64,000 nucleotides of DNA from Bacteroidia bacterium (GTDB lineage Bacteria > Bacteroidota > Bacteroidia > B-17B0 > Aurantibacillaceae), in NCBI GenBank assembly GCA_016787785.1, contig JAEUTO010000011.1:124001-188000 (forward strand), in the 5' to 3' direction. Numbering within the stretch: position 1 is the stretch's first letter; the number at the start of each line of letters is the position of its first letter. Position numbers and translations under genes: made by a program. Shown here one piece after another: positions 1-64,000 of the stretch. A model generated the notes under the pieces. It was not told the origin of the DNA and ran no database searches. It saw only the letters and a program-made list of their open reading frames with translations.

Positions 1-1
1 C

Positions 2-532
2 TTTGCAAAACAGGTAAAAAATGTAAATCAATCGGGCCAATTGATATTAGCCTATGATGGCGTTTTAAATAACGAAACCATCTCTAAACTTGAAACGGAA
101 ATTGAAGGTAAAATACTTGACAAAAATTTCCCGAAACAAGTTGTAAAAAAAGTTTTCTTTATTTGTGTAGAATCTCTTCAAAACCAGTTAATACATGGTC
201 ATAAAGATGATAAAGGTTCTCAACATAATTTTTTCTTGCTAGGTCATTCAGATAAAGCGGTAAGCATTATCTCTGCTAACTTAATCACCAATGCTTCGGT
301 TGATAAAGTAAAAAGTCAGATAGAAAAAATAAATTCATTTGATGATCCTGCAGCTTTAAAAGCATTTTATTTAGAGCATCTTGAGAATAACGAACTAAGC
401 GATAAAGGTGGCGCCGGCTTAGGATTTATTACCATTGCCATGAAATCTGGAAATAAAATTACACCCTCTTTTGAGGTCATCAACGAAAAATACTCTTTGT
501 TTTTATTAGAGGTAAAAATAAATCTTGAGTAA
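2..532 (+). CDS. SiaB-type protein kinase (5' end outside the window)
   Basis: This reads as a SiaB family protein kinase, a GHKL-like ATPase fold which in Pseudomonas phosphorylates the small SiaC protein and opposes the SiaA phosphatase. The reading frame is open to the first base of the window, so the real start lies upstream; a TTG at 41 is only an internal codon. Visible family features are the N-box-like stretch FICVESLQNQLIHGHK in the middle and the glycine-rich GGAGLGFITIAMKSG near the C-terminus. It is followed after 8 bases by a glycosyltransferase on the same strand. Whether SiaA or SiaC partners lie upstream cannot be seen. The family call is fairly firm; the signal it serves is unknown. 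Confidence 0.75.
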   Translation, partial: FAKQVKNVNQSGQLILAYDGVLNNETISKLETEIEGKILDKNFPKQVVKKVFFICVESLQNQLIHGHKDDKGSQHNFFLLGHSDKAVSIISANLITNASVDKVKSQIEKINSFDDPAALKAFYLEHLENNELSDKGGAGLGFITIAMKSGNKITPSFEVINEKYSLFLLEVKINLE

Positions 533-540
533 GCCAAAAA

Positions 541-1701
541 ATGTCGCAAGATAAACAGGCAATTCTCTTTTTAGCTTCCTGGTATCCAACACCACACAAC
601 AAAAATCACGGAATTTTTATTCGCAATCACGCATTAGCATTAAGCAACTACATGCCTGTTATTGTTGTATATGCGTATTCAACATCAACAGCTCAAGACT
701 TTAGGATCAGAAAAAACAAAGATGGGGATTTTGAAGAATGGCTATTAGAGTATCCAAAAAGTACTGCCCCCTTCATTTCTTTTTTCATAAAATATTTTCG
801 TTTTAAAAAAGCGTATAAATTATTGCTGCAAGAATTAATAAAAAATAATGTCTCTATTAAAGCCATTCAGCTGAATGTTATTTTCCCTGCCGCAATTGCA
901 TTACCAATATTTAAAGATCACTACAAAGTGCCTCATACCGTTGTAGAGCATTGGAGTGGCTATTTGCCCGAAGATGATAATTACAAAAGCGGCGTTGTGA
1001 AAGATGCTACAAAAAAAGCTATAAGATCTGCCTCTAAAATATTTTATGTTTCCGAAAAACAAAAACAAGCCATGCTTGGCCATGGTTTAAAAGGCAATTA
1101 CGAATTACTATATAATGTAGTTGATACCAAATTATTTAAAGAAAATAAAAACGCAAAAAGCCAAAGGCCATTATTACTTCATGTTTCATCTTTAGTTGAG
1201 CGAGAAAAAAACATCAGCGGCACTTTACGCGTTATTCAAAAATTACAACAAGCCAAATACGATTTCGATCTTGTAGTAGTTGGCGGAAACGCAGAAACCG
1301 TTTCTCACTGCGTAAACGAAGCAAAAAAATTACAATTAAGCACTACAACCTTTGTGGGCGAAAAAACTCCTGCCGAAGTTGCGGCTTACATGCAACAAGC
1401 AAACGCGTTGATCTTATTTAGTAATTACGAAGGTATGCCGGTTGTAGTTTTAGAGGCGCTTGCCAGCGGCTTACCTGTATTTGCAAGCAAAGTTGGGCAG
1501 TTGCCAAATATGATCGATAAGGACCTCGGAAGATTAGCAGATGTTGGAGATGAGACCGCATTGGAAAATAATTTGAGAGAATTCTTAGATGGGAAAATAA
1601 AATTCTCTCCTGAAAAAATGATTAACTTCATTTCAGAAAATGCCTCGCAGGAAATAGTTGGCAAAAAGCTTGCTGAATTTTATAACTCGGCCTGCTCTTG
1701 A
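541..1701 (+). CDS. GT4 family glycosyltransferase
   Basis: A two-domain GT-B glycosyltransferase of 386 residues, the usual length for family GT4, expected to work at the cytoplasmic face of the membrane in polysaccharide or glycolipid synthesis. The N-terminal domain begins with ASWYPTPHNKNHGIFIRNH, typical of the acceptor-binding half. The C-terminal donor half carries the retaining-enzyme EX7E signature as E297 and E305 in NYEGMPVVVLEALASGLP. The donor sugar and acceptor cannot be inferred. The 3' end overlaps the convergent rsmA gene by 22 bases. It lies 8 bases after the SiaB-type kinase gene and may share its transcript. Confidence 0.85.
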   Translation: MSQDKQAILFLASWYPTPHNKNHGIFIRNHALALSNYMPVIVVYAYSTSTAQDFRIRKNKDGDFEEWLLEYPKSTAPFISFFIKYFRFKKAYKLLLQELIKNNVSIKAIQLNVIFPAAIALPIFKDHYKVPHTVVEHWSGYLPEDDNYKSGVVKDATKKAIRSASKIFYVSEKQKQAMLGHGLKGNYELLYNVVDTKLFKENKNAKSQRPLLLHVSSLVEREKNISGTLRVIQKLQQAKYDFDLVVVGGNAETVSHCVNEAKKLQLSTTTFVGEKTPAEVAAYMQQANALILFSNYEGMPVVVLEALASGLPVFASKVGQLPNMIDKDLGRLADVGDETALENNLREFLDGKIKFSPEKMINFISENASQEIVGKKLAEFYNSACS

Positions 1702-2462
1702 ACAAATTTTGTTAACTCCACAAACTGCGCTACCGAAAGCTGTTCGGGACGCTTATCTAAAAGCGGGTGCCTCAATTCGTTATTATTAAATAAAGTGCGT
1801 ACTGAATTACGAATTGTTTTTCTTCTTTGATTAAAAGTTGTTTTTACTACTTTTTTAAACAGGTCTTCGTCGCAATCTAATTTTTGAACATTATTTCTTG
1901 TTAAGCGAATAACTGCGCTTTTTACTTTTGGCGGTGGCGAAAAAACATTCTCATGCACGGTAAATAAATAGTCAATTTCATAAAAAGCCTGTAACAATAC
2001 ACTTAAAATGCCATATACCTTTGATCCTGGCTTCTCCGCCAAACGCATAGCCACCTCTTTTTGGAACATGCCTACCACATAATCAACAGAATTTTTATTC
2101 TCTAATACCTTAAACATTATTTGGCTTGAAATATTGTAAGGAAAATTTCCAACAACATTAAATTTTTGTCCCGCTAATTTTTGAAGATCTGTTTCCAAAA
2201 AATCAGCTAAAATTATTTTGTCTTTTTTTTCGGGGTATTTTGTTTTTAAATAATCTACCGATTCGCCATCCACGTCCATAGCCAAAAAATTTTCCACGTC
2301 ATTTATCAGGAATTGCGTTAAAACCCCAGTACCCGGGCCCACCTCAATAATAAAAGATGTTTTATCTTTTTCCAAAAGAGCGTTTACCGTATTTCTGGCA
2401 ATATTCTCATCATTCAAAAAATGCTGACCTAAATGTTTTTTTGCTCTTACAGGTTGCGCCAT
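1680..2462 (-). CDS. rsmA: 16S rRNA dimethyladenosine transferase RsmA (KsgA)
   Basis: RsmA dimethylates two adjacent adenines in the 3'-terminal hairpin of 16S rRNA (A1518 and A1519 in E. coli numbering) during late 30S assembly, using S-adenosylmethionine. The protein has 260 residues, normal for the family. The N-terminus has the KsgA hallmark KKHLGQHFLND, motif I is E40-VGPGTG-46, and the catalytic motif IV is NFPY at residues 106-109. The start ATG lies 2 bases after the prfB stop, so the two genes are probably co-transcribed from the prfB promoter. No unusual residues were seen. Confidence 0.96.
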   Translation of the reverse strand: MAQPVRAKKHLGQHFLNDENIARNTVNALLEKDKTSFIIEVGPGTGVLTQFLINDVENFLAMDVDGESVDYLKTKYPEKKDKIILADFLETDLQKLAGQKFNVVGNFPYNISSQIMFKVLENKNSVDYVVGMFQKEVAMRLAEKPGSKVYGILSVLLQAFYEIDYLFTVHENVFSPPPKVKSAVIRLTRNNVQKLDCDEDLFKKVVKTTFNQRRKTIRNSVRTLFNNNELRHPLLDKRPEQLSVAQFVELTKFVQEQAEL

Positions 2463-2464
2463 GT

Positions 2465-3569
2465 TTAGTTTTTCTGGTATTGTTTGCCCCCTAAGGCCAT
2501 TAAGTACACTTTTATTAATTCGTCAATATTTCCGTTTAAAACACCCTCAGCATCTGTGAGTTTAAATTCTGTTCTGTGATCATTTACCATTTTATATGGA
2601 TGCAATACATAACTGCGAATTTGCGACCCCCACTCTATTTTCATTTTTCCGTCTTCAACGGCGTTTTTTGCTTCGTTGCGCTTACGCAATTCCAATTCAT
2701 ACAATTGCGAGCGCAACATTTTCATGGCAAGCTCTCTGTTTCCCAGTTGCGAACGTTCTACCTGGCAAACAACCACAATGCCTGTTGGTTTATGTGTTAG
2801 TTGTACTTTACTCTCTACCTTATTTACATTTTGTCCACCTGCGCCACCGCTTCGAGAAGTGGAAATTTCTATATCAGCAGGTTTTATCTCAATTTCAATT
2901 GTATCATCAACAACCGGATAAACATAAACGGATGCAAAACTGGTGTGACGTTTTGCGTTTGAATCAAATGGGCTAATGCGCACCAAACGATGTACACCAT
3001 TCTCGCCTTTCAAATAACCATAGGCAAACTCACCTTCAATTTGAATAGATACAGATTTTATTCCGGCCATATCTCCGGCGTTATAATCCAGTTCTTTTAC
3101 TTTATAGCCATGTTTTTCGGCCCACATTAAATACATACGAAATAACATGCTTGCCCAATCACAACTCTCGGTGCCGCCCGCACCGGCATTTATTTGCAGG
3201 ATACAATCCAGGTGGTCTTCCTCGCCGCGAAGCATGTTCTTAAATTCAATATCCTCAAGGTTTTTTAAAGCAGCGTTGTACTCTGCTTCTGTTTCTTCTT
3301 CCGTAGCATCGCCACTTTTGTAAAACTCGTATAACGTATTAAGATCTTCTACCTGCGTGTGAAGTTTATCAAACGCACTGGTCCACGATTTAACCTGTTT
3401 TACTTCGTTAAGTATTTTTTCTGCTTGTTTTGAATCGTTCCAGAAATTTGGATCTAATGTCTTCTCCTCTAGTAATTCGAGGTCGTGTTTTTTACGATCG
3501 TAGTCAAAGAAACCCCCTCAACGCGGCACTGCGATCATTCAAGTCTTTTAATTGTTCATTTGTAAACAT
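2465..3569 (-). CDS. prfB: Peptide chain release factor 2, with programmed +1 frameshift
   Basis: RF2 recognises UGA and UAA stop codons and triggers peptide release. The coding sequence is in two frames. It starts at the ATG at 3569, reaches an in-frame TGA at codon 22 (3506-3504), and continues in the +1 frame, giving about 367 residues, the normal RF2 length. The frameshift site has the classic pieces: a Shine-Dalgarno-like AGGGGG, then TTT CTT TGA C. The SPF anticodon-like tripeptide is present in [10 protein letters not shown], which distinguishes RF2 from RF1, and the catalytic GGQ is in [15 protein letters not shown] TAnnTTTG box sits 4 bases before the start codon. rsmA follows after 2 bases. 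Confidence 0.96.
3504..3520 (-). promoter_or_regulatory. prfB: prfB +1 frameshift (recoding) site
   Basis: On the minus strand the site reads TTG AGG GGG TTT CTT TGA C. The AGGGGG is the internal Shine-Dalgarno-like stimulator, CTT is the slippery P-site codon, and TGA is the stop that RF2 itself reads. Slow termination when RF2 is scarce lets the ribosome slip +1 to GAC and make full-length RF2, an autoregulatory loop known from E. coli and many other bacteria. In E. coli the slip occurs at codon 26; here it is at codon 22. Confidence 0.95.
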
Positions 3570-3573
3570 GATG

Positions 3574-3581
3574 CAAAGATA
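3574..3581 (-). promoter_or_regulatory. Putative -7 box of prfB
   Basis: TATCTTTG matches the Bacteroidota -7 consensus TAnnTTTG and ends 4 bases before the prfB ATG. No TTG -33 element lies at the usual 17-23 base spacing. If the box is functional, transcription would begin at or next to the start codon. Confidence 0.5.
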
Positions 3582-3590
3582 ATAAAAAAA

Positions 3591-4424
3591 TCAGGATTGT
3601 TTTTTAAATGGCCAAAAAAATACGTAAGCAATTATCATAATGATACCAAAGCTTACAAGGCCTGTAACAAAAGCAATGTACAAATGCGTAAATATGCCTA
3701 CAAGCAGGAGTGGCTTTTTTACTTTGTCCATCCACACTAAAGCGGGAAATAGCAATTGATATAAAAGCACAAAATAATTAATAAAATAACCCATAAAACC
3801 TGTGCCAGTAAATGAAAAAGAAAATAAATTAAAATGTTCTATATTGCTTAAGTTAATAATGGCAGTGCCATTAAACCAATCGCTACTGTTTAATTTTGCA
3901 AGGCCCGCAATTAAATACACCAATTGAATTTGAATGATAATTGCAAGCGTGCCAAAATTGTGCATGCATTTTGAAAGTGAGTTTTGCCAGCTCAAATTCT
4001 CGCTAAATTTCTTAGAAAGAAAACAATTAAAAAATAATAACTGGTTCAAAAGAAAGTCGCCACCTGTTAGCGTTGGGTAGATCTTATTGTGAATATTAAT
4101 TACCAACAACCAGATAATAAATTCAAATACAAAAGGAATTTTTTTAATAAAATAGCTCAGCGCTAAAAAAACCAAAGTACCGCCAATAAAAAAATAGCCA
4201 AAAGCCGGCGCCGCATCATTATAAAGTATAAAAGCAACGTCTTTTAATTTACCTAAAGAGTATGGTCTTATATATGCAATGGCGTTGTTACCAAAATAAA
4301 GATCATAATAACAAAACCAGTATGCGGCCTTAATAGCTAAAAACAAATACAAAAGCTGTTTAAACCTAAGCGTTTGTAAGCTTAAATTATATACTGTAAA
4401 AAAATAGGAAACAACCTTTTTCAA
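3591..4424 (-). CDS. HTTM-like multipass membrane protein
   Basis: A 277-residue hydrophobic protein with about six to eight predicted membrane segments. The stretch LVYLIAGLAKLNSSDWFNGTA resembles the HTTM domain (horizontally transferred transmembrane domain, related to the membrane part of vitamin K-dependent gamma-carboxylase), where a conserved G-x-x-K and a W with a following G-T-A recur. The function of bacterial HTTM proteins is mostly unknown. The start is a TTG at 4424 (TTG AAA AAG): the frame is closed by a TAA five codons upstream and no ATG intervenes. It is divergent from the next membrane protein gene, with about 30-57 bases between the starts. Confidence 0.65.
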   Translation of the reverse strand: MKKVVSYFFTVYNLSLQTLRFKQLLYLFLAIKAAYWFCYYDLYFGNNAIAYIRPYSLGKLKDVAFILYNDAAPAFGYFFIGGTLVFLALSYFIKKIPFVFEFIIWLLVINIHNKIYPTLTGGDFLLNQLLFFNCFLSKKFSENLSWQNSLSKCMHNFGTLAIIIQIQLVYLIAGLAKLNSSDWFNGTAIINLSNIEHFNLFSFSFTGTGFMGYFINYFVLLYQLLFPALVWMDKVKKPLLLVGIFTHLYIAFVTGLVSFGIIMIIAYVFFWPFKKQS

Positions 4425-4481
4425 ATAGTATTGATATTAAATAGCTAAATTTAGATGTTTATTTTTACCTTTTATAGCTTA

Positions 4482-5726
4482 ATGACAATTTTTAAAAATA
4501 AAATTTGGCTTTTAGTACTATTTCTTGGCGCTATTGTTTTTTGTTTTGTAGAAGCAAAAGGTAAAGGCGATTTCTATATTTTTTTGTCGGCTACAGGTGA
4601 TCTTATCAAGGGCGAGAATTTTTATGAGAATAAATACGTAGACGGTTACCATTATTTTTACTCGGTACTGTTCGCTTTACTTTTAAAACCCTTTTACTGC
4701 CTTCCGTTCTTTTGGTTAAAATTTTGCTGGTTGCTTTTAAACTGCTGCATTTATTTTAAATTGTTTCAAATGCTTACTAAAATAAAATTATTAGAATTGC
4801 TAAACCAAAAACAACGTTCACTTTTTATTTTTCTTGTTTTTATTTTTTCGTTACGCTTGTTTTTAGATAACATGCATGCCTCGCAAATAACCTTGGTTAT
4901 ACTTTGGTGTTGCATTTACGGACTTTATCTTATTACACATAACAAACCCATTAGTGGTGCGGCCATATTAGCGTTAGGCATCAACATAAAATTATTGCCT
5001 ATTGTTTTTTTACCCTATTTAATTTACCGCGGCTATTTTAAAGCCTTTGCATTTACTGTTTTATTTTATCTGCTGTATTTATTTGCGCCTTCACTTTTTA
5101 TTGGCCACAACTACAATATGTCTCTTTTAAAAACATGGCTGGCTCTAATTAATCCAACCAACCAGGCACACGTGTTAGACGTGGAAGAAAGGAGCTTTCA
5201 CGGCTTGTCTACTCTTTTATCAACGCTCTTTGTAAAAAATGTTCCGGATGTTTATGCGCTGCCGCTAAAAAGAAATATTGCTGATGTAAGTCTCACTGCG
5301 TTAAGCTCGTTACTTTTAATTACGCGCCTTGCGTTAGTTTCCTTTACACTTTTCTTCTTAAAATGGAAACCACTTACGAAAGCACGATCGGCATGGCAAC
5401 AATTTATTGAACTCAGTTACATGCTTTTATTGATCCCGTTAATTTTTCCACATCAACAACATTATGCTTTTTTATTTGCCGTACCTGCGTTTGCAGTTAC
5501 ACTTCTTTACTTGATGATAAATTATTCTGAAATGCGAAAACAAACACGATTAACTGTTCTTGCGGTGTTGATCTTGATCTATTTATGCGTTAATTTAAAA
5601 TTGCTCTTAGGTGTATACAATAACTACTACGATCATTATAAGATCTTAACCTATGGTGCATTGTTACTAATTCCTTTATTGATCTGGATCTCTCGTAAAA
5701 CAAAAAACGTTACAAGTTTGTCATAA
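4482..5726 (+). CDS. GT87-like (DUF2029) membrane glycosyltransferase
   Basis: A multipass membrane protein of about 414 residues that resembles the DUF2029/GT87 family, polyprenyl-phosphate-mannose-dependent glycosyltransferases with about ten membrane helices. Support comes from the early acidic loop FYIFLSATGDLIKGENFYE before the second helix and the DNMHASQITLVILWC and GINIKLLPIVFLPYLI segments typical of the family. An ATG at 4455 is also in frame; I prefer 4482 because a TAAATTTA box close to the -7 consensus ends one base before 4455. The sugar and acceptor are unknown. The 3' end overlaps the convergent T9SS protein gene by 17 bases. Confidence 0.7.
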   Translation: MTIFKNKIWLLVLFLGAIVFCFVEAKGKGDFYIFLSATGDLIKGENFYENKYVDGYHYFYSVLFALLLKPFYCLPFFWLKFCWLLLNCCIYFKLFQMLTKIKLLELLNQKQRSLFIFLVFIFSLRLFLDNMHASQITLVILWCCIYGLYLITHNKPISGAAILALGINIKLLPIVFLPYLIYRGYFKAFAFTVLFYLLYLFAPSLFIGHNYNMSLLKTWLALINPTNQAHVLDVEERSFHGLSTLLSTLFVKNVPDVYALPLKRNIADVSLTALSSLLLITRLALVSFTLFFLKWKPLTKARSAWQQFIELSYMLLLIPLIFPHQQHYAFLFAVPAFAVTLLYLMINYSEMRKQTRLTVLAVLILIYLCVNLKLLLGVYNNYYDHYKILTYGALLLIPLLIWISRKTKNVTSLS

Positions 5727-7956
5727 GCGTTACGTGACCGTAATGCACTTCATCTTTTTGAGAAACAACATTTTTAAATGTTATGCGCCAAACATAAATG
5801 TCCTGCTTGCATGGCTGCCCTTTAAATGTGCCGTTCCAGCCTTTTTTAGTATCTGTAGTTTTAAATATTTTTTCGCCCCAGCGATCATAGATCTCAAAAA
5901 CATATTCTTCGGCGCCAATAACAATTGGTAAAAAAACATCGTTTAACGTACTCTCATCCGGCGTAAAAGCATTAGGTACCCAAAACCTGTATTCTGGTAA
6001 TATTTTTACAACTTGTGAGATTGTATTTGAACAACCAAAATTATTGGTAACGTATTGTGTAATTGTGTAATCACCATAAGTTTCGTAAACATGTCTTTCG
6101 AAAGGATAACCGGATGTAGCGCCATCACCAAACGCGTAATTCCAACTTATTACATCTGTAGAAGCGGTATTATTTATATATATTTCAGGATCAAAAATAG
6201 TGGTTATCTGCGGCGAAAAACTAAAGCCGGCATAAGGCGAAGGATTGACCGTAACATTATTTATAGAGACCATATTTGTATCTATACAAACGCTGGATGT
6301 TGTAACTGTTAATGAAACAGAATAAACCCCGGAGGGCGAAAACACTTGCGTAGGCTCATAAAGCGTAGATGTTGCTCCGGTACTAAATTGCCACAAATAG
6401 GTTATAGGTAGTTCACTGGTACTTCCATTACTAAATGCAACCGTTGCCGGATCGCATAATGTTGTTGGAAGGTTATTGATTTTTGCTTTTGGTCGGGGAA
6501 TGACTCGAAGCGAATCTACAATCGTATCTCGACAGACCCGGTGTTTAGCGACTGCTGTGTATGTATGCGCGCCAGGCTGCGTATATACGATATTGACGGG
6601 ATTTTGCGAATTTGAAACACTTGGTGTTGCGGCAGATGTAAAACTCCAGGTATATGTTGTAGCAGAAGCGTCTGTAGGTGTAAGTGCAAAATTAAATGAA
6701 TTATTTTTTAAACATTGATTGGCAACATGTGGTGAAGTTATTTCAAATTTATCATACACATACACTGTTTTTTTTAAAGTATCAGAACACAATTTGCCAG
6801 GGTTAGCAACTAAAGAAACCACATAAATACCTGTATCCGGAAAAGTGTAGGTAGGCGTTACAAGATTAGAGGTATCATTAGTTAAACTCGGCACTCCAAA
6901 ATCCCAATGGTAAAATAACGGTATTGGACTTGACGTAGTACTATTATTACCAAAATTTATGGTGAGTCCTTGGCATTTGGTATAGTCTGCTACTGGCATG
7001 GAAGCAACTGTTGTTACACTGCAGTTAATAACTGTAAATTGAAAATCCCTAAAATGTGTATTTATCAATTGGTTGTTGCGGAATTCTTGCACACAAACGC
7101 CAACCACCCATGACCCTAACATTGTGGGCGTGCCGGATAATTGCCCGGTTGTTGGATTTATAGAAAACGCGGGGTTACTTGCCATTGGATAGCTGCCGGA
7201 GTATGGTGACCCCATAATAACATTTGAATAGGGTGGCGTTGAGGCAGAATTCGGACAAGAAGATGGTGGAGAAGGACAGTTGCTACTAGGATTGCTTGGT
7301 AAACCACCAAGTGATGCACAACATGCATCTAAGCCGGTAAAGGGGGCGCATAAAGAATATACTAATTGATCGCCAGCATCAGGATCTGTAGCAGCATGAT
7401 TAAAAACAAAATTAACATTACGGCAAATATAAATGGGTGGAAAATTAGTGAACCTTGGCGAACTGTTAGGTGCAGCTAATTCGGGTCCGGGTATTTTTGT
7501 AAAATACGTTGAGCCTTGTGAATTTGAATTAACCAAATTTATTATCCCGGTGTTTCTGCAACATCTTTGGTAAACAACCGTATACCCGCCTAGTATAGGC
7601 GGTAAAGTTAAAGTGTGAGTATAAACTCCCTGCTGTATACAAATATTGTTTGGAGCAAAAATACAAGGGTTATTAAAAGCAGGCGGTACCGATGTAATTA
7701 CTGGTGCGCCAATATCAAAAACACCAATTTCGTTATTCGCCGCATCAAAAACAGTTATATAGGCCGGCCCAACAATAGTGCTGGTTGGGTCACCATCAAA
7801 TGGTGAGCCGCCACCCGCACAATCCCTATAAACTTTTAAAATGATGCGGTATTTGCCTCCACCAAGATCATCATAGATCATTTCGCCTCCTACAATATGA
7901 AATGCAGAAGCTTTAATAGTTAAAAAACAGATAAGTATGAAAAATAACTTTTTCAA
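5710..7956 (-). CDS. PKD-repeat secreted protein with T9SS type B (CHU_C) sorting domain
   Basis: A 748-residue secreted or cell-surface protein. A signal peptide covers about residues 1-18 (MKKLFFILICFLTIKASA). The mature N-terminus HIVGGEMIYDDLGGGKYRI is a domain common to large Bacteroidota surface proteins. About four PKD-like beta-sandwich repeats follow from residue 340 to 640, each with a W-x-F or W-x-Y-x-F-G-D core, for example WNYAFGDGATSGYPF. The C-terminal 90 residues are the gliding-motility-associated CHU_C domain: FWVPNAFTPDESTLNDVF, IYDRWGEKIF, and DIYVWRITF. This domain directs export through the type IX system. The start codon is TTG (TTG AAA AAG). The biological role is unknown. 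Confidence 0.88.
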   Translation of the reverse strand: MKKLFFILICFLTIKASAFHIVGGEMIYDDLGGGKYRIILKVYRDCAGGGSPFDGDPTSTIVGPAYITVFDAANNEIGVFDIGAPVITSVPPAFNNPCIFAPNNICIQQGVYTHTLTLPPILGGYTVVYQRCCRNTGIINLVNSNSQGSTYFTKIPGPELAAPNSSPRFTNFPPIYICRNVNFVFNHAATDPDAGDQLVYSLCAPFTGLDACCASLGGLPSNPSSNCPSPPSSCPNSASTPPYSNVIMGSPYSGSYPMASNPAFSINPTTGQLSGTPTMLGSWVVGVCVQEFRNNQLINTHFRDFQFTVINCSVTTVASMPVADYTKCQGLTINFGNNSTTSSPIPLFYHWDFGVPSLTNDTSNLVTPTYTFPDTGIYVVSLVANPGKLCSDTLKKTVYVYDKFEITSPHVANQCLKNNSFNFALTPTDASATTYTWSFTSAATPSVSNSQNPVNIVYTQPGAHTYTAVAKHRVCRDTIVDSLRVIPRPKAKINNLPTTLCDPATVAFSNGSTSELPITYLWQFSTGATSTLYEPTQVFSPSGVYSVSLTVTTSSVCIDTNMVSINNVTVNPSPYAGFSFSPQITTIFDPEIYINNTASTDVISWNYAFGDGATSGYPFERHVYETYGDYTITQYVTNNFGCSNTISQVVKILPEYRFWVPNAFTPDESTLNDVFLPIVIGAEEYVFEIYDRWGEKIFKTTDTKKGWNGTFKGQPCKQDIYVWRITFKNVVSQKDEVHYGHVTLMTNL

Positions 7957-8076
7957 GACATTAAAATCGAACCCTTAAATTACAAAAAATAACCCAAATT
8001 TTTAGGCCATCTTATATGTGGAAGCTTTTTACTTTTATTTGGCATTATCTCTTTCGTTTTTGGGCCTTTTTTTGCA

Positions 8077-8084
8077 TATTTTTG
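8077..8084 (+). promoter_or_regulatory. Putative -7 box before the FG-GAP protein gene
   Basis: TATTTTTG fits TAnnTTTG and ends 4 bases before the ATG at 8089. A TTG lies only 14 bases upstream, outside the usual 17-23 spacing, so the -33 element is weak or absent. Confidence 0.45.
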
Positions 8085-8088
8085 TTAT

Positions 8089-10329
8089 ATGTTTAAATAT
8101 ATAATTATAGCATCTTTTACGCTTTTTGCAAAACTATCAATAGCTCAATTATTAGTGGCCAGAGATACTATTACAGTGATAGAAAATAATTATGTATTAA
8201 AAATGCCATGGACAAATGGTGTAAGCTCTTCCAATGTTTCCAATATGGATCTTAATTATGATGGCAAGCCGGATGTAGTTGTTTACGATAAGGTAACACA
8301 ATTTTCTGTTGGACGCTTTCGCTGTTTTATTAATGTTGGTGCCCCCGGGCAAACCAAATACGTTAGCGATCCCGACCTGAGTTATCGTTTCCCCTTTGTT
8401 TCTAACTGGGCCGTTTGTTTAGATTATAATTGTGATGGTAAGGAAGATCTTTTTTGTTCGGTTAACGGTGGCATCTCCGTTTATAAAAATATTGGTAATG
8501 CTACAACGGGTATAAATTTTGTTTTAGTAAAAGCGGTCATCAATTCTGATTTTAACCCATCGGGTCCACCATCCATTGGCCCTCTATATGCCAGCACTAT
8601 TGGCGTGCCCGGCCTCGCCGATCTTGACGGTGACGGCGATATTGATATCCTTACTTTTAGCTCGGGCGGGTATTATGTTGAACATCACAAAAATATGAGC
8701 AAAGAAATGTATGGACATTGTGATAGTTTAGTTTACGAAGAAGCTGCAGCCTGTTGGGGAAAAATATCTGAGCAAAGCTGCACTATTGCTTTAAATCAAT
8801 GTAGCCTAAATATTGCGCCTAACCCCAATGTTCAACCAATCGCCAAACGTCACGCCGGTTCGTGTTTAATGTGTATTGATGCAAATAATGATAACCTTAT
8901 GGATCTTGTAATGGGCGATATTTCGTGTAACACAGTTCAGTTCGCGCACAATACAGGCACTGTAGCGCATGCTGTTATTTCTGATACAACAATGCAATAT
9001 CCAAACTATCCAAATAAAAATAATACATTAAGAATTAAAATGGATAATTTTCCGTGTGCCTATTATGTAGACTGTGATGGCGATGGTAAAAAAGACCTGG
9101 TTGCTTCGCCCAACACTTATGGAAGCGAAAATGTAACAAGTATGTGGTATTACAAGAATACAAGTTTAACCAACACAGTGAATTTTCAATTTGTAAAAAA
9201 GAATTTTTTACAAGATGAGACCATTGATGTAGGACAAAATTCTTTTCCCGTTGTTTTTGATTATAACAACGATGGAAAAAAAGATCTTTTAATTGGCACC
9301 TGGGGTTATTTTAACAGTGGAAGTTTGACGGCGAAATTAACATTATATAAAAATGTTGGTCTTTCTTTATCTCAACCTACTTATTCTTTAATAACCCGCG
9401 ATTTTGCAAACTTAAGTGTGCAGGGTTTAAATAACATAATGCCAACGGTTGGCGATATAGATACGGACGGTGATATAGACATTTGCGTAGGCAGCTCAAG
9501 CGGACAAATACATTGGCTTGAAAATTTAGGTGGCGTTGGAAATTACCTTTTCCATAATAATAGTTTTTCTATTACTACGCTTTCAGCAGCATCTGCACCA
9601 CAATTATATGATATTAACGGCGATAATTTGCTCGATTTAATGGTTGGCACAAAAAATGGCAGAATAGCTTATTACAAAAACATTGGAACAGCATCTGCTC
9701 CCGCATTTACTTTAATGACAAATTATTTTGGAAACATAGATGTAAAGGGCGATATAAATTTTTATGGTATTGATGGTTATGCGGTACCCTATTTTTATAA
9801 ATCAGGAAGCAACACTAAATTATTAGTAGGTAATGTACATGGCCAAATATTTTATTATGATGTACCTGCACCTGCTTCCATTTTAACCAATAGCTGTACT
9901 TTAATTAATGCCACAACCAACAATCTTAACGAAGGCGGACAAGCGGCGGTTTGTTTTGAAGATGTGAATAATGATGGTAAGCGCGATCTTTTTGTTGGTA
10001 ATGGCTCCGGAGGTTTAAGCTTTTTTTCATCAGCCTCGCCATTTGTAGGTTTAGAAGAAGTAAGCTCAATTAAATTAAACGATCATGTTACTTTATTTCC
10101 AAATCCAGCTACAGATCATTTGCAATTAACGATCGACGGATTAGAATTTGAGAACGGAGCATTTGTACTTTATGATCTTTTGGGCAAACAACTACAAACC
10201 GAAACCATCAACCAAAACAAACAAACATTTTTGCTGAACAAAATTACAAGCGGTGTTTATTTTGCAAAGATTAGCATTAATACTAATTCGCAAACCTATT
10301 CTGTTACTAAAAAAATAATCATTAATTAA
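8089..10329 (+). CDS. FG-GAP/VCBS repeat secreted protein with T9SS type A sorting domain
   Basis: A 746-residue surface protein with a signal peptide ending near SIAQ at residue 20. I count nine calcium-binding-like loops of the FG-GAP/VCBS beta-propeller type, including NYDGKPDVV, NCDGKEDLF, LDGDGDIDIL, CDGDGKKDLV, NNDGKKDLL, DTDGDIDIC, NGDNLLDLM and NNDGKRDLF. The last 80 residues are a T9SS type A sorting domain: LFPNPATDHLQLTI, VLYDLLGKQLQT, and SGVYFAKI. The next gene begins directly after the stop codon in the same frame. The ligand is unknown; such propellers often bind glycans or protein partners. Confidence 0.9.
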   Translation: MFKYIIIASFTLFAKLSIAQLLVARDTITVIENNYVLKMPWTNGVSSSNVSNMDLNYDGKPDVVVYDKVTQFSVGRFRCFINVGAPGQTKYVSDPDLSYRFPFVSNWAVCLDYNCDGKEDLFCSVNGGISVYKNIGNATTGINFVLVKAVINSDFNPSGPPSIGPLYASTIGVPGLADLDGDGDIDILTFSSGGYYVEHHKNMSKEMYGHCDSLVYEEAAACWGKISEQSCTIALNQCSLNIAPNPNVQPIAKRHAGSCLMCIDANNDNLMDLVMGDISCNTVQFAHNTGTVAHAVISDTTMQYPNYPNKNNTLRIKMDNFPCAYYVDCDGDGKKDLVASPNTYGSENVTSMWYYKNTSLTNTVNFQFVKKNFLQDETIDVGQNSFPVVFDYNNDGKKDLLIGTWGYFNSGSLTAKLTLYKNVGLSLSQPTYSLITRDFANLSVQGLNNIMPTVGDIDTDGDIDICVGSSSGQIHWLENLGGVGNYLFHNNSFSITTLSAASAPQLYDINGDNLLDLMVGTKNGRIAYYKNIGTASAPAFTLMTNYFGNIDVKGDINFYGIDGYAVPYFYKSGSNTKLLVGNVHGQIFYYDVPAPASILTNSCTLINATTNNLNEGGQAAVCFEDVNNDGKRDLFVGNGSGGLSFFSSASPFVGLEEVSSIKLNDHVTLFPNPATDHLQLTIDGLEFENGAFVLYDLLGKQLQTETINQNKQTFLLNKITSGVYFAKISINTNSQTYSVTKKIIIN

Positions 10330-11784
10330 TTGTCGCACTACTTTAAATATCTTTTCCTTTTGCCACTTTTTATTTCCTGTAAAAAAGACGTGGGCTATGT
10401 GAATAAAGGCGATTATCCGCATGATATTGGCAATATTATTTCCACCAATTGTTCTGTTTCAGGTTGCCATAATGCTAAAAGTGCCGAGGCGGCCAGTGGA
10501 TATAATTTAGAGACTTGGGCAGGAATGTTCGCTGGTAGCAACAATGGCTCACCGGTAATTCCATACAGCAGCAAATTTTCGTCGCTCTGTTATTACATTA
10601 ATACCTATGCAGAATTAGGCTTGCAAAATTTACCAACCATGCCAATTAATAAAAAGCCTTTATCATTTGACGATGTAAAGAAAATAAAAGATTGGATTGA
10701 TGCAGGCTCGCCGGATATAAACGGAAATGTAAAATGGGCAGATGATCCTTCGCGAAAAAAATTATATGCAGTTAACCAGGGATGTGATGTGGTAACCGTT
10801 TTTGACGCACAAACGCAATTGCCCATGCGCTATATTGAAGTGGGCAATAAACCCGGTACTATTGAAACACCTCACCAGGTTAGAGTTTCTCCTGATGGCA
10901 AATACTGGTACGTTGTTTTTATAAATAATAACGTCATGCAAAAATTTCGTTGTAGTGATGATAGTTACGTGGGCGACATCCCATTATGTCCGGCAGCAGC
11001 AGGAACGGGTTCCACCAACGCGCTCGACTGGAATACCTTTGTAATTTCAAAAGACAGTAAGCGCGCCTATTGCGTTTCGTGGACAGCAAGCGGCAAAGTG
11101 GCAGCCGTTGACCTGGAAAATATGAAATTAATTCATTTTATTGGCGGCCAGCATTTTTCTCACGCCATTGCATTAGATGCTACCGAACAAAATATTTTTG
11201 TGGGTGCGCAAACAGGCAATTTTATTGTAAAGCTTGATACAGGTTTCTCAGGCTCGAGTCAGATCTCGCTTGAGAATGGCCCAATTAATCTTAGTTCTTC
11301 TTTAGATCCTCACGATATGATCTTATCGCCAAACAACCAGCTTTTAATTACTTGTCAAAAATCAAATGAAGTAAGAGTGTTTGATATTGCGAGCGGCCTT
11401 GTAACAAACACAATTGTTACAGGTAAGTACCCGCAAGAAATTATTTATTCACCGTTATACGCCAGTTATTTTGTAAGTTGCACTTATGACAGTACTACTT
11501 TTTCCGGATCAATGGGCGTGGTTTCAAAGATCAGTGCCTTTGGTTATGGTGTAACTAATTTAAAAGTAGGTTATCAACCACACGGTATTGCTGTTGATGA
11601 GAGCAAACGTTTACTGTACGTTGTATCGCGTAATATTCAGTCAAATGGCCCGGCACCGCACCATACCGCCCAGTGTAATGGACGAAATGGTTTTGTAAGT
11701 TTTGTTGATCTTAACTCTTTTACTGTTTTACCGAAACGTTACGAATTAAGTGTAGACCCCTATTTTATTTTTACCCGACCCTAA
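10330..11784 (+). CDS. Lipoprotein with cytochrome-c-like domain and beta-propeller
   Basis: A 484-residue predicted lipoprotein. The start has to be the TTG at 10330, because the preceding codon in the same frame is the stop of the FG-GAP gene. A hydrophobic leader ends in PLFISC, a loose lipobox. Residues about 35-110 look like a small cytochrome c domain: CSVSGCH is a CX4CH haem site, and TMPINKKPLSFDDVKKIKDWI resembles the distal-Met loop and last helix of class I cytochromes. The remainder repeats beta-propeller blades of the YVTN/lactonase kind (for example VRVSPDGKYWYVVFI). It overlaps the following thiol oxidoreductase gene by one base (TAATG). Haem binding is inference. Confidence 0.72.
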   Translation: MSHYFKYLFLLPLFISCKKDVGYVNKGDYPHDIGNIISTNCSVSGCHNAKSAEAASGYNLETWAGMFAGSNNGSPVIPYSSKFSSLCYYINTYAELGLQNLPTMPINKKPLSFDDVKKIKDWIDAGSPDINGNVKWADDPSRKKLYAVNQGCDVVTVFDAQTQLPMRYIEVGNKPGTIETPHQVRVSPDGKYWYVVFINNNVMQKFRCSDDSYVGDIPLCPAAAGTGSTNALDWNTFVISKDSKRAYCVSWTASGKVAAVDLENMKLIHFIGGQHFSHAIALDATEQNIFVGAQTGNFIVKLDTGFSGSSQISLENGPINLSSSLDPHDMILSPNNQLLITCQKSNEVRVFDIASGLVTNTIVTGKYPQEIIYSPLYASYFVSCTYDSTTFSGSMGVVSKISAFGYGVTNLKVGYQPHGIAVDESKRLLYVVSRNIQSNGPAPHHTAQCNGRNGFVSFVDLNSFTVLPKRYELSVDPYFIFTRP

Positions 11785-12203
11785 TGGACATTAACGAGAT
11801 ATTAAAAAAACAACCAATCTTACTATTTGATGGCGAATGCGGTTTTTGCAATAAGAGTTTGCTGTACTTTTTAAAACAGGAAAAAAATAAGACCATGCAC
11901 TTTGCTCCTTTAAATTCAAATGTGGGCAAAGAGCTAAGAGCCTATTTTGAAATTGACGAAAAAACAGATAGTGTTATTTTAATTCGCGATCATTCTGCAT
12001 TTATTAAATCCTGCGCTGCCTTGCGTTTGTTCCCATATATGAAAGGGCTTTGGCCATTGATGATCGTTTTTGTAGTTGTACCACCATTTATTCGTAACTG
12101 GGTGTATGATCTTATTGCTAAAAAAAGAATGAAAATAATTGGTCGTGTAGAAAACTGTGCGAATATTCCTAAAGAAGATAGAGAACGCTTTTTAGATATG
12201 TAA
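11784..12203 (+). CDS. DCC family thiol-disulfide oxidoreductase (DUF393)
   Basis: A 139-residue protein of the DCC family, named for the conserved N-terminal DGxCxxC; here ILLFDGECGFCNKSLLYFLK. The family is predicted to have a thioredoxin-like fold with a redox-active CXXC (CGFC). The rest is one compact domain with a hydrophobic segment (LWPLMIVFVVVPPFIRNWVY) that may be membrane-associated. It is the last gene of the three-gene + strand run and its start overlaps the stop of the cytochrome-like lipoprotein gene by one base, so translation is probably coupled. Substrates are not known for this family. Confidence 0.88.
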   Translation: MDINEILKKQPILLFDGECGFCNKSLLYFLKQEKNKTMHFAPLNSNVGKELRAYFEIDEKTDSVILIRDHSAFIKSCAALRLFPYMKGLWPLMIVFVVVPPFIRNWVYDLIAKKRMKIIGRVENCANIPKEDRERFLDM

Positions 12204-14318
12204 TTAGATCCTGATACCAATTAAACAAACATCATCTAATTGCTCCAGCTCTCCCTTCCAATTGTCAAAAGCACTTTCAATTGCTCTTTGCTGTTCACGC
12301 AATGGCAAACTGCAATTAGCCAGTATGAGTTGACGCACTTTTTTGTTCATGAATTTTTTTCCGTTTGGCCCACCAAATTGATCCTGCATACCATCGGTCA
12401 TGGTGTAAACAATATCATTTTTTTGTAATTGAATGGTATTATATGTAAATGGTTCGCTATCCCTCGGCGATTTACCAACGGGCATTTTATCAGCAGGGTA
12501 TACTATCAGCTCTTGATCTCTAACAATAAAAAAAGAATTATTTGCTGAGGAGTACTCCAATTTATTCTCGTAAAAATCAAACGCCAATAAAGTGCAATCC
12601 ATACCATCTTTTCCACCGCCTTCACTTCCATCCTCTTTAAGCGCATTAATTAAACGGCTGCGCGCGTGATCTAAGATCTGGTTTGGTTTTTGCAATCCCT
12701 TTTCGGTAATGGCCTCGTTTAAAAAACTAATATTAAGTAAACTCATAAATGCCCCGGGCACCCCATGCCCCGTGCTATCTGCAGTGATCATATAAAAGCG
12801 GTTATTATTTTTAGTGGCCCAATAAAAATCGCCACTAACAATATCTTTAGGTTTAAAAACAATAAAATAGTCGGCCAGATTTTGTTTTAGCAAATTATCA
12901 CTTGCCAGTAATGCGTTTTGAATTCGTCGTGCATAATAAATAGAATCCAATACTTCTTTTTGCTTTTCGTCTACTAATTCTTTTTGGCGTTCAACTTCTT
13001 TTTTCTGACGCTCGATAACTTTCTTTTGTTTTTGCGATACTCTAAAGCGGCTCACCATAAAAATGGCGAATATTAAAACTAATGCAAGGCCGCCGTATAA
13101 TGCAAAGCGTTGTATCTTTTCCTGTTTTAACTGAATGGCAACTATCTTTTTTTCATCGGCCACACGCAAACTATCGGCTACTTCTTTTTTCTGAAAAATA
13201 TAGTTCATTTCCAGTCGCACTGTTTTTTTTGTGTTCTCTTCATTTATTAAACTATCTTTTACACCAATGAATTTATTATAATGATATAAAGCTTCTTTAT
13301 ATTTTTCTTTTGCGTTATACAGGTTATATAGTGCCTGGTGCGATTCTTTTATCCCCTTAAGGTCGCCAAGTTTTTCTGAGAGATTAAGCGACATTAAACC
13401 ATACTCTTCTGACTCCTTGTATTTTCCTAAGTTAAAATAGGCAACGGTTAAATTATTATACACCATTTCTTGTCCTTGTTCGTCACCAATTTCTTTGTGA
13501 ATTTCCAAAGCATAAAAACAATTTTTTACAGATTCTTCAAAAGCGCCAAGTTGATCTTGATTAATTGCAATATTGGAATAGGCCCTGGCCATGCCTGCTT
13601 TATCGCCAATCTCTTTGCAGATATCCAGGCTTATTAAATTGTGGATTATAGCCTGCCTGTATTTATGCAAGCCATAATATACTATGCCAAGGTTATTATG
13701 AGACGAGGCCAGACCATTTTTATTGTTCTGCCTTTTTGCTAGACTTAATGATAGCGAATGATATTTAATTGCCTCTTTAAAATTACCAAGATCATAATAC
13801 ACATTACCAATGTTATTATAAACACTCGTTAAAGCTTTTTCGTCTTTTAGCTTTTCTTTTAATTTTAATGATGCAAAAAAATTCTCGAGCGCTTTTAGAT
13901 AATTTCCCTGCGTGTAATAAGAGTTACCAATGTCATTATAAGACGAGGCTAATCCGGGTTCGTCATTTATTTCCTTCCGCAAGGTTAAGGCCGCTTCGTG
14001 GTTTTTTAAAGCCGCCGGAATATCTCCATAATCCATACAAATATTTCCAATACGATTATATGCTTTTGCTTCGCCTTTTTTAAAGTTTAATTTTATGGCC
14101 AGGTCGCGTGCGTTTTTTGCATACTGCAAAGAAGCATCCAATTCGCCAATATTGTGAAGTTTTTTACTTAGTAAAACGCTAAGATTTACTTTTGAAGTGT
14201 CATCCTTAGCCGTTATTAAGATTTTTACAATTGAATCCGTTTCACGTGTTTGTGAAATCACAAACACTGTGTTGAAGATCAAAACCAGAGAAAGGATATG
14301 GTTTATATTGCGTAGCAT
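12204..14318 (-). CDS. TPR sensor with SpoIIE-type (PP2C) serine phosphatase domain
   Basis: A 704-residue protein with four parts: a signal peptide-like N-terminus (residues 1-22); about seven or eight tetratricopeptide repeats of 40-residue spacing (residues 55-350, with repeated YNNIGNVYYDLGNFKEAIKY-type units); one membrane helix near 400-420 followed by a K/E/Q-rich coiled coil; and a C-terminal SpoIIE/RsbU phosphatase domain from about 475, with metal-binding DIVSGDFYW and ADSTGHGVPGAFMS. Such proteins dephosphorylate anti-sigma-antagonist or STAS partners. It has the same length and architecture as the protein at 27792-29912. It lies 33 bases after comF and probably shares its transcript. 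Confidence 0.9.
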   Translation of the reverse strand: MLRNINHILSLVLIFNTVFVISQTRETDSIVKILITAKDDTSKVNLSVLLSKKLHNIGELDASLQYAKNARDLAIKLNFKKGEAKAYNRIGNICMDYGDIPAALKNHEAALTLRKEINDEPGLASSYNDIGNSYYTQGNYLKALENFFASLKLKEKLKDEKALTSVYNNIGNVYYDLGNFKEAIKYHSLSLSLAKRQNNKNGLASSHNNLGIVYYGLHKYRQAIIHNLISLDICKEIGDKAGMARAYSNIAINQDQLGAFEESVKNCFYALEIHKEIGDEQGQEMVYNNLTVAYFNLGKYKESEEYGLMSLNLSEKLGDLKGIKESHQALYNLYNAKEKYKEALYHYNKFIGVKDSLINEENTKKTVRLEMNYIFQKKEVADSLRVADEKKIVAIQLKQEKIQRFALYGGLALVLIFAIFMVSRFRVSQKQKKVIERQKKEVERQKELVDEKQKEVLDSIYYARRIQNALLASDNLLKQNLADYFIVFKPKDIVSGDFYWATKNNNRFYMITADSTGHGVPGAFMSLLNISFLNEAITEKGLQKPNQILDHARSRLINALKEDGSEGGGKDGMDCTLLAFDFYENKLEYSSANNSFFIVRDQELIVYPADKMPVGKSPRDSEPFTYNTIQLQKNDIVYTMTDGMQDQFGGPNGKKFMNKKVRQLILANCSLPLREQQRAIESAFDNWKGELEQLDDVCLIGIRI

Positions 14319-14351
14319 TGACTTAATAAAAGTAAACTAAATTTTTATTGA

Positions 14352-15047
14352 TCACAATTTCCTGGCAGCAAAAGCAATGCTGGCCACAGAAATTTTAATT
14401 CCTTCGATATCTTTTAAGGCTAGCCACGCAGCTTCAATGGTGGCGCCAGTTGTTATTACATCATCCACCAATAAAGCATGTTTATTTACCAAAGCATTTT
14501 GATCTTTGATCTTAAAGATGCCTTCCACATTTTCCCAACGTTGGTATTTTTTCTTTTTGGTTTGCGTGCTTGTTTCATGTACACGTTCTAATGAATGAAT
14601 GTCCAAGGGTTTTTCGAGCACGTTTGCCAAACCTTTTGCAAACCATTCGCTTTGGTTATAACCACGCTGTTTTAGTTTTTTCTTGTGTAAAGGAATAGGT
14701 ATTATCACGTCTACATCATCATTTATAGTTGTTTTTACAAGTTCCTGCGCATACAGATCGCCAATAAAGCGGGCCAGTTCTTTTTGGTCCTGGTACTTTA
14801 TGGCGTGGAGCAGTTTTTGAACCTTACCGCTTTTTTCAAACAAATAAAAACAAAGGCCATTGCTCAACGGCACCCTTCCCGCAAAGGTTTGGCTAAGTTC
14901 GTTAACCTCATTTTTGTGGTAATTGCTTTTAGGAAGGTTTAATTTACAGTGGTTGCAAATGTAGATCTCATGCTTAAAAAGGCCATTTGCACAGGCTTCG
15001 CAGTGCCTTGGGTAAATTAATGACATGAAATCGTTAATAAGTGTCAT
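14352..15047 (-). CDS. comF: ComF family phosphoribosyltransferase-like protein
   Basis: A 231-residue ComF homologue. The N-terminus carries a four-cysteine zinc-finger-like pair (CEAC at the start and CNHC about 17 residues later), and the C-terminal half is a type I phosphoribosyltransferase fold with the PRPP loop ALLVDDVITTGAT and the family motif IPIPLHKKKLKQRGYNQSE. In Bacillus ComF takes part in DNA uptake during competence; elsewhere its role is uncertain. I chose the ATG at 15047; a GTG at 15068 is also in frame but lies inside a perfect inverted repeat. Confidence 0.9.
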   Translation of the reverse strand: MTLINDFMSLIYPRHCEACANGLFKHEIYICNHCKLNLPKSNYHKNEVNELSQTFAGRVPLSNGLCFYLFEKSGKVQKLLHAIKYQDQKELARFIGDLYAQELVKTTINDDVDVIIPIPLHKKKLKQRGYNQSEWFAKGLANVLEKPLDIHSLERVHETSTQTKKKKYQRWENVEGIFKIKDQNALVNKHALLVDDVITTGATIEAAWLALKDIEGIKISVASIAFAARKL

Positions 15048-15061
15048 ACAATTACCACTAA

Positions 15062-15080
15062 AATACACTTTTTGTGTATT
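15062..15080. repeat. 7-bp inverted repeat between divergent genes
   Basis: AATACAC-TTTTT-GTGTATT is a perfect 7-bp palindrome with a 5-base spacer. It lies between the divergent starts of comF (15047) and the coiled-coil protein (15092), touching the -7 box of the latter. It could be an operator or an mRNA hairpin; chance occurrence in AT-rich DNA is possible. Confidence 0.5.
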
Positions 15081-15087
15081 ATTTTTG
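15080..15087 (+). promoter_or_regulatory. Putative -7 box before the coiled-coil membrane protein gene
   Basis: TATTTTTG matches TAnnTTTG and ends 4 bases before the ATG at 15092. This favours 15092 over the upstream GTG at 15074 as the start. No -33 TTG at normal spacing was found. Confidence 0.45.
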
Positions 15088-15091
15088 TATT

Positions 15092-16012
15092 ATGAGTGAA
15101 GAAAAAGAAAATTCAAACAAAAAAAGAGGTATTATTTTATGGGTGATCATTCTTCTTTTAATGGGCACCAATGGATATACTATTTGGTTACTGTTAAAGG
15201 AACAGAATAGAGTGGTTGAACAAAAAATAGTTACCGAAACTATTATTGTTGAACGCGACAATGTAAAATCAGATCTTTTGGTACTTCAAAAAGATTATGA
15301 TGGATTGGTGGCAAAAGACGCGGTAATGCAAAAGGATATTGATGAGAAAAAAGCCCGCATTGAAGAATTGATCCTTGAGGCCGAAAAACACAAAGGCGAC
15401 GCCTATATGCTTTCAAAACTCAGAAAAGAAGCTGAAACGCTACGTAGTATTATGCAAGGTTATGTAAGAACAATTGACTCTTTAAATACTTTGAACCAAA
15501 ACCTGGTAGCTGAAAAGAAAACGGTTTTAAAACAACTGGATGTTGAAAAGGAAAAACAAAATACGCTTGTAAAAGAAAAAGAAGAACTTAAAACAACAAT
15601 AGCAAAAGGAAGTATTTTAACCTGCTTTAATATTGGCGCAAAAGGTGTTGCTTTTAAAAGAGGTGGCAAAAAAGAAGTTGAAACGTCGAAAGCCCGCAAG
15701 ACCGAAAAAATAAAAGTAACCTTTAGTTTGGGCGAAAATAAAATTGCCAAGGCCGGTGAAAAAACAGTTTATGTTCGTATTATGACGCCTGATGGAAAAG
15801 AAATGGCAAAGAGTTACGACGAGACCTATAAATTTACCTTTGATAAAAGCAGCGGTTATTACGCGGGCAAAGAAACACTCAACTATGCCAATACCGAAAT
15901 TACCGGTGTTACCTATTGCGAAGGCCAGGGCGAATTGGTGCCAGGTAATTATATCATCACCATTACATGTGATGGCGTGACGATTGGAAGCAGCACGTTA
16001 AAATTAAATTAG
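15092..16012 (+). CDS. Coiled-coil inner-membrane protein, unknown function
   Basis: A 306-residue protein not assigned to a named family. It has one membrane helix at about residues 15-32 (IILWVIILLLMGTNGYTIWL), a long charged coiled coil (about 35-170, heptad-like with K/E/Q), and a C-terminal beta-rich domain (about 180-306). The latter contains KVTFSLGENKIAKAGEKTVY and VRIMTPDGKEMA, and ends with YIITITCDGVTIGSSTLKLN, like a small Ig-like or bacterial surface domain. The likely topology is a single-pass anchor with a periplasmic coiled coil. A strong terminator follows. The gene is divergent from comF. Confidence 0.8.
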   Translation: MSEEKENSNKKRGIILWVIILLLMGTNGYTIWLLLKEQNRVVEQKIVTETIIVERDNVKSDLLVLQKDYDGLVAKDAVMQKDIDEKKARIEELILEAEKHKGDAYMLSKLRKEAETLRSIMQGYVRTIDSLNTLNQNLVAEKKTVLKQLDVEKEKQNTLVKEKEELKTTIAKGSILTCFNIGAKGVAFKRGGKKEVETSKARKTEKIKVTFSLGENKIAKAGEKTVYVRIMTPDGKEMAKSYDETYKFTFDKSSGYYAGKETLNYANTEITGVTYCEGQGELVPGNYIITITCDGVTIGSSTLKLN

Positions 16013-16025
16013 AAACAACCATTAT

Positions 16026-16060
16026 AAAAAAAGCCCACTACTTTCGTAGTGGGCTTTTTT
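16026..16060. terminator. Bidirectional intrinsic terminator
   Basis: A-tract, then GCCCACTAC-TTTC-GTAGTGGGC and a T-tract. The perfect 9-bp stem extends with A/T pairs and serves both converging genes: the coiled-coil protein (ends 16012) and queA (ends 16078). Confidence 0.95.
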
Positions 16061-16077
16061 ATTGACTCGTTTTATTA

Positions 16078-17127
16078 TTAGAGGATCAACATGGCATCGC
16101 CATACGAATAAAAACGATATTTTTCTTTGATCGCTTCTTTATATGCTTTGTTTATTAGATCGTAACCGCCAAAAGCACTTACCATCATTAATAAAGTACT
16201 CTCAGGCATATGAAAATTAGTGATCATGCAATTAGCAACACTAAATTCGTAGGGAGGAAAAATAAATTTATTTGTCCAGCCCACATAAGGGTTTAATTCT
16301 CCTGTAGTTGAAACAGAAGATTCGATGCCGCGCATAACCGTTGTACCAACCGCGCACACTTTTTTCTTTTTCAATTTTGCATTGTTTACAATTTTACAAG
16401 CATCGCTCGATATCAAGGCTTCTTCACTTTCCATTTTATGTTTGGTAAGATCTTCAACCTCTACAGTTCTAAAAGTTCCTAAACCAACGTGTAAAGTTAA
16501 TGGTGCAAATTGCACACCTTTAATTTCTAAACGTTTTAATAATTCGCGGCTAAAGTGCAAACCCGCAGTTGGCGCTGCAACCGCACCTTCGTTCTTTGCA
16601 AAAACAGTTTGGTAACGCTCTGTATCTTCAGGTTCGTTAGCACGTTTAATATATTTTGGCAATGGTGTTTCGCCAAGATCGTAAAGTACTTTTCTAAACT
16701 CTTCGTAGCTGCCATCATACAAAAAACGAAGCGTACGGCCGCGAGATGTTGTATTATCAATTACCTCAGCAACTAAATTATCGTTCTCTCCAAAATATAG
16801 TTTATTTCCTATACGTATCTTACGTGCCGGGTCAACTAACACGTCCCACAAACGGCTCTCAGCATTTAGTTCGCGTAGTAAGAATACTTCAATTTTTGCA
16901 CCGGTTTTTTCTTTGTTCCCATACATACGTGCCGGGAAAACTTTAGTATCGTTTAATACTAATACATCACCATCATCAAAATAATTAATAATGTCTTTAA
17001 ATTTTTTATGTGAAATTTTTCCGGTGGCGCGTTCAACAACCATTAGGCGTGAATCTTCGCGGTTCTTAGCCGGATGTTCTGCGATAAGTTCTTTAGGCAG
17101 ATTAAATTTAAACATGGATAACTTCAT
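16078..17127 (-). CDS. queA: tRNA preQ1(34) S-adenosylmethionine ribosyltransferase-isomerase
   Basis: QueA transfers the ribosyl part of SAM to preQ1 in the wobble position of tRNAs with GUN anticodons, giving epoxyqueuosine. The protein has 349 residues, the normal length. Family motifs are [21 protein letters not shown] near the N-terminus, [18 protein letters not shown], the highly conserved [25 protein letters not shown] and [21 protein letters not shown] near the C-terminus. No other queuosine gene is in the window, so a preQ1 source must lie elsewhere. It is transcribed alone and ends at a strong terminator. Confidence 0.96.
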
Positions 17128-17385
17128 AGTTCCTTTTTTTGTTTTAATGCAAGAAGATGAAATCTTTTTCTTTCAGAAATTGAGTCTTGGTGTATAAATA
17201 CAGTATCCGACTCAAGCATACTGACTAAAAAATAAATGTCATAATCTTACGGGATTAATTCGGATGGCAAAGATAAGGTATTTTTCAGGGTTTTTTACTA
17301 AAAAAGCATAAAAAATGAAACAAAAAGGGGCAAATAGCCGCTAAACTGAACATTTTTAGTTAATTTAGGTTGATATTTTACCTTG

Positions 17386-19083
17386 ATGTTTGTGAAGAAA
17401 ACTATAAAAAAATGGGCGGCTGCCTTGTCTTTAACCGCGGCTATCATTGTTGGCGTATCCTATACCCCCGATTATTTCGAGATTAGTAAGAACCTTGATA
17501 TTTTTAATGCTGTTTACCGCGAGGTAAACATGGCTTATGTAGATGATACCAAGCCAGGACAGCTAATGAAAACCGGCATTGAGGCCATGCTCGCCTCTTT
17601 AGACCCTTATACCAACTATTACAGCGAGAATGATATTGAAGATTTTAGGTTTTTAACCACCGGGCAATATGGCGGCATAGGCTCACAGGTAAATGATATT
17701 GACGGAAAAATAATCATTGAAAATCCAAAAGAGGGTTTTGCAGCGTTCAAAGCCGGCATTAGATCGGGCGACCAGATAATTGGCGTTAACGGCATTAATG
17801 TAGAAGGAAAACGCAGCGACGATATCTCTAATCTTTTAAAGGGGAATGCTGGTACGCCAATAAAATTAAAATTAATAAAAGCCGGACAAACAGTACCCGT
17901 AGAAATAAATTTAGTACGCGAAGAAATAAAAGAAAAAGCCGTGCCTTATTATGGTATGTTGCCAAATGGAGAGACCGGTTATATTAAATTGATCTCGTTC
18001 ACAGAAAATTGCAGTGGCGAAGTTAAAGAAGCATTATTGGATCTTAAAGGAAAAGGATGTAAAAGTGTTGTGTTGGATCTTAGAGAAAATCTTGGTGGGC
18101 TATTACACGAAGCCGTTAACATCGTTAATTTTTTTATTGATAAAGGACAGGAAGTAGTTTTTACAAAAGGAAAAGTTGCCGAATGGGATAAAACGTATTT
18201 GTCTGTAAACAATCCTATCGATACACAAATACCATTGGTTGTTTTGGTGAATGAAAATTCGGCTTCCGCTTCAGAAATTGTAAGTGGTGCTTTGCAGGAT
18301 CTTGATCGCGCGTTAATAATTGGTAAGCGTACTTATGGAAAAGGTTTGGTTCAACAAACAAAACCATTGGTTTACAACGCGCAAGTAAAAATTACAGTTG
18401 CAAAATATTACATTCCCAGCGGCCGCTGTGTGCAGGCATTAGATTATTCAAATAAAGATGAAGAAGGACGTGTTGAAAAAGTACCCGATAGTTTAATTAC
18501 TGCTTTTAAAACAAAAGGCGGCAGAGTTGTTTACGATGGCGCAGGAATTACACCAGATGTAAAAACCGTTGACGAAAGATATAGCCACGTTTTAATTTCA
18601 CTTATTTCTAAGAATCATATTTTTAAGTATGCCACTAAATATTATTTAGCACACCCTCAAATACCGCCACCTGCGACTTTTAATCTTTCTGACGCTGAAT
18701 ACAATGAGTTTGTAGACTACTTAAAGGATAAAGATTATCACTATAAAACGAGAAGCGAGCTGGAGTTAGAGGATCTTAAAAAGAACACGGAAGAAGAAAA
18801 ATATTTTGCAGATATAAAAGCAGAATACGATGCGCTATTAAACAAAATGCTGTCTAATAAAAAAGATGATCTTGTAAAATACAAGAACCAAATAAAAAAA
18901 TATTTAGAGGAGGAGATCACTTCGCGCTATTATTTTCAAAAAGGAAGAATAGAGTTTTCGCTTAAAAATGATGAAGATCTTAAAGAAGGTTTAAGATTAT
19001 TAAGTGATCAAAACAAAGTGAAGATTATTTTAACCAGCAGCGAAAAAGCTACCAAGCCTTTTAATAGCAAGAAGAAATTTTAG
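17386..19083 (+). CDS. S41 family C-terminal processing peptidase with PDZ domain
   Basis: A 565-residue periplasmic carboxyl-terminal protease (CtpA/Prc-like). Residues 1-24 form a membrane anchor or uncleaved signal. A PDZ domain lies at about 85-180 (FRFLTTGQYGGIGSQV, GIRSGDQIIGVNGINVEGK). The protease core includes GYIKLISF, SVVLDLRENLGGLLHEAV and the Ser-Lys dyad: S294 in NENSASASEI and K319 in TYGKGLVQQ, 25 residues apart as in plant D1 protease. The last 150 residues are charged, helical and not part of the standard domain. The ATG at 17386 is preferred to the adjacent TTG at 17383. Target proteins are unknown. Confidence 0.93.
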   Translation: MFVKKTIKKWAAALSLTAAIIVGVSYTPDYFEISKNLDIFNAVYREVNMAYVDDTKPGQLMKTGIEAMLASLDPYTNYYSENDIEDFRFLTTGQYGGIGSQVNDIDGKIIIENPKEGFAAFKAGIRSGDQIIGVNGINVEGKRSDDISNLLKGNAGTPIKLKLIKAGQTVPVEINLVREEIKEKAVPYYGMLPNGETGYIKLISFTENCSGEVKEALLDLKGKGCKSVVLDLRENLGGLLHEAVNIVNFFIDKGQEVVFTKGKVAEWDKTYLSVNNPIDTQIPLVVLVNENSASASEIVSGALQDLDRALIIGKRTYGKGLVQQTKPLVYNAQVKITVAKYYIPSGRCVQALDYSNKDEEGRVEKVPDSLITAFKTKGGRVVYDGAGITPDVKTVDERYSHVLISLISKNHIFKYATKYYLAHPQIPPPATFNLSDAEYNEFVDYLKDKDYHYKTRSELELEDLKKNTEEEKYFADIKAEYDALLNKMLSNKKDDLVKYKNQIKKYLEEEITSRYYFQKGRIEFSLKNDEDLKEGLRLLSDQNKVKIILTSSEKATKPFNSKKKF

Positions 19084-19092
19084 ACATTTTAC

Positions 19093-19230
19093 TTTTTAAC
19101 CGCATAGATTACATAGGTTAAAATAAGTACAAAGATCTATTTGGAGTTTACATAGTTTCTTCGGCTGGCCTAAGAAAATTCTATGTTCCACCTTTGTTTA
19201 CCTAAAAAACCATGTGTCTATGTGGTAAAA
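19093..19230. repeat. Nested inverted-repeat element (intergenic)
   Basis: An outer imperfect inverted repeat of about 22 bases joins 19097-19119 (AACCGCATAGATTACATAGG core) with 19208-19228 (its near reverse complement). Inside is a second hairpin: ACATAG-TTTCTT at 19150-19161 pairs with AAGAAA at 19172-19177 and CTATGT at 19181-19186 around a GC-rich loop. It fills the gap between the convergent ends of the protease gene and the barrel gene. The form is that of a dispersed, non-coding palindromic repeat; copy number cannot be judged here. Confidence 0.7.
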
Positions 19231-19243
19231 TTTATAACCGTGT

Positions 19244-19828
19244 TTAAAATCCGGCCACAAAACCTGCCTGGAAAATAGGATTCGGATAAATAGACAATGG
19301 ACTTGGCGTTAAATTAAACATTAATGAAGTTACTATTGCTGCATTTTTTCCCAGCGATTGTCTGTAACCACCACCAATTAACGCATAATCAACCCACACC
19401 TTTTCTTTAGGATTATAAAAATTATAAACGTTTGGCTGCAATAAATGATCAAACTGCCCCTGTGCATAAAAACTCTCTGTAAAAAAATATCTGGCGTAGG
19501 AATGAGCACCGTAAATTGATTGTGAAAATCGGCCGTAATTCTTATAGTTGATACTAACGTAACTGTAAATAAATCCAACACCAATATTGAGTTTATCAAT
19601 AGGGCTATAACCAATAGTTGGAGATAAATAAATGTATGTATAGGTTCCAAAAATTGCCTGCACGTTGCTGCCATATGTGAGGCGTTTCATCCAATCATTA
19701 TTCCGGTGTTTTTTGGGCTTATTGATACTATCTTTAACAGGGGCTCCATAGTACACGCTATCTGTTTGGGCATTAAAGGCCAGACAAAAAAATAACAAAA
19801 AAACTACCGTTAAAATCCTTCTTTTCAT
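19244..19828 (-). CDS. Small outer-membrane beta-barrel-like protein
   Basis: A 194-residue protein with a clear signal peptide (MKRRILTVVFLLFFCLAFNAQ, cleavage after FNA) followed by alternating aromatic/polar strands such as YTYIYLSPTIGYSPIDKLNIG, YVSINYKNYG and QAGFVAGF at the C-terminus, as in small Bacteroidota outer-membrane barrels of about eight strands. The function is unknown. I chose the ATG at 19828 because it begins a textbook signal peptide and a TAAATTTG box lies 24 bases upstream; an in-frame start nine codons earlier is less likely. It is divergent from the SDR gene. Confidence 0.8.
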   Translation of the reverse strand: MKRRILTVVFLLFFCLAFNAQTDSVYYGAPVKDSINKPKKHRNNDWMKRLTYGSNVQAIFGTYTYIYLSPTIGYSPIDKLNIGVGFIYSYVSINYKNYGRFSQSIYGAHSYARYFFTESFYAQGQFDHLLQPNVYNFYNPKEKVWVDYALIGGGYRQSLGKNAAIVTSLMFNLTPSPLSIYPNPIFQAGFVAGF

Positions 19829-19852
19829 GCAATAATAAAGTATCTTCGTATG

Positions 19853-19860
19853 CAAATTTA
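19853..19860 (-). promoter_or_regulatory. Putative -7 box of the small barrel gene
   Basis: TAAATTTG on the minus strand matches TAnnTTTG and lies 24 bases upstream of the ATG at 19828. The opposing SDR gene has a near match, TATCTTCG, at 19841-19848, so the two promoters would overlap. Confidence 0.45.
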
Positions 19861-19867
19861 CTAAAAT

Positions 19868-20566
19868 ATGACCATACTTATTACAGGGGCATCAAAAGGC
19901 ATTGGTTTCGAAATTGTAAAACTATTCTCGCAAAGCCAAAACACCTTTGTAATTGCTGTATCACGTAATATTGATCCTCTCACAAAATTGATTAATCAAA
20001 AAAATACACACTCTGTTTTACCTGTGAAAGCGGATATCACCAGCCCTGCAGATCAAAAAAAGATCATCAAAACATTAAAGACCCTGGGGCTTAAGATTGA
20101 TGTTTTAATAAACAATGCCGGAGAGATCGTTAATAAACCTTTCGAAAAAATTACACCTAAGGAACTCCTCTCTGTATACAATACAAATGTTTTCGGTCCT
20201 TTTACACTTATACAAACTTTGCTTCCTTATTTTAATAAAAAAAGCAAAACGCATATTGTTAATGTTGGAAGTTTTGGTGGATTTCAGGGTAGCTCAAAAT
20301 TTCCAGGATTAAGCGCCTATTCAAGTAGCAAAGCTGCATTATGCGGATTGACTGAATGCTTAGCCGAAGAATTGAAGCCAAAGAATATCTCGGTAAATTG
20401 CCTGGCAATTGGCGCTGTACAAACCGAAATGTTAAGCAAAGCTTTTCCCGGTTACAAAGCGCCATTAAAAGCTAGCGAAATGGCTAAATTTATTTGCAAC
20501 TTTGCACTAACTGGTCACAGTTATTTCAATGGTAAAATTATTCCAGTATCGTCATCAACCCCATAA
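19868..20566 (+). CDS. Short-chain dehydrogenase/reductase (SDR)
   Basis: A 232-residue classical SDR, a cytoplasmic NAD(P)-dependent oxidoreductase. The cofactor loop is TGASKGIG at residues 6-13, the structural NNAG is in VLINNAGEIVNKPF, the catalytic Ser lies in NVGSFGG, and the YxxxK motif is AYSSSKAAL. The C-terminal region SVNCLAIGAVQTEMLSKAF is typical of the family. The basic residue K10 in the glycine loop hints at NADP(H). The substrate cannot be inferred. It begins a tight + strand operon with the small Cys protein (2-base gap) and a TonB-dependent receptor. Confidence 0.9.
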   Translation: MTILITGASKGIGFEIVKLFSQSQNTFVIAVSRNIDPLTKLINQKNTHSVLPVKADITSPADQKKIIKTLKTLGLKIDVLINNAGEIVNKPFEKITPKELLSVYNTNVFGPFTLIQTLLPYFNKKSKTHIVNVGSFGGFQGSSKFPGLSAYSSSKAALCGLTECLAEELKPKNISVNCLAIGAVQTEMLSKAFPGYKAPLKASEMAKFICNFALTGHSYFNGKIIPVSSSTP

Positions 20567-20568
20567 TC

Positions 20569-21057
20569 ATGAATAAATTTTTATTTGTTTTTTGTTTTTG
20601 TTTATCTCTGCTTTGCCAAGGGCAACGAATTAAATTAGAAATAGAATTTAGATATGGTCAGCCTGATTGTAGCGGTAAATGTAAAACCGATGCGCAGATC
20701 CAAAATTCAAAAATAGATAAGCCATTGGCTAACCAACGTTTTTATATCTATCAAAGTGGAAGATGCGTTGATAGTATTAAAACTAACGACAGTGGACTTG
20801 TTGTAATTAAATATCCTCCCGGCAGATATTATTTATATGAGCCCTGGAAACATAATAAAAAAACACCTGACGGCTCTCCTGCTTCAGATTTTTTTCCGGA
20901 TTGTTTGGCAAAAGAATGGGTTAAGCCAAATTATTATTTAACTATTGAAATGGACGGCACCTATAAGATGGATTATATGGAAATAAGCGCCAGCCGATGC
21001 TCCTTTCAATACCCTTGTTTAAAAGTGCGCCATTTGCCAACATTAATTAAAAAATAA
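20569..21057 (+). CDS. Secreted Cys-pattern protein, copy 1 (unknown function)
   Basis: A 162-residue exported protein with a signal peptide (MNKFLFVFCFCLSLLCQGQ). I do not recognise a named family. It is a clear paralogue of the lipoprotein at 26771-27262. Shared features are Q-P-x-C-x-G at the start of the mature part, a beta-sandwich-like core GRCVDSIKTNDSGLVVIKY with PPGRYYLYEPW, then SDFFPDCLAKEW, and a C-terminal CX5C with Pro before the second Cys (CSFQYPC). The core resembles carboxypeptidase-regulatory/transthyretin-like folds. It sits between the SDR and TonB receptor genes, with a gap of 2 bases before and none after, so a role with that receptor is possible. Confidence 0.75.
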   Translation: MNKFLFVFCFCLSLLCQGQRIKLEIEFRYGQPDCSGKCKTDAQIQNSKIDKPLANQRFYIYQSGRCVDSIKTNDSGLVVIKYPPGRYYLYEPWKHNKKTPDGSPASDFFPDCLAKEWVKPNYYLTIEMDGTYKMDYMEISASRCSFQYPCLKVRHLPTLIKK

Positions 21058-23424
21058 ATGCAAAAATATTTTTTAATATTCTTCTCTCTATTTCTTTCAA
21101 ATTTTTATTCCCAAACAATTACACAAACCATTAAAGGCACTGTAATTGATAAACAAAGTCAGACGCCCATTCCGGGTGCTGTTGTGCAGTTGCTTAATTC
21201 CGATCCAATTCTTGGCGCAAGTACAGATGAAAAAGGTGAATTCAAAATTTCAAATGTTCCTATCGGTCGCTGGCAAATAAAAATTCAGGTAATAAGTTAT
21301 AAGGAAAAATATATCACCGTTATTTTAAATGCAGGAAAAGAATCTGTATCAACGGTAGAATTGGAAGAGAGTGTTATACAAGGACAGGAAGTAGTTATTG
21401 TTGCCGAACAGGACAAAACAAAAACAAATAATAAAATGAGTACTGTAAGCTCTCGCTTATTTAGTGCTGAAGAAGCGGCACGTTATGCCGGTAGCAGAAA
21501 CGATCCTGCACGCATGGCAGCAAATTTTGCTGGTGTAAGCGGCGCGAATGATTCACGAAATGATATTATTATCAGAGGTAATTCGCCAATAGGTATTTTA
21601 TGGCGCTTGAATGGTTTGGATATTCCCAATCCTAATCATTTTGGTAATGCCGGTTCTACCGGCGGACCGGTAAGTATTTTAAATAATAATACGCTTGATA
21701 ATTCTGATTTTATGAGCGGCGCATTTGCAGCAGATTATGGTAACGCCACCTCTGGTGTGTTTGATCTTAAAATGCGCCAGGGAAATAATGAGAAACATGA
21801 ATTTTTAGTGCAAATGGGATTTAACGGTTTTGAGCTTGGCGCAGAGGGGCCTTTTAATAAAAAGAAAAATTCTTCATTTCTTTTTAATTACCGATATTCA
21901 ACGCTCGCCGTATTTAAAGCTTTAAATATTGATTTTGGCACCGGCGCGGCGGTACCACAATACCAGGATGTTACTTTTAAAACAGATTTTAATACAGAAA
22001 AGTGCGGCAAATTTTCTTTCTGGGCCGTTGGTGGGTTAAGTTACATTGCATTGTTGGATAAAGATAAAAAAGAAGGGCAGGATCTTTTCGGCTACAGCGC
22101 CCGTGATACTTACTTCCGCTCTAATGTTGGAGCAACAGGCCTTTCGCACACCTACCTTTTTAAAAACAATGCTTATGTAAAAACAAATATGGGCGTAAGT
22201 GGCCAATATAATTATGTTGCCGCTGACAGAATAGACACTTCTTTTAAAACACCTAATAATTTAAAACCCGAATACAGGCAAACAATACAAAATATTCGTT
22301 ATTCATTTAATACTACTTATAATAAAAAATTTAATTCGCGTGATTTTATGAATGTGGGGATTTATACGGAACTATATAATACTTTATTTGTAGATAGTAT
22401 CGATAATTTTTTTGGAACAAACACTTTTGTAACTCTTCGTAATTATAAAGGCACTACTGCTCTTGTACGCGGGTTTGTGCAATGGCAACATAAATTCACC
22501 GATAATTTATTAATTAATGCCGGGGTAAGTAATCAGTTCTTTTTACTTAATAATTCTAACGCCATTGAGCCGCGTGCAGGTTTAAAATATTCTATTAATG
22601 GTAAACAATCTTTAAGTATTGGCGGTGGTTTACACAGTCAGCTTCAACCTATTTATATTTATTTTGCGAGTGATTCGCTTAACGGTAAACGTGTAGAGAC
22701 AAACAGAGCGCTTGATTTCACAAGGGCTGCGCATGGTGTTTTAGCTTACGATAATAGTTTTGCGCCTAACTTCAGACTTAAAGCTGAGTTGTATTACCAA
22801 TACATTTACAACGCTCCTGTACAAAATTTTCCAAGCTATTTTTCTGCTTTAAATTTAGGGGCAGATTTTAATAGTCCTAATGTAAATAATTTAGTAAGTA
22901 AAGGTACCGGCGAAAATTACGGCGTTGAAATTACTCTTGAAAAATTTTATAGTAAAGGTTATTATGTTTTGTTTACCAGTAGTTTGTTTGAAAGTAAATA
23001 CCGCGGTAGCGATAATATTCTGCGCAACACTGCCTTTAATGGTAATTACGTTTTTAATTTATTAGGCGGAAAAGAATTTAAAATAAATCAGAAACATGTT
23101 TTAAGTATAGACGTGAGGGGAACTTATGCCGGCGGCAAACGCTACACGCCTATTGATCTTGAAGCCAGTAAAGCCTATGGCGATGAGGTAAGAGATGGCA
23201 CACGTGCTTACGAATTTCAATACCCTGATTATTTTAGGTTAGATATGAAACCCGGTTATCGTTTTAATTCAAAAAAAGTAACACATGAGTTCACTATTGA
23301 TATTCAAAACGTAACCCGAAATGCAAACGTGTTTCAACAATCTTACGACATAAAAAATCAGGTGATCAAAACAGATTATCAGTTACGTTTCTTTGTGATA
23401 CCACAATACCGTTTGTTATTTTAG
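21058..23424 (+). CDS. TonB-dependent receptor with carboxypeptidase regulatory-like domain
   Basis: A 788-residue outer-membrane transporter. A signal peptide covers residues 1-19. A carboxypeptidase-D regulatory-like domain follows at about 23-105 (IKGTVIDKQSQTPIPGAVVQ, GASTDEKGEFKISNVPIG). The plug domain begins near 130 (SSRLFSAEEAARYAGSRNDP, DIIIRGNSPIGILWRLNGLD, IPNPNHFG), and the barrel fills the rest, ending in FFVIPQYRLLF. The plug has the sequence style of Bacteroidota receptors that are not SusC. No SusD partner is adjacent. The substrate is unknown. The ATG directly follows the stop of the Cys-pattern protein gene, and a strong terminator follows this gene. Confidence 0.93.
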   Translation: MQKYFLIFFSLFLSNFYSQTITQTIKGTVIDKQSQTPIPGAVVQLLNSDPILGASTDEKGEFKISNVPIGRWQIKIQVISYKEKYITVILNAGKESVSTVELEESVIQGQEVVIVAEQDKTKTNNKMSTVSSRLFSAEEAARYAGSRNDPARMAANFAGVSGANDSRNDIIIRGNSPIGILWRLNGLDIPNPNHFGNAGSTGGPVSILNNNTLDNSDFMSGAFAADYGNATSGVFDLKMRQGNNEKHEFLVQMGFNGFELGAEGPFNKKKNSSFLFNYRYSTLAVFKALNIDFGTGAAVPQYQDVTFKTDFNTEKCGKFSFWAVGGLSYIALLDKDKKEGQDLFGYSARDTYFRSNVGATGLSHTYLFKNNAYVKTNMGVSGQYNYVAADRIDTSFKTPNNLKPEYRQTIQNIRYSFNTTYNKKFNSRDFMNVGIYTELYNTLFVDSIDNFFGTNTFVTLRNYKGTTALVRGFVQWQHKFTDNLLINAGVSNQFFLLNNSNAIEPRAGLKYSINGKQSLSIGGGLHSQLQPIYIYFASDSLNGKRVETNRALDFTRAAHGVLAYDNSFAPNFRLKAELYYQYIYNAPVQNFPSYFSALNLGADFNSPNVNNLVSKGTGENYGVEITLEKFYSKGYYVLFTSSLFESKYRGSDNILRNTAFNGNYVFNLLGGKEFKINQKHVLSIDVRGTYAGGKRYTPIDLEASKAYGDEVRDGTRAYEFQYPDYFRLDMKPGYRFNSKKVTHEFTIDIQNVTRNANVFQQSYDIKNQVIKTDYQLRFFVIPQYRLLF

Positions 23425-23430
23425 AAAATA

Positions 23431-23462
23431 AAAAACCACGCTTTGAAAGACGTGGTTTTTTT
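23431..23462. terminator. Bidirectional intrinsic terminator
   Basis: AAAAACCACG-CTTTGAAAGA-CGTGGTTTTTTT: a CCACG/CGTGG stem extended by A/T pairs, with A- and T-tracts on either side. It lies between the converging ends of the TonB receptor (23424) and the Asp-box protein (23500). Confidence 0.93.
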
Positions 23463-23499
23463 CTTAGAGTGTAGTTTGTTTTTTTAGCACTTCACGCTG

Positions 23500-26400
23500 C
23501 TAATTTTTCATGATCTTTATGCTTTGCGAAGTTCCGGATTTCGAACTTACCCTTAAAGAATATATGCCATGAGCAAGAGATGAAATGTTTAGTTTATACT
23601 CTCCTTTATCTTTTGCAAAACCGGCATTTTGTTTCATCACTAATTTTCCGGTAACATCAAATAACTCAATTGTTACATCAATATTTTTTGATTCATTCAT
23701 TTTTAAAGTTAAATGATCTGTAGCAGGATTAGGGAAAACATTAAAGCTGGCTTCGTTTGAACCAAGCTCAACTAATCCAACACAATTAAGAACGGATATA
23801 GCTACTGTTTCTGTTGCAGTACACCCACCGTTTGCCCCGGTAACTGTATACGTAAAATCAACACCAAACGTGTAAGTTGCGCTGGCATTATTTCCACCAG
23901 TATTACTCCAGGTATATGTTGTTGCGCCTGAAGCTGTAATTGTTACAGGGTCCTGATCGCAAACTGTAAAGCTTGAACCTGAAAGTACAAGTGTTGGTGT
24001 AGTTAAAACAGAAACCGTTTGTGTATTAATTGGGCCTGCACCAAACGCATTTGCAGAAATTAATGAAACAGTATAAATACCCGGATTTGCAAAGTTAACT
24101 GTTGGATTTTGAATACTTGTTGAATTAAATGTTACACCAGTTGTTGGAGTAATGGCCCATGTCCAGCTTGTTGGTGTGTTGCTTGAGTTATCATTGAGTG
24201 TTTTGTTCGCACCTACACATAAACTTCCATAGTAAGAAAAGTTCGGAACCGGCGCGGCCGTTGTTTGAACAAAATCTGCTTCATAAACGCCCCTGCCGTA
24301 AGTTGCCGCATAAATTTTACCTGGTGCTGCCGGACTTGTTTCCATATCCATAATAGCAGTATTTGGTAAACCTGTGTTGTATAAGGTCCAGTTTGTTGAC
24401 GAATTATCTTTATAATAAATACCAACATCCATACCAATATAAATGCGATCGTTAGATCCTGGTTCGTACACCGAACAGTTTGCGGGAAGATTTGGAAGGT
24501 TAGCTGTAATGTTCATCCAGGTTGCTCCACCATCAACAGTTTGAAAAACCTTGGAACCTGCGTTGTAACCGCTTACTGTAACCCATGCTGTATTAGGATC
24601 TGTGGGATCAATAGTAATAAATGTTAACGCCCCACCAGAACCCGCGGTACCTGTAACATTCGTCCAGGTTGTTCCGCCATCAGTTGTTTTACGAATAGAG
24701 CCTGAATAAAGAACATAGATCACCTGATTATTTGAAGGAGCAATCGCAAATTCAACGATCGAGCCGCCGCCGCCAGTTGTACCTAACTGCGTCCATGCAG
24801 TTCCATAGTTAGTTGATTTATGAAGTTGATTACGTCCGGAATAAATTGTATTTGCATTTATTGGATCTTGTTTCCATGGTGTAACCCAATCGCCGGCAGG
24901 TAAAGAACCTGTAATGCTTGTCCAGCTAACACCCATATTTGTTGATCTGTAACCTGAACCGTTAAATTGTTCAGCAAACATGTAGTTGTTATTCGTCCTG
25001 TCAACAAAACAATCCATTCCGTCGCCAGCTAAACTAGCAACGTAATTAGCGCCGTTCTTTACATTGGTTCCATTATCCTGGTGACCGGTTATCCATACAT
25101 TTGGTGTAGTACCCGATAAACCTATTTTATAGATCTGTGCGATATTTCTTTGAGCGGTTATATCTGTCCATGCGTTTGTACCGTTGTAAACAAAAATACC
25201 CCCATCATTTGAAGAGTATAAAGTACCGTTAGAAGCATATTCCAACTCATGAATATCAGCATGAATATATGGTGATGGTGAATTCCAGCAACCAATCATT
25301 GTCCAGTTAACACCACCATTTGTGGAGCGCCAAACATTTACGCCACCAACAACTAGTTCATTTGGGTTTATTGGCGAAGCAGCAAATGCAAGATCATACC
25401 AACCTTGACCTGCACCTGTAGATGTGCCTGCGCATGAATTACCAATGATATTTGGAGACGTAGATGCAGTTGTAAATGTTACACCGTCGTTTGTAGATGC
25501 ATACACACCGTGGAACTGACTGTCGGAGCTCTTACTTGCTAATACGTACACATTAGAAGGGTTTGTAGGTGTAACAGCGATCGTCATTCTGTTTACTCCT
25601 GAACTAGGTATGCCTGTCGATCCTCCAGAAAAACTTGCACCACTATTAGTAGAGCGATAAAAATTAGTGCCCGCAGCGTATACAATAGTTGGATTACCTG
25701 GGTTGAATTTTATATCCCAGCAATTTATTGTACTTACAGTTGTCCATGATGTTCCACCATTTGTACTTCTGTAAATTCCTGCATTGGTTGCAGCAAAAAT
25801 TATTTGTGGGTTGGTTGGGTCTAAAACTAATTTATGAATAACCCGCCCTTGAGAAACAGAAAAAGTCAATCCGCATGGTAACCATGTTGCGCCTGCATCT
25901 GTAGATTTGTAAACACCATCAGAACTAACAGGGAAAGCAGATAAGATATCATCGCCGCCACCTGTTGCCAGGTACATATTGTTTGGATTAGTTGGATCAA
26001 TAACAAGATCGGACACTGCCGTTACCGGAAGATTATCTGTATTTGTTGTCCATGATGTTCCGCCATTTGTTGTTGTCCACAAACCACCACCCGCGGCTCC
26101 CGCGTATATTATAGAGGGATTTGTTGGATGAAAAGTTAGAAAATTATCACGGCCGGCTTTACGCGGCAAGCCACCTACAAGGCCTGTTGGCGCACCCATT
26201 GGTCCAACAGGTACCCATGTTGCCGATAATACGGAACTTGAATTTGAAGTTTTGTTTGCATTTGCAGTATTATAGCTTTTTATAAAATCAGAATAATTTT
26301 TTGACGCCTGACTCATAACAGAAATATCTCCCGTAGGATAAACACGGGGTTTAACAAACCATTCCCAACGTTTAAATTGTTTGTAACCTGTGCTTTTAAC

Positions 26401-26550
26401 AGACAGGTCTTTTCCTTCAAAAGATTTATAAAATTCTTTTTGTATCTCGTAAAGGTTCGCTTCCGGCTTGCTTGCCAGATCTACCCACTCTTGTGCAAAA
26501 TGGCTTTGTGAAGCAAATAATAAGCTGAGTGCAACTAATGATTTTTTCAT
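23500..26550 (-). CDS. Asp-box/sortilin-like repeat protein with PKD and T9SS type A sorting domain
   Basis: A 1016-residue secreted protein. The signal peptide ends near SQSHFAQ (residue 19). Residues about 110-760 hold many Asp-box/VPS10-like blades with the repeated pattern STNGGTSWTTV or STDAGATWLPC followed by IDPTNPNNMYLAT, suggesting one or two large beta-propellers as in sialidase-like and sortilin-type proteins. A PKD domain follows (SWTWAITPTTGVTFNSTS, NPGIYTVSLIS). The C-terminal 80 residues are a T9SS type A sorting domain (FNVFPNPATDHLTLKM, GIYSLRVSSKSG). No catalytic residues for a glycosidase were identified. Its 5' leader contains a terminator-like hairpin. Confidence 0.9.
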   Translation of the reverse strand: MKKSLVALSLLFASQSHFAQEWVDLASKPEANLYEIQKEFYKSFEGKDLSVKSTGYKQFKRWEWFVKPRVYPTGDISVMSQASKNYSDFIKSYNTANANKTSNSSSVLSATWVPVGPMGAPTGLVGGLPRKAGRDNFLTFHPTNPSIIYAGAAGGGLWTTTNGGTSWTTNTDNLPVTAVSDLVIDPTNPNNMYLATGGGDDILSAFPVSSDGVYKSTDAGATWLPCGLTFSVSQGRVIHKLVLDPTNPQIIFAATNAGIYRSTNGGTSWTTVSTINCWDIKFNPGNPTIVYAAGTNFYRSTNSGASFSGGSTGIPSSGVNRMTIAVTPTNPSNVYVLASKSSDSQFHGVYASTNDGVTFTTASTSPNIIGNSCAGTSTGAGQGWYDLAFAASPINPNELVVGGVNVWRSTNGGVNWTMIGCWNSPSPYIHADIHELEYASNGTLYSSNDGGIFVYNGTNAWTDITAQRNIAQIYKIGLSGTTPNVWITGHQDNGTNVKNGANYVASLAGDGMDCFVDRTNNNYMFAEQFNGSGYRSTNMGVSWTSITGSLPAGDWVTPWKQDPINANTIYSGRNQLHKSTNYGTAWTQLGTTGGGGSIVEFAIAPSNNQVIYVLYSGSIRKTTDGGTTWTNVTGTAGSGGALTFITIDPTDPNTAWVTVSGYNAGSKVFQTVDGGATWMNITANLPNLPANCSVYEPGSNDRIYIGMDVGIYYKDNSSTNWTLYNTGLPNTAIMDMETSPAAPGKIYAATYGRGVYEADFVQTTAAPVPNFSYYGSLCVGANKTLNDNSSNTPTSWTWAITPTTGVTFNSTSIQNPTVNFANPGIYTVSLISANAFGAGPINTQTVSVLTTPTLVLSGSSFTVCDQDPVTITASGATTYTWSNTGGNNASATYTFGVDFTYTVTGANGGCTATETVAISVLNCVGLVELGSNEASFNVFPNPATDHLTLKMNESKNIDVTIELFDVTGKLVMKQNAGFAKDKGEYKLNISSLAHGIYSLRVSSKSGTSQSIKIMKN

Positions 26551-26574
26551 TTGATTTTTTCTGAATTAAATATT

Positions 26575-26597
26575 AAAACGCCCCGGTCTGAGGCGCT
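26575..26597 (-). terminator. Terminator-like hairpin in the 5' leader of the Asp-box protein gene
   Basis: On the minus strand: AGCGCCTC-AGACC-GGGGCGTT then TTAAT. The 8-pair stem (with G-U pairs) and short U-run lie about 25 bases upstream of the ATG at 26550, in the likely leader. It could act as an attenuator or insulator. Confidence 0.6.
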
Positions 26598-26759
26598 ATT
26601 TATATATACTAAAGTAGTAATTTCTCTCTAATAATACAAATAAAACATAAAGGGCAAAAATACAGGATAAGATAAAAAAAACAGGTGCCAATTGGAGTAA
26701 TAAGGTTGAAAAACATTGACTTAAAAACCTTTTCACGCCTAAAATTCTAAAAATCTAAT

Positions 26760-26767
26760 TATATTTG
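26760..26767 (+). promoter_or_regulatory. Putative -7 box of the second Cys-pattern gene
   Basis: TATATTTG matches TAnnTTTG and ends 3 bases before the ATG at 26771. No TTG is found 17-23 bases upstream. Confidence 0.45.
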
Positions 26768-26770
26768 ATC

Positions 26771-27262
26771 ATGAAAGTTTCGAAAAAAAATTTATTTCTT
26801 TTAATTTTAGGATGCGCTCTGTTTTCATGTTCACAAAAAAAATTAGTAAGCACTACTATTACCTTTATGCAGCCTTATTGCGGAGGCGCACGTCCAACAC
26901 CTGAAATACAAGCTGATGCCTTAAAAGCAAAGCCTTATTCTAACAGAACCATTGTTGCGGTTTCAAGTAAAGGCAGGGTAGATTCCGCAAAAACAAATGC
27001 TGATGGCACGTTTAAAATAAATTTAAAACCAGGCACTTATAAATTATTTGAAGCTTGGCGTTATTATAAAAAAGCAACAGCAGGACTTGCTGTTAGTGAT
27101 TTTGATAAAGAATGTATTAAGGCCGAATGGAAAAAAGAAATAAAAGAAGTTATTGTTTCAAAAATGGAAGTTAAAATAAATGATAAGAATGAAATTATTG
27201 AGGTTTGCCCATGGAATTTACCCTGCATTCTTGAATCTCATAAGCCACCAGCTCACGAATAA
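26771..27262 (+). CDS. Cys-pattern lipoprotein, copy 2 (unknown function)
   Basis: A 163-residue predicted lipoprotein: the leader MKVSKKNLFLLILGCALFSC ends in a lipobox-like LFSC. It is a paralogue of the protein at 20569-21057. The shared landmarks are QPYCGGARP, GRVDSAKTNADGTFKINLKP with GTYKLFEAWRYY, SDFDKECIKAEW and the terminal CX5C CPWNLPC. The spacing between landmarks is conserved, while overall identity looks modest. Unlike copy 1 it stands alone and is anchored rather than soluble. The ATG at 26771 follows a -7 box by 3 bases; an upstream TTG at 26765 lies inside that box. No function can be assigned. Confidence 0.75.
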   Translation: MKVSKKNLFLLILGCALFSCSQKKLVSTTITFMQPYCGGARPTPEIQADALKAKPYSNRTIVAVSSKGRVDSAKTNADGTFKINLKPGTYKLFEAWRYYKKATAGLAVSDFDKECIKAEWKKEIKEVIVSKMEVKINDKNEIIEVCPWNLPCILESHKPPAHE

Positions 27263-27307
27263 ATCTTTTATTAATTCGTTAAGAGGAAATAGTTAATAGC
27301 AATACTC

Positions 27308-27703
27308 TTACTGTTTTTGCACAAACTCCAGCAACCATTTAATAGCTGCCTCTTCGCGTGTAAACACTTTTGAAGGATGATGGTGCTTTCCGATCTTAAT
27401 AAAAAAATTAGCCATGATCCGTTGAGGTAAACTTTTTATTAAAAGTGCTTCAGCTAATTTTAAATGTTTGTATGGATTGTTTTTTCCTGCATAGTTTCTC
27501 GCCTCAGGCGAAAGATTTTTCCTGCCATTTCTTACATCAATTAAAACGGGAGTTGCTTTTCCTTCGGTTATAATATAACATGCATCTACCTGTTGTTTGA
27601 TCTCATCAAAATCTATTTCATCATCCGTGTCATTAAAGGCAATTCGTAAAAAGCCTCTTTCATCGAAATTAATTTCGGAGTTATATGTTTTCAATGACCT
27701 CAA
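27308..27703 (-). CDS. STAS-like protein (DUF7793-like)
   Basis: A 131-residue single-domain protein resembling the STAS/SpoIIAA-like fold found in small Bacteroidota proteins: alternating strand and helix with ATPVLIDVRNGRKNLSPEAR as the central strand and loop, then AEALLIKSLPQRIMANFFIK and a C-terminal helix EEAAIKWLLEFVQ. Classical antagonists carry a phosphorylatable Ser in the loop after the central strand; here a Ser is present in NLSPEAR. The start is a TTG at 27703; the frame is closed three codons upstream and there is no nearby ATG. It lies 88 bases after the SpoIIE phosphatase gene but has its own near-perfect promoter. It is a candidate partner of that phosphatase. Confidence 0.65.
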   Translation of the reverse strand: MRSLKTYNSEINFDERGFLRIAFNDTDDEIDFDEIKQQVDACYIITEGKATPVLIDVRNGRKNLSPEARNYAGKNNPYKHLKLAEALLIKSLPQRIMANFFIKIGKHHHPSKVFTREEAAIKWLLEFVQKQ

Positions 27704-27732
27704 GTTAAATTAAAAAGAATGAAATGTATGAT

Positions 27733-27763
27733 CAAATATACAAATCGGTTTTAGAGAGAACAA
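27733..27763 (-). promoter_or_regulatory. Promoter of the STAS-like gene
   Basis: On the minus strand TTG (27763-27761), 20 bases, then TATATTTG (27740-27733). Both the -33 and -7 elements and their spacing fit the Bacteroidota housekeeping consensus. It lies in the gap after the TPR/SpoIIE gene, about 30 bases before the TTG start at 27703. Confidence 0.75.
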
Positions 27764-27791
27764 CTTATTTGAAATTATTTTGTTAAATGCA

Positions 27792-29912
27792 TTAAAGCTT
27801 AATGCCGGCAACACATACGTCGTCTATCTGTTCTAGAGAGCCTTTCCAGTTCTTAAAAGTTTCATCTACAGTTTTTGACTGCGCATCAAAAGGCAGATCT
27901 TTTATGTTAAAAAATAACTGCGCTAATTTTTTGCGCATGAATTTTTTACCGCTCGGATTGCCTTTATCGCCGCCAAATTGGTCATAATAACCGTCGGTAG
28001 AAAAATACAAAACGTCGCCTTTATCTAATTCGAGATCGTGTGTGGTAAAAGGCTGCTTGTGTTCCGACAAACCTATTGGCTGCTTGTTTGCTGTTAGTTC
28101 TTTTATTTCTCCTTTATGAATATACCATAAAGAATTATTTGCCCCTGCCCATTTAACACCAGTTTTGTTCTGAGAAAGTGTATTACGTTCTATAGCGCAT
28201 AAAGATATATCCATACCGTCTTTAACATTTTGTCCGGTTTTTGAAAATGTTTCAAGAACGATCTCTTTTGTTTTATCTAAAATTTTACCGGGATCGGTCA
28301 ACCCAAATTCTTTTGCCGCACTATCCAACGCATTACTGCACACAACGCTTACAAGCGCTCCCGGCACACCATGGCCGGTACAATCAGCAACAGCAAACAA
28401 AAAAATATCTTCTTTGTTTTTACCTTCTGCTTTATAGAACCAATAAAAATCGCCGGCAATAATGTCCTTTGGTTTATAATAAATAAAACTATTTTTAAAG
28501 TCTTGTTGTATTTTAGCTAGTGGCGGTAAAATTGCTTGCTGCAAATTCTTTGCATAATTTATACTATCAATAATGTCTTTTTTTTGCGCTTCAATAAGAT
28601 CATTCTTTTGCTGCAACAAAATATTATCTTTCTTTTTTTGATTATTGCTTTTTAAAACGAAGAAAACTAAAACAAGTAATAATAACAGGCCACCAAATGC
28701 AGCATATATTAATATTTGTTTTCTTTCGAGCGCATTTTTTGTTTCAATCTCTTTTTTTAATTGTTCGCTTTTTACTTCAGCTTGTTCTTTGTCAAACTGG
28801 TATTGCATCTCGTATCTTGTTATCTGAGAAGATTTTGATGTATTAAAAAGAGAGTCTTTAAGATTCTCTGCACTAACCCTGTTATTGAAAGTAGAATCAA
28901 TATTACCTAGTTTGTAAAAGCATTCTGATTTAGAAAAATATAAAGTAACGTAGCGACTGATATCATTATTTAAATTAGCAAACTTAAAGGATTGGTTGTA
29001 TTCTTTTATAGCTTCTTTAAACATATTCTTATGCTTAAAAATATCGCCTTTATTCTCGTAAAAATGAGCAAGAAAGAATGGATTAGATTTTTCGTTCAAA
29101 AACTTTTCTGTAACATTTAAATATTTAGTGGCTGAATCGAGAATCCTTAACCTGATATATTCTCCGGTAAGATTATTATAAGTTATTACTTTTTTTGAAT
29201 CAGGTACTTTAAGCTTTTCATTCAGGTAAATGGCTTTCAAATAATACGCAATAGCTGAATCTGCATTATTCATATTTGAAAAATAATTTCCAAGATTTGA
29301 ATACGATAAGGCAAGACCCCTTTCATCGTTTTGGTCGAGACGTAACTTTAAAGCTTTATAAAAGAACTCCCCAGATCTTTCGTGTTGCCCAAGGTCGCTA
29401 TAAACATTCGCGATGTTAGAATAATTTCCTGCCAGCTCTTTCCTATGGGAGGCCTCATTTATTTTAATTGCTTCCTGTAAGTAATAAATTGCTTTTGGGT
29501 AATTTCCGATCTTGCGATACAGGATTGCTATATTGCCGAACGAACCCGAAATGTCTACTGAGTCTGAATTCCTTATATCATAGTTCAATAATTCAATTGA
29601 AATATCAAGACATTTTTGAATGTCTCCTTTAAAAAAGTAAAGTGTTGTTTGATCGGCAAGACAAGATCTGTAATAAACCGAGTCTCCATATTTTTTTACG
29701 AGTATACCTGCAAGAGCTCTTTGCTTTTCAAACACTTTAGCGGCACCATCAAAATCATCAGTCTTGTAAAAACAATCTTGTACGCGCCTGTATTTTCTAA
29801 ATCGCAGCGTATCGCTTTTTTCCGAATCTGCTTCCTTAACCTCATTATCGCACTGCGCCGATATTATTTTAGCGGTAAATAAAAATAATATCAGCCAGGC
29901 AATTTTTTTCAT
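27792..29912 (-). CDS. TPR sensor with SpoIIE-type (PP2C) serine phosphatase domain, second copy
   Basis: A 706-residue protein with the same plan as the one at 12204-14318: a signal-peptide-like N-terminus (MKKIAWLILFLFTAKIISAQ), tetratricopeptide repeats from about residue 60 to 345 (NIAILYRKIGNYPKAIYYLQ, YSNLGNYFSNMNNADSAIAY), a membrane helix near 400-420 (ILIYAAFGGLLLLLVLVFFV), a coiled coil, and a SpoIIE phosphatase domain from about 465. The metal-binding motifs are DIIAGDFYW, ADCTGHGVPGALVS, GMDISLCAI and EQIDDVCVAGIKL at the C-terminus. It lies 31 bases after pntB, so read-through from that operon is possible, and the STAS-like gene follows. Confidence 0.9.
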   Translation of the reverse strand: MKKIAWLILFLFTAKIISAQCDNEVKEADSEKSDTLRFRKYRRVQDCFYKTDDFDGAAKVFEKQRALAGILVKKYGDSVYYRSCLADQTTLYFFKGDIQKCLDISIELLNYDIRNSDSVDISGSFGNIAILYRKIGNYPKAIYYLQEAIKINEASHRKELAGNYSNIANVYSDLGQHERSGEFFYKALKLRLDQNDERGLALSYSNLGNYFSNMNNADSAIAYYLKAIYLNEKLKVPDSKKVITYNNLTGEYIRLRILDSATKYLNVTEKFLNEKSNPFFLAHFYENKGDIFKHKNMFKEAIKEYNQSFKFANLNNDISRYVTLYFSKSECFYKLGNIDSTFNNRVSAENLKDSLFNTSKSSQITRYEMQYQFDKEQAEVKSEQLKKEIETKNALERKQILIYAAFGGLLLLLVLVFFVLKSNNQKKKDNILLQQKNDLIEAQKKDIIDSINYAKNLQQAILPPLAKIQQDFKNSFIYYKPKDIIAGDFYWFYKAEGKNKEDIFLFAVADCTGHGVPGALVSVVCSNALDSAAKEFGLTDPGKILDKTKEIVLETFSKTGQNVKDGMDISLCAIERNTLSQNKTGVKWAGANNSLWYIHKGEIKELTANKQPIGLSEHKQPFTTHDLELDKGDVLYFSTDGYYDQFGGDKGNPSGKKFMRKKLAQLFFNIKDLPFDAQSKTVDETFKNWKGSLEQIDDVCVAGIKL

Positions 29913-29943
29913 TAAAAATTTTTAAAGAAATTTTTTGTTCTCC

Positions 29944-31344
29944 TTACGCTTTTAAAAATCCTAAGATCTTTTCAACACTTGCTTTAGCATCGCCGTAAAG
30001 CATTTCTGAATTTGGTTTGTAAAATAAAGGGTTGTCTTCGCCTGAATAACCGGCAGACATTGAACGTTTCATAATAATAACTTTCTCTGCTTTCCAGGCT
30101 TCAATTACCGGCATGCCGTAAATTGAACTTGCCGGATCGTCTTGGGCGCCCGGATTAACAACGTCGTTTGCACCAATAACCATTACTACATCTGTATCGG
30201 GCATATCTTCGTTGATCTCATCCATTTCTAAAACAATATCGTAAGGCACATTGGCTTCTGCTAACAATACATTCATGTGGCCCGGTAAACGGCCCGCAAC
30301 AGGATGTATAGCGAATCTAACTTTTTTATTTGCTTTGCGTAATGTTTGTACCATATCATAAATAGGGTATTGCGCTTTTGCAACAGCCATGCCATAACCC
30401 GGAACAATTACAACTGATTTAGCTTCTTTTAATAAGGCCGCAACTTCTTCATGGTTCAATGAAGTTACTTCACCCTCCATTGCTTTTTTCTCTCCACCCG
30501 AACCGCTACCTGCTCCATTTGCAAATATCACTGAAAAGAACGAACGGTTCATAGCATGACACATGTGCATAGAAAGAATAGCACCCGAGCTTCCCACCAA
30601 AGCACCGGTTACAATTAAAAGATCATTGCCTAACATAAAACCCGCCGCAGCCGCAGCCCAACCAGAATAAGAGTTAAGCATTGAAACTACTACAGGCATA
30701 TCTCCGCCGCCAATTGCCATAACTAATGCTACACCAATAAATGAAGCGATCAATGTCATTATTCCAAGATACAGCATACCGCCTGTACCTTCTGCCTGAC
30801 AAAAGAAAACGCCAAGAACCGTGCAAGCTAAGAGTAATACTAAGTTCATAGTTTGAAGTCCTTTAAAACTCCAGGGCTTTGAAGGAACTTTGCCGTCTAA
30901 TTTTCCCCAGGCAATAATAGAACCGGTAAATGTAATAGCCCCAATAAAAATTCCAATGAATACTTCTACTAAATGGATCATATGTGCAGCGCCCTGCAAT
31001 TCATGCGATCTCGGATCTAAATAAGAACCAAACCCAACCAGCACAGCCGCTAATCCAACAAAGCTATGTAAGATCGCCACTAACTGCGGCATTGATGTCA
31101 TTTCTACTTTGCGAGCAAGCAGTAAACCAATTACAGAAGCAATAGCAATAGCTACAATAATGTAAACGTGTCCGGCAACTCCCTGTCCTAAAACTGTTGC
31201 AATTATTGCTACGATCATTCCAATGATCCCGTAAAAAACACCACGTTTTGCAGATTCTTGTGAGGACAATCCCCCTAAGCTTAAAATAAACAATATACTC
31301 GCAAATAAGTATGCTGCTGTTTGTATTTCTTTTGCAATGAACAT
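29944..31344 (-). CDS. pntB: NAD(P) transhydrogenase subunit beta
   Basis: PntB forms, with PntA, the proton-pumping transhydrogenase that drives NADPH formation from NADH using the proton gradient. The protein has 466 residues, as expected. The N-terminal half holds about nine membrane helices (domain II) with [20 protein letters not shown]. The C-terminal NADP(H)-binding domain III includes [56 protein letters not shown] and [19 protein letters not shown]. The gene follows pntA by about 58 bases on the minus strand. Confidence 0.97.
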
Positions 31345-31402
31345 AATTTCTATTTTAATTTTTTAATTTTTTTGTTTAAAGTTTGCTGAGCTTCTCGAAG
31401 CA

Positions 31403-32950
31403 TTATTTTTTAAACATTTTCAACATACGGTGAGTAACTACAAAACCACCAACAATATTAATGCTGGCAACTAAAATGGCAATAAAAGCAAGTATGGTCA
31501 TTGGGCTCATCATATCGTTGGTTGTTTGTAATAAACCACCAACAACAATAATACCGCTTATTGCATTTGTAACCGCCATTAAAGGCGTGTGTAATGAGTG
31601 CGCTACATTTGTTATCAATTGCCATCCCACAAACACTGCCAAAACAAAAACAGTAAAGTGTTGTATAAATTCAGGTGGTGCAAATTTTCCTACTAGAAAT
31701 AATAACACACCAACTACAGCCAAACCAATAAGCATGGAGGTAGTTGCTTTTTTTGATTTTTCCGCATCCGATATTTTAATTTCTTCTGCTGTGGGAGCTG
31801 CTATTTTTTTAGCGCCTCCACCCGCAGTAGGGCTAACAGGAAGGGGTTGAGGCGGCCAGTTAATTTTGCCATTATGTGTTACCATTGCGCGCGACACAAC
31901 AGCATCTTCCATATCAATTTTCCATTTTTCTGCTTTACCCATGTCATCTAATAGGTGACATAAGTTATTACCATATAATTGCGATGCCTGGCTTGGTAAT
32001 TGATTTAGTTTACCAACCATGGTAACGCCGTTATCTGTTGTGTAAACTTCTCCGTTCTTTGTAAGCGCGCAGTTACCGCCGGTTGACGCCGCAAGATCCA
32101 CAATAACCGAACCCGGTTTCATGGCAGCCACGTGATAATCCATCCATAACTTAGGCGCTGGTCTGCCTGGTATTTGTGCAGTAGTAATTACAATATCAAC
32201 TTCTTTAGCTTGCTCTAAAAACAATTTCATCTCTGCCTCAATAAATTCTTTACTCATTTCTTTTGAGTAACCCGATGAGGTAGCACCATCTTCTTCAATT
32301 TCTACGGTTAAAAATTGCGCGCCCATTGATTCAATTTGCTCGGCAACTTCTTTACGCGTATCAAACGCTCTAACAATTGCGCCTAATGAGTTGGCTGCAC
32401 CAATAGCCGCTAAACCCGCAACACCGGCGCCTATTACCAGTACTTTTGCCGGTTCTACTTTACCCGCAGCGGTTATCTGTCCGTTTAAAAATCTTCCAAA
32501 ATGGTATGAGCCTTCAATTACAGCTCTGTATCCTGCAATGTTTGCCATGGATGACAACACATCCATTTTTTGCGCGCGCGAAATACGCGGAATAGCATCC
32601 ATTGCTATTGCGTTTACTTTTTTATCAGCTAATGTTTTTAATAGATCTTGATTTTGCGCAGGCCATAAATAGCTAAGTAAAACCAAACCTTCTTTCATCA
32701 TTCCAACTTCTTCTACCGAAGGTTCTTTTACTTTAAGCACTATGTCTGAATTGCCATAGATATCAGCAGCAGAATTAACTATTTTAGCGCCAGCTTCTTC
32801 GAATTCTTTATCAGAAAAATTTGCTTTTGTGCCGGCACCTTTTTGGATCTGAACTTCAAACCCTTGCTTTTGCAAACGTTTAACAGTTTTTGGAGTTGCA
32901 GCAACTCTTAGTTCGTTTGGAGATATTTCCGCCGGGATTCCAACTTTCAT
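31403..32950 (-). CDS. pntA: NAD(P) transhydrogenase subunit alpha (single-chain type)
   Basis: A 515-residue PntA of the fused kind, as in E. coli, with the NAD(H)-binding domain I and the alpha-side membrane helices on one chain. Domain I starts with KVGIPAEISPNELRVAATPK. The Rossmann loop is VLVIGAGVAGLAAIGAANSL followed by AFDTRKEVAEQIESMGAQF. The Pro-rich linker PPQPLPVSPTAGG near residue 370 leads to about four C-terminal helices, including EFIQHFTVFVLAVFVGWQLI. It is the first gene of the pntAB pair; the TPR/SpoIIE gene follows pntB closely. Confidence 0.97.
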   Translation of the reverse strand: MKVGIPAEISPNELRVAATPKTVKRLQKQGFEVQIQKGAGTKANFSDKEFEEAGAKIVNSAADIYGNSDIVLKVKEPSVEEVGMMKEGLVLLSYLWPAQNQDLLKTLADKKVNAIAMDAIPRISRAQKMDVLSSMANIAGYRAVIEGSYHFGRFLNGQITAAGKVEPAKVLVIGAGVAGLAAIGAANSLGAIVRAFDTRKEVAEQIESMGAQFLTVEIEEDGATSSGYSKEMSKEFIEAEMKLFLEQAKEVDIVITTAQIPGRPAPKLWMDYHVAAMKPGSVIVDLAASTGGNCALTKNGEVYTTDNGVTMVGKLNQLPSQASQLYGNNLCHLLDDMGKAEKWKIDMEDAVVSRAMVTHNGKINWPPQPLPVSPTAGGGAKKIAAPTAEEIKISDAEKSKKATTSMLIGLAVVGVLLFLVGKFAPPEFIQHFTVFVLAVFVGWQLITNVAHSLHTPLMAVTNAISGIIVVGGLLQTTNDMMSPMTILAFIAILVASINIVGGFVVTHRMLKMFKK

Positions 32951-33024
32951 ATGATGATAATTTTTAGGAACCCAAATAACGCAAAATTTTCGGGAAATTA
33001 AAAGGGAATTTAAACAAGTTTTGC

Positions 33025-33699
33025 CTATTTCAAAAGGTCTGGGCGGCGCAGCTTGGTGCGCTCTAAGCTCTGCTCATGGCGCCACTTATCAATGTTGGCG
33101 CTATGTCCGCTCAATAATATCTCCGGTATGGTCCAACCGTTAAACTCTGCAGGCCTTGTATATACTGGTGGGGCGAGCAAATTATCCTGAAAAGAGTCAC
33201 TTAGGGCCGAGGTTTCATCGTTTAAAACGCCCGGTAACAGGCGTATAACGCCGTCGCAAAAAGCGGCCGCGGGTATCTCGCCTCCGCTTAAAACATAATC
33301 GCCAATGCTAATTTCTTTTGTAATTAAGTGCTGGCGCACCCTTTCGTCTACTCCCTTATAATGACCGCAAAGTATTATCATATTTTTTAAAAGCGAGTAT
33401 TGGTTGCAGAGTTTTTGGCTTAGTAACTCGCCATCTGGGCTCATATAAATTACTTCGTCGTAATCTCTTTTGGACTTGAGATCGGCCATGCAAGCGGCTA
33501 TTGGCTCAATTGATAAAACCATTCCTGCACCGCCGCCAAAGGCGTAATCATCTATTTGCTTTTGTTTGTTGGTAGAATAATCGCGGAGGTTTATAAGGTT
33601 TACCTCTACCAGCTTATTAGTAATGGCCCTTTTTAGGATAGAATGGCCAAAAAAGCTGGTCATTAGGTCGGGAACAGCGCTAATAATATCAATTCTCAT
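33025..33699 (-). CDS. trmD: tRNA (guanine-37-N1)-methyltransferase
   Basis: TrmD methylates N1 of G37 next to the anticodon and prevents +1 frameshifting. The protein has 224 residues, slightly short of E. coli TrmD (255) but usual in Bacteroidota. Trefoil-knot SAM-binding motifs are visible: [34 protein letters not shown] and [20 protein letters not shown], followed by [13 protein letters not shown] and the C-terminal [20 protein letters not shown]. The usual neighbours (rimM, rplS, rpsP) are not next to it here. Confidence 0.97.
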
Positions 33700-33795
33700 G
33701 CTGTAAAGATAGACTTTTTAACAAAATTACAGCCTTAACCATTTGGTAACATTTGCCTAAGGATTTAAATAAGCTGTGCTTGTAATTTTACATCA

Positions 33796-34131
33796 GTGAA
33801 AAGATTAGTTTACATATTTTTATTTTTAGGTTTAACCGCTGTTTCTTTTGCTGGAAATAACGATAAAGAAAAGAAAGCCGTTGCCATCACGCAAAAAACC
33901 GTTGCAGGCAAGATCACTGATGTTACAGGCGAATCTGTACCAGGAGCAAAAATTACGATCAACGAAACCGGCGAAACTTTTTTCGCAGACTTTGATGGCA
34001 ACTTTAAGCTTTCTGTAAAAACGGACAAAGTATATTCTATCTCAATTAATACAATTGGCTACCAGCCGCTAGAGGTAAAATCAAATCATCTTTCATCGTT
34101 CTCAGACCTTTCTCTTCAACCACTTAACTAA
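33796..34131 (+). CDS. Small secreted carboxypeptidase regulatory-like domain protein
   Basis: A 111-residue exported protein: signal peptide MKRLVYIFLFLGLTAVSFAG, then a single carboxypeptidase-D regulatory-like (transthyretin-like beta-sandwich) domain with VAGKITDVTGESVPGAKITI, FFADFDGNFKLSV and SISINTIGYQPLEVK. Such domains usually sit in front of TonB receptors; here it is alone, possibly with a structural or adhesive role. The start codon is a GTG at 33796. It is divergent from trmD. Confidence 0.8.
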   Translation: MKRLVYIFLFLGLTAVSFAGNNDKEKKAVAITQKTVAGKITDVTGESVPGAKITINETGETFFADFDGNFKLSVKTDKVYSISINTIGYQPLEVKSNHLSSFSDLSLQPLN

Positions 34132-34218
34132 GTAACATTCGCAGCCCTTTATTGATAAGGCTTTTAGTAATTTTAACGCATCAATAAGTAAAGTTAAGGT
34201 TAAATCTGCATTACGCCA

Positions 34219-34249
34219 TTGTTTCCTAAGCGTTATCTTAATATCTTTG
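34219..34249 (+). promoter_or_regulatory. Promoter of the MORN-like protein gene
   Basis: TTG at 34219-34221, 20 bases, then TATCTTTG at 34242-34249, an exact fit to the Bacteroidota -33/-7 promoter. Transcription would start near 34256, leaving a leader of about 120 bases. Confidence 0.75.
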
Positions 34250-34255
34250 ATATAA

Positions 34256-34375
34256 GAAATTGATCTTTTTAATTTTTAAAACAAACAATTATGAAATAGC
34301 CAAGTGCAAATAGCACAAACAAAAAGAAACTTGGCGTATTCCATAACACAATTAAAAACAATAAAAACACACGTT
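34256..34375 (+). other. Structured 5' leader with two-codon upstream ORF
   Basis: Between the promoter and the ATG at 34376 lie a two-codon ORF (ATG AAA TAG at 34291-34299) and a stem that pairs GCCAAGT (34299-34305) with ACTTGGC (34329-34335), with a possible inner GTGC/GCAC hairpin. No known riboswitch was recognised. Confidence 0.45.
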
Positions 34376-34834
34376 ATGAAAAAGTTAGTAGTAATAGTTT
34401 TATCGGTTTTAATAACAGGCGTTACAAACGCTCAAATACAAAACGAAAAAGGTTTATATATAGATAGCGAAGGCAATCTGTTTAATGGAACAATAGAAAA
34501 AACTGTTAACGCAGTAAAAACAGATTTTACGGTTAAAGAAGGTGTAGTTAACGGTGAGGCAACTTATTATTATGCATCTGGCAACAAAATGGAAACCGGC
34601 ATGTTCACAAATGGTCAAAAAGATCAAAAATGGACACGTTTTAACGAGAACGGAACCGTTTCTGCCATAGCTTTTTATAATGTTGGTAAAAAAACAGGAA
34701 CTTGGTTAGTTTACGATGAAACCGGAAAAAAACGTTTTGAAATGAATTATAACAATGGCGAGAAATCAGGCGTTTGGACCAATTGGGACGAAACTGGTGC
34801 AGTTGCAAGTACTAAAAATTACGATCCAAACTAG
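34376..34834 (+). CDS. Secreted MORN-like (YwqK-type) repeat protein
   Basis: A 152-residue exported protein. The signal peptide is MKKLVVIVLSVLITGVTNAQ. The mature part has about four MORN-like/YwqK-like repeats with the pattern G-x-x-N-G-x-x-x-x-Y or W: NGEATYYYASGNKMETGMFT, NGQKDQKWTRFNENGTVSA, KTGTWLVYDETGKKRFEMNY and EKSGVWTNWDETGAV. Proteins with these repeats are often annotated as YwqK family antitoxins, but in Bacteroidota most are exported and no toxin is adjacent, so I would not infer a toxin-antitoxin pair. It has its own promoter, a long leader and a strong terminator. Confidence 0.85.
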   Translation: MKKLVVIVLSVLITGVTNAQIQNEKGLYIDSEGNLFNGTIEKTVNAVKTDFTVKEGVVNGEATYYYASGNKMETGMFTNGQKDQKWTRFNENGTVSAIAFYNVGKKTGTWLVYDETGKKRFEMNYNNGEKSGVWTNWDETGAVASTKNYDPN

Positions 34835-34858
34835 TCAAAATCATACTTAAAACGCTTG

Positions 34859-34885
34859 AAAGCCCCTGTTTTGGGGCTTTTTTTA
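34859..34885 (+). terminator. Intrinsic terminator after the MORN-like gene
   Basis: AAAGCCCC-TGTTTT-GGGGCTTTTTTT: a GC-rich stem with a T7 tract, 25 bases after the stop at 34834. Confidence 0.95.
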
Positions 34886-34944
34886 TATAGTTAAGTAGTA
34901 AAAATCCCTTAAACAAAAAAGTCGGGCAATTCACTAAAACGCAG

Positions 34945-34952
34945 TACCTTTG
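34945..34952 (+). promoter_or_regulatory. Putative -7 box of the ABC-F gene
   Basis: TACCTTTG matches TAnnTTTG and ends 6 bases before the ATG at 34959. The TTG inside the box at 34950 is an in-frame alternative start, which this reading makes unlikely. Confidence 0.45.
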
Positions 34953-34958
34953 CCGCCG

Positions 34959-36863
34959 ATGAATTTACTGTCTATAAACAACCTTTCTAAAGCCTACGGC
35001 GCAAAAAAACTTTTTAATAAAATAAGCTTTGGTATAAATTACGGCGAAAAAGTAGCACTGGTTGCAAAAAATGGTTCGGGTAAAACAACACTCTTTAAAA
35101 TTTTAAAAGGTATTGAAATTGCCGATGAAGGCGATGTTACTTTTAGAAAAGATATTACCGTAGGTTTTCTTGATCAGAATTTTACGTTTGATGAAAATGC
35201 AAGCATTCAACAGTTAATAGATACGGCCGATAATAAATTTGTACGCGCTATAAGAGAGTATGACGATGTAATTAAATTAAGCGAAACATCTACCGATCCA
35301 AAAGTTGCAGACAGGTTAGAAGAATCACTCAACCAGATGAATTTAATTGACGCCTGGGATTACGAAAAAAATATTGTAGAGATCTTATCGCGCTTAGAAA
35401 TAAGAGATAACTCCCAAATAGTAAAAACACTTTCGGGTGGACAAAAAAAACGTGTTGCTCTTGCACTAACGTTAATTAACCGTCCTAATTTAATTATTAT
35501 GGATGAGCCAACTAACCATTTGGACATTGATATGATAGAATGGTTAGAAAATTATTTACAGGATGCATCGTTAAGTATTTTATTAGTAACACACGACCGT
35601 TATTTTTTAGATGAGGTTTGTGATAAAATTATTGAGATAGATAATTATCAATTATACGAATACAACGGCAACTTTGATTATTATTTAGAAAAGAAAGCAG
35701 AGCGCGAACAAATTGCCAATGCAGAAATTGATAAGGCAAGAAATGCTTATCGCCGTGAAGTTGTGTGGGTGCGTAAAATGCCAAAGGCGCGTGGCACAAA
35801 ATCAAAATCGCGCGTGGATGCGTTTTATGAGATCGAGAAAAAAGCAAAACAAAAACGCATTGAGAAAAAAATTGAGCTTACCGTTAAAATGGAACGCATG
35901 GGTTCTAAAATTGTTGAGCTGCATCACATCACAAAAAATTATCCGAACAAAGCTATTTTAACCGAGCCTTTTACTTACACATTTATTCCCGGAGAAAAAA
36001 TTGGTGTGGTTGGAAAGAATGGTGTTGGTAAAACAACTTTATTAAATATAATTCAGGGTAAAGAAAAAGTTGATACTGGTAAAGTTGCCCTGGGAGATAC
36101 AATTGTTTTTGGTTATTACTCGCAAGCGGGTATGATTATCAATAACGATAAACGTATCATTGAAATTGTGCAGGATATTGCAGATCATATTCCCTTAGCC
36201 AATGGCACAAGCCTTTCGGCATCGCAATTATTAACACGTTTTAATTTTACACCAAGTGTTCAATTCAGTTACGCGCATACCTTAAGTGGGGGCGAGAAAA
36301 GAAGATTGTACTTGTTAACCGTGTTAATGAAAAATCCCAATTTCTTAATTCTCGATGAGCCTACAAACGATCTTGACATTGTTACATTACAAACGCTCGA
36401 AGATTTTTTGGAAGAATTTAAAGGTTGTGTTTTAATTGTTTCGCACGATCGCTATTTTATTGACAGGTTGGTTGATCATACATTTGTATTAGAAGGAAAC
36501 GGTACTATTAAAGATTTTCCCGGCAACTATACCGAATACCGCGAATGGAAAAGCAATCAAAAAGGTGAAGCGTTTCCCGTTCTTGAAATTGAACCTGCAA
36601 TGATTGAAAAAAAAGTTGCCGAGGTTAAACCCGTAAGCGAAACGCCTGCAAAAAAATTGTCTTACAAAACCCAACGTGAATTAGAAATTCTTGAAAAAGA
36701 AATTCCGACGCTGGAAGAAAAAAAGAAACAGTTAGAAGAAAAATTAGCAAGCGGAATAACAGATTACAACGAGATCCAAAAAATAAGTAACGAATTAAAA
36801 GCGCTTGCGAAAGATCTTGACGAAAAATCTATGCGTTGGTTAGAGATCCAGGAAGAGGTGTAA
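34959..36863 (+). CDS. ABC-F family ATPase (Uup-like)
   Basis: A 634-residue soluble protein with two ABC ATPase domains and no membrane segments, as in the ABC-F family that acts on the ribosome. The first domain has Walker A in VAKNGSGKTTLFKIL, signature TLSGGQKKRVALAL and Walker B LIIMDEPTNHLDIDM. The second has VGKNGVGKTTLLNIIQ, signature HTLSGGEKRRLYLL and LILDEPTNDLDI. A C-terminal coiled coil from about residue 555 (TQRELEILEKEIPTLEEKKK) marks the Uup subgroup, which in E. coli affects transposon excision and ribosome assembly. The start at ATG 34959 gives MNLLSINNLSKAYG. Confidence 0.93.
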   Translation: MNLLSINNLSKAYGAKKLFNKISFGINYGEKVALVAKNGSGKTTLFKILKGIEIADEGDVTFRKDITVGFLDQNFTFDENASIQQLIDTADNKFVRAIREYDDVIKLSETSTDPKVADRLEESLNQMNLIDAWDYEKNIVEILSRLEIRDNSQIVKTLSGGQKKRVALALTLINRPNLIIMDEPTNHLDIDMIEWLENYLQDASLSILLVTHDRYFLDEVCDKIIEIDNYQLYEYNGNFDYYLEKKAEREQIANAEIDKARNAYRREVVWVRKMPKARGTKSKSRVDAFYEIEKKAKQKRIEKKIELTVKMERMGSKIVELHHITKNYPNKAILTEPFTYTFIPGEKIGVVGKNGVGKTTLLNIIQGKEKVDTGKVALGDTIVFGYYSQAGMIINNDKRIIEIVQDIADHIPLANGTSLSASQLLTRFNFTPSVQFSYAHTLSGGEKRRLYLLTVLMKNPNFLILDEPTNDLDIVTLQTLEDFLEEFKGCVLIVSHDRYFIDRLVDHTFVLEGNGTIKDFPGNYTEYREWKSNQKGEAFPVLEIEPAMIEKKVAEVKPVSETPAKKLSYKTQRELEILEKEIPTLEEKKKQLEEKLASGITDYNEIQKISNELKALAKDLDEKSMRWLEIQEEV

Positions 36864-36866
36864 ATT

Positions 36867-37625
36867 TTATTTTTGAGGCGTACCCAAAACCTGTTTCATA
36901 AACTCCGAAGCAAAAACAAAATCAAACAACTCCTTATTAGTTGTTTTAAGGATTTGTGATTTATCGCCTGTCCACCAGTTCTCGCCTTTGTGCACGAACA
37001 TAATATTGTCGCCAATTTCAATTACGCTATTCATATCATGCGTAACAATAATAGTTGTAATATTAAATTCTTCGGTAATATTTTTGATGAGGTTGTCAAT
37101 AACAATAGATGTTTTTGGATCCAAACCAGAGTTGGGCTCATCACAAAATAAATAACTGGGATTGTTGGCAATAGCTCTTGCAAGCGCTGCCCGCTTTTTC
37201 ATACCACCACTTAACTCTGCGGGGTATAATTTATTCTTTCCAACCAGCTGAACTTTTTCGAGACAAAAATTAACGCGTTCCAGTTTTTCTGCTTTGGTAA
37301 GATCAGTGAACATATCTAAAGGAAACTGAACATTCTCTTCTAATGTTTGCGAGTCAAACAAAGCGCCTCCCTGGAAAAGCATACCAATCTTTTTACGAAC
37401 GGTCTCTTGCTCATTTACTGAAAGTTTTGGGAAATTTTGTCCGTCATATAAGATCTCGCCGCTATCTGCTTTATGCAAACCAACCATTAATTTTAAAATA
37501 GTTGTTTTACCGCAACCGCTTTCTCCAATAATTAAATTTGTTTTTCCTTTGTAAAAAGTAAACGACACATCTTTTACAACTTGTCTGTCGTCAAAGGTTT
37601 TATTTATATTCCTGATCTCTATCAA
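36867..37625 (-). CDS. MlaF-like lipid ABC transporter ATP-binding protein
   Basis: A 252-residue ABC ATPase paired with an MlaE-type permease, expected to energise phospholipid movement between inner and outer membranes. Walker A is GESGCGKTTILKLM, the signature ELSGGMKKRAALARAI has the Met-Lys-Lys form typical of MlaF, and Walker B is YLFCDEPNSGLDPKT. The length is normal. Its ATG overlaps the end of the permease gene by 4 bases, so the two are translationally coupled. The MCE-domain partner (MlaD) that usually completes the complex is not adjacent; the gene downstream converges from the other strand. Confidence 0.9.
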   Translation of the reverse strand: MIEIRNINKTFDDRQVVKDVSFTFYKGKTNLIIGESGCGKTTILKLMVGLHKADSGEILYDGQNFPKLSVNEQETVRKKIGMLFQGGALFDSQTLEENVQFPLDMFTDLTKAEKLERVNFCLEKVQLVGKNKLYPAELSGGMKKRAALARAIANNPSYLFCDEPNSGLDPKTSIVIDNLIKNITEEFNITTIIVTHDMNSVIEIGDNIMFVHKGENWWTGDKSQILKTTNKELFDFVFASEFMKQVLGTPQK

Positions 37626-38365
37626 TGGTTAATAAATAACTCTGTTAAGATCAAGCTGAACAACAAGATTAAGACGCTGCTGTATACAACAGCGCTGGTA
37701 CTGCTTTTACCAACTTCTAAAGCCCCGCCTCTTGTATTATAGCCAAAATAAGCCGAAACAGATGTGATGATAAAAGCAAACACAAGTACTTTGGTGAAAG
37801 AATAGTACAATTTTCCCGGGTCAAAAAAAGCTTGTATCCCATAAATGTATTGATAAGCTGTACATGCGCCCGAAGATACTCCCATAATATAACCACCCAA
37901 TATCCCTAAAAACATACTTAAAGCAATTAAGAAAGGAAAAATAAAAACCGCAGCAGCAATTTTTGGAAAGATAAGATAACCTGCCGAATTAATTCCCATG
38001 ATCTCTAAAGCGTCTATCTGCTCTGTAATACGCATGGCGCCAATTTCGGAAGCAATGTTAGAACCCACTTTTCCGGCTAAAATTAAACAAACAATGGTGG
38101 GGCTAAATTCAAGCATAATACTTTCGCGGGTTGTGAAACCTACCGCGTATAATGGCACTAATGGGCTATCTATGGCATGAGCAGATTGTATGGTAATGAT
38201 ACCGCCCATAAAAACCGAAATAATAACAATAATAGGTAATGAAGATATGCCAATATTATTGATCTCGAAAATGATCTGACGCATATATACACTATGTTTT
38301 TGGGGCCTTGCAAAAACCCTGTACAAAAGCATAAAATAACGGCCTATATGAAAAAAGAGGTTCAT
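37622..38365 (-). CDS. MlaE-type permease of lipid ABC transporter
   Basis: A 247-residue membrane protein with five or so helices matching the MlaE/Ttg2B permease family: RQIIFEINNIGISSLPIIVI, then FMGGIITIQSAHAIDSPLV, GFTTRESIMLEFSPTIVCLI, and the conserved LAGKVGSNIASEIGAMRITE with QIDALEIMGINSAGYLIFPK. It precedes and overlaps the ATPase gene by 4 bases. It is divergent from the small CxxC lipoprotein gene at 38417, with about 50 bases between starts. Confidence 0.92.
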   Translation of the reverse strand: MNLFFHIGRYFMLLYRVFARPQKHSVYMRQIIFEINNIGISSLPIIVIISVFMGGIITIQSAHAIDSPLVPLYAVGFTTRESIMLEFSPTIVCLILAGKVGSNIASEIGAMRITEQIDALEIMGINSAGYLIFPKIAAAVFIFPFLIALSMFLGILGGYIMGVSSGACTAYQYIYGIQAFFDPGKLYYSFTKVLVFAFIITSVSAYFGYNTRGGALEVGKSSTSAVVYSSVLILLFSLILTELFINH

Positions 38366-38397
38366 TTTGCAAGTCTAAAAATACGAAATTATTCCCG

Positions 38398-38405
38398 TAT
38401 ATTTG
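38398..38405 (+). promoter_or_regulatory. Putative -7 box of the small CxxC protein gene
   Basis: TATATTTG matches TAnnTTTG and ends 11 bases before the ATG at 38417. It supports an independent start for the 48-residue protein rather than the longer frame beginning at 38294. Confidence 0.45.
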
Positions 38406-38416
38406 TATGTATTATT

Positions 38417-38563
38417 ATGTTTAAAAGAGGTCTTATAATTTTTTCCATATTAGCTATTGTTGCTTTTACAATGGAAGGCTGTTTTAATAAAAATAAATGC
38501 GACGGCTGCCCCGGTCTTGTTAAAAAGAAAAAAGTAAGAAGATCAAGCAAAGGCTCTATTTAG
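38417..38563 (+). CDS. Small exported CxxC protein, 48 residues
   Basis: A short protein beginning MFKRGLIIFSILAIVAFTME and continuing with GCFNKNKCDGCPGLVKKKKV. The hydrophobic leader ends at ME-GC, which could be a lipidation cysteine, followed by a CDGC (CxxC) and a basic tail. A longer in-frame start at 38294 exists, but its extra part would overlap the mlaE-like gene and has no signal character, while a -7 box lies just before 38417. I do not recognise a named family. The redox or metal-binding use of the CxxC is guesswork. Confidence 0.6.
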   Translation: MFKRGLIIFSILAIVAFTMEGCFNKNKCDGCPGLVKKKKVRRSSKGSI

Positions 38564-38569
38564 TTAAGG

Positions 38570-39379
38570 CTAATAAGCAACTTCTGCGTGAAGTCCAATG
38601 CCTACCGGAATCTTATTCCATTTATCCTGGCTGGCCTGACGGAAATAAGTAGGACTACCCACCAACTTTGCAGAAAAATATAACCCTTTTACATCGCCCA
38701 GATCTTTTATCCATTCTAAAGAAATAAACACATCATCATCAACATATAAATTATAAGGCGTCAGATCTAATTCTATTAATCCTGTTTTGTCTTTCATCTC
38801 TACAATAACATTTTGCTTTAAGAGATTATCTTTTGGATTACCCTTTTCATCTTTATTATAAACGTTAAATCTAAAAATTGGTTTTTCGATAGAGTTTCTT
38901 GGTACATTCAGGAAAAATTTACGCAATTGTGTGTTTGGGTGTTTGATATTTAATTTTACTGCCAGCTCGGCGCCTAAAGTGTTTTTAACAAAGCCGGCGG
39001 TAACACCATTTGTTTTAGTATCGTTACCTAAAATTTTAATTTTGGTTTTTTTACCCGAAATAACCACTTCGTTTAAGTTAGTTGCTGCTTGCGCCAGTTT
39101 AATTTTATTTAAAGTAGATAAGTTTGCGGCAGAAAAAGTTTTTGACTTATAGCCTATCATAGAAACTTTTATAGGCGCGTTGGCTACACTATCCGGCACG
39201 GCAAAATTAAATTCGCCTTGCTCGTTGGTAACGGTACCAACGCCTTTACCAACAATACCAATATTTGCAAACTCAATGGGTTGATTGGTTAAACTATCAT
39301 ACAAATAACCTCTACAGATCTTCTGAGAAAACAAAGAAGAAAAAATTAAACTAAAAAGGAGAACGGTAAATAATTTCAT
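38570..39379 (-). CDS. Secreted protein with carboxypeptidase regulatory-like domain
   Basis: A 269-residue exported protein. The signal peptide covers residues 1-18 (MKLFTVLLFSLIFSSLFSQ). A carboxypeptidase regulatory-like domain spans about 20-105 (RGYLYDSLTNQPIEFANIGI, GVGTVTNEQGEFNFAVPDS, VSMIGYKSKTFSA). The C-terminal 150 residues form a beta-rich domain with LRKFFLNVPRNSIEKPIFRF and DDVFISLEWIKDLGDVKG, seen in Bacteroidota outer-membrane-associated proteins, and end in GIGLHAEVAY. No function is known. It lies 57 bases after the ALDH-like gene on the same strand. Confidence 0.82.
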   Translation of the reverse strand: MKLFTVLLFSLIFSSLFSQKICRGYLYDSLTNQPIEFANIGIVGKGVGTVTNEQGEFNFAVPDSVANAPIKVSMIGYKSKTFSAANLSTLNKIKLAQAATNLNEVVISGKKTKIKILGNDTKTNGVTAGFVKNTLGAELAVKLNIKHPNTQLRKFFLNVPRNSIEKPIFRFNVYNKDEKGNPKDNLLKQNVIVEMKDKTGLIELDLTPYNLYVDDDVFISLEWIKDLGDVKGLYFSAKLVGSPTYFRQASQDKWNKIPVGIGLHAEVAY

Positions 39380-39436
39380 AAAAAATTGCTTGTTTAAATT
39401 AAGACGGTTTAAAGTGTATAAAAGTTAAAAGCAAGA

Positions 39437-40318
39437 TTAATATTTTGCTCCGCCAATGCCAATATTCTCTATAGGATGCCAGGTTGTTTTAATTTCCTGA
39501 AGGTCTAAAATTAGATATGGATTTTGATTTTCATCTTTGCTCCAATCTTTATTCCAATTAAAAGAACGCTTAACATTCAGCGAAGAGTTCTCTGAAATGG
39601 TTTTTGCTTCTTCTTTATTATTACGGCAATAAATAATAGCGTTCACATCCATATGAGAAGAAAAATGACTATGCAATTCTTTTGATGTGCCTGTTAAAAT
39701 ATTTATTACGCCGCCGGGAAGATCAGATGTAGCAAACACTTCGGCTAATGTAACTGAACTTAACGGCAAACTGTTAGATGCCAGAACAACGCAGGTATTG
39801 CCTCCACAAATAACAGGCGCAACAACACTTACCAAACCTAACAATCCAGAATCTTCAGGAGCAATTATTGAAACAACACCTGTTGGCTCAGGTACCGAAA
39901 AATTAAAATGTGATGAGGCTACAGGATTTACAGAACTAAATAATGCTGAATATTTATCGCACCAGCCGGCATAATACACCAACCTATCAATACTTTGTAA
40001 CACTTCTGTTTCTGCGGCTTTTGTAGTAAGACCCTGCAACACCAACTCCTCAATAAATTGTGCTTTTCTACCTTCCAGCATTTCGGCAATGCGGTATAAA
40101 ATTTGGCTACGATTAAAAGCTGTTTTACCACTCCATCCTGCAAATGCAGAACGGGCCGCAACAACGGCATTTCTATAATCTTTGCGGGACGATAAACAAA
40201 CGTTGGCAACAGTATCGCCCTTTTTATTTAAGAGTGCGTAATAGCGTCCACTCTCGGTGCGCGGAAATTGACCGCCAATATATATTTTGTATGTTTTTAA
40301 AACGTTTAAACGCGCCAT
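39437..40318 (-). CDS. Truncated aldehyde dehydrogenase homologue (no catalytic half)
   Basis: A 293-residue protein homologous to the N-terminal part of aldehyde dehydrogenases, which are normally about 480 residues. Family landmarks are YIGGQFPRTESGRYY, AARSAFAGWSGKTAFNRSQI with LYRIAEMLEGRK, and EPTGVVSIIAPEDSGLLGLV with VAPVICGGNTCVVLAS. The Asn of the usual PWN motif and the Lys of the usual VLKPS motif are missing (APEDSG; VLASNS), and the ELGGK and catalytic-Cys regions are absent. It ends cleanly at IENIGIGGAKY with no continuation in the 57 bases to the next gene. It is probably not an active dehydrogenase. Confidence 0.8.
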   Translation of the reverse strand: MARLNVLKTYKIYIGGQFPRTESGRYYALLNKKGDTVANVCLSSRKDYRNAVVAARSAFAGWSGKTAFNRSQILYRIAEMLEGRKAQFIEELVLQGLTTKAAETEVLQSIDRLVYYAGWCDKYSALFSSVNPVASSHFNFSVPEPTGVVSIIAPEDSGLLGLVSVVAPVICGGNTCVVLASNSLPLSSVTLAEVFATSDLPGGVINILTGTSKELHSHFSSHMDVNAIIYCRNNKEEAKTISENSSLNVKRSFNWNKDWSKDENQNPYLILDLQEIKTTWHPIENIGIGGAKY

Positions 40319-40374
40319 GATCTATACTAAAATGAGTAGTAAAGATAAAGGATTTTTTTGGAAAAATAGTTTAA

Positions 40375-42120
40375 TTAAAACGGCACAAAGGTTACGCCAA
40401 ACATAAAGTTAAAACGCTGGCTGGGATAACGGTCCCAGCGGTAATAGCGCTGGTTGGCAATGTTATTAAATTGTACAAAAAAACTTAACATTTTACTGTA
40501 CCTGTATTCTGCACCCAAATTAATATCTGCCCAGCCTTTTAATTGTTTTGATGTTGGCACATATACTCCACTCGTATCTTGTATTTGCGTTGAGGCCCAT
40601 TGTTGCCCTACAAAGAACAAATCGGCTTTAATTATAATTTTACTTTGTAGATTATATGTTCCCGAAAACGTAAGATCGTAGTCTGGTTTTTGATAGGCAC
40701 GCTCTAAATTTTTTGTTTTGTACAAATAATAATTTCCCTTAGCTATTACATTTAATTTTTCTTTTAGCTGGTATTTTAATTGTCCGCTAACGGTTAACAA
40801 CGTTGTATTATCATACACAATATTAAAACGATTATAAATTTGATTTGTGCCGCTATAATCAATTACAAAAAATTGCAGGCTATCATACTGCGCATAACTT
40901 ACTTTTGCATCGTAAGAAGTTTTACTACTTAAATTACCTCTTAATCCAATAAAAGCATTGTATTTATTATTGGTGTTGCTGTAATTTAAAGTAGTATCAA
41001 TAAATGGATTTTCTTTGCTTAGTGTTCTGAAACTATTTTTTATTAAACCGCCGGTTACCCCCGCATATGGAATAATCATGTTCTCATACACATTATAAAA
41101 AACGTTTAATTTCGGGAAGAAATAAAAACGTGTTTTGTTTTTAAAATTATCTAACGTACCAGTTAATCCGATATCTGCATGCCACTTGCTACCGCCGGCC
41201 TCAAAGGATGGGTTGAGACTTACAATGAGATCATTTATTGTATCATTAGATTGTTTATGGTTATAAAAATCAGTTAGCAAGTTAACATTTAATTTTTCTT
41301 TATTAATGTACATGCTTCCGTTTGCATTAAACTTTATGTTGTTTTCGGTTTCGCGGTATAAATTTTGTAGATTATAATAACTTAAACCAATATCGTGATT
41401 TATGTGTGTGCTATCTGTATAATGACTTACCAATCTGATTTTAGGCTGAAAGAATTGGTAACGCTGACGTGTAAAATCATTCTCCAGTTTATTTAAACTC
41501 GTATCGTAGCCGTAATAGTGTACAACGTTGCGTTCGTAATTAAAGTCGCCAGACAACGTATGTTTCTTATAAAATTGTTTTGCAAATAAGTTCACTTCGT
41601 TATCGCTGTAACCACCATAACCCACTCCTTCTAAATGAGGGGTGCCTGAAAAATGTTTTAAGTGCGCGCCATAATTTGTTTCGCGCGAACGCGTGTTACC
41701 GATCCAGAATTCGCCATAAGGCATATTATAAATTGGTCCATAACCAACTTTCAATAACGAATGATATAATTTATTCAAAGGCTCGTTTTGCAATTTTGCC
41801 TGCGCAATTGGTTGCACCTGGTATTTTGGAAATAATGGAACTGAAGTGATACCATATTTGAGGTCCTTAATGCGTTTAACCGTATCTCTTATTTCCGGTA
41901 CATCCGAAAATTTTAAAGCATCTTTTATTGTTGGTTGAAATTCGCTTTGCGCCTGGTAATTAAGATCGTTAATCCCGGTTTGTGTTTGCGCCATAACTGC
42001 AACGGTGTAACCCAAAATTATTAAAAGAATTAAAGCCCACTCCAATTGCTTTTTGCGTCGTTTGGCAAGACTTTCTTTTTTCTTATCTGTTTTACTTTCC
42101 GGTATGTCTAATACACTCAT
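40375..42120 (-). CDS. Outer-membrane beta-barrel, TonB-receptor-like without plug
   Basis: A 581-residue protein whose residues about 120-581 are amphipathic strands typical of a large outer-membrane barrel (KHTLSGDFNYERNVVHYYGY, GWADINLGAEYRYSKMLSFF) ending in FNFMFGVTFVPF. There is no recognisable plug domain. The N-terminus is odd: about 30 charged residues (MSVLDIPESKTDKKKESLAK and on) come before a hydrophobic stretch LEWALILLIILGYTVAVMAQ that looks like a signal peptide with a long n-region. No later Met gives a better start. It begins 3 bases after the stop of the large TPR gene, so both are probably one operon and may work together. Confidence 0.78.
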   Translation of the reverse strand: MSVLDIPESKTDKKKESLAKRRKKQLEWALILLIILGYTVAVMAQTQTGINDLNYQAQSEFQPTIKDALKFSDVPEIRDTVKRIKDLKYGITSVPLFPKYQVQPIAQAKLQNEPLNKLYHSLLKVGYGPIYNMPYGEFWIGNTRSRETNYGAHLKHFSGTPHLEGVGYGGYSDNEVNLFAKQFYKKHTLSGDFNYERNVVHYYGYDTSLNKLENDFTRQRYQFFQPKIRLVSHYTDSTHINHDIGLSYYNLQNLYRETENNIKFNANGSMYINKEKLNVNLLTDFYNHKQSNDTINDLIVSLNPSFEAGGSKWHADIGLTGTLDNFKNKTRFYFFPKLNVFYNVYENMIIPYAGVTGGLIKNSFRTLSKENPFIDTTLNYSNTNNKYNAFIGLRGNLSSKTSYDAKVSYAQYDSLQFFVIDYSGTNQIYNRFNIVYDNTTLLTVSGQLKYQLKEKLNVIAKGNYYLYKTKNLERAYQKPDYDLTFSGTYNLQSKIIIKADLFFVGQQWASTQIQDTSGVYVPTSKQLKGWADINLGAEYRYSKMLSFFVQFNNIANQRYYRWDRYPSQRFNFMFGVTFVPF

Positions 42121-42123
42121 CGC

Positions 42124-45100
42124 TTAATTTGGTTGCTTGGTGGTTGTAGAATCTTTTGGTGCTGTTGCACCTTCTGCTTCAAATTTTATCTCCTGCATAA
42201 TATCATCATCTTTATGCGTTTGATTAAATTGCACTTTCATTTCCTCGTATGAGGTTTTTTTCTCTGCTGCTTCTTTTGCCGCCTGCTTTGCTTTTAAAAT
42301 CTCCAGGCGCTTATTAGCTTCGTCCAGATATTCTTGTTTTGCTTTGCTCTCAATTAAACTTTCAAGAATAACCTGTGCATCGGCGTCGTCGCCTTTTGCC
42401 ATGTAAGCGTCTGCCAATAATAACATGCCTTTATTGTTCCAATCGTCATTACTGTACTCATAACTCACCAACTTATTAATAGTTTTTTCTACTTCTTTAT
42501 AGTCTTTTTTATTGAACTGTATCTTGGCGATGTGATAATATGCTTCTGCACCCGTTACATTTTTCGATGCCTTGGTCATTGCTTTAAATTCAAGCATGGC
42601 ATCATCATAACGCGCTGTTTCGTAAAGCGATTTTGCTTTAATATATTTTGCCTCGGTTGTTTGCTGCGGTGTTAATTTTTCCATTGCCAACACTTTTGTA
42701 CATTCTGTTAAAGCGGTTTCAAATTGGTTCAGGTAAAATGAACAGCGCATTGCTCCTAATTTTGCCAAACTTTTATTCACAGGTGATTCCGCCACTTCCT
42801 GCATTTGTAAATACAGTGGCAACGCCTCCTGGTATTTTTTATCCTTGTAATATAAATAAGATGCCTTTGTAAGCGACACCTCTGTATAAAGCCCGCGCGG
42901 CTTTTGGATGACGAATAAATATCCCGGTAAGGCTAATTCAAATAAACTTTTATTGTAAGCGCATTCCGAAAAACAAAATTGTGCTTCGTTAATATATTTG
43001 CCATTTGGGAATTTTTTAATGTACGCTTCCCACTTAGCCATTGCAGACTCGCAATCTTTTTGTGTATAGTATGCATCGTATGCGGCTACATACGTTGCTT
43101 TTTCAAGTTGATTCTCAGATAAAGGATTTCCAAGCGCTGCAAAATATTTCTCCATCTCATCTATCTTCCCTTTTTCAGTAAATATTTTTTTGATCACTTC
43201 TAATGCTTCCTTTGCCGCGTCAGATTTCGAATCATATTTTACGAATTTGTCAAAATATTCAAAAGCTTTATCATCCTGTTTACGCTCATAATAAATATTC
43301 CCCAGTTGCGCGTTGGCATTTGATGTGAAAGAGGAGTTAGGATAATTCTTCAGGATCTTGTTGTAATAAACAATAGCGTTCTCTTGGTCTTTTAAATTAT
43401 TGTAATACGTATCGGCTATTTCGTTCATTGCCGCGCTCAAATAATTTGAACCGGGATAACGGCTCTCGATCTTTTTTAATTCAGAAACTTTTTCTGTATA
43501 ATTTTTATTTAAACCATCACATAACGCTTTTTGATACAGACAATAGTCCACATCCAGTTTGTTTTTTGCGATAGCTAATTTATAATTGTCAGACGCTTGT
43601 GCAAAATCGCGATTCATAAAATAACTATCGCCAACACGAATATAAGCGTCTGTTATCTTATTCTCATCATACACTTCTTTGGTTAATAAAAATTTACGGA
43701 AAGAAATATTAGCATTGGTAAAATCATCTTTTTCTTTGCGTTGAAAATATGAATACCCTAAAGCATAATTACTAAGATCGTATTCATGCAATTGCGCAAC
43801 ACCATCCATTACCTGGAATTTCTTCCAAATGTCGATAGAGGTTGTATAATCTTTTCTGATATAAGAGATCTCACCTAACCAATATTGGTTCAATGCGTTT
43901 AATTTAAGATCTGAATTTTGTTGAAGCGATTTTTTAAACTGTTTCTCTGCGTTATCCAGAGCATTATTATTAAAAAATTCAACACCATTAAAATAAATTA
44001 ATTTTTGGTAGGTTACTTTTAAAATCGGATCGATACTTCCGAGTGCCTCAATACTTTTGATGGCCATATCGTAATTTTTTGTTGTTGAATAAACATTGAT
44101 CAAAAAATTATAGCACTCATCTTTCCTGGGCGAAGAAGGATATTCTTTTAAGTATTTGCTAAAGGCCTTTACGGCTTCGTTAAAAGGCGAAAAATCTAAT
44201 TCGTAACTTAATTTGGCAAACGCAAACAAAGCGTCTTCTGTTATTTTTTTATCAAGGTTCAATTGATACGCACTGTAATAGGCGTTTTTAGCTTTTATCT
44301 TTTCGTTAAGTTTTAGGTAACAGTCGGCCATGTGGTACCAGGCACTTTGCGCTAACGAATCTTTCTCAACAGTAACTTTTTCAAAATTAGTTACAGCGTT
44401 GGCGCAATCGCCAATTTTATAATAACAATATCCCAAAGCATAACTACCTTGAGGCGTTCCTGAATTTGTTTTCTTTAAATAAGTTAAAGCGTTGCTATAG
44501 TCTTTTAAATTAAAATAACTTTCACCTATCATGCGGTTGATCTCGTCTTCTTTTTGAATGTTGGTACTATCATCCAATAAAGCAGGGGCTTCTTTTACAA
44601 CCTTGTCATACTTTCCCTGTATAAAATAAATCTGTGTAATGTAATATGGCACAACGCTTCCAAATGTTTCATTGCCAACTAATTTATTAAACCCCTGTAA
44701 AGCTATTTCGTATTTTTTTTCTTTGTAGGCTATATGCGAATAATAGTAGTTAGCCGGTGAAGTGTATTTGTTATCTACATCTTTTATTTCGTAAAAATCC
44801 GTTTTGGCTTTCTCATCCTGACCAATATCTAAATTACTGTAACCACGTTTAAAATAAAATTCTGCTAATTGATCTTTGTCAAGTTTATAGATGTCCACGT
44901 TTTCAAAAAACTCAATTGTTTCTTTATATTTTTTCTTTCTGAAATTTGATTTGCCAAGATAAAAATGAGCGTTATTGATCTTGTTGCTTTCCGGGTATTT
45001 CTCTACGAATTGCTTCATCTGCCATTCACCATCCTTGTTGAACAGTTCTATAGCGCAGGCAGCAGCGTAATAAATTGCGTCAGTCTTTAAAATTTTAGAG

Positions 45101-45285
45101 TTGCTTACAGCCGTATATTCATTAAAACTTTTTTGTGATTGCACAAACTGTTTTTTATCAAAAAGATCTAAGCCCTGCTTGTACAGGGCATCCTTGTCGG
45201 TAAAGAACGCGGTTTTTTGTGCCGGGAGCGTGGTACTGAAAAATATAAAGAGTGCCAGGGCACTTATTTTTTTTATGTGCTTCAT
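42124..45285 (-). CDS. Large exported TPR protein
   Basis: A 1053-residue protein with a signal peptide (MKHIKKISALALFIFFSTTL, then PAQ) and more than 20 tetratricopeptide-like helical repeats filling nearly the whole length (ALYKQGLDLFDKKQFVQSQK, FKAMTKASKNVTGAEAYYHI). The C-terminus is charged and ends in a low-complexity tail (APKDSTTTKQPN). It is expected in the periplasm or at the inner face of the outer membrane as a scaffold, most likely for the barrel encoded 3 bases downstream. I prefer the ATG at 45285, which starts the signal peptide; an ATG six codons upstream is also in frame. It is divergent from the ftsE-like gene. Confidence 0.85.
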   Translation of the reverse strand: MKHIKKISALALFIFFSTTLPAQKTAFFTDKDALYKQGLDLFDKKQFVQSQKSFNEYTAVSNSKILKTDAIYYAAACAIELFNKDGEWQMKQFVEKYPESNKINNAHFYLGKSNFRKKKYKETIEFFENVDIYKLDKDQLAEFYFKRGYSNLDIGQDEKAKTDFYEIKDVDNKYTSPANYYYSHIAYKEKKYEIALQGFNKLVGNETFGSVVPYYITQIYFIQGKYDKVVKEAPALLDDSTNIQKEDEINRMIGESYFNLKDYSNALTYLKKTNSGTPQGSYALGYCYYKIGDCANAVTNFEKVTVEKDSLAQSAWYHMADCYLKLNEKIKAKNAYYSAYQLNLDKKITEDALFAFAKLSYELDFSPFNEAVKAFSKYLKEYPSSPRKDECYNFLINVYSTTKNYDMAIKSIEALGSIDPILKVTYQKLIYFNGVEFFNNNALDNAEKQFKKSLQQNSDLKLNALNQYWLGEISYIRKDYTTSIDIWKKFQVMDGVAQLHEYDLSNYALGYSYFQRKEKDDFTNANISFRKFLLTKEVYDENKITDAYIRVGDSYFMNRDFAQASDNYKLAIAKNKLDVDYCLYQKALCDGLNKNYTEKVSELKKIESRYPGSNYLSAAMNEIADTYYNNLKDQENAIVYYNKILKNYPNSSFTSNANAQLGNIYYERKQDDKAFEYFDKFVKYDSKSDAAKEALEVIKKIFTEKGKIDEMEKYFAALGNPLSENQLEKATYVAAYDAYYTQKDCESAMAKWEAYIKKFPNGKYINEAQFCFSECAYNKSLFELALPGYLFVIQKPRGLYTEVSLTKASYLYYKDKKYQEALPLYLQMQEVAESPVNKSLAKLGAMRCSFYLNQFETALTECTKVLAMEKLTPQQTTEAKYIKAKSLYETARYDDAMLEFKAMTKASKNVTGAEAYYHIAKIQFNKKDYKEVEKTINKLVSYEYSNDDWNNKGMLLLADAYMAKGDDADAQVILESLIESKAKQEYLDEANKRLEILKAKQAAKEAAEKKTSYEEMKVQFNQTHKDDDIMQEIKFEAEGATAPKDSTTTKQPN

Positions 45286-45448
45286 TAAAAATTTAATTGC
45301 CAAAATTTTGTCACACTAAATTTACCGTCCTTAGAGCTACACTTTAATGCGGTGCGCGTGCAGTTATTAACCCTGGCGTGTTGATATTGGAATAACTCTG
45401 TTCAGAATAAAAGTTACAATAGATTTAACTTAGAAGTTTATTTCAACT

Positions 45449-46117
45449 ATGAGCGAATTGATAAAGTTTGATAATGTAACTATTTTTCAGGATGAGCGCC
45501 CTGTAGTTGGTAATTTAACCGTTGAAGTAAAGAAAGGCGAGTTTGTTTATTTGCTTGGTAAAACCGGAAGCGGAAAAAGTAGTTTTTTGAAGACCATTTA
45601 CGGCGATTTAACATTAAATAACGGCACAGCTAAGGTTTGCGGCTTTATACTTAACGATCTTAAGCAAAAAGAAATTCCGTTTTTAAGAAGAAGGTTGGGA
45701 ATTGTTTTCCAGGATTTTCAATTATTGGGCGACAGAACTGTTTACGAGAATTTAAAATTTGTGATGAAAGCAACCGGCTGGAAAGAAGAAGCGAAAATTA
45801 AAGAGCGTGTGTTAGATGTGCTTAAAAAAGTAAATTTAGACGGTAAAGAAAATAAAATGCCACATGAGCTTTCGGGTGGCGAGCAGCAAAGGGTAAGCAT
45901 TGCAAGAGCATTGGTAAACAACCCAGAGTTAATTTTGGCCGATGAGCCCACCGGTAATTTGGATCCTGAAACTTCTGAAGAAATTTTGGTTTTATTAAAA
46001 CAACTTAGCGAAAGCGGCTGTGCTGTATTATTTGCCACACATGACATGCTGGTGTACAACAAGTTTAAATCGCGCACATTGTTGTTTGAGAATGGCAAGG
46101 TTATAGAGAAGAATTAA
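45449..46117 (+). CDS. ftsE: FtsE-like ABC ATP-binding protein
   Basis: A 222-residue ABC ATPase, the size and style of FtsE, which with the FtsX membrane protein controls peptidoglycan hydrolases during division. Walker A is LGKTGSGKSSFLKTIYGD, Q-loop FQDFQLL, signature ELSGGEQQRVSIARALVNNP and Walker B LILADEPTGNLDPET, all as in FtsE. Other short ATPases of the LolD/MacB kind share these motifs, so the exact partner is uncertain; no ftsX is adjacent. It is divergent from the TPR/barrel operon, a 160-base region between them holding no clear -7 box. Confidence 0.78.
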   Translation: MSELIKFDNVTIFQDERPVVGNLTVEVKKGEFVYLLGKTGSGKSSFLKTIYGDLTLNNGTAKVCGFILNDLKQKEIPFLRRRLGIVFQDFQLLGDRTVYENLKFVMKATGWKEEAKIKERVLDVLKKVNLDGKENKMPHELSGGEQQRVSIARALVNNPELILADEPTGNLDPETSEEILVLLKQLSESGCAVLFATHDMLVYNKFKSRTLLFENGKVIEKN

Positions 46118-46233
46118 CCAAAAACCTCAAAAATCTTACATCTGTATCTTTTTAAAGGAAGTCTGCTTTTAAACCGCTTCATCTATGCGGACATTTGTGC
46201 TGTAATAATTTATTAACGCATAAAATCTAGAAG

Positions 46234-46734
46234 ATGAAAAATACAGCCAGAAAAATAGTCCTTACTTTATTAAGCACATTGTTTATTATAGGAAGTTCTT
46301 TTGCAAACGGAAGAACTACCGACACGTCATGCCTGCAATTAAGTGGCAAAGTATTAAAATTAAAAACAAATTCTTCAAACTCATACACTGTAGCATTAAT
46401 GCGCGACCATAAGGTGATAGAAACCAAAATAATTAAAGGTAACCGGGAGTTTAAATTTAATCTTAAGAAAAATAAATTTTACACGATACAAATTTTAAAA
46501 GAAGGTTACGTACCGCGCACTGTGAGTATTGATACAAAATTAGATGAAGAACATGACGGGTTGTACAGTTTTGAATTTGATACAGAATTAATTGATGAGG
46601 TAGAAGCCCAAAAGCTAAACAAAGAGGCCCTCGAAATGCCCATTGCACATATTTATTTTAATCCTAAGAAAAGATGGTTTACGCACAATGAGGCTTATAC
46701 GCAAGAAGTAAAAAAGAATATTTACGGTAAATAA
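46234..46734 (+). CDS. Exported protein of unknown function
   Basis: A 166-residue exported protein with a signal peptide (MKNTARKIVLTLLSTLFIIG, cleavage after SSFA). The mature domain of about 100 residues is beta-rich, with LQLSGKVLKLKTNSSNSYTV, REFKFNLKKNKFYTIQILKE and GYVPRTVSIDTKLDEEHDG, which looks like a transthyretin- or carboxypeptidase-regulatory-like sandwich. A C-terminal segment with PIAHIYFNPKKRWFTHNEAY and TQEVKKNIYGK is conserved-looking and basic. No named family was recognised. It stands alone between the ftsE-like gene and the convergent ABC permease. Confidence 0.75.
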   Translation: MKNTARKIVLTLLSTLFIIGSSFANGRTTDTSCLQLSGKVLKLKTNSSNSYTVALMRDHKVIETKIIKGNREFKFNLKKNKFYTIQILKEGYVPRTVSIDTKLDEEHDGLYSFEFDTELIDEVEAQKLNKEALEMPIAHIYFNPKKRWFTHNEAYTQEVKKNIYGK

Positions 46735-46771
46735 GAATAGCGGATTAAATAAATTCTAAACTAAAATAATC

Positions 46772-47590
46772 TCAAGCCAGATCGGCAAAGTAGGCTTCGG
46801 TTTTTTTAAAGTATACCAAACCAATTATAAAAATCCCTAAAGATGAAGTGATGCTAACAAGATCGGTCTCCCAATTAATAACACCGTTGGTTATACCTGC
46901 CCTAAAAATATCCAGCGGAGCTGTCATTGGGTTCAAAGCCAACAAACCTTTCAGATAAATATTTTGCGTAATGTTAGTTGGATAAATTACCGGCGTAACA
47001 AATAATAAAAACTGCACTAAAAAAGGAATGATATACCGCACATCGCGGTACTTCACATTTAAAGCAGCCAAGAAAGAGCCCGCGCCAAAAGCAGCAATGC
47101 AGGTTAAAATAACAGCGAGTGGAAAATAAACTAAACCGCTCCACGAAAACGGAACATCCTTAAATAAACAATAAACAATAAATACCGCAAAGGCCATAAA
47201 AAAATCAAATACGCCAACTAATACTGCTGAGATCGGAATTATTAAACGCGGAAAATATATTTTTTTTATAATGTTGGCATTTGATACCATGCTATTACCA
47301 GCGTTATTTATACCTGAAGAAAATATACCCCAAAGTACTAAACCGCTTAGGGCAAACATTTCGTAAGGTAACGGAAGTTGTGTGTAACTGCTAATGGCTT
47401 TTCCTAAAAAGAAAGAAAATAACAAAGCCATAATTAAAGGTTGTAACACGGCCCACAAAAAACCTAAAACAGTTTGTTTGTATTTTACTTTAATATCGCG
47501 TAAAGTGAAAAAATAAAACAGCTCGCGATATTCCCACAGTTCGTTTAAACCGAGGCTTAACTTTTTTTGAGGTTTTATTTCAAATTCCAT
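46772..47590 (-). CDS. ABC-2 permease for polysaccharide export (Wzm-type)
   Basis: A 272-residue membrane protein with about six helices matching the ABC-2 permeases that export O-antigen or teichoic-acid-type polymers. The N-terminal LWEYRELFYFFTLRDIKVKY, then KQTVLGFLWAVLQPLIMALL, is diagnostic, as are NANIIKKIYFPRLIIPISAV near the middle and RYIIPFLVQFLLFVTPVIYP near the C-terminal helices. The cognate ATPase (Wzt) is normally the next gene; here none is adjacent on either side. It is the last of three minus-strand genes after the Ddl fusion and DUF1543 genes. Confidence 0.9.
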   Translation of the reverse strand: MEFEIKPQKKLSLGLNELWEYRELFYFFTLRDIKVKYKQTVLGFLWAVLQPLIMALLFSFFLGKAISSYTQLPLPYEMFALSGLVLWGIFSSGINNAGNSMVSNANIIKKIYFPRLIIPISAVLVGVFDFFMAFAVFIVYCLFKDVPFSWSGLVYFPLAVILTCIAAFGAGSFLAALNVKYRDVRYIIPFLVQFLLFVTPVIYPTNITQNIYLKGLLALNPMTAPLDIFRAGITNGVINWETDLVSITSSLGIFIIGLVYFKKTEAYFADLA

Positions 47591-47617
47591 TTACGTAAAA
47601 ATAGTGAATTGTATTAA

Positions 47618-48190
47618 CTATTCAATTTTTTTAAGAGGCAAATAACCTAAATGCATTTGATCTTCGGGATGTTTGTTTTCTTTTTTTACTGAAATGGTAT
47701 ATTTATTTTTAAAAATGCCAGGCAAAATGTCCTTTACTACAAAAATATCATCAATATCTAAACCATATTTATCATCAATGTGCGACGGAGCACCTTTAAA
47801 ACCAACATGTTTGTAAAAAGAAGTTTGTTTTGCAAATAGTATTGCTTCTGCGGGGTCTTTTGCCACGGCGAGTACTTTATAATGAAACTCATCAAACTCT
47901 TCCTTTTTATAACCACCTAGATTTAAAAAAAATAATTTTTGCTTTGAAGCGTTTTCTATATCCGAAGCGGCAGGTCGTTCAATAATGGTAATGCTATGAT
48001 CATTCACTTGTGTAACCTCGCGCCAAGCATCAATATGAATATTTCCTTTTACTTCAGGCCAAAACGTATTAATGTGCGGAATAAGTTCTTTTAAATTCCG
48101 CCCAATGCCAAAAAAAATATCATGTTGTTCTGTTAATCTCCCTTTAGGCCTGCATCCTAATAAGAGCATATATAATTTTAGTTCGCCCAT
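47618..48190 (-). CDS. DUF1543 domain protein
   Basis: A 190-residue cytoplasmic protein that matches DUF1543, often present as two half-repeats: LYMLLLGCRPKGRLTEQHDI with HFEHFGI-style FFGIGRNLKELIPHI, then the second half LFFLNLGGYKKEEFDEFHYK and VLAVAKDPAEAILFAKQTSF. The C-terminal segment contains GLDIDDIFVVKDILPGIFKN. The function is unknown for the family. It starts 14 bases after the Ddl fusion stop, so it is probably co-transcribed with that gene. Confidence 0.8.
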   Translation of the reverse strand: MGELKLYMLLLGCRPKGRLTEQHDIFFGIGRNLKELIPHINTFWPEVKGNIHIDAWREVTQVNDHSITIIERPAASDIENASKQKLFFLNLGGYKKEEFDEFHYKVLAVAKDPAEAILFAKQTSFYKHVGFKGAPSHIDDKYGLDIDDIFVVKDILPGIFKNKYTISVKKENKHPEDQMHLGYLPLKKIE

Positions 48191-48204
48191 AAAGAAGATC
48201 AGGT

Positions 48205-50904
48205 CTAAGAAACTGCTGCTAAACGCTCTTTACCAAAATCAAGGATCTTGTCGATAAACTCGTAAGGCTTGTAATTATTAATGGCGGCCTGATGAAAGAT
48301 ACAGGTAGCGGGTGTCATACCTGGTAACGAATTAACTTCAATAAAAATTATTTCGGCTCTGCAATCGTCAAAAACCCTTACAAATGCATCGATCCTGCAA
48401 TAACCGGTAACACCCAGTGCTTTGGCGGCACCACCTAAAGCCGCTTTTACCTGCTCGCTTACTTTCTGTCTGTCTTTTGCATCTTTCGCGTAACGCGCAG
48501 GTGTAATATTTTGCCCTTGCCCTGCTAAGAATTTTTCTTCCAGACTTAAAATTTCGCCATCTGCCAATGCTTCTGAGGCCTCAAATACTTCGTATTCAAT
48601 TTCACCATTTTTATTTAGCTTGGTGAGCATGCCGCCGGTTATTTCTAAAAAGTGGGTTGCATTTTTTTTGCTGATCAATTCTTCAACCAAAATAACCTGC
48701 TTTTGCGGAAATTCTTCTTTTGGCTTTATATGTAATGTTTCTGCTGCCTGCGCGTCAAATTCTTCAGTAGTGCGGAAGATCAGTTTACAAAACGCTTCAA
48801 ACTCTGCCAGCGTTTTTATTTTTTTCACTGCACTGCTGCAGCCGTCATCAACGGGTTTGGCAATAAAAGGATATTTAATTCGGTCCTTTAATATGTCTGC
48901 GAACTTGTTTTTGTCTTTTACCCAATCTTCTTTTGAGATTAAAATATGATCGGCAATAAGAAAACCGTTGTTCTTTAGAATTTCGTTGGTGCGGTATTTA
49001 TCAATCGTAATGGAAGAACTTTCTTTGTTAGAACCGTTGTATGGTAAATTTATTTTATCCAGTTGTTCCTGTATTGCACCGTCCTCGCCCGGGCGACCAT
49101 GCAAAGCAATAAATACCTCGTCGGCTTTTAATTTTAACGATGCGTACGTTAGTCTTTCAGGTTCTGCTGTGTGATTTGCCGACGCATATTTATGTGTTAT
49201 AGCTTCGCATTGCTGCATAATGCTTTTTATAACTTCATGCACCTTAAAATTCTCAACTTTTTCTTTAATGTCATCTGCATTATCCTTCAATAATAAATTA
49301 ATAGGCACATGATACATTTGATGCTCTTGCGAATTGCCGGTTAAAAACACTGGAAAGGGTGCGTATTTTTCTGACGACGCTAATTTTTCAAAAACATTCC
49401 TTCCGCTCTCAACAGAAATATGACGTTCTGACGAATAACCTCCCAGCACAACAGCCACGCGCGTTTTATTGCTGGTTGCGTTTTTGTCCTTATCAATTTG
49501 TGCGTCTAACAACTCTAATAAGTGCCTATACTTAACATTTCCTTTTGACTGGATCAAACGTTTGGAAAGCGACGTGCGAATTATAAAAGTTAAAAATTGC
49601 GACGGATTCAATCCAATTTCTGCTGCCTGATGAAAAAAGAAAGAAGAAGGCATCATTCCACTGGTAGTGTTTGGATCATTCAAAAATATCTTTCCATCCT
49701 TACTTAAAAATCCGTCAATGCGGGCGTAAACATCAAAATGTAATTCGTAAAATAATCTTTCGCAGTCTTTTCTTATTGCTTCAATTTGTTCGTCCGGCAG
49801 ATCAATAGGTGTTATCTTTCTTGAAAGTCCCGGCAAATATTTACTACGGTAGTCAAATAATTCTTTTCCTTTTTTTATTTCTGTTGGTGGTAATGCAATT
49901 GCTTTTCCATTTTCATCTTCCAGCACTATGCAACTAAATTCTTTTCCCTCAATAAACCCCTCAACCAAAACGGTACTTTCTCCATCAATACTTTCTATAA
50001 TAAAGCCGTCCGTTTTTAAATTGACATTTAAAAATTCTATTAATTTATTTGGGTCGTAAATTACAGGTGCGTTTAATTCTTTTGGGAAACTAATAACAAC
50101 CGGCATGCCCATACCTTCGCGGATATCGGCTAATACTTTTACATAATTAAATTTTTCTTCATCACTAAAGCCTTGCCATTCTTTCGCATCCAACCAGCGC
50201 GTGAACAGTGCTTTTTCAACTGCGCTCATAAATTCAAAATCATTTGGCTCATTTAAAATGCTAACGCCAATACTCGAACCCTGATTAGCCGGTTTTACTA
50301 CGCAAGGAAAACCTATAAGCTCTGCTACCTTTTTAAGAGATGTTTTTGATTTGCCATCTATCCAATCCTGTCTGTTAATAGTAAGGTATTTTGGACTATT
50401 AAATCCTTTACTTACCATCATTTCTTTTTGAACTGCTTTATCAATACCAATTGCAGAGGCTAAAATTCCTGAACCGCTATAGGGTATCTGATAATATTCG
50501 AACAAACCTTGTATGCGCCCATCTTCGCCATAAGGCCCATGCAAACATAAAAACGCAAAATCAATTTTTGTTTTAAGATCGGCCGGCGATAATTTTTTCC
50601 CGATCTTTTGTATCAATGCATTTTGCTGTTCTGCATTAAGATCGCCTAAATTTTCTGCGTATAATTGAAAGCGGGAATTATTTGGCAAAAATTCTACCGG
50701 TGGATAAAAATCGCGAATGGTGCCTTTGTAAATATATTCCCAATTCAGTTCAATAAAATTGCCGAAGCTATCAACAAAAACAGGAACCGCTTCAAATAAA
50801 AATTTATTTAAATTATCGTAAACGGTTCTTCCACCCGCAAAAGAAATTTCGCGCTCTTTACTTTGCCCGCCAAAAATGATCCCGATCTTTATTTTATTTG
50901 CCAT
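48205..50904 (-). CDS. ddl: Tandem D-alanine--D-alanine ligase fusion
   Basis: An 899-residue protein made of two complete Ddl/ATP-grasp units, residues 1 to about 455 and about 475 to 899, each the size of a normal ligase. Unit 1 has IIFGGQSKEREISFAGGRTV, HGPYGEDGRIQG, PYSGSGILASAIGIDK, KPANQGSSIGV, and ARIDGF, then NDPNTTSGM. Unit 2 has VVLGGYSSERHISVESGRNV, HGRPGEDGAIQEQ, PYNGS, KPVDDGCSSAVKKI, CRIDAF and the canonical metal motif EVNSLPGMTP. In unit 1 the ExN metal motif is DxN and PG is SG. Ddl makes the D-Ala-D-Ala dipeptide for peptidoglycan. Whether both units are active is not evident. Confidence 0.88.
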   Translation of the reverse strand: MANKIKIGIIFGGQSKEREISFAGGRTVYDNLNKFLFEAVPVFVDSFGNFIELNWEYIYKGTIRDFYPPVEFLPNNSRFQLYAENLGDLNAEQQNALIQKIGKKLSPADLKTKIDFAFLCLHGPYGEDGRIQGLFEYYQIPYSGSGILASAIGIDKAVQKEMMVSKGFNSPKYLTINRQDWIDGKSKTSLKKVAELIGFPCVVKPANQGSSIGVSILNEPNDFEFMSAVEKALFTRWLDAKEWQGFSDEEKFNYVKVLADIREGMGMPVVISFPKELNAPVIYDPNKLIEFLNVNLKTDGFIIESIDGESTVLVEGFIEGKEFSCIVLEDENGKAIALPPTEIKKGKELFDYRSKYLPGLSRKITPIDLPDEQIEAIRKDCERLFYELHFDVYARIDGFLSKDGKIFLNDPNTTSGMMPSSFFFHQAAEIGLNPSQFLTFIIRTSLSKRLIQSKGNVKYRHLLELLDAQIDKDKNATSNKTRVAVVLGGYSSERHISVESGRNVFEKLASSEKYAPFPVFLTGNSQEHQMYHVPINLLLKDNADDIKEKVENFKVHEVIKSIMQQCEAITHKYASANHTAEPERLTYASLKLKADEVFIALHGRPGEDGAIQEQLDKINLPYNGSNKESSSITIDKYRTNEILKNNGFLIADHILISKEDWVKDKNKFADILKDRIKYPFIAKPVDDGCSSAVKKIKTLAEFEAFCKLIFRTTEEFDAQAAETLHIKPKEEFPQKQVILVEELISKKNATHFLEITGGMLTKLNKNGEIEYEVFEASEALADGEILSLEEKFLAGQGQNITPARYAKDAKDRQKVSEQVKAALGGAAKALGVTGYCRIDAFVRVFDDCRAEIIFIEVNSLPGMTPATCIFHQAAINNYKPYEFIDKILDFGKERLAAVS

Positions 50905-51192
50905 ACCTAAAATTACCTACAAAGGTCTATATTATTCAAAAGTATAAGAAAGCGCGAGTTTTAATACAACCGAATTTGGATTTAATTAACATTCGTATGT
51001 AAATACCGGAATTGACCAAAACAACCGCCCATCAAATTAGCGCTCTTTGCCAAAAGCCGCAGAGTCGGTGTTTATACAAAGAATTGGCGGTAAAGCTGCC
51101 TTATTTGTCGGCCAGCCAAAACCGAGGTTTCGCCATTACCATTCACGTAAATTTAAAAATAGTGTAAAGCTTTATGTGTATTTTTATAGCCT
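50905..51192. other. Intergenic region with a GC-richer core
   Basis: This 288-base gap between divergent genes holds no frame with coding character. The 100 bases from about 51035 to 51134 (GCGCTCTTTGCC onwards) contain 50 G or C by direct count, clearly above the AT-rich surroundings. No tRNA fold, known riboswitch or repeat was recognised in it. Confidence 0.5.
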
Positions 51193-52437
51193 ATGTTAGT
51201 ACGGATATTAATTTTTTCCACCCTCATCATTCTTATTGAACTGTATTTTTTGCAAGCTGTAAAAACATTTGTACAGGATTTTAGCCAGGGAAAAAAAACA
51301 GTAATACTTTATACAACTTATGCCATAGCTTGTATAAGTATTTTAATGGCAATTGTGGCAGTGGTATATCCGCCGCCAAACTGGGCTCCATTTTTACGTT
51401 TTCTTTCTTCTATTCTGGTAATAATTGTATTATGTAAATTAATAGGTTGCACGTTTTTATTGGTAGATGATATTATTCGTTTATTCAGATGGATATTTTC
51501 TTTTTTTAAAGCTAAGCCTGCAGAAGCAGTGGTTGCAGCAGAAGGCATTAGCCGGTTAAAATTTTTAAGTCAAATTGCAATTACATTTACCGTTGTGCCA
51601 GCCGTGGGTTTTATTTATGGTATGGTAAGGGGCGCATATAAATACCGTGTGCACAACGTTAAACTGCCTTCTTCAAATATCCCAAAAGAGTTTAATGGAT
51701 TTAAAATTGTTCAGCTTTCTGATATTCACACCGGGTCTTTTTTAAACGAAGATGGATTAAAAAAAGCATTTGAAATTGTTGCAGAACAAAAGCCAGATCT
51801 GATATTGTTTACCGGCGATCTTGTAAATAACGAGGCTAAAGAATTAGAAGGCTTTGAGCATTTATTTAAAAGTTTAAATGCGCCGCACGGAGTATTTTCT
51901 GTTTTGGGAAATCACGATTATGGCGATTATGTACAATGGGATAGTCAACAAGCTAAGCGTGAAAATTTAGAAAGATTAAAAGCAAAACAAAAAGATTTTG
52001 GTTGGAGATTGTTGATGAACGAACATTTACCTATTGAAAAAGACGGAGCACAAATTGGCTTAATTGGTATTGAGAACTGGGGTGGTAACATGCGTTTTCC
52101 GCGTTACGGTAAAATGAAAGAAGCTTATGAAGGCGCCGAAAAATATCCTTTTAAGATCTTAATGAGTCACGACCCGAGCCATTGGGATATGCAGGTAGTT
52201 TTAGAATACCCTGAAGTTGATCTTACGTTAAGCGGCCACACACATGGTATGCAGTTAGGAATTGAAATTCCCGGCTTTAAATGGAGCCCCATAAAATACA
52301 TGTATAAAAACTGGGCAGGTCTTTACAAACAAGATAAACAAATGTTGTATGTTAATCGCGGACTTGGCTTTTTGGGCTACCCGGGCCGCCTGGGTATTTG
52401 GCCGGAGATAACGGTTATTGAATTACAGTCTGTTTAA
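51193..52437 (+). CDS. Membrane-anchored metallophosphoesterase
   Basis: A 414-residue protein. The first 150 residues contain about four membrane helices, and the C-terminal part is a calcineurin-like phosphoesterase of the YkuE type. The metal-binding motifs are in order: LSDIHTGSF (DxH), FTGDLVNNEA (GD), VLGNHDYGDY (GNHD), LMSHDPSHWDM (H) and LSGHTHGMQLG (GHxH). Relatives hydrolyse phospholipid-related phosphate esters (for example UDP-diacylglucosamine in the LpxH/LpxG group), but this one cannot be assigned a substrate. The start is at ATG 51193. A nested inverted-repeat element follows the gene. Confidence 0.9.
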   Translation: MLVRILIFSTLIILIELYFLQAVKTFVQDFSQGKKTVILYTTYAIACISILMAIVAVVYPPPNWAPFLRFLSSILVIIVLCKLIGCTFLLVDDIIRLFRWIFSFFKAKPAEAVVAAEGISRLKFLSQIAITFTVVPAVGFIYGMVRGAYKYRVHNVKLPSSNIPKEFNGFKIVQLSDIHTGSFLNEDGLKKAFEIVAEQKPDLILFTGDLVNNEAKELEGFEHLFKSLNAPHGVFSVLGNHDYGDYVQWDSQQAKRENLERLKAKQKDFGWRLLMNEHLPIEKDGAQIGLIGIENWGGNMRFPRYGKMKEAYEGAEKYPFKILMSHDPSHWDMQVVLEYPEVDLTLSGHTHGMQLGIEIPGFKWSPIKYMYKNWAGLYKQDKQMLYVNRGLGFLGYPGRLGIWPEITVIELQSV

Positions 52438-52440
52438 AGT

Positions 52441-52597
52441 TTAGCCACAAATTTCTCAAATAAGTTTTTCTATTATTGCAAATTGGTTTTAATTTAAAAA
52501 TTCATGCCCAAATTTTTGTCATGAATTTGAACTGCACTAATTATCTATTTAAAAAAGTAAAAAATGCTTTGTGTTAATTCGTGAAATTAGTGCCTAA
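52441..52597. repeat. Nested inverted-repeat element (intergenic)
   Basis: The outer imperfect repeat joins 52441-52463 (TTAGCCACAAATTTCTC onwards) with 52574-52597 (GTGAAATTAGTGCCTAA at its end). Inside are a perfect 9-bp stem AAATTCATG/CATGAATTT (52498-52506 with 52520-52528), and GCACTAATT at 52534-52542, exactly complementary to AATTAGTGC at 52585-52593. The element occupies most of the gap before the YdeI-like gene. Its layout resembles the element at 19093-19230, with a different sequence. Confidence 0.7.
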
Positions 52598-52601
52598 TAA
52601 T

Positions 52602-52609
52602 TATATTTG
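52602..52609 (+). promoter_or_regulatory. Putative -7 box of the YdeI/DUF1905 gene
   Basis: TATATTTG matches TAnnTTTG and ends 5 bases before the ATG at 52615, immediately after the inverted-repeat element. A TTG lies 30 bases upstream, outside normal spacing. Confidence 0.45.
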
Positions 52610-52614
52610 AGACT

Positions 52615-53121
52615 ATGTTCGCATTCAAATCCATTATTCAAAAATTTGCAAGCAAAGGCGAAAAAACCGGTTGGACATATGTTGACGTGCCACAGGATGT
52701 TTTACTAAAATTAAAACGACCTGATAAAAAAGAGTTTCGTGTTAAAGGCGTTATTGACGATGTGAAGTTTGATCGCATGGCAACCTATCCCATAGGCGAT
52801 GGAAATTTTATTATAGCAATTAATGCTGAGTTACGAAAAAAATTAGGAAAAAAAGAAGGCGCCATGGTTTCTTTAAAAATAACATTGGATAAAAGTGCGC
52901 CACTTCAATCGGAAGAATTAATAGAAGCGTTGAATGAAGATAAGATCGCTAAGAAACAATTTGATTCGTTGTTATTATCGCATCGCAATTATTTTCACCG
53001 CTATGTTTATACTGCTAAAGGAATGGATACTAAAGCCGGGCGCATTGTAAATATAATTAACGCCATGTATAAAAAACAAAATTTTGGCGAAATGATCAGA
53101 AGCTTAAAGAAAGAGAAATAA
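52615..53121 (+). CDS. DUF1905/YdeI-like protein
   Basis: A 168-residue cytoplasmic protein. The N-terminal part (about 1-105) fits DUF1905, a small beta-barrel-like domain: GWTYVDVPQDVLLKLKRP, FRVKGVIDDVKFDRMATYP and LRKKLGKKEGAMVSLKITLD. The C-terminal part (about 115-168) fits the YdeI/OmpD-associated helical domain: ALNEDKIAKKQFDSLLLSHR and YVYTAKGMDTKAGRIVNII. The function of this family is unknown; Bacillus YdeI-type proteins are linked to peptide resistance only by annotation. The stop abuts the stop of the convergent lipoprotein gene. Confidence 0.82.
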   Translation: MFAFKSIIQKFASKGEKTGWTYVDVPQDVLLKLKRPDKKEFRVKGVIDDVKFDRMATYPIGDGNFIIAINAELRKKLGKKEGAMVSLKITLDKSAPLQSEELIEALNEDKIAKKQFDSLLLSHRNYFHRYVYTAKGMDTKAGRIVNIINAMYKKQNFGEMIRSLKKEK

Positions 53122-53628
53122 TTACTTTTTATTTTCTTCTAAAGTAAATTTCCATTCCTTGGCAAATTTCATTTGTGCTGCCTGAATTTTGTTGTAGGCA
53201 TTGTCATAATCTGCATCAAACTTAGTTGCTATCTCCGTTATCTTATCAAGATCGGCCTGCGTAATTTGCGTGCTGTCTTTCGACATGATCTCCACCATTT
53301 GTGTTCCTTCAACTGTTGCAATAGAATGCAAGGCTTTAAAATAATCATTGGCAACATCAATAAATTCTTTTTTATCTGCAAAGGGTCCTATCTTTTTGCA
53401 TGCATCCATACTCGTTTGTGATTTATCTACAAATAATTTATGACTGATCTTTAGCGAGTCAATGTTGTGACCATCTATCTGATCTAAAAATAAAGTATGC
53501 TCAATGGTTAAACCGTCAATAATACCGGTAATATTATCATTATAAGCAATAGCTTCATTTTGAGTTGGTCCGCAAGAAACCATTATTAATAATAAAATTG
53601 CACTTGCAAAAAGGGATAATTTTTTCAT
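53122..53628 (-). CDS. Helical lipoprotein of unknown function (LIC11966-like)
   Basis: A 168-residue predicted lipoprotein: the leader MKKLSLFASAILLLIMVSC ends in a lipobox-like MVSC. The mature part is mostly helical with regular charged patterns (TIEHTLFLDQIDGHNIDSLK, KEFIDVANDYFKALHSIATV, DADYDNAYNKIQAAQMKFAK), which resembles the LIC11966-type surface protein group, though this is only a weak match. I chose the ATG at 53628 because the frame further upstream runs into the ahcY terminator hairpin. No function is known. Confidence 0.7.
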   Translation of the reverse strand: MKKLSLFASAILLLIMVSCGPTQNEAIAYNDNITGIIDGLTIEHTLFLDQIDGHNIDSLKISHKLFVDKSQTSMDACKKIGPFADKKEFIDVANDYFKALHSIATVEGTQMVEIMSKDSTQITQADLDKITEIATKFDADYDNAYNKIQAAQMKFAKEWKFTLEENKK

Positions 53629-53650
53629 GTTAGATGTTGTTATTAAAAAA

Positions 53651-53680
53651 ATGATCCGCACAGTGGCGGATCATTTTTAA
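53651..53680 (-). terminator. Terminator after ahcY
   Basis: A perfect 9-bp stem ATGATCCGC/GCGGATCAT (53651-53659 with 53666-53674) around a 6-base loop. Reading the minus strand it is followed by TTTTTTAATA, so it ends ahcY transcription before the lipoprotein gene. A shorter T-run on the other side allows weak action on the plus strand. Confidence 0.9.
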
Positions 53681-53698
53681 ATTATTTATTTTTTATTT

Positions 53699-55015
53699 TT
53701 AGTATCTGTAAGCGTCGCCCTTAAATGGTCCTTCAACTTTCACGCCAATATAATCTGCCTGATCTTTGTTTAACACATCTAATTCAACACCAATTTTACC
53801 TAAGTGTAAACGAGCAACTTTCTCATCTAAAATTTTTGGTAACACATAAACTTTTTTCTCATAAGCTGCAGTGTTTGTCCATAATTCTAATTGCGCTAAC
53901 GTTTGATTTGTAAATGAATTACTCATTACAAAACTTGGGTGACCTGTAGCACAACCTAAGTTAACCAAACGGCCTTCGGCTAAAACAATAATGTTTTTAC
54001 CGTTAATAGTGTATTGATCAACTTGTGGTTTAATAGTGTCTTTAGTATTGCCATAATTTTTGTTCAACCATGCCATATCAATTTCAGTATCAAAGTGCCC
54101 AATGTTACAAACAATAGCACCATGTTTCATTGATTCGAAATGACGGCCAACAATAATATCTTTATTTCCGGTTGTAGTAACTAAGATATCTGCAATTTTT
54201 GCAGCGTTATCCATTTTCATTACCTGATAACCATCCATTGCAGCTTGTAAAGCACAAATAGGATCAATTTCAGTTACAATAACACGAACACCTTGCGATG
54301 AAAGTGATTGCGCCGAACCTTTACCAACATCACCATAACCTGCAACAACAGCAATTTTACCTGCCATCATAATATCTGTTGCGCGACGGATAGCATCAAC
54401 TAATGATTCGCGGCAGCCATATTTGTTATCAAATTTAGATTTTGTAACAGAGTCGTTTACGTTAATAGCAGGCAATAATAAAGTACCTTTTGCCATACGC
54501 TCGTATAAACGGTGAACGCCTGTAGTTGTTTCTTCAGATAATCCTTTAATACCCGCAGCTAATTCAGGGTATTGATCAAACACCATGTTTGTAAGATCGC
54601 CACCATCATCTAAAATCATATTTAAAGGTTTACGATCTTCGCCAAACCATAAAGTTTGTTCAATACACCAATCAAACTCCTCTGCTGTCATACCTTTCCA
54701 GGCATAAACCTGTATACCAGCTGCTGCAATTGCTGCTGCAGCATGATCTTGAGTTGAGAATATGTTACATGAACTCCAGGTAACCTCAGCACCTAAAGCC
54801 GTTAATGTTTCAATTAAAACCGCTGTTTGGATGGTCATATGCAGACAGCCTGCAATACGTGCACCTTTTAATGGTTGAGATTTACCGTATTCGGCACGAA
54901 GAGCCATTAAACCCGGCATTTCTTCTTCGGCTAATTTAATTTCTTTACGACCCCACTCTGCTAAAGACATGTCTTTAACTTTGCTTTTTACGTACTTTGT
55001 AGCTGTAACTGGCAT
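53699..55015 (-). CDS. ahcY: S-adenosylhomocysteinase
   Basis: AhcY splits S-adenosylhomocysteine into homocysteine and adenosine, keeping SAM-dependent methylation going. The 438 residues match the bacterial form. Visible motifs are [60 protein letters not shown], the NAD-binding [35 protein letters not shown] and the C-terminal KGDAYRY. It has a near-perfect promoter about 38 bases upstream and a strong terminator, so it is a single-gene unit. Divergent from the phosphopantetheinyl transferase gene. Confidence 0.97.
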
Positions 55016-55052
55016 ATTATTATGTTTTTAATTATTAATTTTTTAAGGAATA

Positions 55053-55083
55053 CAAAGATAAGTCATAAGTTTGTAATTCTCAA
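55053..55083 (-). promoter_or_regulatory. Promoter of ahcY
   Basis: On the minus strand TTG (55083-55081), 20 bases, then TATCTTTG (55060-55053). Both elements and their spacing are an exact fit to the Bacteroidota promoter. The leader would be about 30 bases. Confidence 0.8.
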
Positions 55084-55093
55084 CTAATTATTT

Positions 55094-55666
55094 GTGATTA
55101 ACACAAGAAATATAAGCCCTTTTATTGCTGTTGGTATTCTAAACCTTAACGAATTTGCCAGCGAGCACGCAAATATGTCAAAGCGAGAGCTTGAGAAGGC
55201 CGGGAGCAAATTTTTATTGACACAAATGTTAAAAACAGAAGCTTTTGAATTGAATTACACAGCAGAAAAGAAACCCTTTTTAAATGCAAGAACGGAGCAT
55301 ATTTCAATCTCACATTCGCACGATAAACTGGCCGTTATTATTAACCAAAAAGAGAATACCGGCATTGATATTGAACTAATAAGAGATAAGGTTTTAAAGA
55401 TCCAACATAAGTTCTTAAATCAAAACGAAATAAATTTTACTAAAAATAACATAGAAAAATTGATTACGGTTTGGGCCGCAAAAGAGGCCATGTATAAGGT
55501 TTACGGACTAAAAGAACTTGATTTTAAACGTAATTTATTTGTTGAAGAGTTTGATGGCGCCGTTATTTTTGGTAAAATTGATATTGGAAGTTTTAAAAAA
55601 AGCTACCAACTGGTGTGCGAAAATGTAGATGATTATAAAATGGTGTACGTTTTAAATGAAATTTAA
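55094..55666 (+). CDS. 4'-phosphopantetheinyl transferase (Sfp/AcpT-like)
   Basis: A 190-residue enzyme of the Sfp/AcpT kind that attaches the phosphopantetheine arm of CoA to a carrier protein Ser. The family motifs are HISISHSHDKLAVIINQK, the metal-binding GIDIELIRDKV, and WAAKEAMYKVYG (WxxKEAxxK). Its size falls between AcpS and full-length Sfp. The start is a GTG at 55094; an ATG is not available nearby without loss of the conserved N-terminus. Its last codons overlap the GGGP synthase gene by 11 bases, so the two are translationally coupled. Confidence 0.88.
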   Translation: MINTRNISPFIAVGILNLNEFASEHANMSKRELEKAGSKFLLTQMLKTEAFELNYTAEKKPFLNARTEHISISHSHDKLAVIINQKENTGIDIELIRDKVLKIQHKFLNQNEINFTKNNIEKLITVWAAKEAMYKVYGLKELDFKRNLFVEEFDGAVIFGKIDIGSFKKSYQLVCENVDDYKMVYVLNEI

Positions 55667-56372
55667 TGATCTTATAAAAAAACTTAAGGGTTTTAAAAAG
55701 CCTTTATTGGCAGTGCTTATAGACCCTGATAAGTTTAACCCCGAGCTGGTACAACTTGCCAATAAAAACAAAGTGGCCTGTTTTTTGGTTGGCGGCAGTG
55801 AGTTGGTAAAAGGCGACGTTACAAAAACAATTTTGGCAATTAAAAAGATCTCTAAGATCCCGGTAATATTATTTCCTGGCAACGAAACGCAATTGTCAAA
55901 GCATGCCGATGGGCTTCTATTATTAAGTCTTTTATCCGGCAGAAACCCCGATTATCTTATCAGTAAGCACGTTACTGCGGCCCCGCTTATTAAAAAAATG
56001 AAGTTGGGACATTTACCAACCGCTTATTTATTGATAAATGGCGGCGCTACCTCAACAACCGAACGGGTTACTGGCACTTTGCCGTTAGACCCAAAACACA
56101 AAACCCTCATTATAAATACCGCCGTTGCCGCCGAACAGCTAGGCTTCAAAGCCGTTTATCTTGAAGCCGGAAGTGGCGCCAAAACAAGTGTTTCAGCCCC
56201 TTTAATTAAAAACATAAAAAAAGAAATTAGCCTACCACTTATTGTGGGCGGCGGCATAGATTCGAGGAAAAAAGCAGAAGAAATAATAAAAGCCGGGGCA
56301 AATATGATTGTAATTGGTAATGCATTAGAAAAAAATGTATTTTTATTAGCTGAAATAAGCAAGTGTTTTTAA
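55656..56372 (+). CDS. Geranylgeranylglyceryl/heptaprenylglyceryl phosphate synthase
   Basis: A 238-residue TIM-barrel prenyltransferase of the GGGP synthase/PcrB family, which joins a long polyprenyl diphosphate to sn-glycerol-1-phosphate. Motifs are LLAVLIDPDKFNPELV, CFLVGGSELVKGDVTKTI, PVILFPGNETQLS, YLLINGGATSTTERVTGT, VYLEAGSGAKTSVSAPLI and LIVGGGIDSRKKAEEIIKAG. Bacteroidota are known to encode members of the archaeal-like branch. The first bases overlap the phosphopantetheinyl transferase gene. The polyprenyl length used and any sn-glycerol-1-phosphate source cannot be judged from this window. Confidence 0.9.
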   Translation: MKFNDLIKKLKGFKKPLLAVLIDPDKFNPELVQLANKNKVACFLVGGSELVKGDVTKTILAIKKISKIPVILFPGNETQLSKHADGLLLLSLLSGRNPDYLISKHVTAAPLIKKMKLGHLPTAYLLINGGATSTTERVTGTLPLDPKHKTLIINTAVAAEQLGFKAVYLEAGSGAKTSVSAPLIKNIKKEISLPLIVGGGIDSRKKAEEIIKAGANMIVIGNALEKNVFLLAEISKCF

Positions 56373-56389
56373 TTTAGGGTTAAGCAAGT

Positions 56390-57019
56390 ATGAAGTTATT
56401 CGTAATAACATCTTCGAAAGATGTACCTGATGAAACCAGTTTGATAACAAAAATGTTTGAAAGCGGGTTAACGAATTTACATTTGCGAAAACCTAAATAT
56501 TCAACCAACCAAATGACCGATTTTTTGAATGAGATCCCGGTACATTTTCATAAATACATTGTCATTCATTCGCATCATCAATTAGCGTTAAAGTTCGATC
56601 TTAAAGGAATACATTTAACCAGTACACATCTTTCTAAAAAGTGGAAGTACTTTTTTGTGCGCCAACGTTTAAAGTTAAAATTTAGCAAAATTTCTAAAAG
56701 CAGATCTTATTCCAGATTGCAACAAGTATATAACAAAGAAGAACATGTGTTCGATTATATTTTGATGGGCACGATGTTTAATAACATTACCGGCGATTTT
56801 TACTCCGGCTTTTATGAAGTGGGCGTTAAAGCTGCATTAAAAAATTCAGGAAAAAGATTTGTTGCCCGTGGCGGCACGTCGCCTAAAACCATTGCTAAAG
56901 CTGCAGAGCTGGGTTTTTATGGTCTGGCATTTAATTCCTACATCTGGGATCATACTACGCCTTACGATCACTTTTTAAAGATCCTTGAAACCTATAAAGA
57001 AAATAATCTGGAGATCTAG
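56390..57019 (+). CDS. Thiamine phosphate synthase-like (ThiE/TenI) protein
   Basis: A 209-residue TIM-barrel protein that looks like the ThiE/TenI family. Family landmarks are LFVITSSKDVPDE at the start, TNLHLRKPKYS, VIHSHHQLALKFDLKGIHLT, the strand ILMGTMFNNITG, and FVARGGTSPKTIAKAAELGF with YGLAFNSYIWDH near the end. ThiE joins HMP-pyrophosphate and thiazole phosphate; TenI is a thiazole tautomerase. The usual ThiE phosphate-binding GG and GASTH motifs are changed, so a TenI-like or altered role is possible. It follows the GGGP synthase gene by 17 bases and precedes pnuC by 3. Confidence 0.72.
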   Translation: MKLFVITSSKDVPDETSLITKMFESGLTNLHLRKPKYSTNQMTDFLNEIPVHFHKYIVIHSHHQLALKFDLKGIHLTSTHLSKKWKYFFVRQRLKLKFSKISKSRSYSRLQQVYNKEEHVFDYILMGTMFNNITGDFYSGFYEVGVKAALKNSGKRFVARGGTSPKTIAKAAELGFYGLAFNSYIWDHTTPYDHFLKILETYKENNLEI

Positions 57020-57022
57020 GCA

Positions 57023-57568
57023 ATGTCGGTTCTTGGACTTATAGCCTTAATTACCGGTGTACTTGGTGTTTGGCTAACTATTAAAGAAAACATCTGGTGC
57101 TGGCCAATATCCATTATGGCCGTTTGCGCTTCCATAGTAGAGTTTTATGAAGAAAGATTATTTGGCGATATGGGCCTGCAGGTTTTTTATTTGGGCGCTG
57201 CTGTTTATGGCTGGTATTTTTGGAATAAAAATAAAGAGAGGGAATTTAAAGTAGAAAAATTGCCGCTTAGATTAATTCCTGTTTTAATTTTAACTACAAT
57301 AGCGCAAATAGTTTTATTTTATTTTTTAATTGGATTCTTAAAAGGTGATAAAGTTCTGTTTGACGCTACATTAACGGCTTGCAGTTTAACTGCTACTTAT
57401 ATGATGACCAAAAAATGGGTTGAGAACTGGTTGGCATGGGTGTTGATTGATGGTGCTTATGTTGTTCTATACGGCGTAAAATTTATGTGGCTGTTTGCAG
57501 TATTATATTTATTTTTTACGATAATGGCTTTTTATGGTTGGATAAAATGGAGAAAAGCCGCGTCATAA
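57023..57568 (+). CDS. pnuC: PnuC-type vitamin-related transporter
   Basis: A 181-residue membrane protein with about seven helices that matches PnuC, the facilitator for nicotinamide riboside. The family signature is LTIKENIWCWPISIMAVCAS, followed by FLGAAVYGWYFW-like FYLGAAVYGWYFWNKNKERE and, near the end, NWLAWVLIDGAYVVLYGVKF. Because the previous gene is ThiE-like, a thiamine-transporting PnuT cannot be excluded; a NadR-like kinase gene overlaps the 3' end, which favours nicotinamide riboside. Confidence 0.88.
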   Translation: MSVLGLIALITGVLGVWLTIKENIWCWPISIMAVCASIVEFYEERLFGDMGLQVFYLGAAVYGWYFWNKNKEREFKVEKLPLRLIPVLILTTIAQIVLFYFLIGFLKGDKVLFDATLTACSLTATYMMTKKWVENWLAWVLIDGAYVVLYGVKFMWLFAVLYLFFTIMAFYGWIKWRKAAS

Positions 57569-58074
57569 AAATTGCAGTAATAGGTGCTGAAAGTACCGGT
57601 AAATCGGAGCTTTGCGAAGCCCTGGCAAAACACTATCAAACTGTTTGGGTGCCCGAATATGCCCGTGAATATTTTGATGATTCGGATATTTATAATTATA
57701 CACAAAATGATCTGATAGTTATTGCACAAAAACAAATTGAACTGGAGAACGCTCAATTAAAAAAAGCAAAACGTTTTTTGTTTAGCGATACAACACTTAT
57801 TACCATTAAAATTTGGGCCGAACTGGAGTTTAAACAAACACCTGCATTTATAATCGAGCATTTAAACAAAGTAAACTATGATCATTATTTGATCATGGAT
57901 AATGATATGAAATGGGTAAAGGATGGTTTGCGCCAAAACAAGTTTAGCAGAAATATGATCCTTAAAATGAATAAAAAGGAAGTAAAAGACTTGCACGCTT
58001 CTTTTTCTGTAATAAATGGAATGGATGAAGAGCGGGTAAAGAGCGCAATTAAAGTAATTGACGAGTTATTTTAG
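57547..58074 (+). CDS. NadR-like ATPase/nicotinamide riboside kinase
   Basis: A 175-residue P-loop kinase matching the C-terminal ribosylnicotinamide kinase domain of NadR. The Walker A motif is VIGAESTGKSELCEALAKHY, then VWVPEYAREYFDDSDI, and the later LFSDTTLITIKIWAELEF is the usual Walker-B-like strand. The N-terminal adenylyltransferase and repressor parts of full NadR are absent. The best start is the ATG at 57547, which overlaps pnuC by 22 bases; an upstream ATG at 57487 would add residues with no similarity. It probably phosphorylates nicotinamide riboside after uptake by PnuC. Confidence 0.82.
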   Translation: MEKSRVIKIAVIGAESTGKSELCEALAKHYQTVWVPEYAREYFDDSDIYNYTQNDLIVIAQKQIELENAQLKKAKRFLFSDTTLITIKIWAELEFKQTPAFIIEHLNKVNYDHYLIMDNDMKWVKDGLRQNKFSRNMILKMNKKEVKDLHASFSVINGMDEERVKSAIKVIDELF

Positions 58075-58482
58075 ATCTACCCCACCCATTTCGCAGATCT
58101 TAAAGAACTCGCTTTCGGTTACTTTTCCGGTGCTTAAGCGTGAAAGTCTTATTAGATCCATTGTTTTAAAAAAAGGGTCCTTTTTGAGCGTTTCAAGCGT
58201 TACGGCCTTTTTAAGATCTTTGTAGGGCGCAAATTCCACCGCCAGCCAGGCAGTTTCTTTTGTTGTTGGGTCCTGAAAATGCTCTTTTGTTACTTTAGCA
58301 ATGCCAACTATTTCCATACCCTCGTTACTATGGTAAAAAAAAGCCAGGTCGCCTTTTTTCATATCCCTTAAATTATTGCGGGCGGCATAGTTACGCACGC
58401 CGGTCCAATCGGTTTTTTTGTCTTTTTTAAGCTGTTCCCAGCTATAGGCCGAGGGTTCTGATTTTATAAGCCAGTAATTCAT
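58066..58482 (-). CDS. EVE domain protein
   Basis: A 138-residue single EVE domain protein, a PUA-like fold that reads modified bases in DNA or RNA. The N-terminus MNYWLIKSEPSAYSWEQLKK is typical, as are WTGVRNYAARNNLRDMKKGD, LAFFYHSNEGMEIVGIAKV, and the C-terminal LIRLSRLSTGKVTESEFFKI. It overlaps the 3' end of the kinase gene by 9 bases (convergent). A modification-dependent restriction role is not suggested by the neighbours. Confidence 0.92.
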   Translation of the reverse strand: MNYWLIKSEPSAYSWEQLKKDKKTDWTGVRNYAARNNLRDMKKGDLAFFYHSNEGMEIVGIAKVTKEHFQDPTTKETAWLAVEFAPYKDLKKAVTLETLKKDPFFKTMDLIRLSRLSTGKVTESEFFKICEMGGVDLK

Positions 58483-58678
58483 AAATTTAAGATATAAAGG
58501 TTGAAATTAGTAAAATTATAAGGATTTGGGCAATTTAACAGCCTGTTATTAAGCAAAAGTTTTTGTCCAAAACTTTCCAGTCTGACAAACTTTTCAACCA
58601 TTAATTAAAAATCTTATAAACAATCTCAAAAGCCAGTTAAATTGGTGGTTCAAAAAAGAAATTTCAGCGAAAACAGAC

Positions 58679-58708
58679 TTGTTTTTGAATAAAATATACC
58701 TACATTTG
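58679..58708 (+). promoter_or_regulatory. Promoter of the ATP synthase operon
   Basis: TTG at 58679-58681, 19 bases, then TACATTTG at 58701-58708, an exact fit to the Bacteroidota promoter. Transcription would start near 58714, giving atpB a leader of about 30 bases. Confidence 0.82.
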
Positions 58709-58744
58709 CGCCCGGAAATAAGATCATAATACACCAACAAAGTA

Positions 58745-59965
58745 ATGGCCAGTAAAATTAGCACACACAAGAGATTTACAAGTATCTGTTTTGTGATATT
58801 TGCCCTGTTTTTCTCACTTTCTTTTAATTTAAAGGCTTCTGAGCCTGTTGAACCTTCTACTAATGAAGCTGTTTTGAGTCAGGGCCACGCAACTTCGCAT
58901 ACCGAAGAAGACCCTAACAAGCCTGTAGATATTGCCTCTATTGCTTTTGAGCATATTTTAGATTCACATTCATGGCATTTATTTGGCGACCACGAACATG
59001 CTGTTTCTATGCCGCTACCGGTTATTCTTAAAACCGACAATGGTATTGTAACCTTTATGTCATCTGCTTTTCACCATGATACACACGGAACACATGTTGC
59101 AGAAATTAATGGTCAGCGTTTTGTTAATTTTAAAGAAACTATTTATTTGGCTTCCGATTTTCCAAATGAGCATGGGCAGTATTTAAATATTCAAAAGGAC
59201 GAAAAAGGCGAAGAAACTATTACCAATGTTGCCCCTCTTGATTTCTCTATCACTAAAAACGCAACGCAATTATTGCTTTCGGCTTTAGTATTGATCTTAT
59301 TATTTACCTCGGTTGCCAAAGCATACAAAAAAACCGGTGTTACTACCGCCCCAAAAGGCAAACAATCTTTCTTAGAGCCACTTATTGTATTTGTAAGAGA
59401 CGATCTTGCAAAAGGCAATATTGGTGCAAAAGGCGAAAAATTTACGCCCTACCTTCTTACAGTATTCTTTATTATTTTAATTAATAACGTATTGGGTCTT
59501 ATACCTATTAGTGCCAACCTTACTGGTAATATAGCGTTTACACTTGTTCTTTCTGTATTTACATTATTACTTACAGTATTTAATGGTAACAAGAATTATT
59601 GGGGCCATATTTTTACACCTCACGCTCCAAAAGCATTATGGATCATTCTTATCCCGATCGAGATCATTGGTGTTTTTACAAAGCCTTTCGCTTTAATGAT
59701 ACGTTTGTTCGCTAATATTAGCGCGGGTCACATTATTATCATCTCGCTTGTAGGCTTGATCTTTATGTTCAAGAGTCTTTTAATTTCTCCAATTGCTGTT
59801 GGATTTGCTTTATTCATTGATGTTCTTGAAGTATTGGTTGCCGTATTGCAAGCATATATCTTTACATTACTAACCGCACTTTTTATTGGTTCGGCAGTAG
59901 CAGATCATAATGAAGATGGGCAGCATGATTCAGCAGATGAGAAGTTGGCAGGAGAACATCATTAA
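58745..59965 (+). CDS. atpB: ATP synthase subunit a
   Basis: The proton-channel subunit a of F0. With 406 residues it is longer than E. coli subunit a (271), because a signal peptide-like leader (about residues 10-30, FVIFALFFSLSFNLKASEP) and an extra His-rich periplasmic domain of about 140 residues come before the helices. This extension is common in Bacteroidota. The essential arginine is in FALMIRLFANISAGHIIIIS. The C-terminus is rich in His and acidic residues. It is the first gene of the atpBEFHAG operon. Confidence 0.95.
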   Translation: MASKISTHKRFTSICFVIFALFFSLSFNLKASEPVEPSTNEAVLSQGHATSHTEEDPNKPVDIASIAFEHILDSHSWHLFGDHEHAVSMPLPVILKTDNGIVTFMSSAFHHDTHGTHVAEINGQRFVNFKETIYLASDFPNEHGQYLNIQKDEKGEETITNVAPLDFSITKNATQLLLSALVLILLFTSVAKAYKKTGVTTAPKGKQSFLEPLIVFVRDDLAKGNIGAKGEKFTPYLLTVFFIILINNVLGLIPISANLTGNIAFTLVLSVFTLLLTVFNGNKNYWGHIFTPHAPKALWIILIPIEIIGVFTKPFALMIRLFANISAGHIIIISLVGLIFMFKSLLISPIAVGFALFIDVLEVLVAVLQAYIFTLLTALFIGSAVADHNEDGQHDSADEKLAGEHH

Positions 59966-59984
59966 TAAACGAAAAATTGAATAA

Positions 59985-60215
<231 letters not shown>

Positions 60216-60227
60216 TTTTACCGAAAG

Positions 60228-60262
60228 GGTCAAAGCTTGCACGGTTGGTACAGGCTTTGACC
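60228..60262 (+). terminator. Intercistronic hairpin between atpE and atpF
   Basis: GGTCAAAGCTTG (60228-60239) pairs with CAGGCTTTGACC (60251-60262): 12 bp with one G-U, around an 11-base loop, followed by ATTTTTAATT. It has the form of a partial terminator. A second copy of the 3' arm, TTGACCTTT at 60282-60290, could pair with the upstream AAAGGGTCAA (one-base bulge) instead. Confidence 0.75.
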
Positions 60263-60304
60263 ATTTTTAATTGAAAAAAAATTGACCTTTAAAAATAATA
60301 TATC

Positions 60305-60820
60305 ATGAACAATTTGTTTATTCTTGCAGGCCTTACAGATCCGGGGATCGGACTTATCTTCTGGACAAGTATCGTATTTTTACTTTTAGTAGGGATCTTA
60401 GGAAAATATGCCTGGAAACCAATTCTTGGAGCGATCAAAACACGTGAAGAAGGAATTGAAAAAGCTTTAGCAAGTGCCGAAAGTGCATTGAACGACATGC
60501 GTGAGCTAAAATCAAATAATGAAAAGATCTTAGCGGAAGCGCGTAACGAACGTGATGCTTTAATTAAAGAAGCGCGCGAAGCAAAAGATGCTATTATTAA
60601 CGAAGCAAAAACTAAAGCTCAAAAAGATGCTGATAGAATTATGGCTTCTGCAAGAGAGCAAATAGTAAACGAGAAAAATGCAGCAGTTACTGAATTAAAA
60701 AATCAAGTAGCTACGTTATCAATTGAAATTGCAGAAAAAATATTACGCAGCGAATTGTCTTCTGATGAAAAACAAAAAGCGTTGGTAAATAATTTAATGA
60801 AAGACGTAAACCTGAACTAA
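60305..60820 (+). CDS. atpF: ATP synthase subunit b
   Basis: The peripheral-stalk subunit b, 171 residues. One N-terminal membrane helix (LIFWTSIVFLLLVGILGKYA) is followed by a conserved WKPILGAIKTREEGIEKALA and a long hydrophilic helix with A/E/K-rich repeats to the C-terminus. It dimerises to hold the stator. The start is at ATG 60305, just after the hairpin and its alternative arm. The stop lies 1 base before the atpH start. Confidence 0.95.
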   Translation: MNNLFILAGLTDPGIGLIFWTSIVFLLLVGILGKYAWKPILGAIKTREEGIEKALASAESALNDMRELKSNNEKILAEARNERDALIKEAREAKDAIINEAKTKAQKDADRIMASAREQIVNEKNAAVTELKNQVATLSIEIAEKILRSELSSDEKQKALVNNLMKDVNLN

Positions 60821-60821
60821 G

Positions 60822-61376
60822 ATGATCGTTGGCGCAAGATATGGTAAATCCCTTGTGGATCTTTCAATTGAAAATAAACAATTGGACGAGACGAGGAAGG
60901 ACATGAAGTTGGTTAAACAAATTTGTGATGAGAATCACGATTTTGTTGTGTTATTAAATAGCCCTGTTGTTAAAACCGACAAAAAATTAGAGATCCTTAA
61001 TTCTATTTTTAATGGCAAAATCTCTAAATTATCTTTATCATTTTTAAACTTGTTGGCAAAAAAACGTCGCGAGTCGTATATCCCCGAAATTGCTGTAGCC
61101 TTTGACGAACAATTTAAAGCGCAAAAAAATATAACAACTGCGGTTATTACAACCGCAACCGGCTTAGATACTAAATTAAAAGCACGTGTGTTAGAGATCG
61201 TTAAACAAAATGCAGGTGCCGGTGAAGTTGAGTTGGTTGAGAAAGTAGATGCATCTATTTTAGGCGGATTTGTTTTAGCAATTAGCGATAAACAATTAGA
61301 TCAAAGCGTAAAACGCAAATTGAATGACCTTAGAAAGAATTTATTAAGTAATAAATATATACCTAGTAGTAATTAA
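60822..61376 (+). CDS. atpH: ATP synthase subunit delta
   Basis: Delta subunit (OSCP) of F1, 184 residues, normal length. It starts MIVGARYGKSLVDLSIEN and contains VVLLNSPVVKTDKKLEILNS, FLNLLAKKRRESYIPEIAVA and the C-terminal LVEKVDASILGGFVLAISDK, typical of the family. It links the top of F1 to subunit b. It lies between atpF and atpA. Confidence 0.94.
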   Translation: MIVGARYGKSLVDLSIENKQLDETRKDMKLVKQICDENHDFVVLLNSPVVKTDKKLEILNSIFNGKISKLSLSFLNLLAKKRRESYIPEIAVAFDEQFKAQKNITTAVITTATGLDTKLKARVLEIVKQNAGAGEVELVEKVDASILGGFVLAISDKQLDQSVKRKLNDLRKNLLSNKYIPSSN

Positions 61377-61395
61377 TAATTGAATCCAAAATAAA

Positions 61396-62973
61396 ATGGC
61401 TGAGATAAAACCGGCAGAAGTATCTGCAATTTTAAGACAACAATTAAGCGGCTTTAAAAGTGAAGCTGAATTAGAAGAAGTAGGAACTGTATTACAAGTA
61501 GGTGATGGTATTGCCCGTATTTATGGTTTGTCAAAAGTTCAATCAGGTGAGTTGATCGAATTTGAAACTGGCTTACAGGCAATCGTATTAAACCTTGAAG
61601 AAGATAACGTAGGTGCCGTATTATTAGGGCCAAGCGAAGGAATCAGCGAAGGCAGTCCGGTAAAACGTACCGGCCGTATTGCTTCTCTTAAAGTTGGAGA
61701 AGGAATGTTAGGCCGCGTGGTTGATACTTTAGGAAATCCTATTGATGGAAAAGGTCCAATTACTGGTGTAACTTATGAAATGCCATTAGAGCGTAAGGCG
61801 CCGGGTGTTATTTACCGTCAACCGGTAACTGAGCCTTTACAAACCGGTATCAAAGCTATTGACGCGATGATTCCAATTGGTCGTGGCCAACGTGAGTTGG
61901 TTATTGGTGATCGTCAAATTGGTAAAACTGCCGTTTGTATTGATACTATTATTAATCAAAAAGAATTTTACGAAGCAGGTCAACCTGTATTTTGTATTTA
62001 TGTAGCTATTGGACAAAAAGCTTCTACGGTTGCTAACATTGTTCGTGTATTGGAAGAGAACGGTGCAATGCCTTACACAGTAATTGTTTCTGCATCTGCT
62101 GCCGATCCTGCTCCATTACAATTTTACGCTCCATTCGCAGGCGCTGCAATTGGTGAGTTTTTCCGTGATACCGGTCGTCCGGCTTTGATCGTGTTTGATG
62201 ACTTATCAAAACAAGCAGTTGCTTACCGTGAGGTATCTTTATTATTACGTCGCCCACCGGGACGTGAAGCATATCCTGGTGACGTTTTCTACTTGCACAG
62301 TAGATTACTTGAGCGTGCTGCAAAGATCAACGCTAACGATGATATTGCGCAACGTATGAATGACCTTCCTGAATCAATTAAACATTTGGTAAAAGGTGGT
62401 GGTTCGTTAACAGCTTTACCAATTATCGAAACACAAGCGGGTGACGTTTCTGCATACATTCCAACTAACGTAATTTCTATTACCGACGGACAAATTTTCT
62501 TAGAGTCGAATTTATTTAACTCAGGTATTCGTCCCGCTATTAACGTAGGTATCTCGGTTTCGCGTGTGGGTGGTAATGCTCAAATTAAATCAATGAAAAA
62601 AGTAGCAGGTACTTTAAAATTAGATCAGGCGCAGTTCCGTGAGTTAGAGGCTTTCTCTAAATTCGGATCTGATTTGGATGCAGCTACAAAATCAGTTCTA
62701 GATAAAGGGTCACGTAATACTGAAATATTAAAGCAAGGTCAGTTCTCACCTTTCCGTGTTGAACAACAAATTGCTATTATTTATTTAGGAACAAAAAATT
62801 TACTAAGAAATGTTCCGGTAAATAAAGTACGTGAATTTGAAAAAGACTATTTAGATGTATTAGAACGCAAACATAAAAATGTGTTGAATGATCTTAAAGC
62901 AGGAAAATATACTGACGAGATCACTAACACTTTGGAAGCTGCAGCAAAAGAATTAACTGCAAAGTATAATTAA
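61396..62973 (+). CDS. atpA: ATP synthase subunit alpha
   Basis: The regulatory alpha subunit of F1, 525 residues. Walker A is [15 protein letters not shown], Walker B region [19 protein letters not shown], and the conserved [20 protein letters not shown] and [17 protein letters not shown] follow. The N-terminal beta-barrel is at about 1-95 and the C-terminal helical domain from about 390. It forms the catalytic hexamer with subunit beta, whose gene is not in this operon. Confidence 0.98.
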
Positions 62974-62987
62974 TTTAATTTTATGTG

Positions 62988-63020
62988 TTTGGTTTTAGAA
63001 ACAAGAAACTAAAAACCAAG
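62988..63020 (+). other. Inverted repeat between atpA and atpG
   Basis: TTGGTTTTAG at 62989-62998 pairs with CTAAAAACCAA at 63009-63019 (one-base bulge). The stem is AT-rich and not followed by a T-run, so it may be an mRNA-processing or stability structure, or chance. Confidence 0.4.
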
Positions 63021-63040
63021 AACTAAAAACTAATAATAAG

Positions 63041-63919
63041 ATGCCTAGTTTAAAGGAAGTAAGAAATAGAATAGTATCCGTTGGTTCAACCATGCAAATT
63101 ACCAGCGCTATGAAAATGGTTAGCGCTGCTAAATTAAAGCGTGCGCAAGATGCTGTTACTCAAATGCGCCCTTATGCCAACAAACTAAAAGAACTTTTGG
63201 AGAACGTTAGCGCAAGTGTTGATGCAAGCGACAATGTTTATGCAAGAAATACCGGTGGAAAAAATCTATTGATCATCGCTATCTCTTCTAACCGTGGTTT
63301 GGCGGGTGGTTTTAACTCAAACATCATTAAAAAAACACACCAGTTAATTAAAAACGAATACGCAGGCCATAATATTACCGTTCTTTCGATTGGAAAAAAA
63401 GTGCAGGATGCCTTTAAACGCACGCCATATGGCATTACTGGTAGCGATCTTCCGCATCAAACCGGCAATTTATTCGAAAAATTGACTTTTGCCAATACTT
63501 CGGCTGTTGCAGAAAAAATTATGGAAGCATTTTTAACCAAACAATTTGACAAAGTTGTTTTGGTATACAATCAATTTAAAAATGCAGCCGTACAAATTCC
63601 AACAGAAGAACAATTACTGCCATTGATTCCAACCAAATCAGCAGGAAAAACAAGTAACACCGATTATATTTTTGAGCCAGGCCAGGAAACGATCATTAAC
63701 GAATTAATTCCTAGATCTATCAAAACGCAATTTTACAAAGCAATTTTAGACTCTGTTGCCAGCGAGCACGGTGCCCGTATGACAGCTATGCACAAAGCAA
63801 CTGATAATGCCAAGGCTATGCAAAAAGAATTAAAAATCACTTATAACAAAGCTCGCCAGGCGGCAATTACAAAAGAGATCCTGGAAATTGTTGGTGGAGC
63901 CGAAGCGTTGAACGGATAA
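63041..63919 (+). CDS. atpG: ATP synthase subunit gamma
   Basis: The central rotor subunit gamma, 292 residues. The N-terminal helix is diagnostic: PSLKEVRNRIVSVGSTMQIT, then SAMKMVSAAKLKRAQDAV. The C-terminal helix has SEHGARMTAMHKATDNAKAM and YNKARQAAITKEILEIVGGA. It is the last gene of the operon and is followed by a terminator, so beta (atpD) and epsilon (atpC) must be encoded elsewhere, as is usual in Bacteroidota. Confidence 0.97.
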   Translation: MPSLKEVRNRIVSVGSTMQITSAMKMVSAAKLKRAQDAVTQMRPYANKLKELLENVSASVDASDNVYARNTGGKNLLIIAISSNRGLAGGFNSNIIKKTHQLIKNEYAGHNITVLSIGKKVQDAFKRTPYGITGSDLPHQTGNLFEKLTFANTSAVAEKIMEAFLTKQFDKVVLVYNQFKNAAVQIPTEEQLLPLIPTKSAGKTSNTDYIFEPGQETIINELIPRSIKTQFYKAILDSVASEHGARMTAMHKATDNAKAMQKELKITYNKARQAAITKEILEIVGGAEALNG

Positions 63920-63941
63920 ATGATAATTTAAAATAAAACAT

Positions 63942-63970
63942 AAACCCTTTGCATTTGTAAAGGGTTTTTT
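63942..63970 (+). terminator. Terminator of the ATP synthase operon
   Basis: AAACCCTTT-GCATTTGT-AAAGGGTTTTTT: a 9-bp stem with a T-run about 25 bases after the atpG stop at 63919. Confidence 0.92.
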
Positions 63971-64000
63971 GTTTCCTTAACATTAGTTTTAAGTTAAACA

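Follow-up and report, generated by a model that had tools for sequence, protein, structure and literature searches.

Six genes of the window, i.e. the 64,000-nucleotide stretch of Bacteroidia DNA that was analysed, very probably carry ordinary sigma-ABfr promoters that would give leaderless or near-leaderless mRNAs. Most likely, these mRNAs would begin on the start codon or no more than a few bases from it, leaving hardly any leader. The near-leaderless transcripts proposed by the first-pass annotation are supported, on the grounds of promoter geometry, by an excess of boxes at gene starts in two genomic samples and by conservation gene by gene, a pattern absent in ahcY. All six exact TAnnTTTG boxes placed by that annotation 3-6 bases 5′ of start codons were present, but the prfB start is at 3569 and not at 3570. 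The boxes are listed below, with the gap given as the number of bases between box and start codon. For the conservation test, 30 genus loci were used per gene and a near box was a box at gap 2-8.

3574..3581, minus strand: TATCTTTG box of prfB, gap 4 to the ATG at 3569-3567; near box in 30/30 genus loci
3567..3569, minus strand: prfB start codon; frameshift site CTTTGA 60 nt downstream (3509-3504); genus orthologs have an ATG at -60 relative to this site
8077..8084, plus strand: TATTTTTG box, gap 4 to ATG 8089, start of an FG-GAP repeat protein that has a T9SS tail
15080..15087, plus strand: TATTTTTG box, gap 4 to ATG 15092, start of a 306-aa protein without a Pfam family at E 0.001
26760..26767, plus strand: TATATTTG box, gap 3 to ATG 26771, start of a CarboxypepD_reg-like protein (match below the Pfam cut-off)
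34945..34952, plus strand: TACCTTTG box, gap 6 to ATG 34959, ABC-F type ATPase
52602..52609, plus strand: TATATTTG box, gap 5 to ATG 52615, DUF1905/OmdA
33704..33711, minus strand: TATCTTTA box of trmD, gap 4 to ATG 33699; outside the first-pass list
47596..47603, minus strand: TATTTTTA box, gap 5 to ATG 47590, ABC-2 permease
50908..50915, minus strand: TAATTTTA box, gap 3 to ATG 50904, D-Ala-D-Ala ligase-like
55053..55060, minus strand: for contrast, TATCTTTG box of ahcY, gap 37, leadered

The product of prfB ends translation at UGA stops. The six boxes show TAnnTTTG with no G at either free position, which fits the -7 box TAnnTTTG (TAHHTTTG) of the sigma-ABfr promoters described in Flavobacterium johnsoniae, where the transcription start site (TSS) lies 4-5 nt after the box (PMC6847099). 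The boxes would be the -7 part of ordinary housekeeping (sigma-ABfr) promoters set hard against the start codon. RNA polymerase would begin at the A of AUG, or a few nucleotides earlier, and the ribosome would have to take the 5′-terminal AUG directly. We infer the leaderless mode of translation as well as the TSS position, the latter from the F. johnsoniae spacing. With this spacing, a gap of 4 would put +1 on the A of AUG. The gap of 6 at 34959, as well as gaps 5-7 observed in many 8089 orthologs, would give leaders of about 1-3 nt, so that "near-leaderless" is apt for part of the set.

Conservation gene by gene is the strongest evidence for these predicted promoters, with the reservation that the ortholog counts come from species of a single genus and so are not independent. 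A near box was found in 29 of the 30 genus loci of 15092, 26 of them having gap 4, in 28 of the 29 placed loci (of 30) of 8089 and in 26 of the 30 of 26771, some only about 40% identical. The signal was weaker for the ABC-F gene (14/30, two more boxes being at gap 9 and two at 34 and 38) and for 52615 (17 of the 27 placed, of 30 genus loci, with a GTG start in 6 of the 17). In the ahcY control, the one gene checked among the contrast genes of the first-pass annotation, no near box was observed (0/30) and a box at gap 24-40 was found in 30/30, in line with the earlier description of this gene as leadered. A forward test on trmD gave a near box in 28 of 30 genus loci. Beyond the genus, 28 of 95 placed loci from other parts of the phylum have a prfB box at gap 2-8. 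It stands at gap 4-5 in all 6 loci titled Pedobacter and all 3 titled Mucilaginibacter, whereas the boxes seen in Flavobacterium were at gap 19-22, which would give prfB a leader of about 14-18 nt there.

Inside the window, six boxes were seen at gaps 3-6 as compared to about 0.2 expected from the far-upstream rate; the initial estimate had been less than one chance match among the starts. TAnnTTTG was not in excess over the whole window (89 matches versus 110.5 expected from shuffles); its excess is confined to starts. An excess at starts genome-wide had been named beforehand as one of two tests, and it was present in two samples, one of 1.66 Mb from the own genome (window included, 36% of the genome, 1118 called ATG starts) and one of 0.4 Mb from a second species of the genus (G030). 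In the own-genome sample, the exact box stood at gaps 3-6 of 24 of the 1118 ATG starts versus 4.6 expected, and TAnnTTTR of 67 versus 12.4, gap 4 being the highest (26). The exact box alone had no gap-4 peak in the own genome, the counts being about flat at gaps 3-6 (6, 6, 5, 7). Corresponding values in G030 were 11 versus 0.7 and 19 versus 2.6, again with gap 4 highest. Decoy ATGs gave 22/7603 for internal Met codons and 30/7336 for intergenic non-start ATGs. The gap histogram was two-humped, with 21.5 per gap at 3-6, 11.3 at 7-16 and 20.5 at 17-22; together with the genus orthologs, it points to a selected promoter-to-start-codon spacing. GTG/TTG starts, with an exact near box in 4/156, are uninformative as a negative class because such start calls are uncertain. 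The window was denser in near boxes (5/47 called ATG starts, prfB being outside the 47) than elsewhere in the sample (19/1071), so the first-pass annotation had dealt with a favourable stretch.

The pattern TAHHTTTG-N-ATGAAA was also counted in 247 genomes, in near (gaps 3-5), mid (11-13) and far (20-22) classes. The sum covers the 60 same-class genomes and neither the own genome nor the 186 of other classes; the counts were 943 near, 613 mid and 1218 far, the mid class not being pure background since some leaders are that short. Per genome, near exceeded mid in 49 of the 60, equalled it in 2 and was below it in 9. The own genome itself showed no near excess (near 13, mid 13, far 22).

We considered whether the boxes could be real promoters placed before start codons that are called too early, translation beginning further downstream on normally leadered mRNAs. 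This is improbable. Coding constraint directly after the ATG is clear for prfB and ABC-F and partial for 52615 and 15092. In prfB, codons 2-12 change at a frequency of 0.22 at position 3 and of 0.07 and 0.04 at positions 1 and 2; for ABC-F, the frequency at position 3 is 0.51 versus 0.15 and 0.02. Moreover, prfB reads from the called ATG to its frameshift site, and a later start would leave the fixed gap to the called ATG unexplained, as with the gap of 4 in most 15092 orthologs. A downstream start would nevertheless agree with 26771 and 8089, which show little sign of constraint directly after the ATG, position 3 changing no more than position 1.

It is very improbable that read-through from upstream promoters gives most of the mRNA, the near box being a minor or condition-specific promoter. 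Since prfB is located 21 nt behind a same-strand gene (3591-4424), a read-through mRNA is possible there, and 10 of the 67 near-box genes of the own-genome sample have a close same-strand gene ahead. The other 57 do not, a larger share than among other genes, of which 333/1051 have such a neighbour.

A further possibility is that the T-rich motif before AUG is a translation signal, e.g. for ribosomal protein S1, rather than a promoter. It has been proposed that a U-rich bias near -10 in Bacteroidetes may be an S1 site (PMC5397173). This interpretation is most improbable: the identical box, with its AT-rich upstream stretch, also occurs at gaps 15-30, and distant boxes are found in the two ABC-F orthologs at 34 and 38 and in all ahcY loci.

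Near boxes have an AT-rich upstream stretch in common with leadered ones. The AT share 4-9 nt 5′ of the box (about -18) was 0.82 for near, 0.81 for leadered and 0.69 for chance boxes (near versus chance, P 1e-5). At an element about -28, it was 0.79 for near versus 0.71 for chance boxes, a weak difference (P 0.02), and 0.73 for leadered ones, which it did not separate from chance boxes at all (P 0.5). Box position 4 was G in 1/86 near boxes versus 10/116 chance boxes; position 3 was G in 5/86 near boxes. As noted in the first-pass annotation, none of the six has a TTG at the usual spacing, 17-23 nt 5′ of the box. This is uninformative because only 37/216 leadered boxes have TTG/TTTG (-33) at spacer 17-23, as compared to 21/86 near and 17/116 chance boxes. 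A -33 TTG was therefore rejected as a discriminator, the leadered boxes not being enriched either.

Chance matches in AT-rich upstream DNA are hardly credible as the explanation: despite the lack of an overall motif excess in the window and of a near ATGAAA excess in the own genome, and although chance would account for about 12 of the 67 TAnnTTTR near boxes, the start-specific excess, the decoys and the conservation, notably of prfB, 15092, 8089, 26771 and trmD, argue against it. Single unconserved near boxes may still be chance matches.

The proposed leaderless promoters can be compared with known systems. Besides the box itself, avoidance of G at position 4 and the AT-rich stretch about -18 are common to F. 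johnsoniae and the present genome, and a clear -33 motif is absent here as in the F. johnsoniae promoters presented (PMC6847099). In that species, 87% of predicted leaders exceed 10 nt, whereas here, of the exact boxes lying no more than 40 nt from a start, about one sixth are at gaps 3-6, longer leaders being uncounted and the scales therefore different (PMC6847099). The phylum also holds the leaderless mRNAs reported for Flavobacterium psychrophilum (5.5% of 890 CDSs; PMC9723704) and the about 3.7% of 5′ UTRs under 10 nt reported for Bacteroides thetaiotaomicron (PMC7366714). Those classes come from mapped TSSs, whereas the present one is predicted from DNA and conserved gene by gene in the genus. 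As in the TA-led leaderless genes described in Actinobacteria and Deinococcus-Thermus, a promoter box some 12 nt ahead of the start codon would mark a leaderless gene (PMC3160421). That survey left Bacteroidetes with many "atypical" genes and could not class Bacteroidota because its search was for a Pribnow-like box, unlike the TAnnTTTG found here. An AT-rich bias 5′ of non-SD Bacteroidetes genes was suggested to be a possible -10 box of leaderless mRNAs in PMC5397173, which cites reports of many such mRNAs in Bacteroidetes. The bias is presented there without box, gap or gene-level conservation.

Leaderless mRNAs are thus already known in the phylum; what is new is a predicted conserved, gene-specific class including prfB and trmD. 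Leaderless mRNAs are a small minority in TSS maps of Bacteroidota; in the present case the class is recognisable in the DNA itself, with its genes kept across the genus. Bacteroidota mRNAs are mostly without Shine-Dalgarno sequences, and the genes named here could serve to study initiation on a 5′-terminal AUG by ribosomes that make little use of Shine-Dalgarno pairing. The near box may also be a cue for gene-start prediction. A Pfam scan of 47 of the 52 genes with gap 3-5 (40 plus 7 window genes; 5 left out) found a few tRNA-modification or translation genes among many others, and the near-box set of the sample includes TruA-, Sua5/YrdC- and CvfB-like genes. No enrichment of translation genes is claimed, as no background set was scored. 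It is conceivable, though unlikely, that Bacteroidota keep a dedicated conserved leaderless set rich in translation-maintenance genes (prfB, trmD, the ABC-F ATPase and the TruA-, Sua5/YrdC- and CvfB-like genes), with leaderless initiation as a separate regulable channel.

Finally, at the gap of 3 found at 26771 and in 14 of its 26 near-box orthologs, the usual start point would fall inside the AUG unless the polymerase starts one base early.

The six exact TAnnTTTG boxes described in the first-pass annotation lie where it placed them, with gaps (nucleotides between box and start codon) of 3-6. They precede prfB, the ABC-F type ATPase gene 34959, the DUF1905/OmdA gene 52615 and genes 8089, 15092 and 26771, named by start position. 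For prfB the box position stood, whereas the start coordinate of 3570 had to be corrected, the ATG occupying 3569-3567 (minus strand). The accompanying estimate of less than one chance match among the window's starts also held, with six seen at these gaps against 0.2 expected. Overall, the motif was not in excess in the window (89 matches versus 110.5 expected). The window is unusually rich in near boxes, that is, boxes a few nucleotides before a start: 5 of its 47 called starts, plus prfB, carry one, versus 19 of 1071 elsewhere in the sample.

This sample comprised 1.657 Mb of the 4.6 Mb, 16-contig source genome, window included. Genes were called with a purpose-written simple hexamer caller, blind to the upstream motif and used without validation against an annotation. 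A gene was kept only if its stretch included at least 160 nt upstream of it, GTG and TTG starts were tallied separately, and expectations were taken from upstream positions 45-131. The exact box occurred at gaps 3-6 before 24 of 1118 ATG starts versus 4.6 expected (6, 6, 5 and 7 at gaps 3, 4, 5 and 6, respectively). With the looser TAnnTTTR, 67 were found versus 12.4 expected, gap 4 being the most frequent with 26. As decoys, 22 of 7603 internal in-frame Met codons and 30 of 7336 intergenic non-start ATGs carried the exact box. In 0.4 Mb of G030, a second species of the genus, the counts were 11 versus 0.7 (exact) and 19 versus 2.6 (TAnnTTTR), gap 4 again leading in both. The genome-wide excess at starts that the earlier reading called for is therefore present in the samples of both species. 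Counting the pattern TAHHTTTG-N-ATGAAA gave 943 near, 613 mid and 1218 far matches in 60 genomes of the same class only; in the source genome the counts were 13, 13 and 22, with no near excess by that pattern.

When both species were pooled, the TAnnTTTR gap histogram was two-humped, with 21.5 boxes per gap at 3-6, 11.3 at 7-16 and 20.5 at 17-22. Against the dip, the humps gave P values of 7e-6 and 4e-6, for gap ranges picked after the histogram was seen. Since many F. johnsoniae transcription start sites (TSSs) lie 4 or 5 nt downstream of the box (PMC6847099), the first hump would correspond to transcripts with 0-2 nt of leader and the second to transcripts with about 12-18 nt. By hand arithmetic, with background subtracted, about 116 exact boxes stand no more than 40 nt from a start, and roughly a sixth of them (about 19) are near boxes.

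The sequence context of near boxes was compared with that of leadered boxes, located further upstream, and of chance boxes. The AT fraction 4-9 nt upstream of the box was 0.82, 0.81 and 0.69, respectively. A second AT-rich element, at about -28, is weak (P 0.02 for near and 0.5 for leadered versus chance). G at box position 4 was found in 1/86 near, 5/216 leadered and 10/116 chance boxes. At position 3 only the near set was low in G (5/86, versus 30/216 and 9/116). The base directly 5′ of the box was GC-richer before near and leadered boxes (AT 0.52 and 0.58) than before chance boxes (0.74) in the two species. No clear enrichment of a -33 TTG was seen in the near or leadered class. Near-box genes less often stood close behind a same-strand gene (10/67 versus 333/1051 for the others).

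Conservation was followed in the upstream regions of 30 genus loci per gene, own locus counted, a near box being TAnnTTTR at gap 2-8 (chance rate about 0.02 per start). It was found in 30/30 loci for prfB, 29/30 for 15092 (gap 4 in 26), 28/29 placed loci for 8089 and 26/30 for 26771, where some loci are only about 40% identical and perhaps paralogs. The figures were 17/27 placed loci for 52615, some of them weak matches, and 14/30 for the ABC-F gene. In two ABC-F loci the box lies at 34 and 38, so this gene has switched between near and leadered modes. ahcY, cited earlier as a leadered contrast, behaved as such, none of its 30 loci having a near box and all 30 having one at gap 24-40. Three further window genes have a near box ending in A; from these, trmD was picked for a forward test before ortholog retrieval, and 28/30 loci had the near box (gap 4 in 16). 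The argument from these loci is that the box stays fixed in place while its flanks vary, species of one genus not being independent trials. Behind the near box of 52615, a GTG start is found in 6 of the 17 near-box loci (e.g. L166, L170, L179, L185). Gene 15092 belongs to a divergent pair (15047-15092) whose starts are 44 bp apart, with a short common upstream region conserved in most genus loci. Regarding the starts themselves, codons straight after the ATG change as coding sequence does in prfB and ABC-F; no clear change of this type was seen in 26771 and 8089.

prfB carries a frameshift site, which is why the ORF list shows the gene beginning no earlier than an internal ATG (3235):

3504-3520, minus strand, prfB frameshift site AGGGGGTTTCTTTGA, its CTT 60 nt downstream of the true ATG

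CTTTGA occurs at the expected place in 29/30 genus loci and 81/95 placed loci elsewhere in the phylum. The site is preceded by a G-rich stretch, in a phylum with few Shine-Dalgarno (SD) sequences. The phylum set comprised 100 further loci (the best 80 of 575 by similarity plus 20 from other families), 95 with placed starts, of which 28 had a box at gap 2-8. A box at gap 4-5 was present in all loci titled Pedobacter (6/6), Mucilaginibacter (3/3) and Tenacibaculum (2/2). Flavobacterium-titled loci had gap 19-22 in 4/7 and no box within 52 nt in 3/7. TTCG-type variants close before the start in four loci (L305, L331, L335, L336) were left out of the near-box count. A same-strand gene (3591-4424) ends 21 nt ahead of prfB, so that read-through transcripts may also be produced.

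The near-box observation is thus confirmed, and the proposed leaderless or near-leaderless transcription from the six boxes is supported, with TSSs that would fall at or next to the start codon if the F. johnsoniae spacing applies. Leaderless mRNAs are already known in the phylum; what is added here is the set of genes, together with their fixed gap and its conservation. In F. psychrophilum, leaderless mRNAs were given as 5.5% (890 CDSs; PMC9723704), about 3.7% of 5′ UTRs are below 10 nt in B. thetaiotaomicron (PMC7366714), and 87% of predicted leaders exceed 10 nt in F. johnsoniae (PMC6847099). Many "atypical" Bacteroidetes genes, possibly leaderless with unknown promoters, were noted in PMC3160421. 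PMC5397173 mentions an AT-rich bias and cites the phylum as reported to have many leaderless mRNAs. PMC10783764 describes SD sequences as scarce in Bacteroidota and also touches on leaderless mRNA in Flavobacteriia. A limited literature search, mostly without subscription journals, recognised no description of a conserved near-box class or of leaderless prfB in Bacteroidota.

The T9SS sorting domains encoded in the window (Pfam), the promoter box and the relatives of prfB all indicate Bacteroidota. Elsewhere in the window, an 899-aa protein (48205-50904, minus strand) matches the Ddl N-terminal family of Pfam in two stretches and the C-terminal one in four, and may be a tandem D-Ala-D-Ala ligase fusion. 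The 293-aa ORF at 39437-40318 (minus strand) matches the 461-position aldehyde dehydrogenase profile only from 16 to 211; together with the next ORF (38570-39379, minus strand), it may represent a split or truncated gene.
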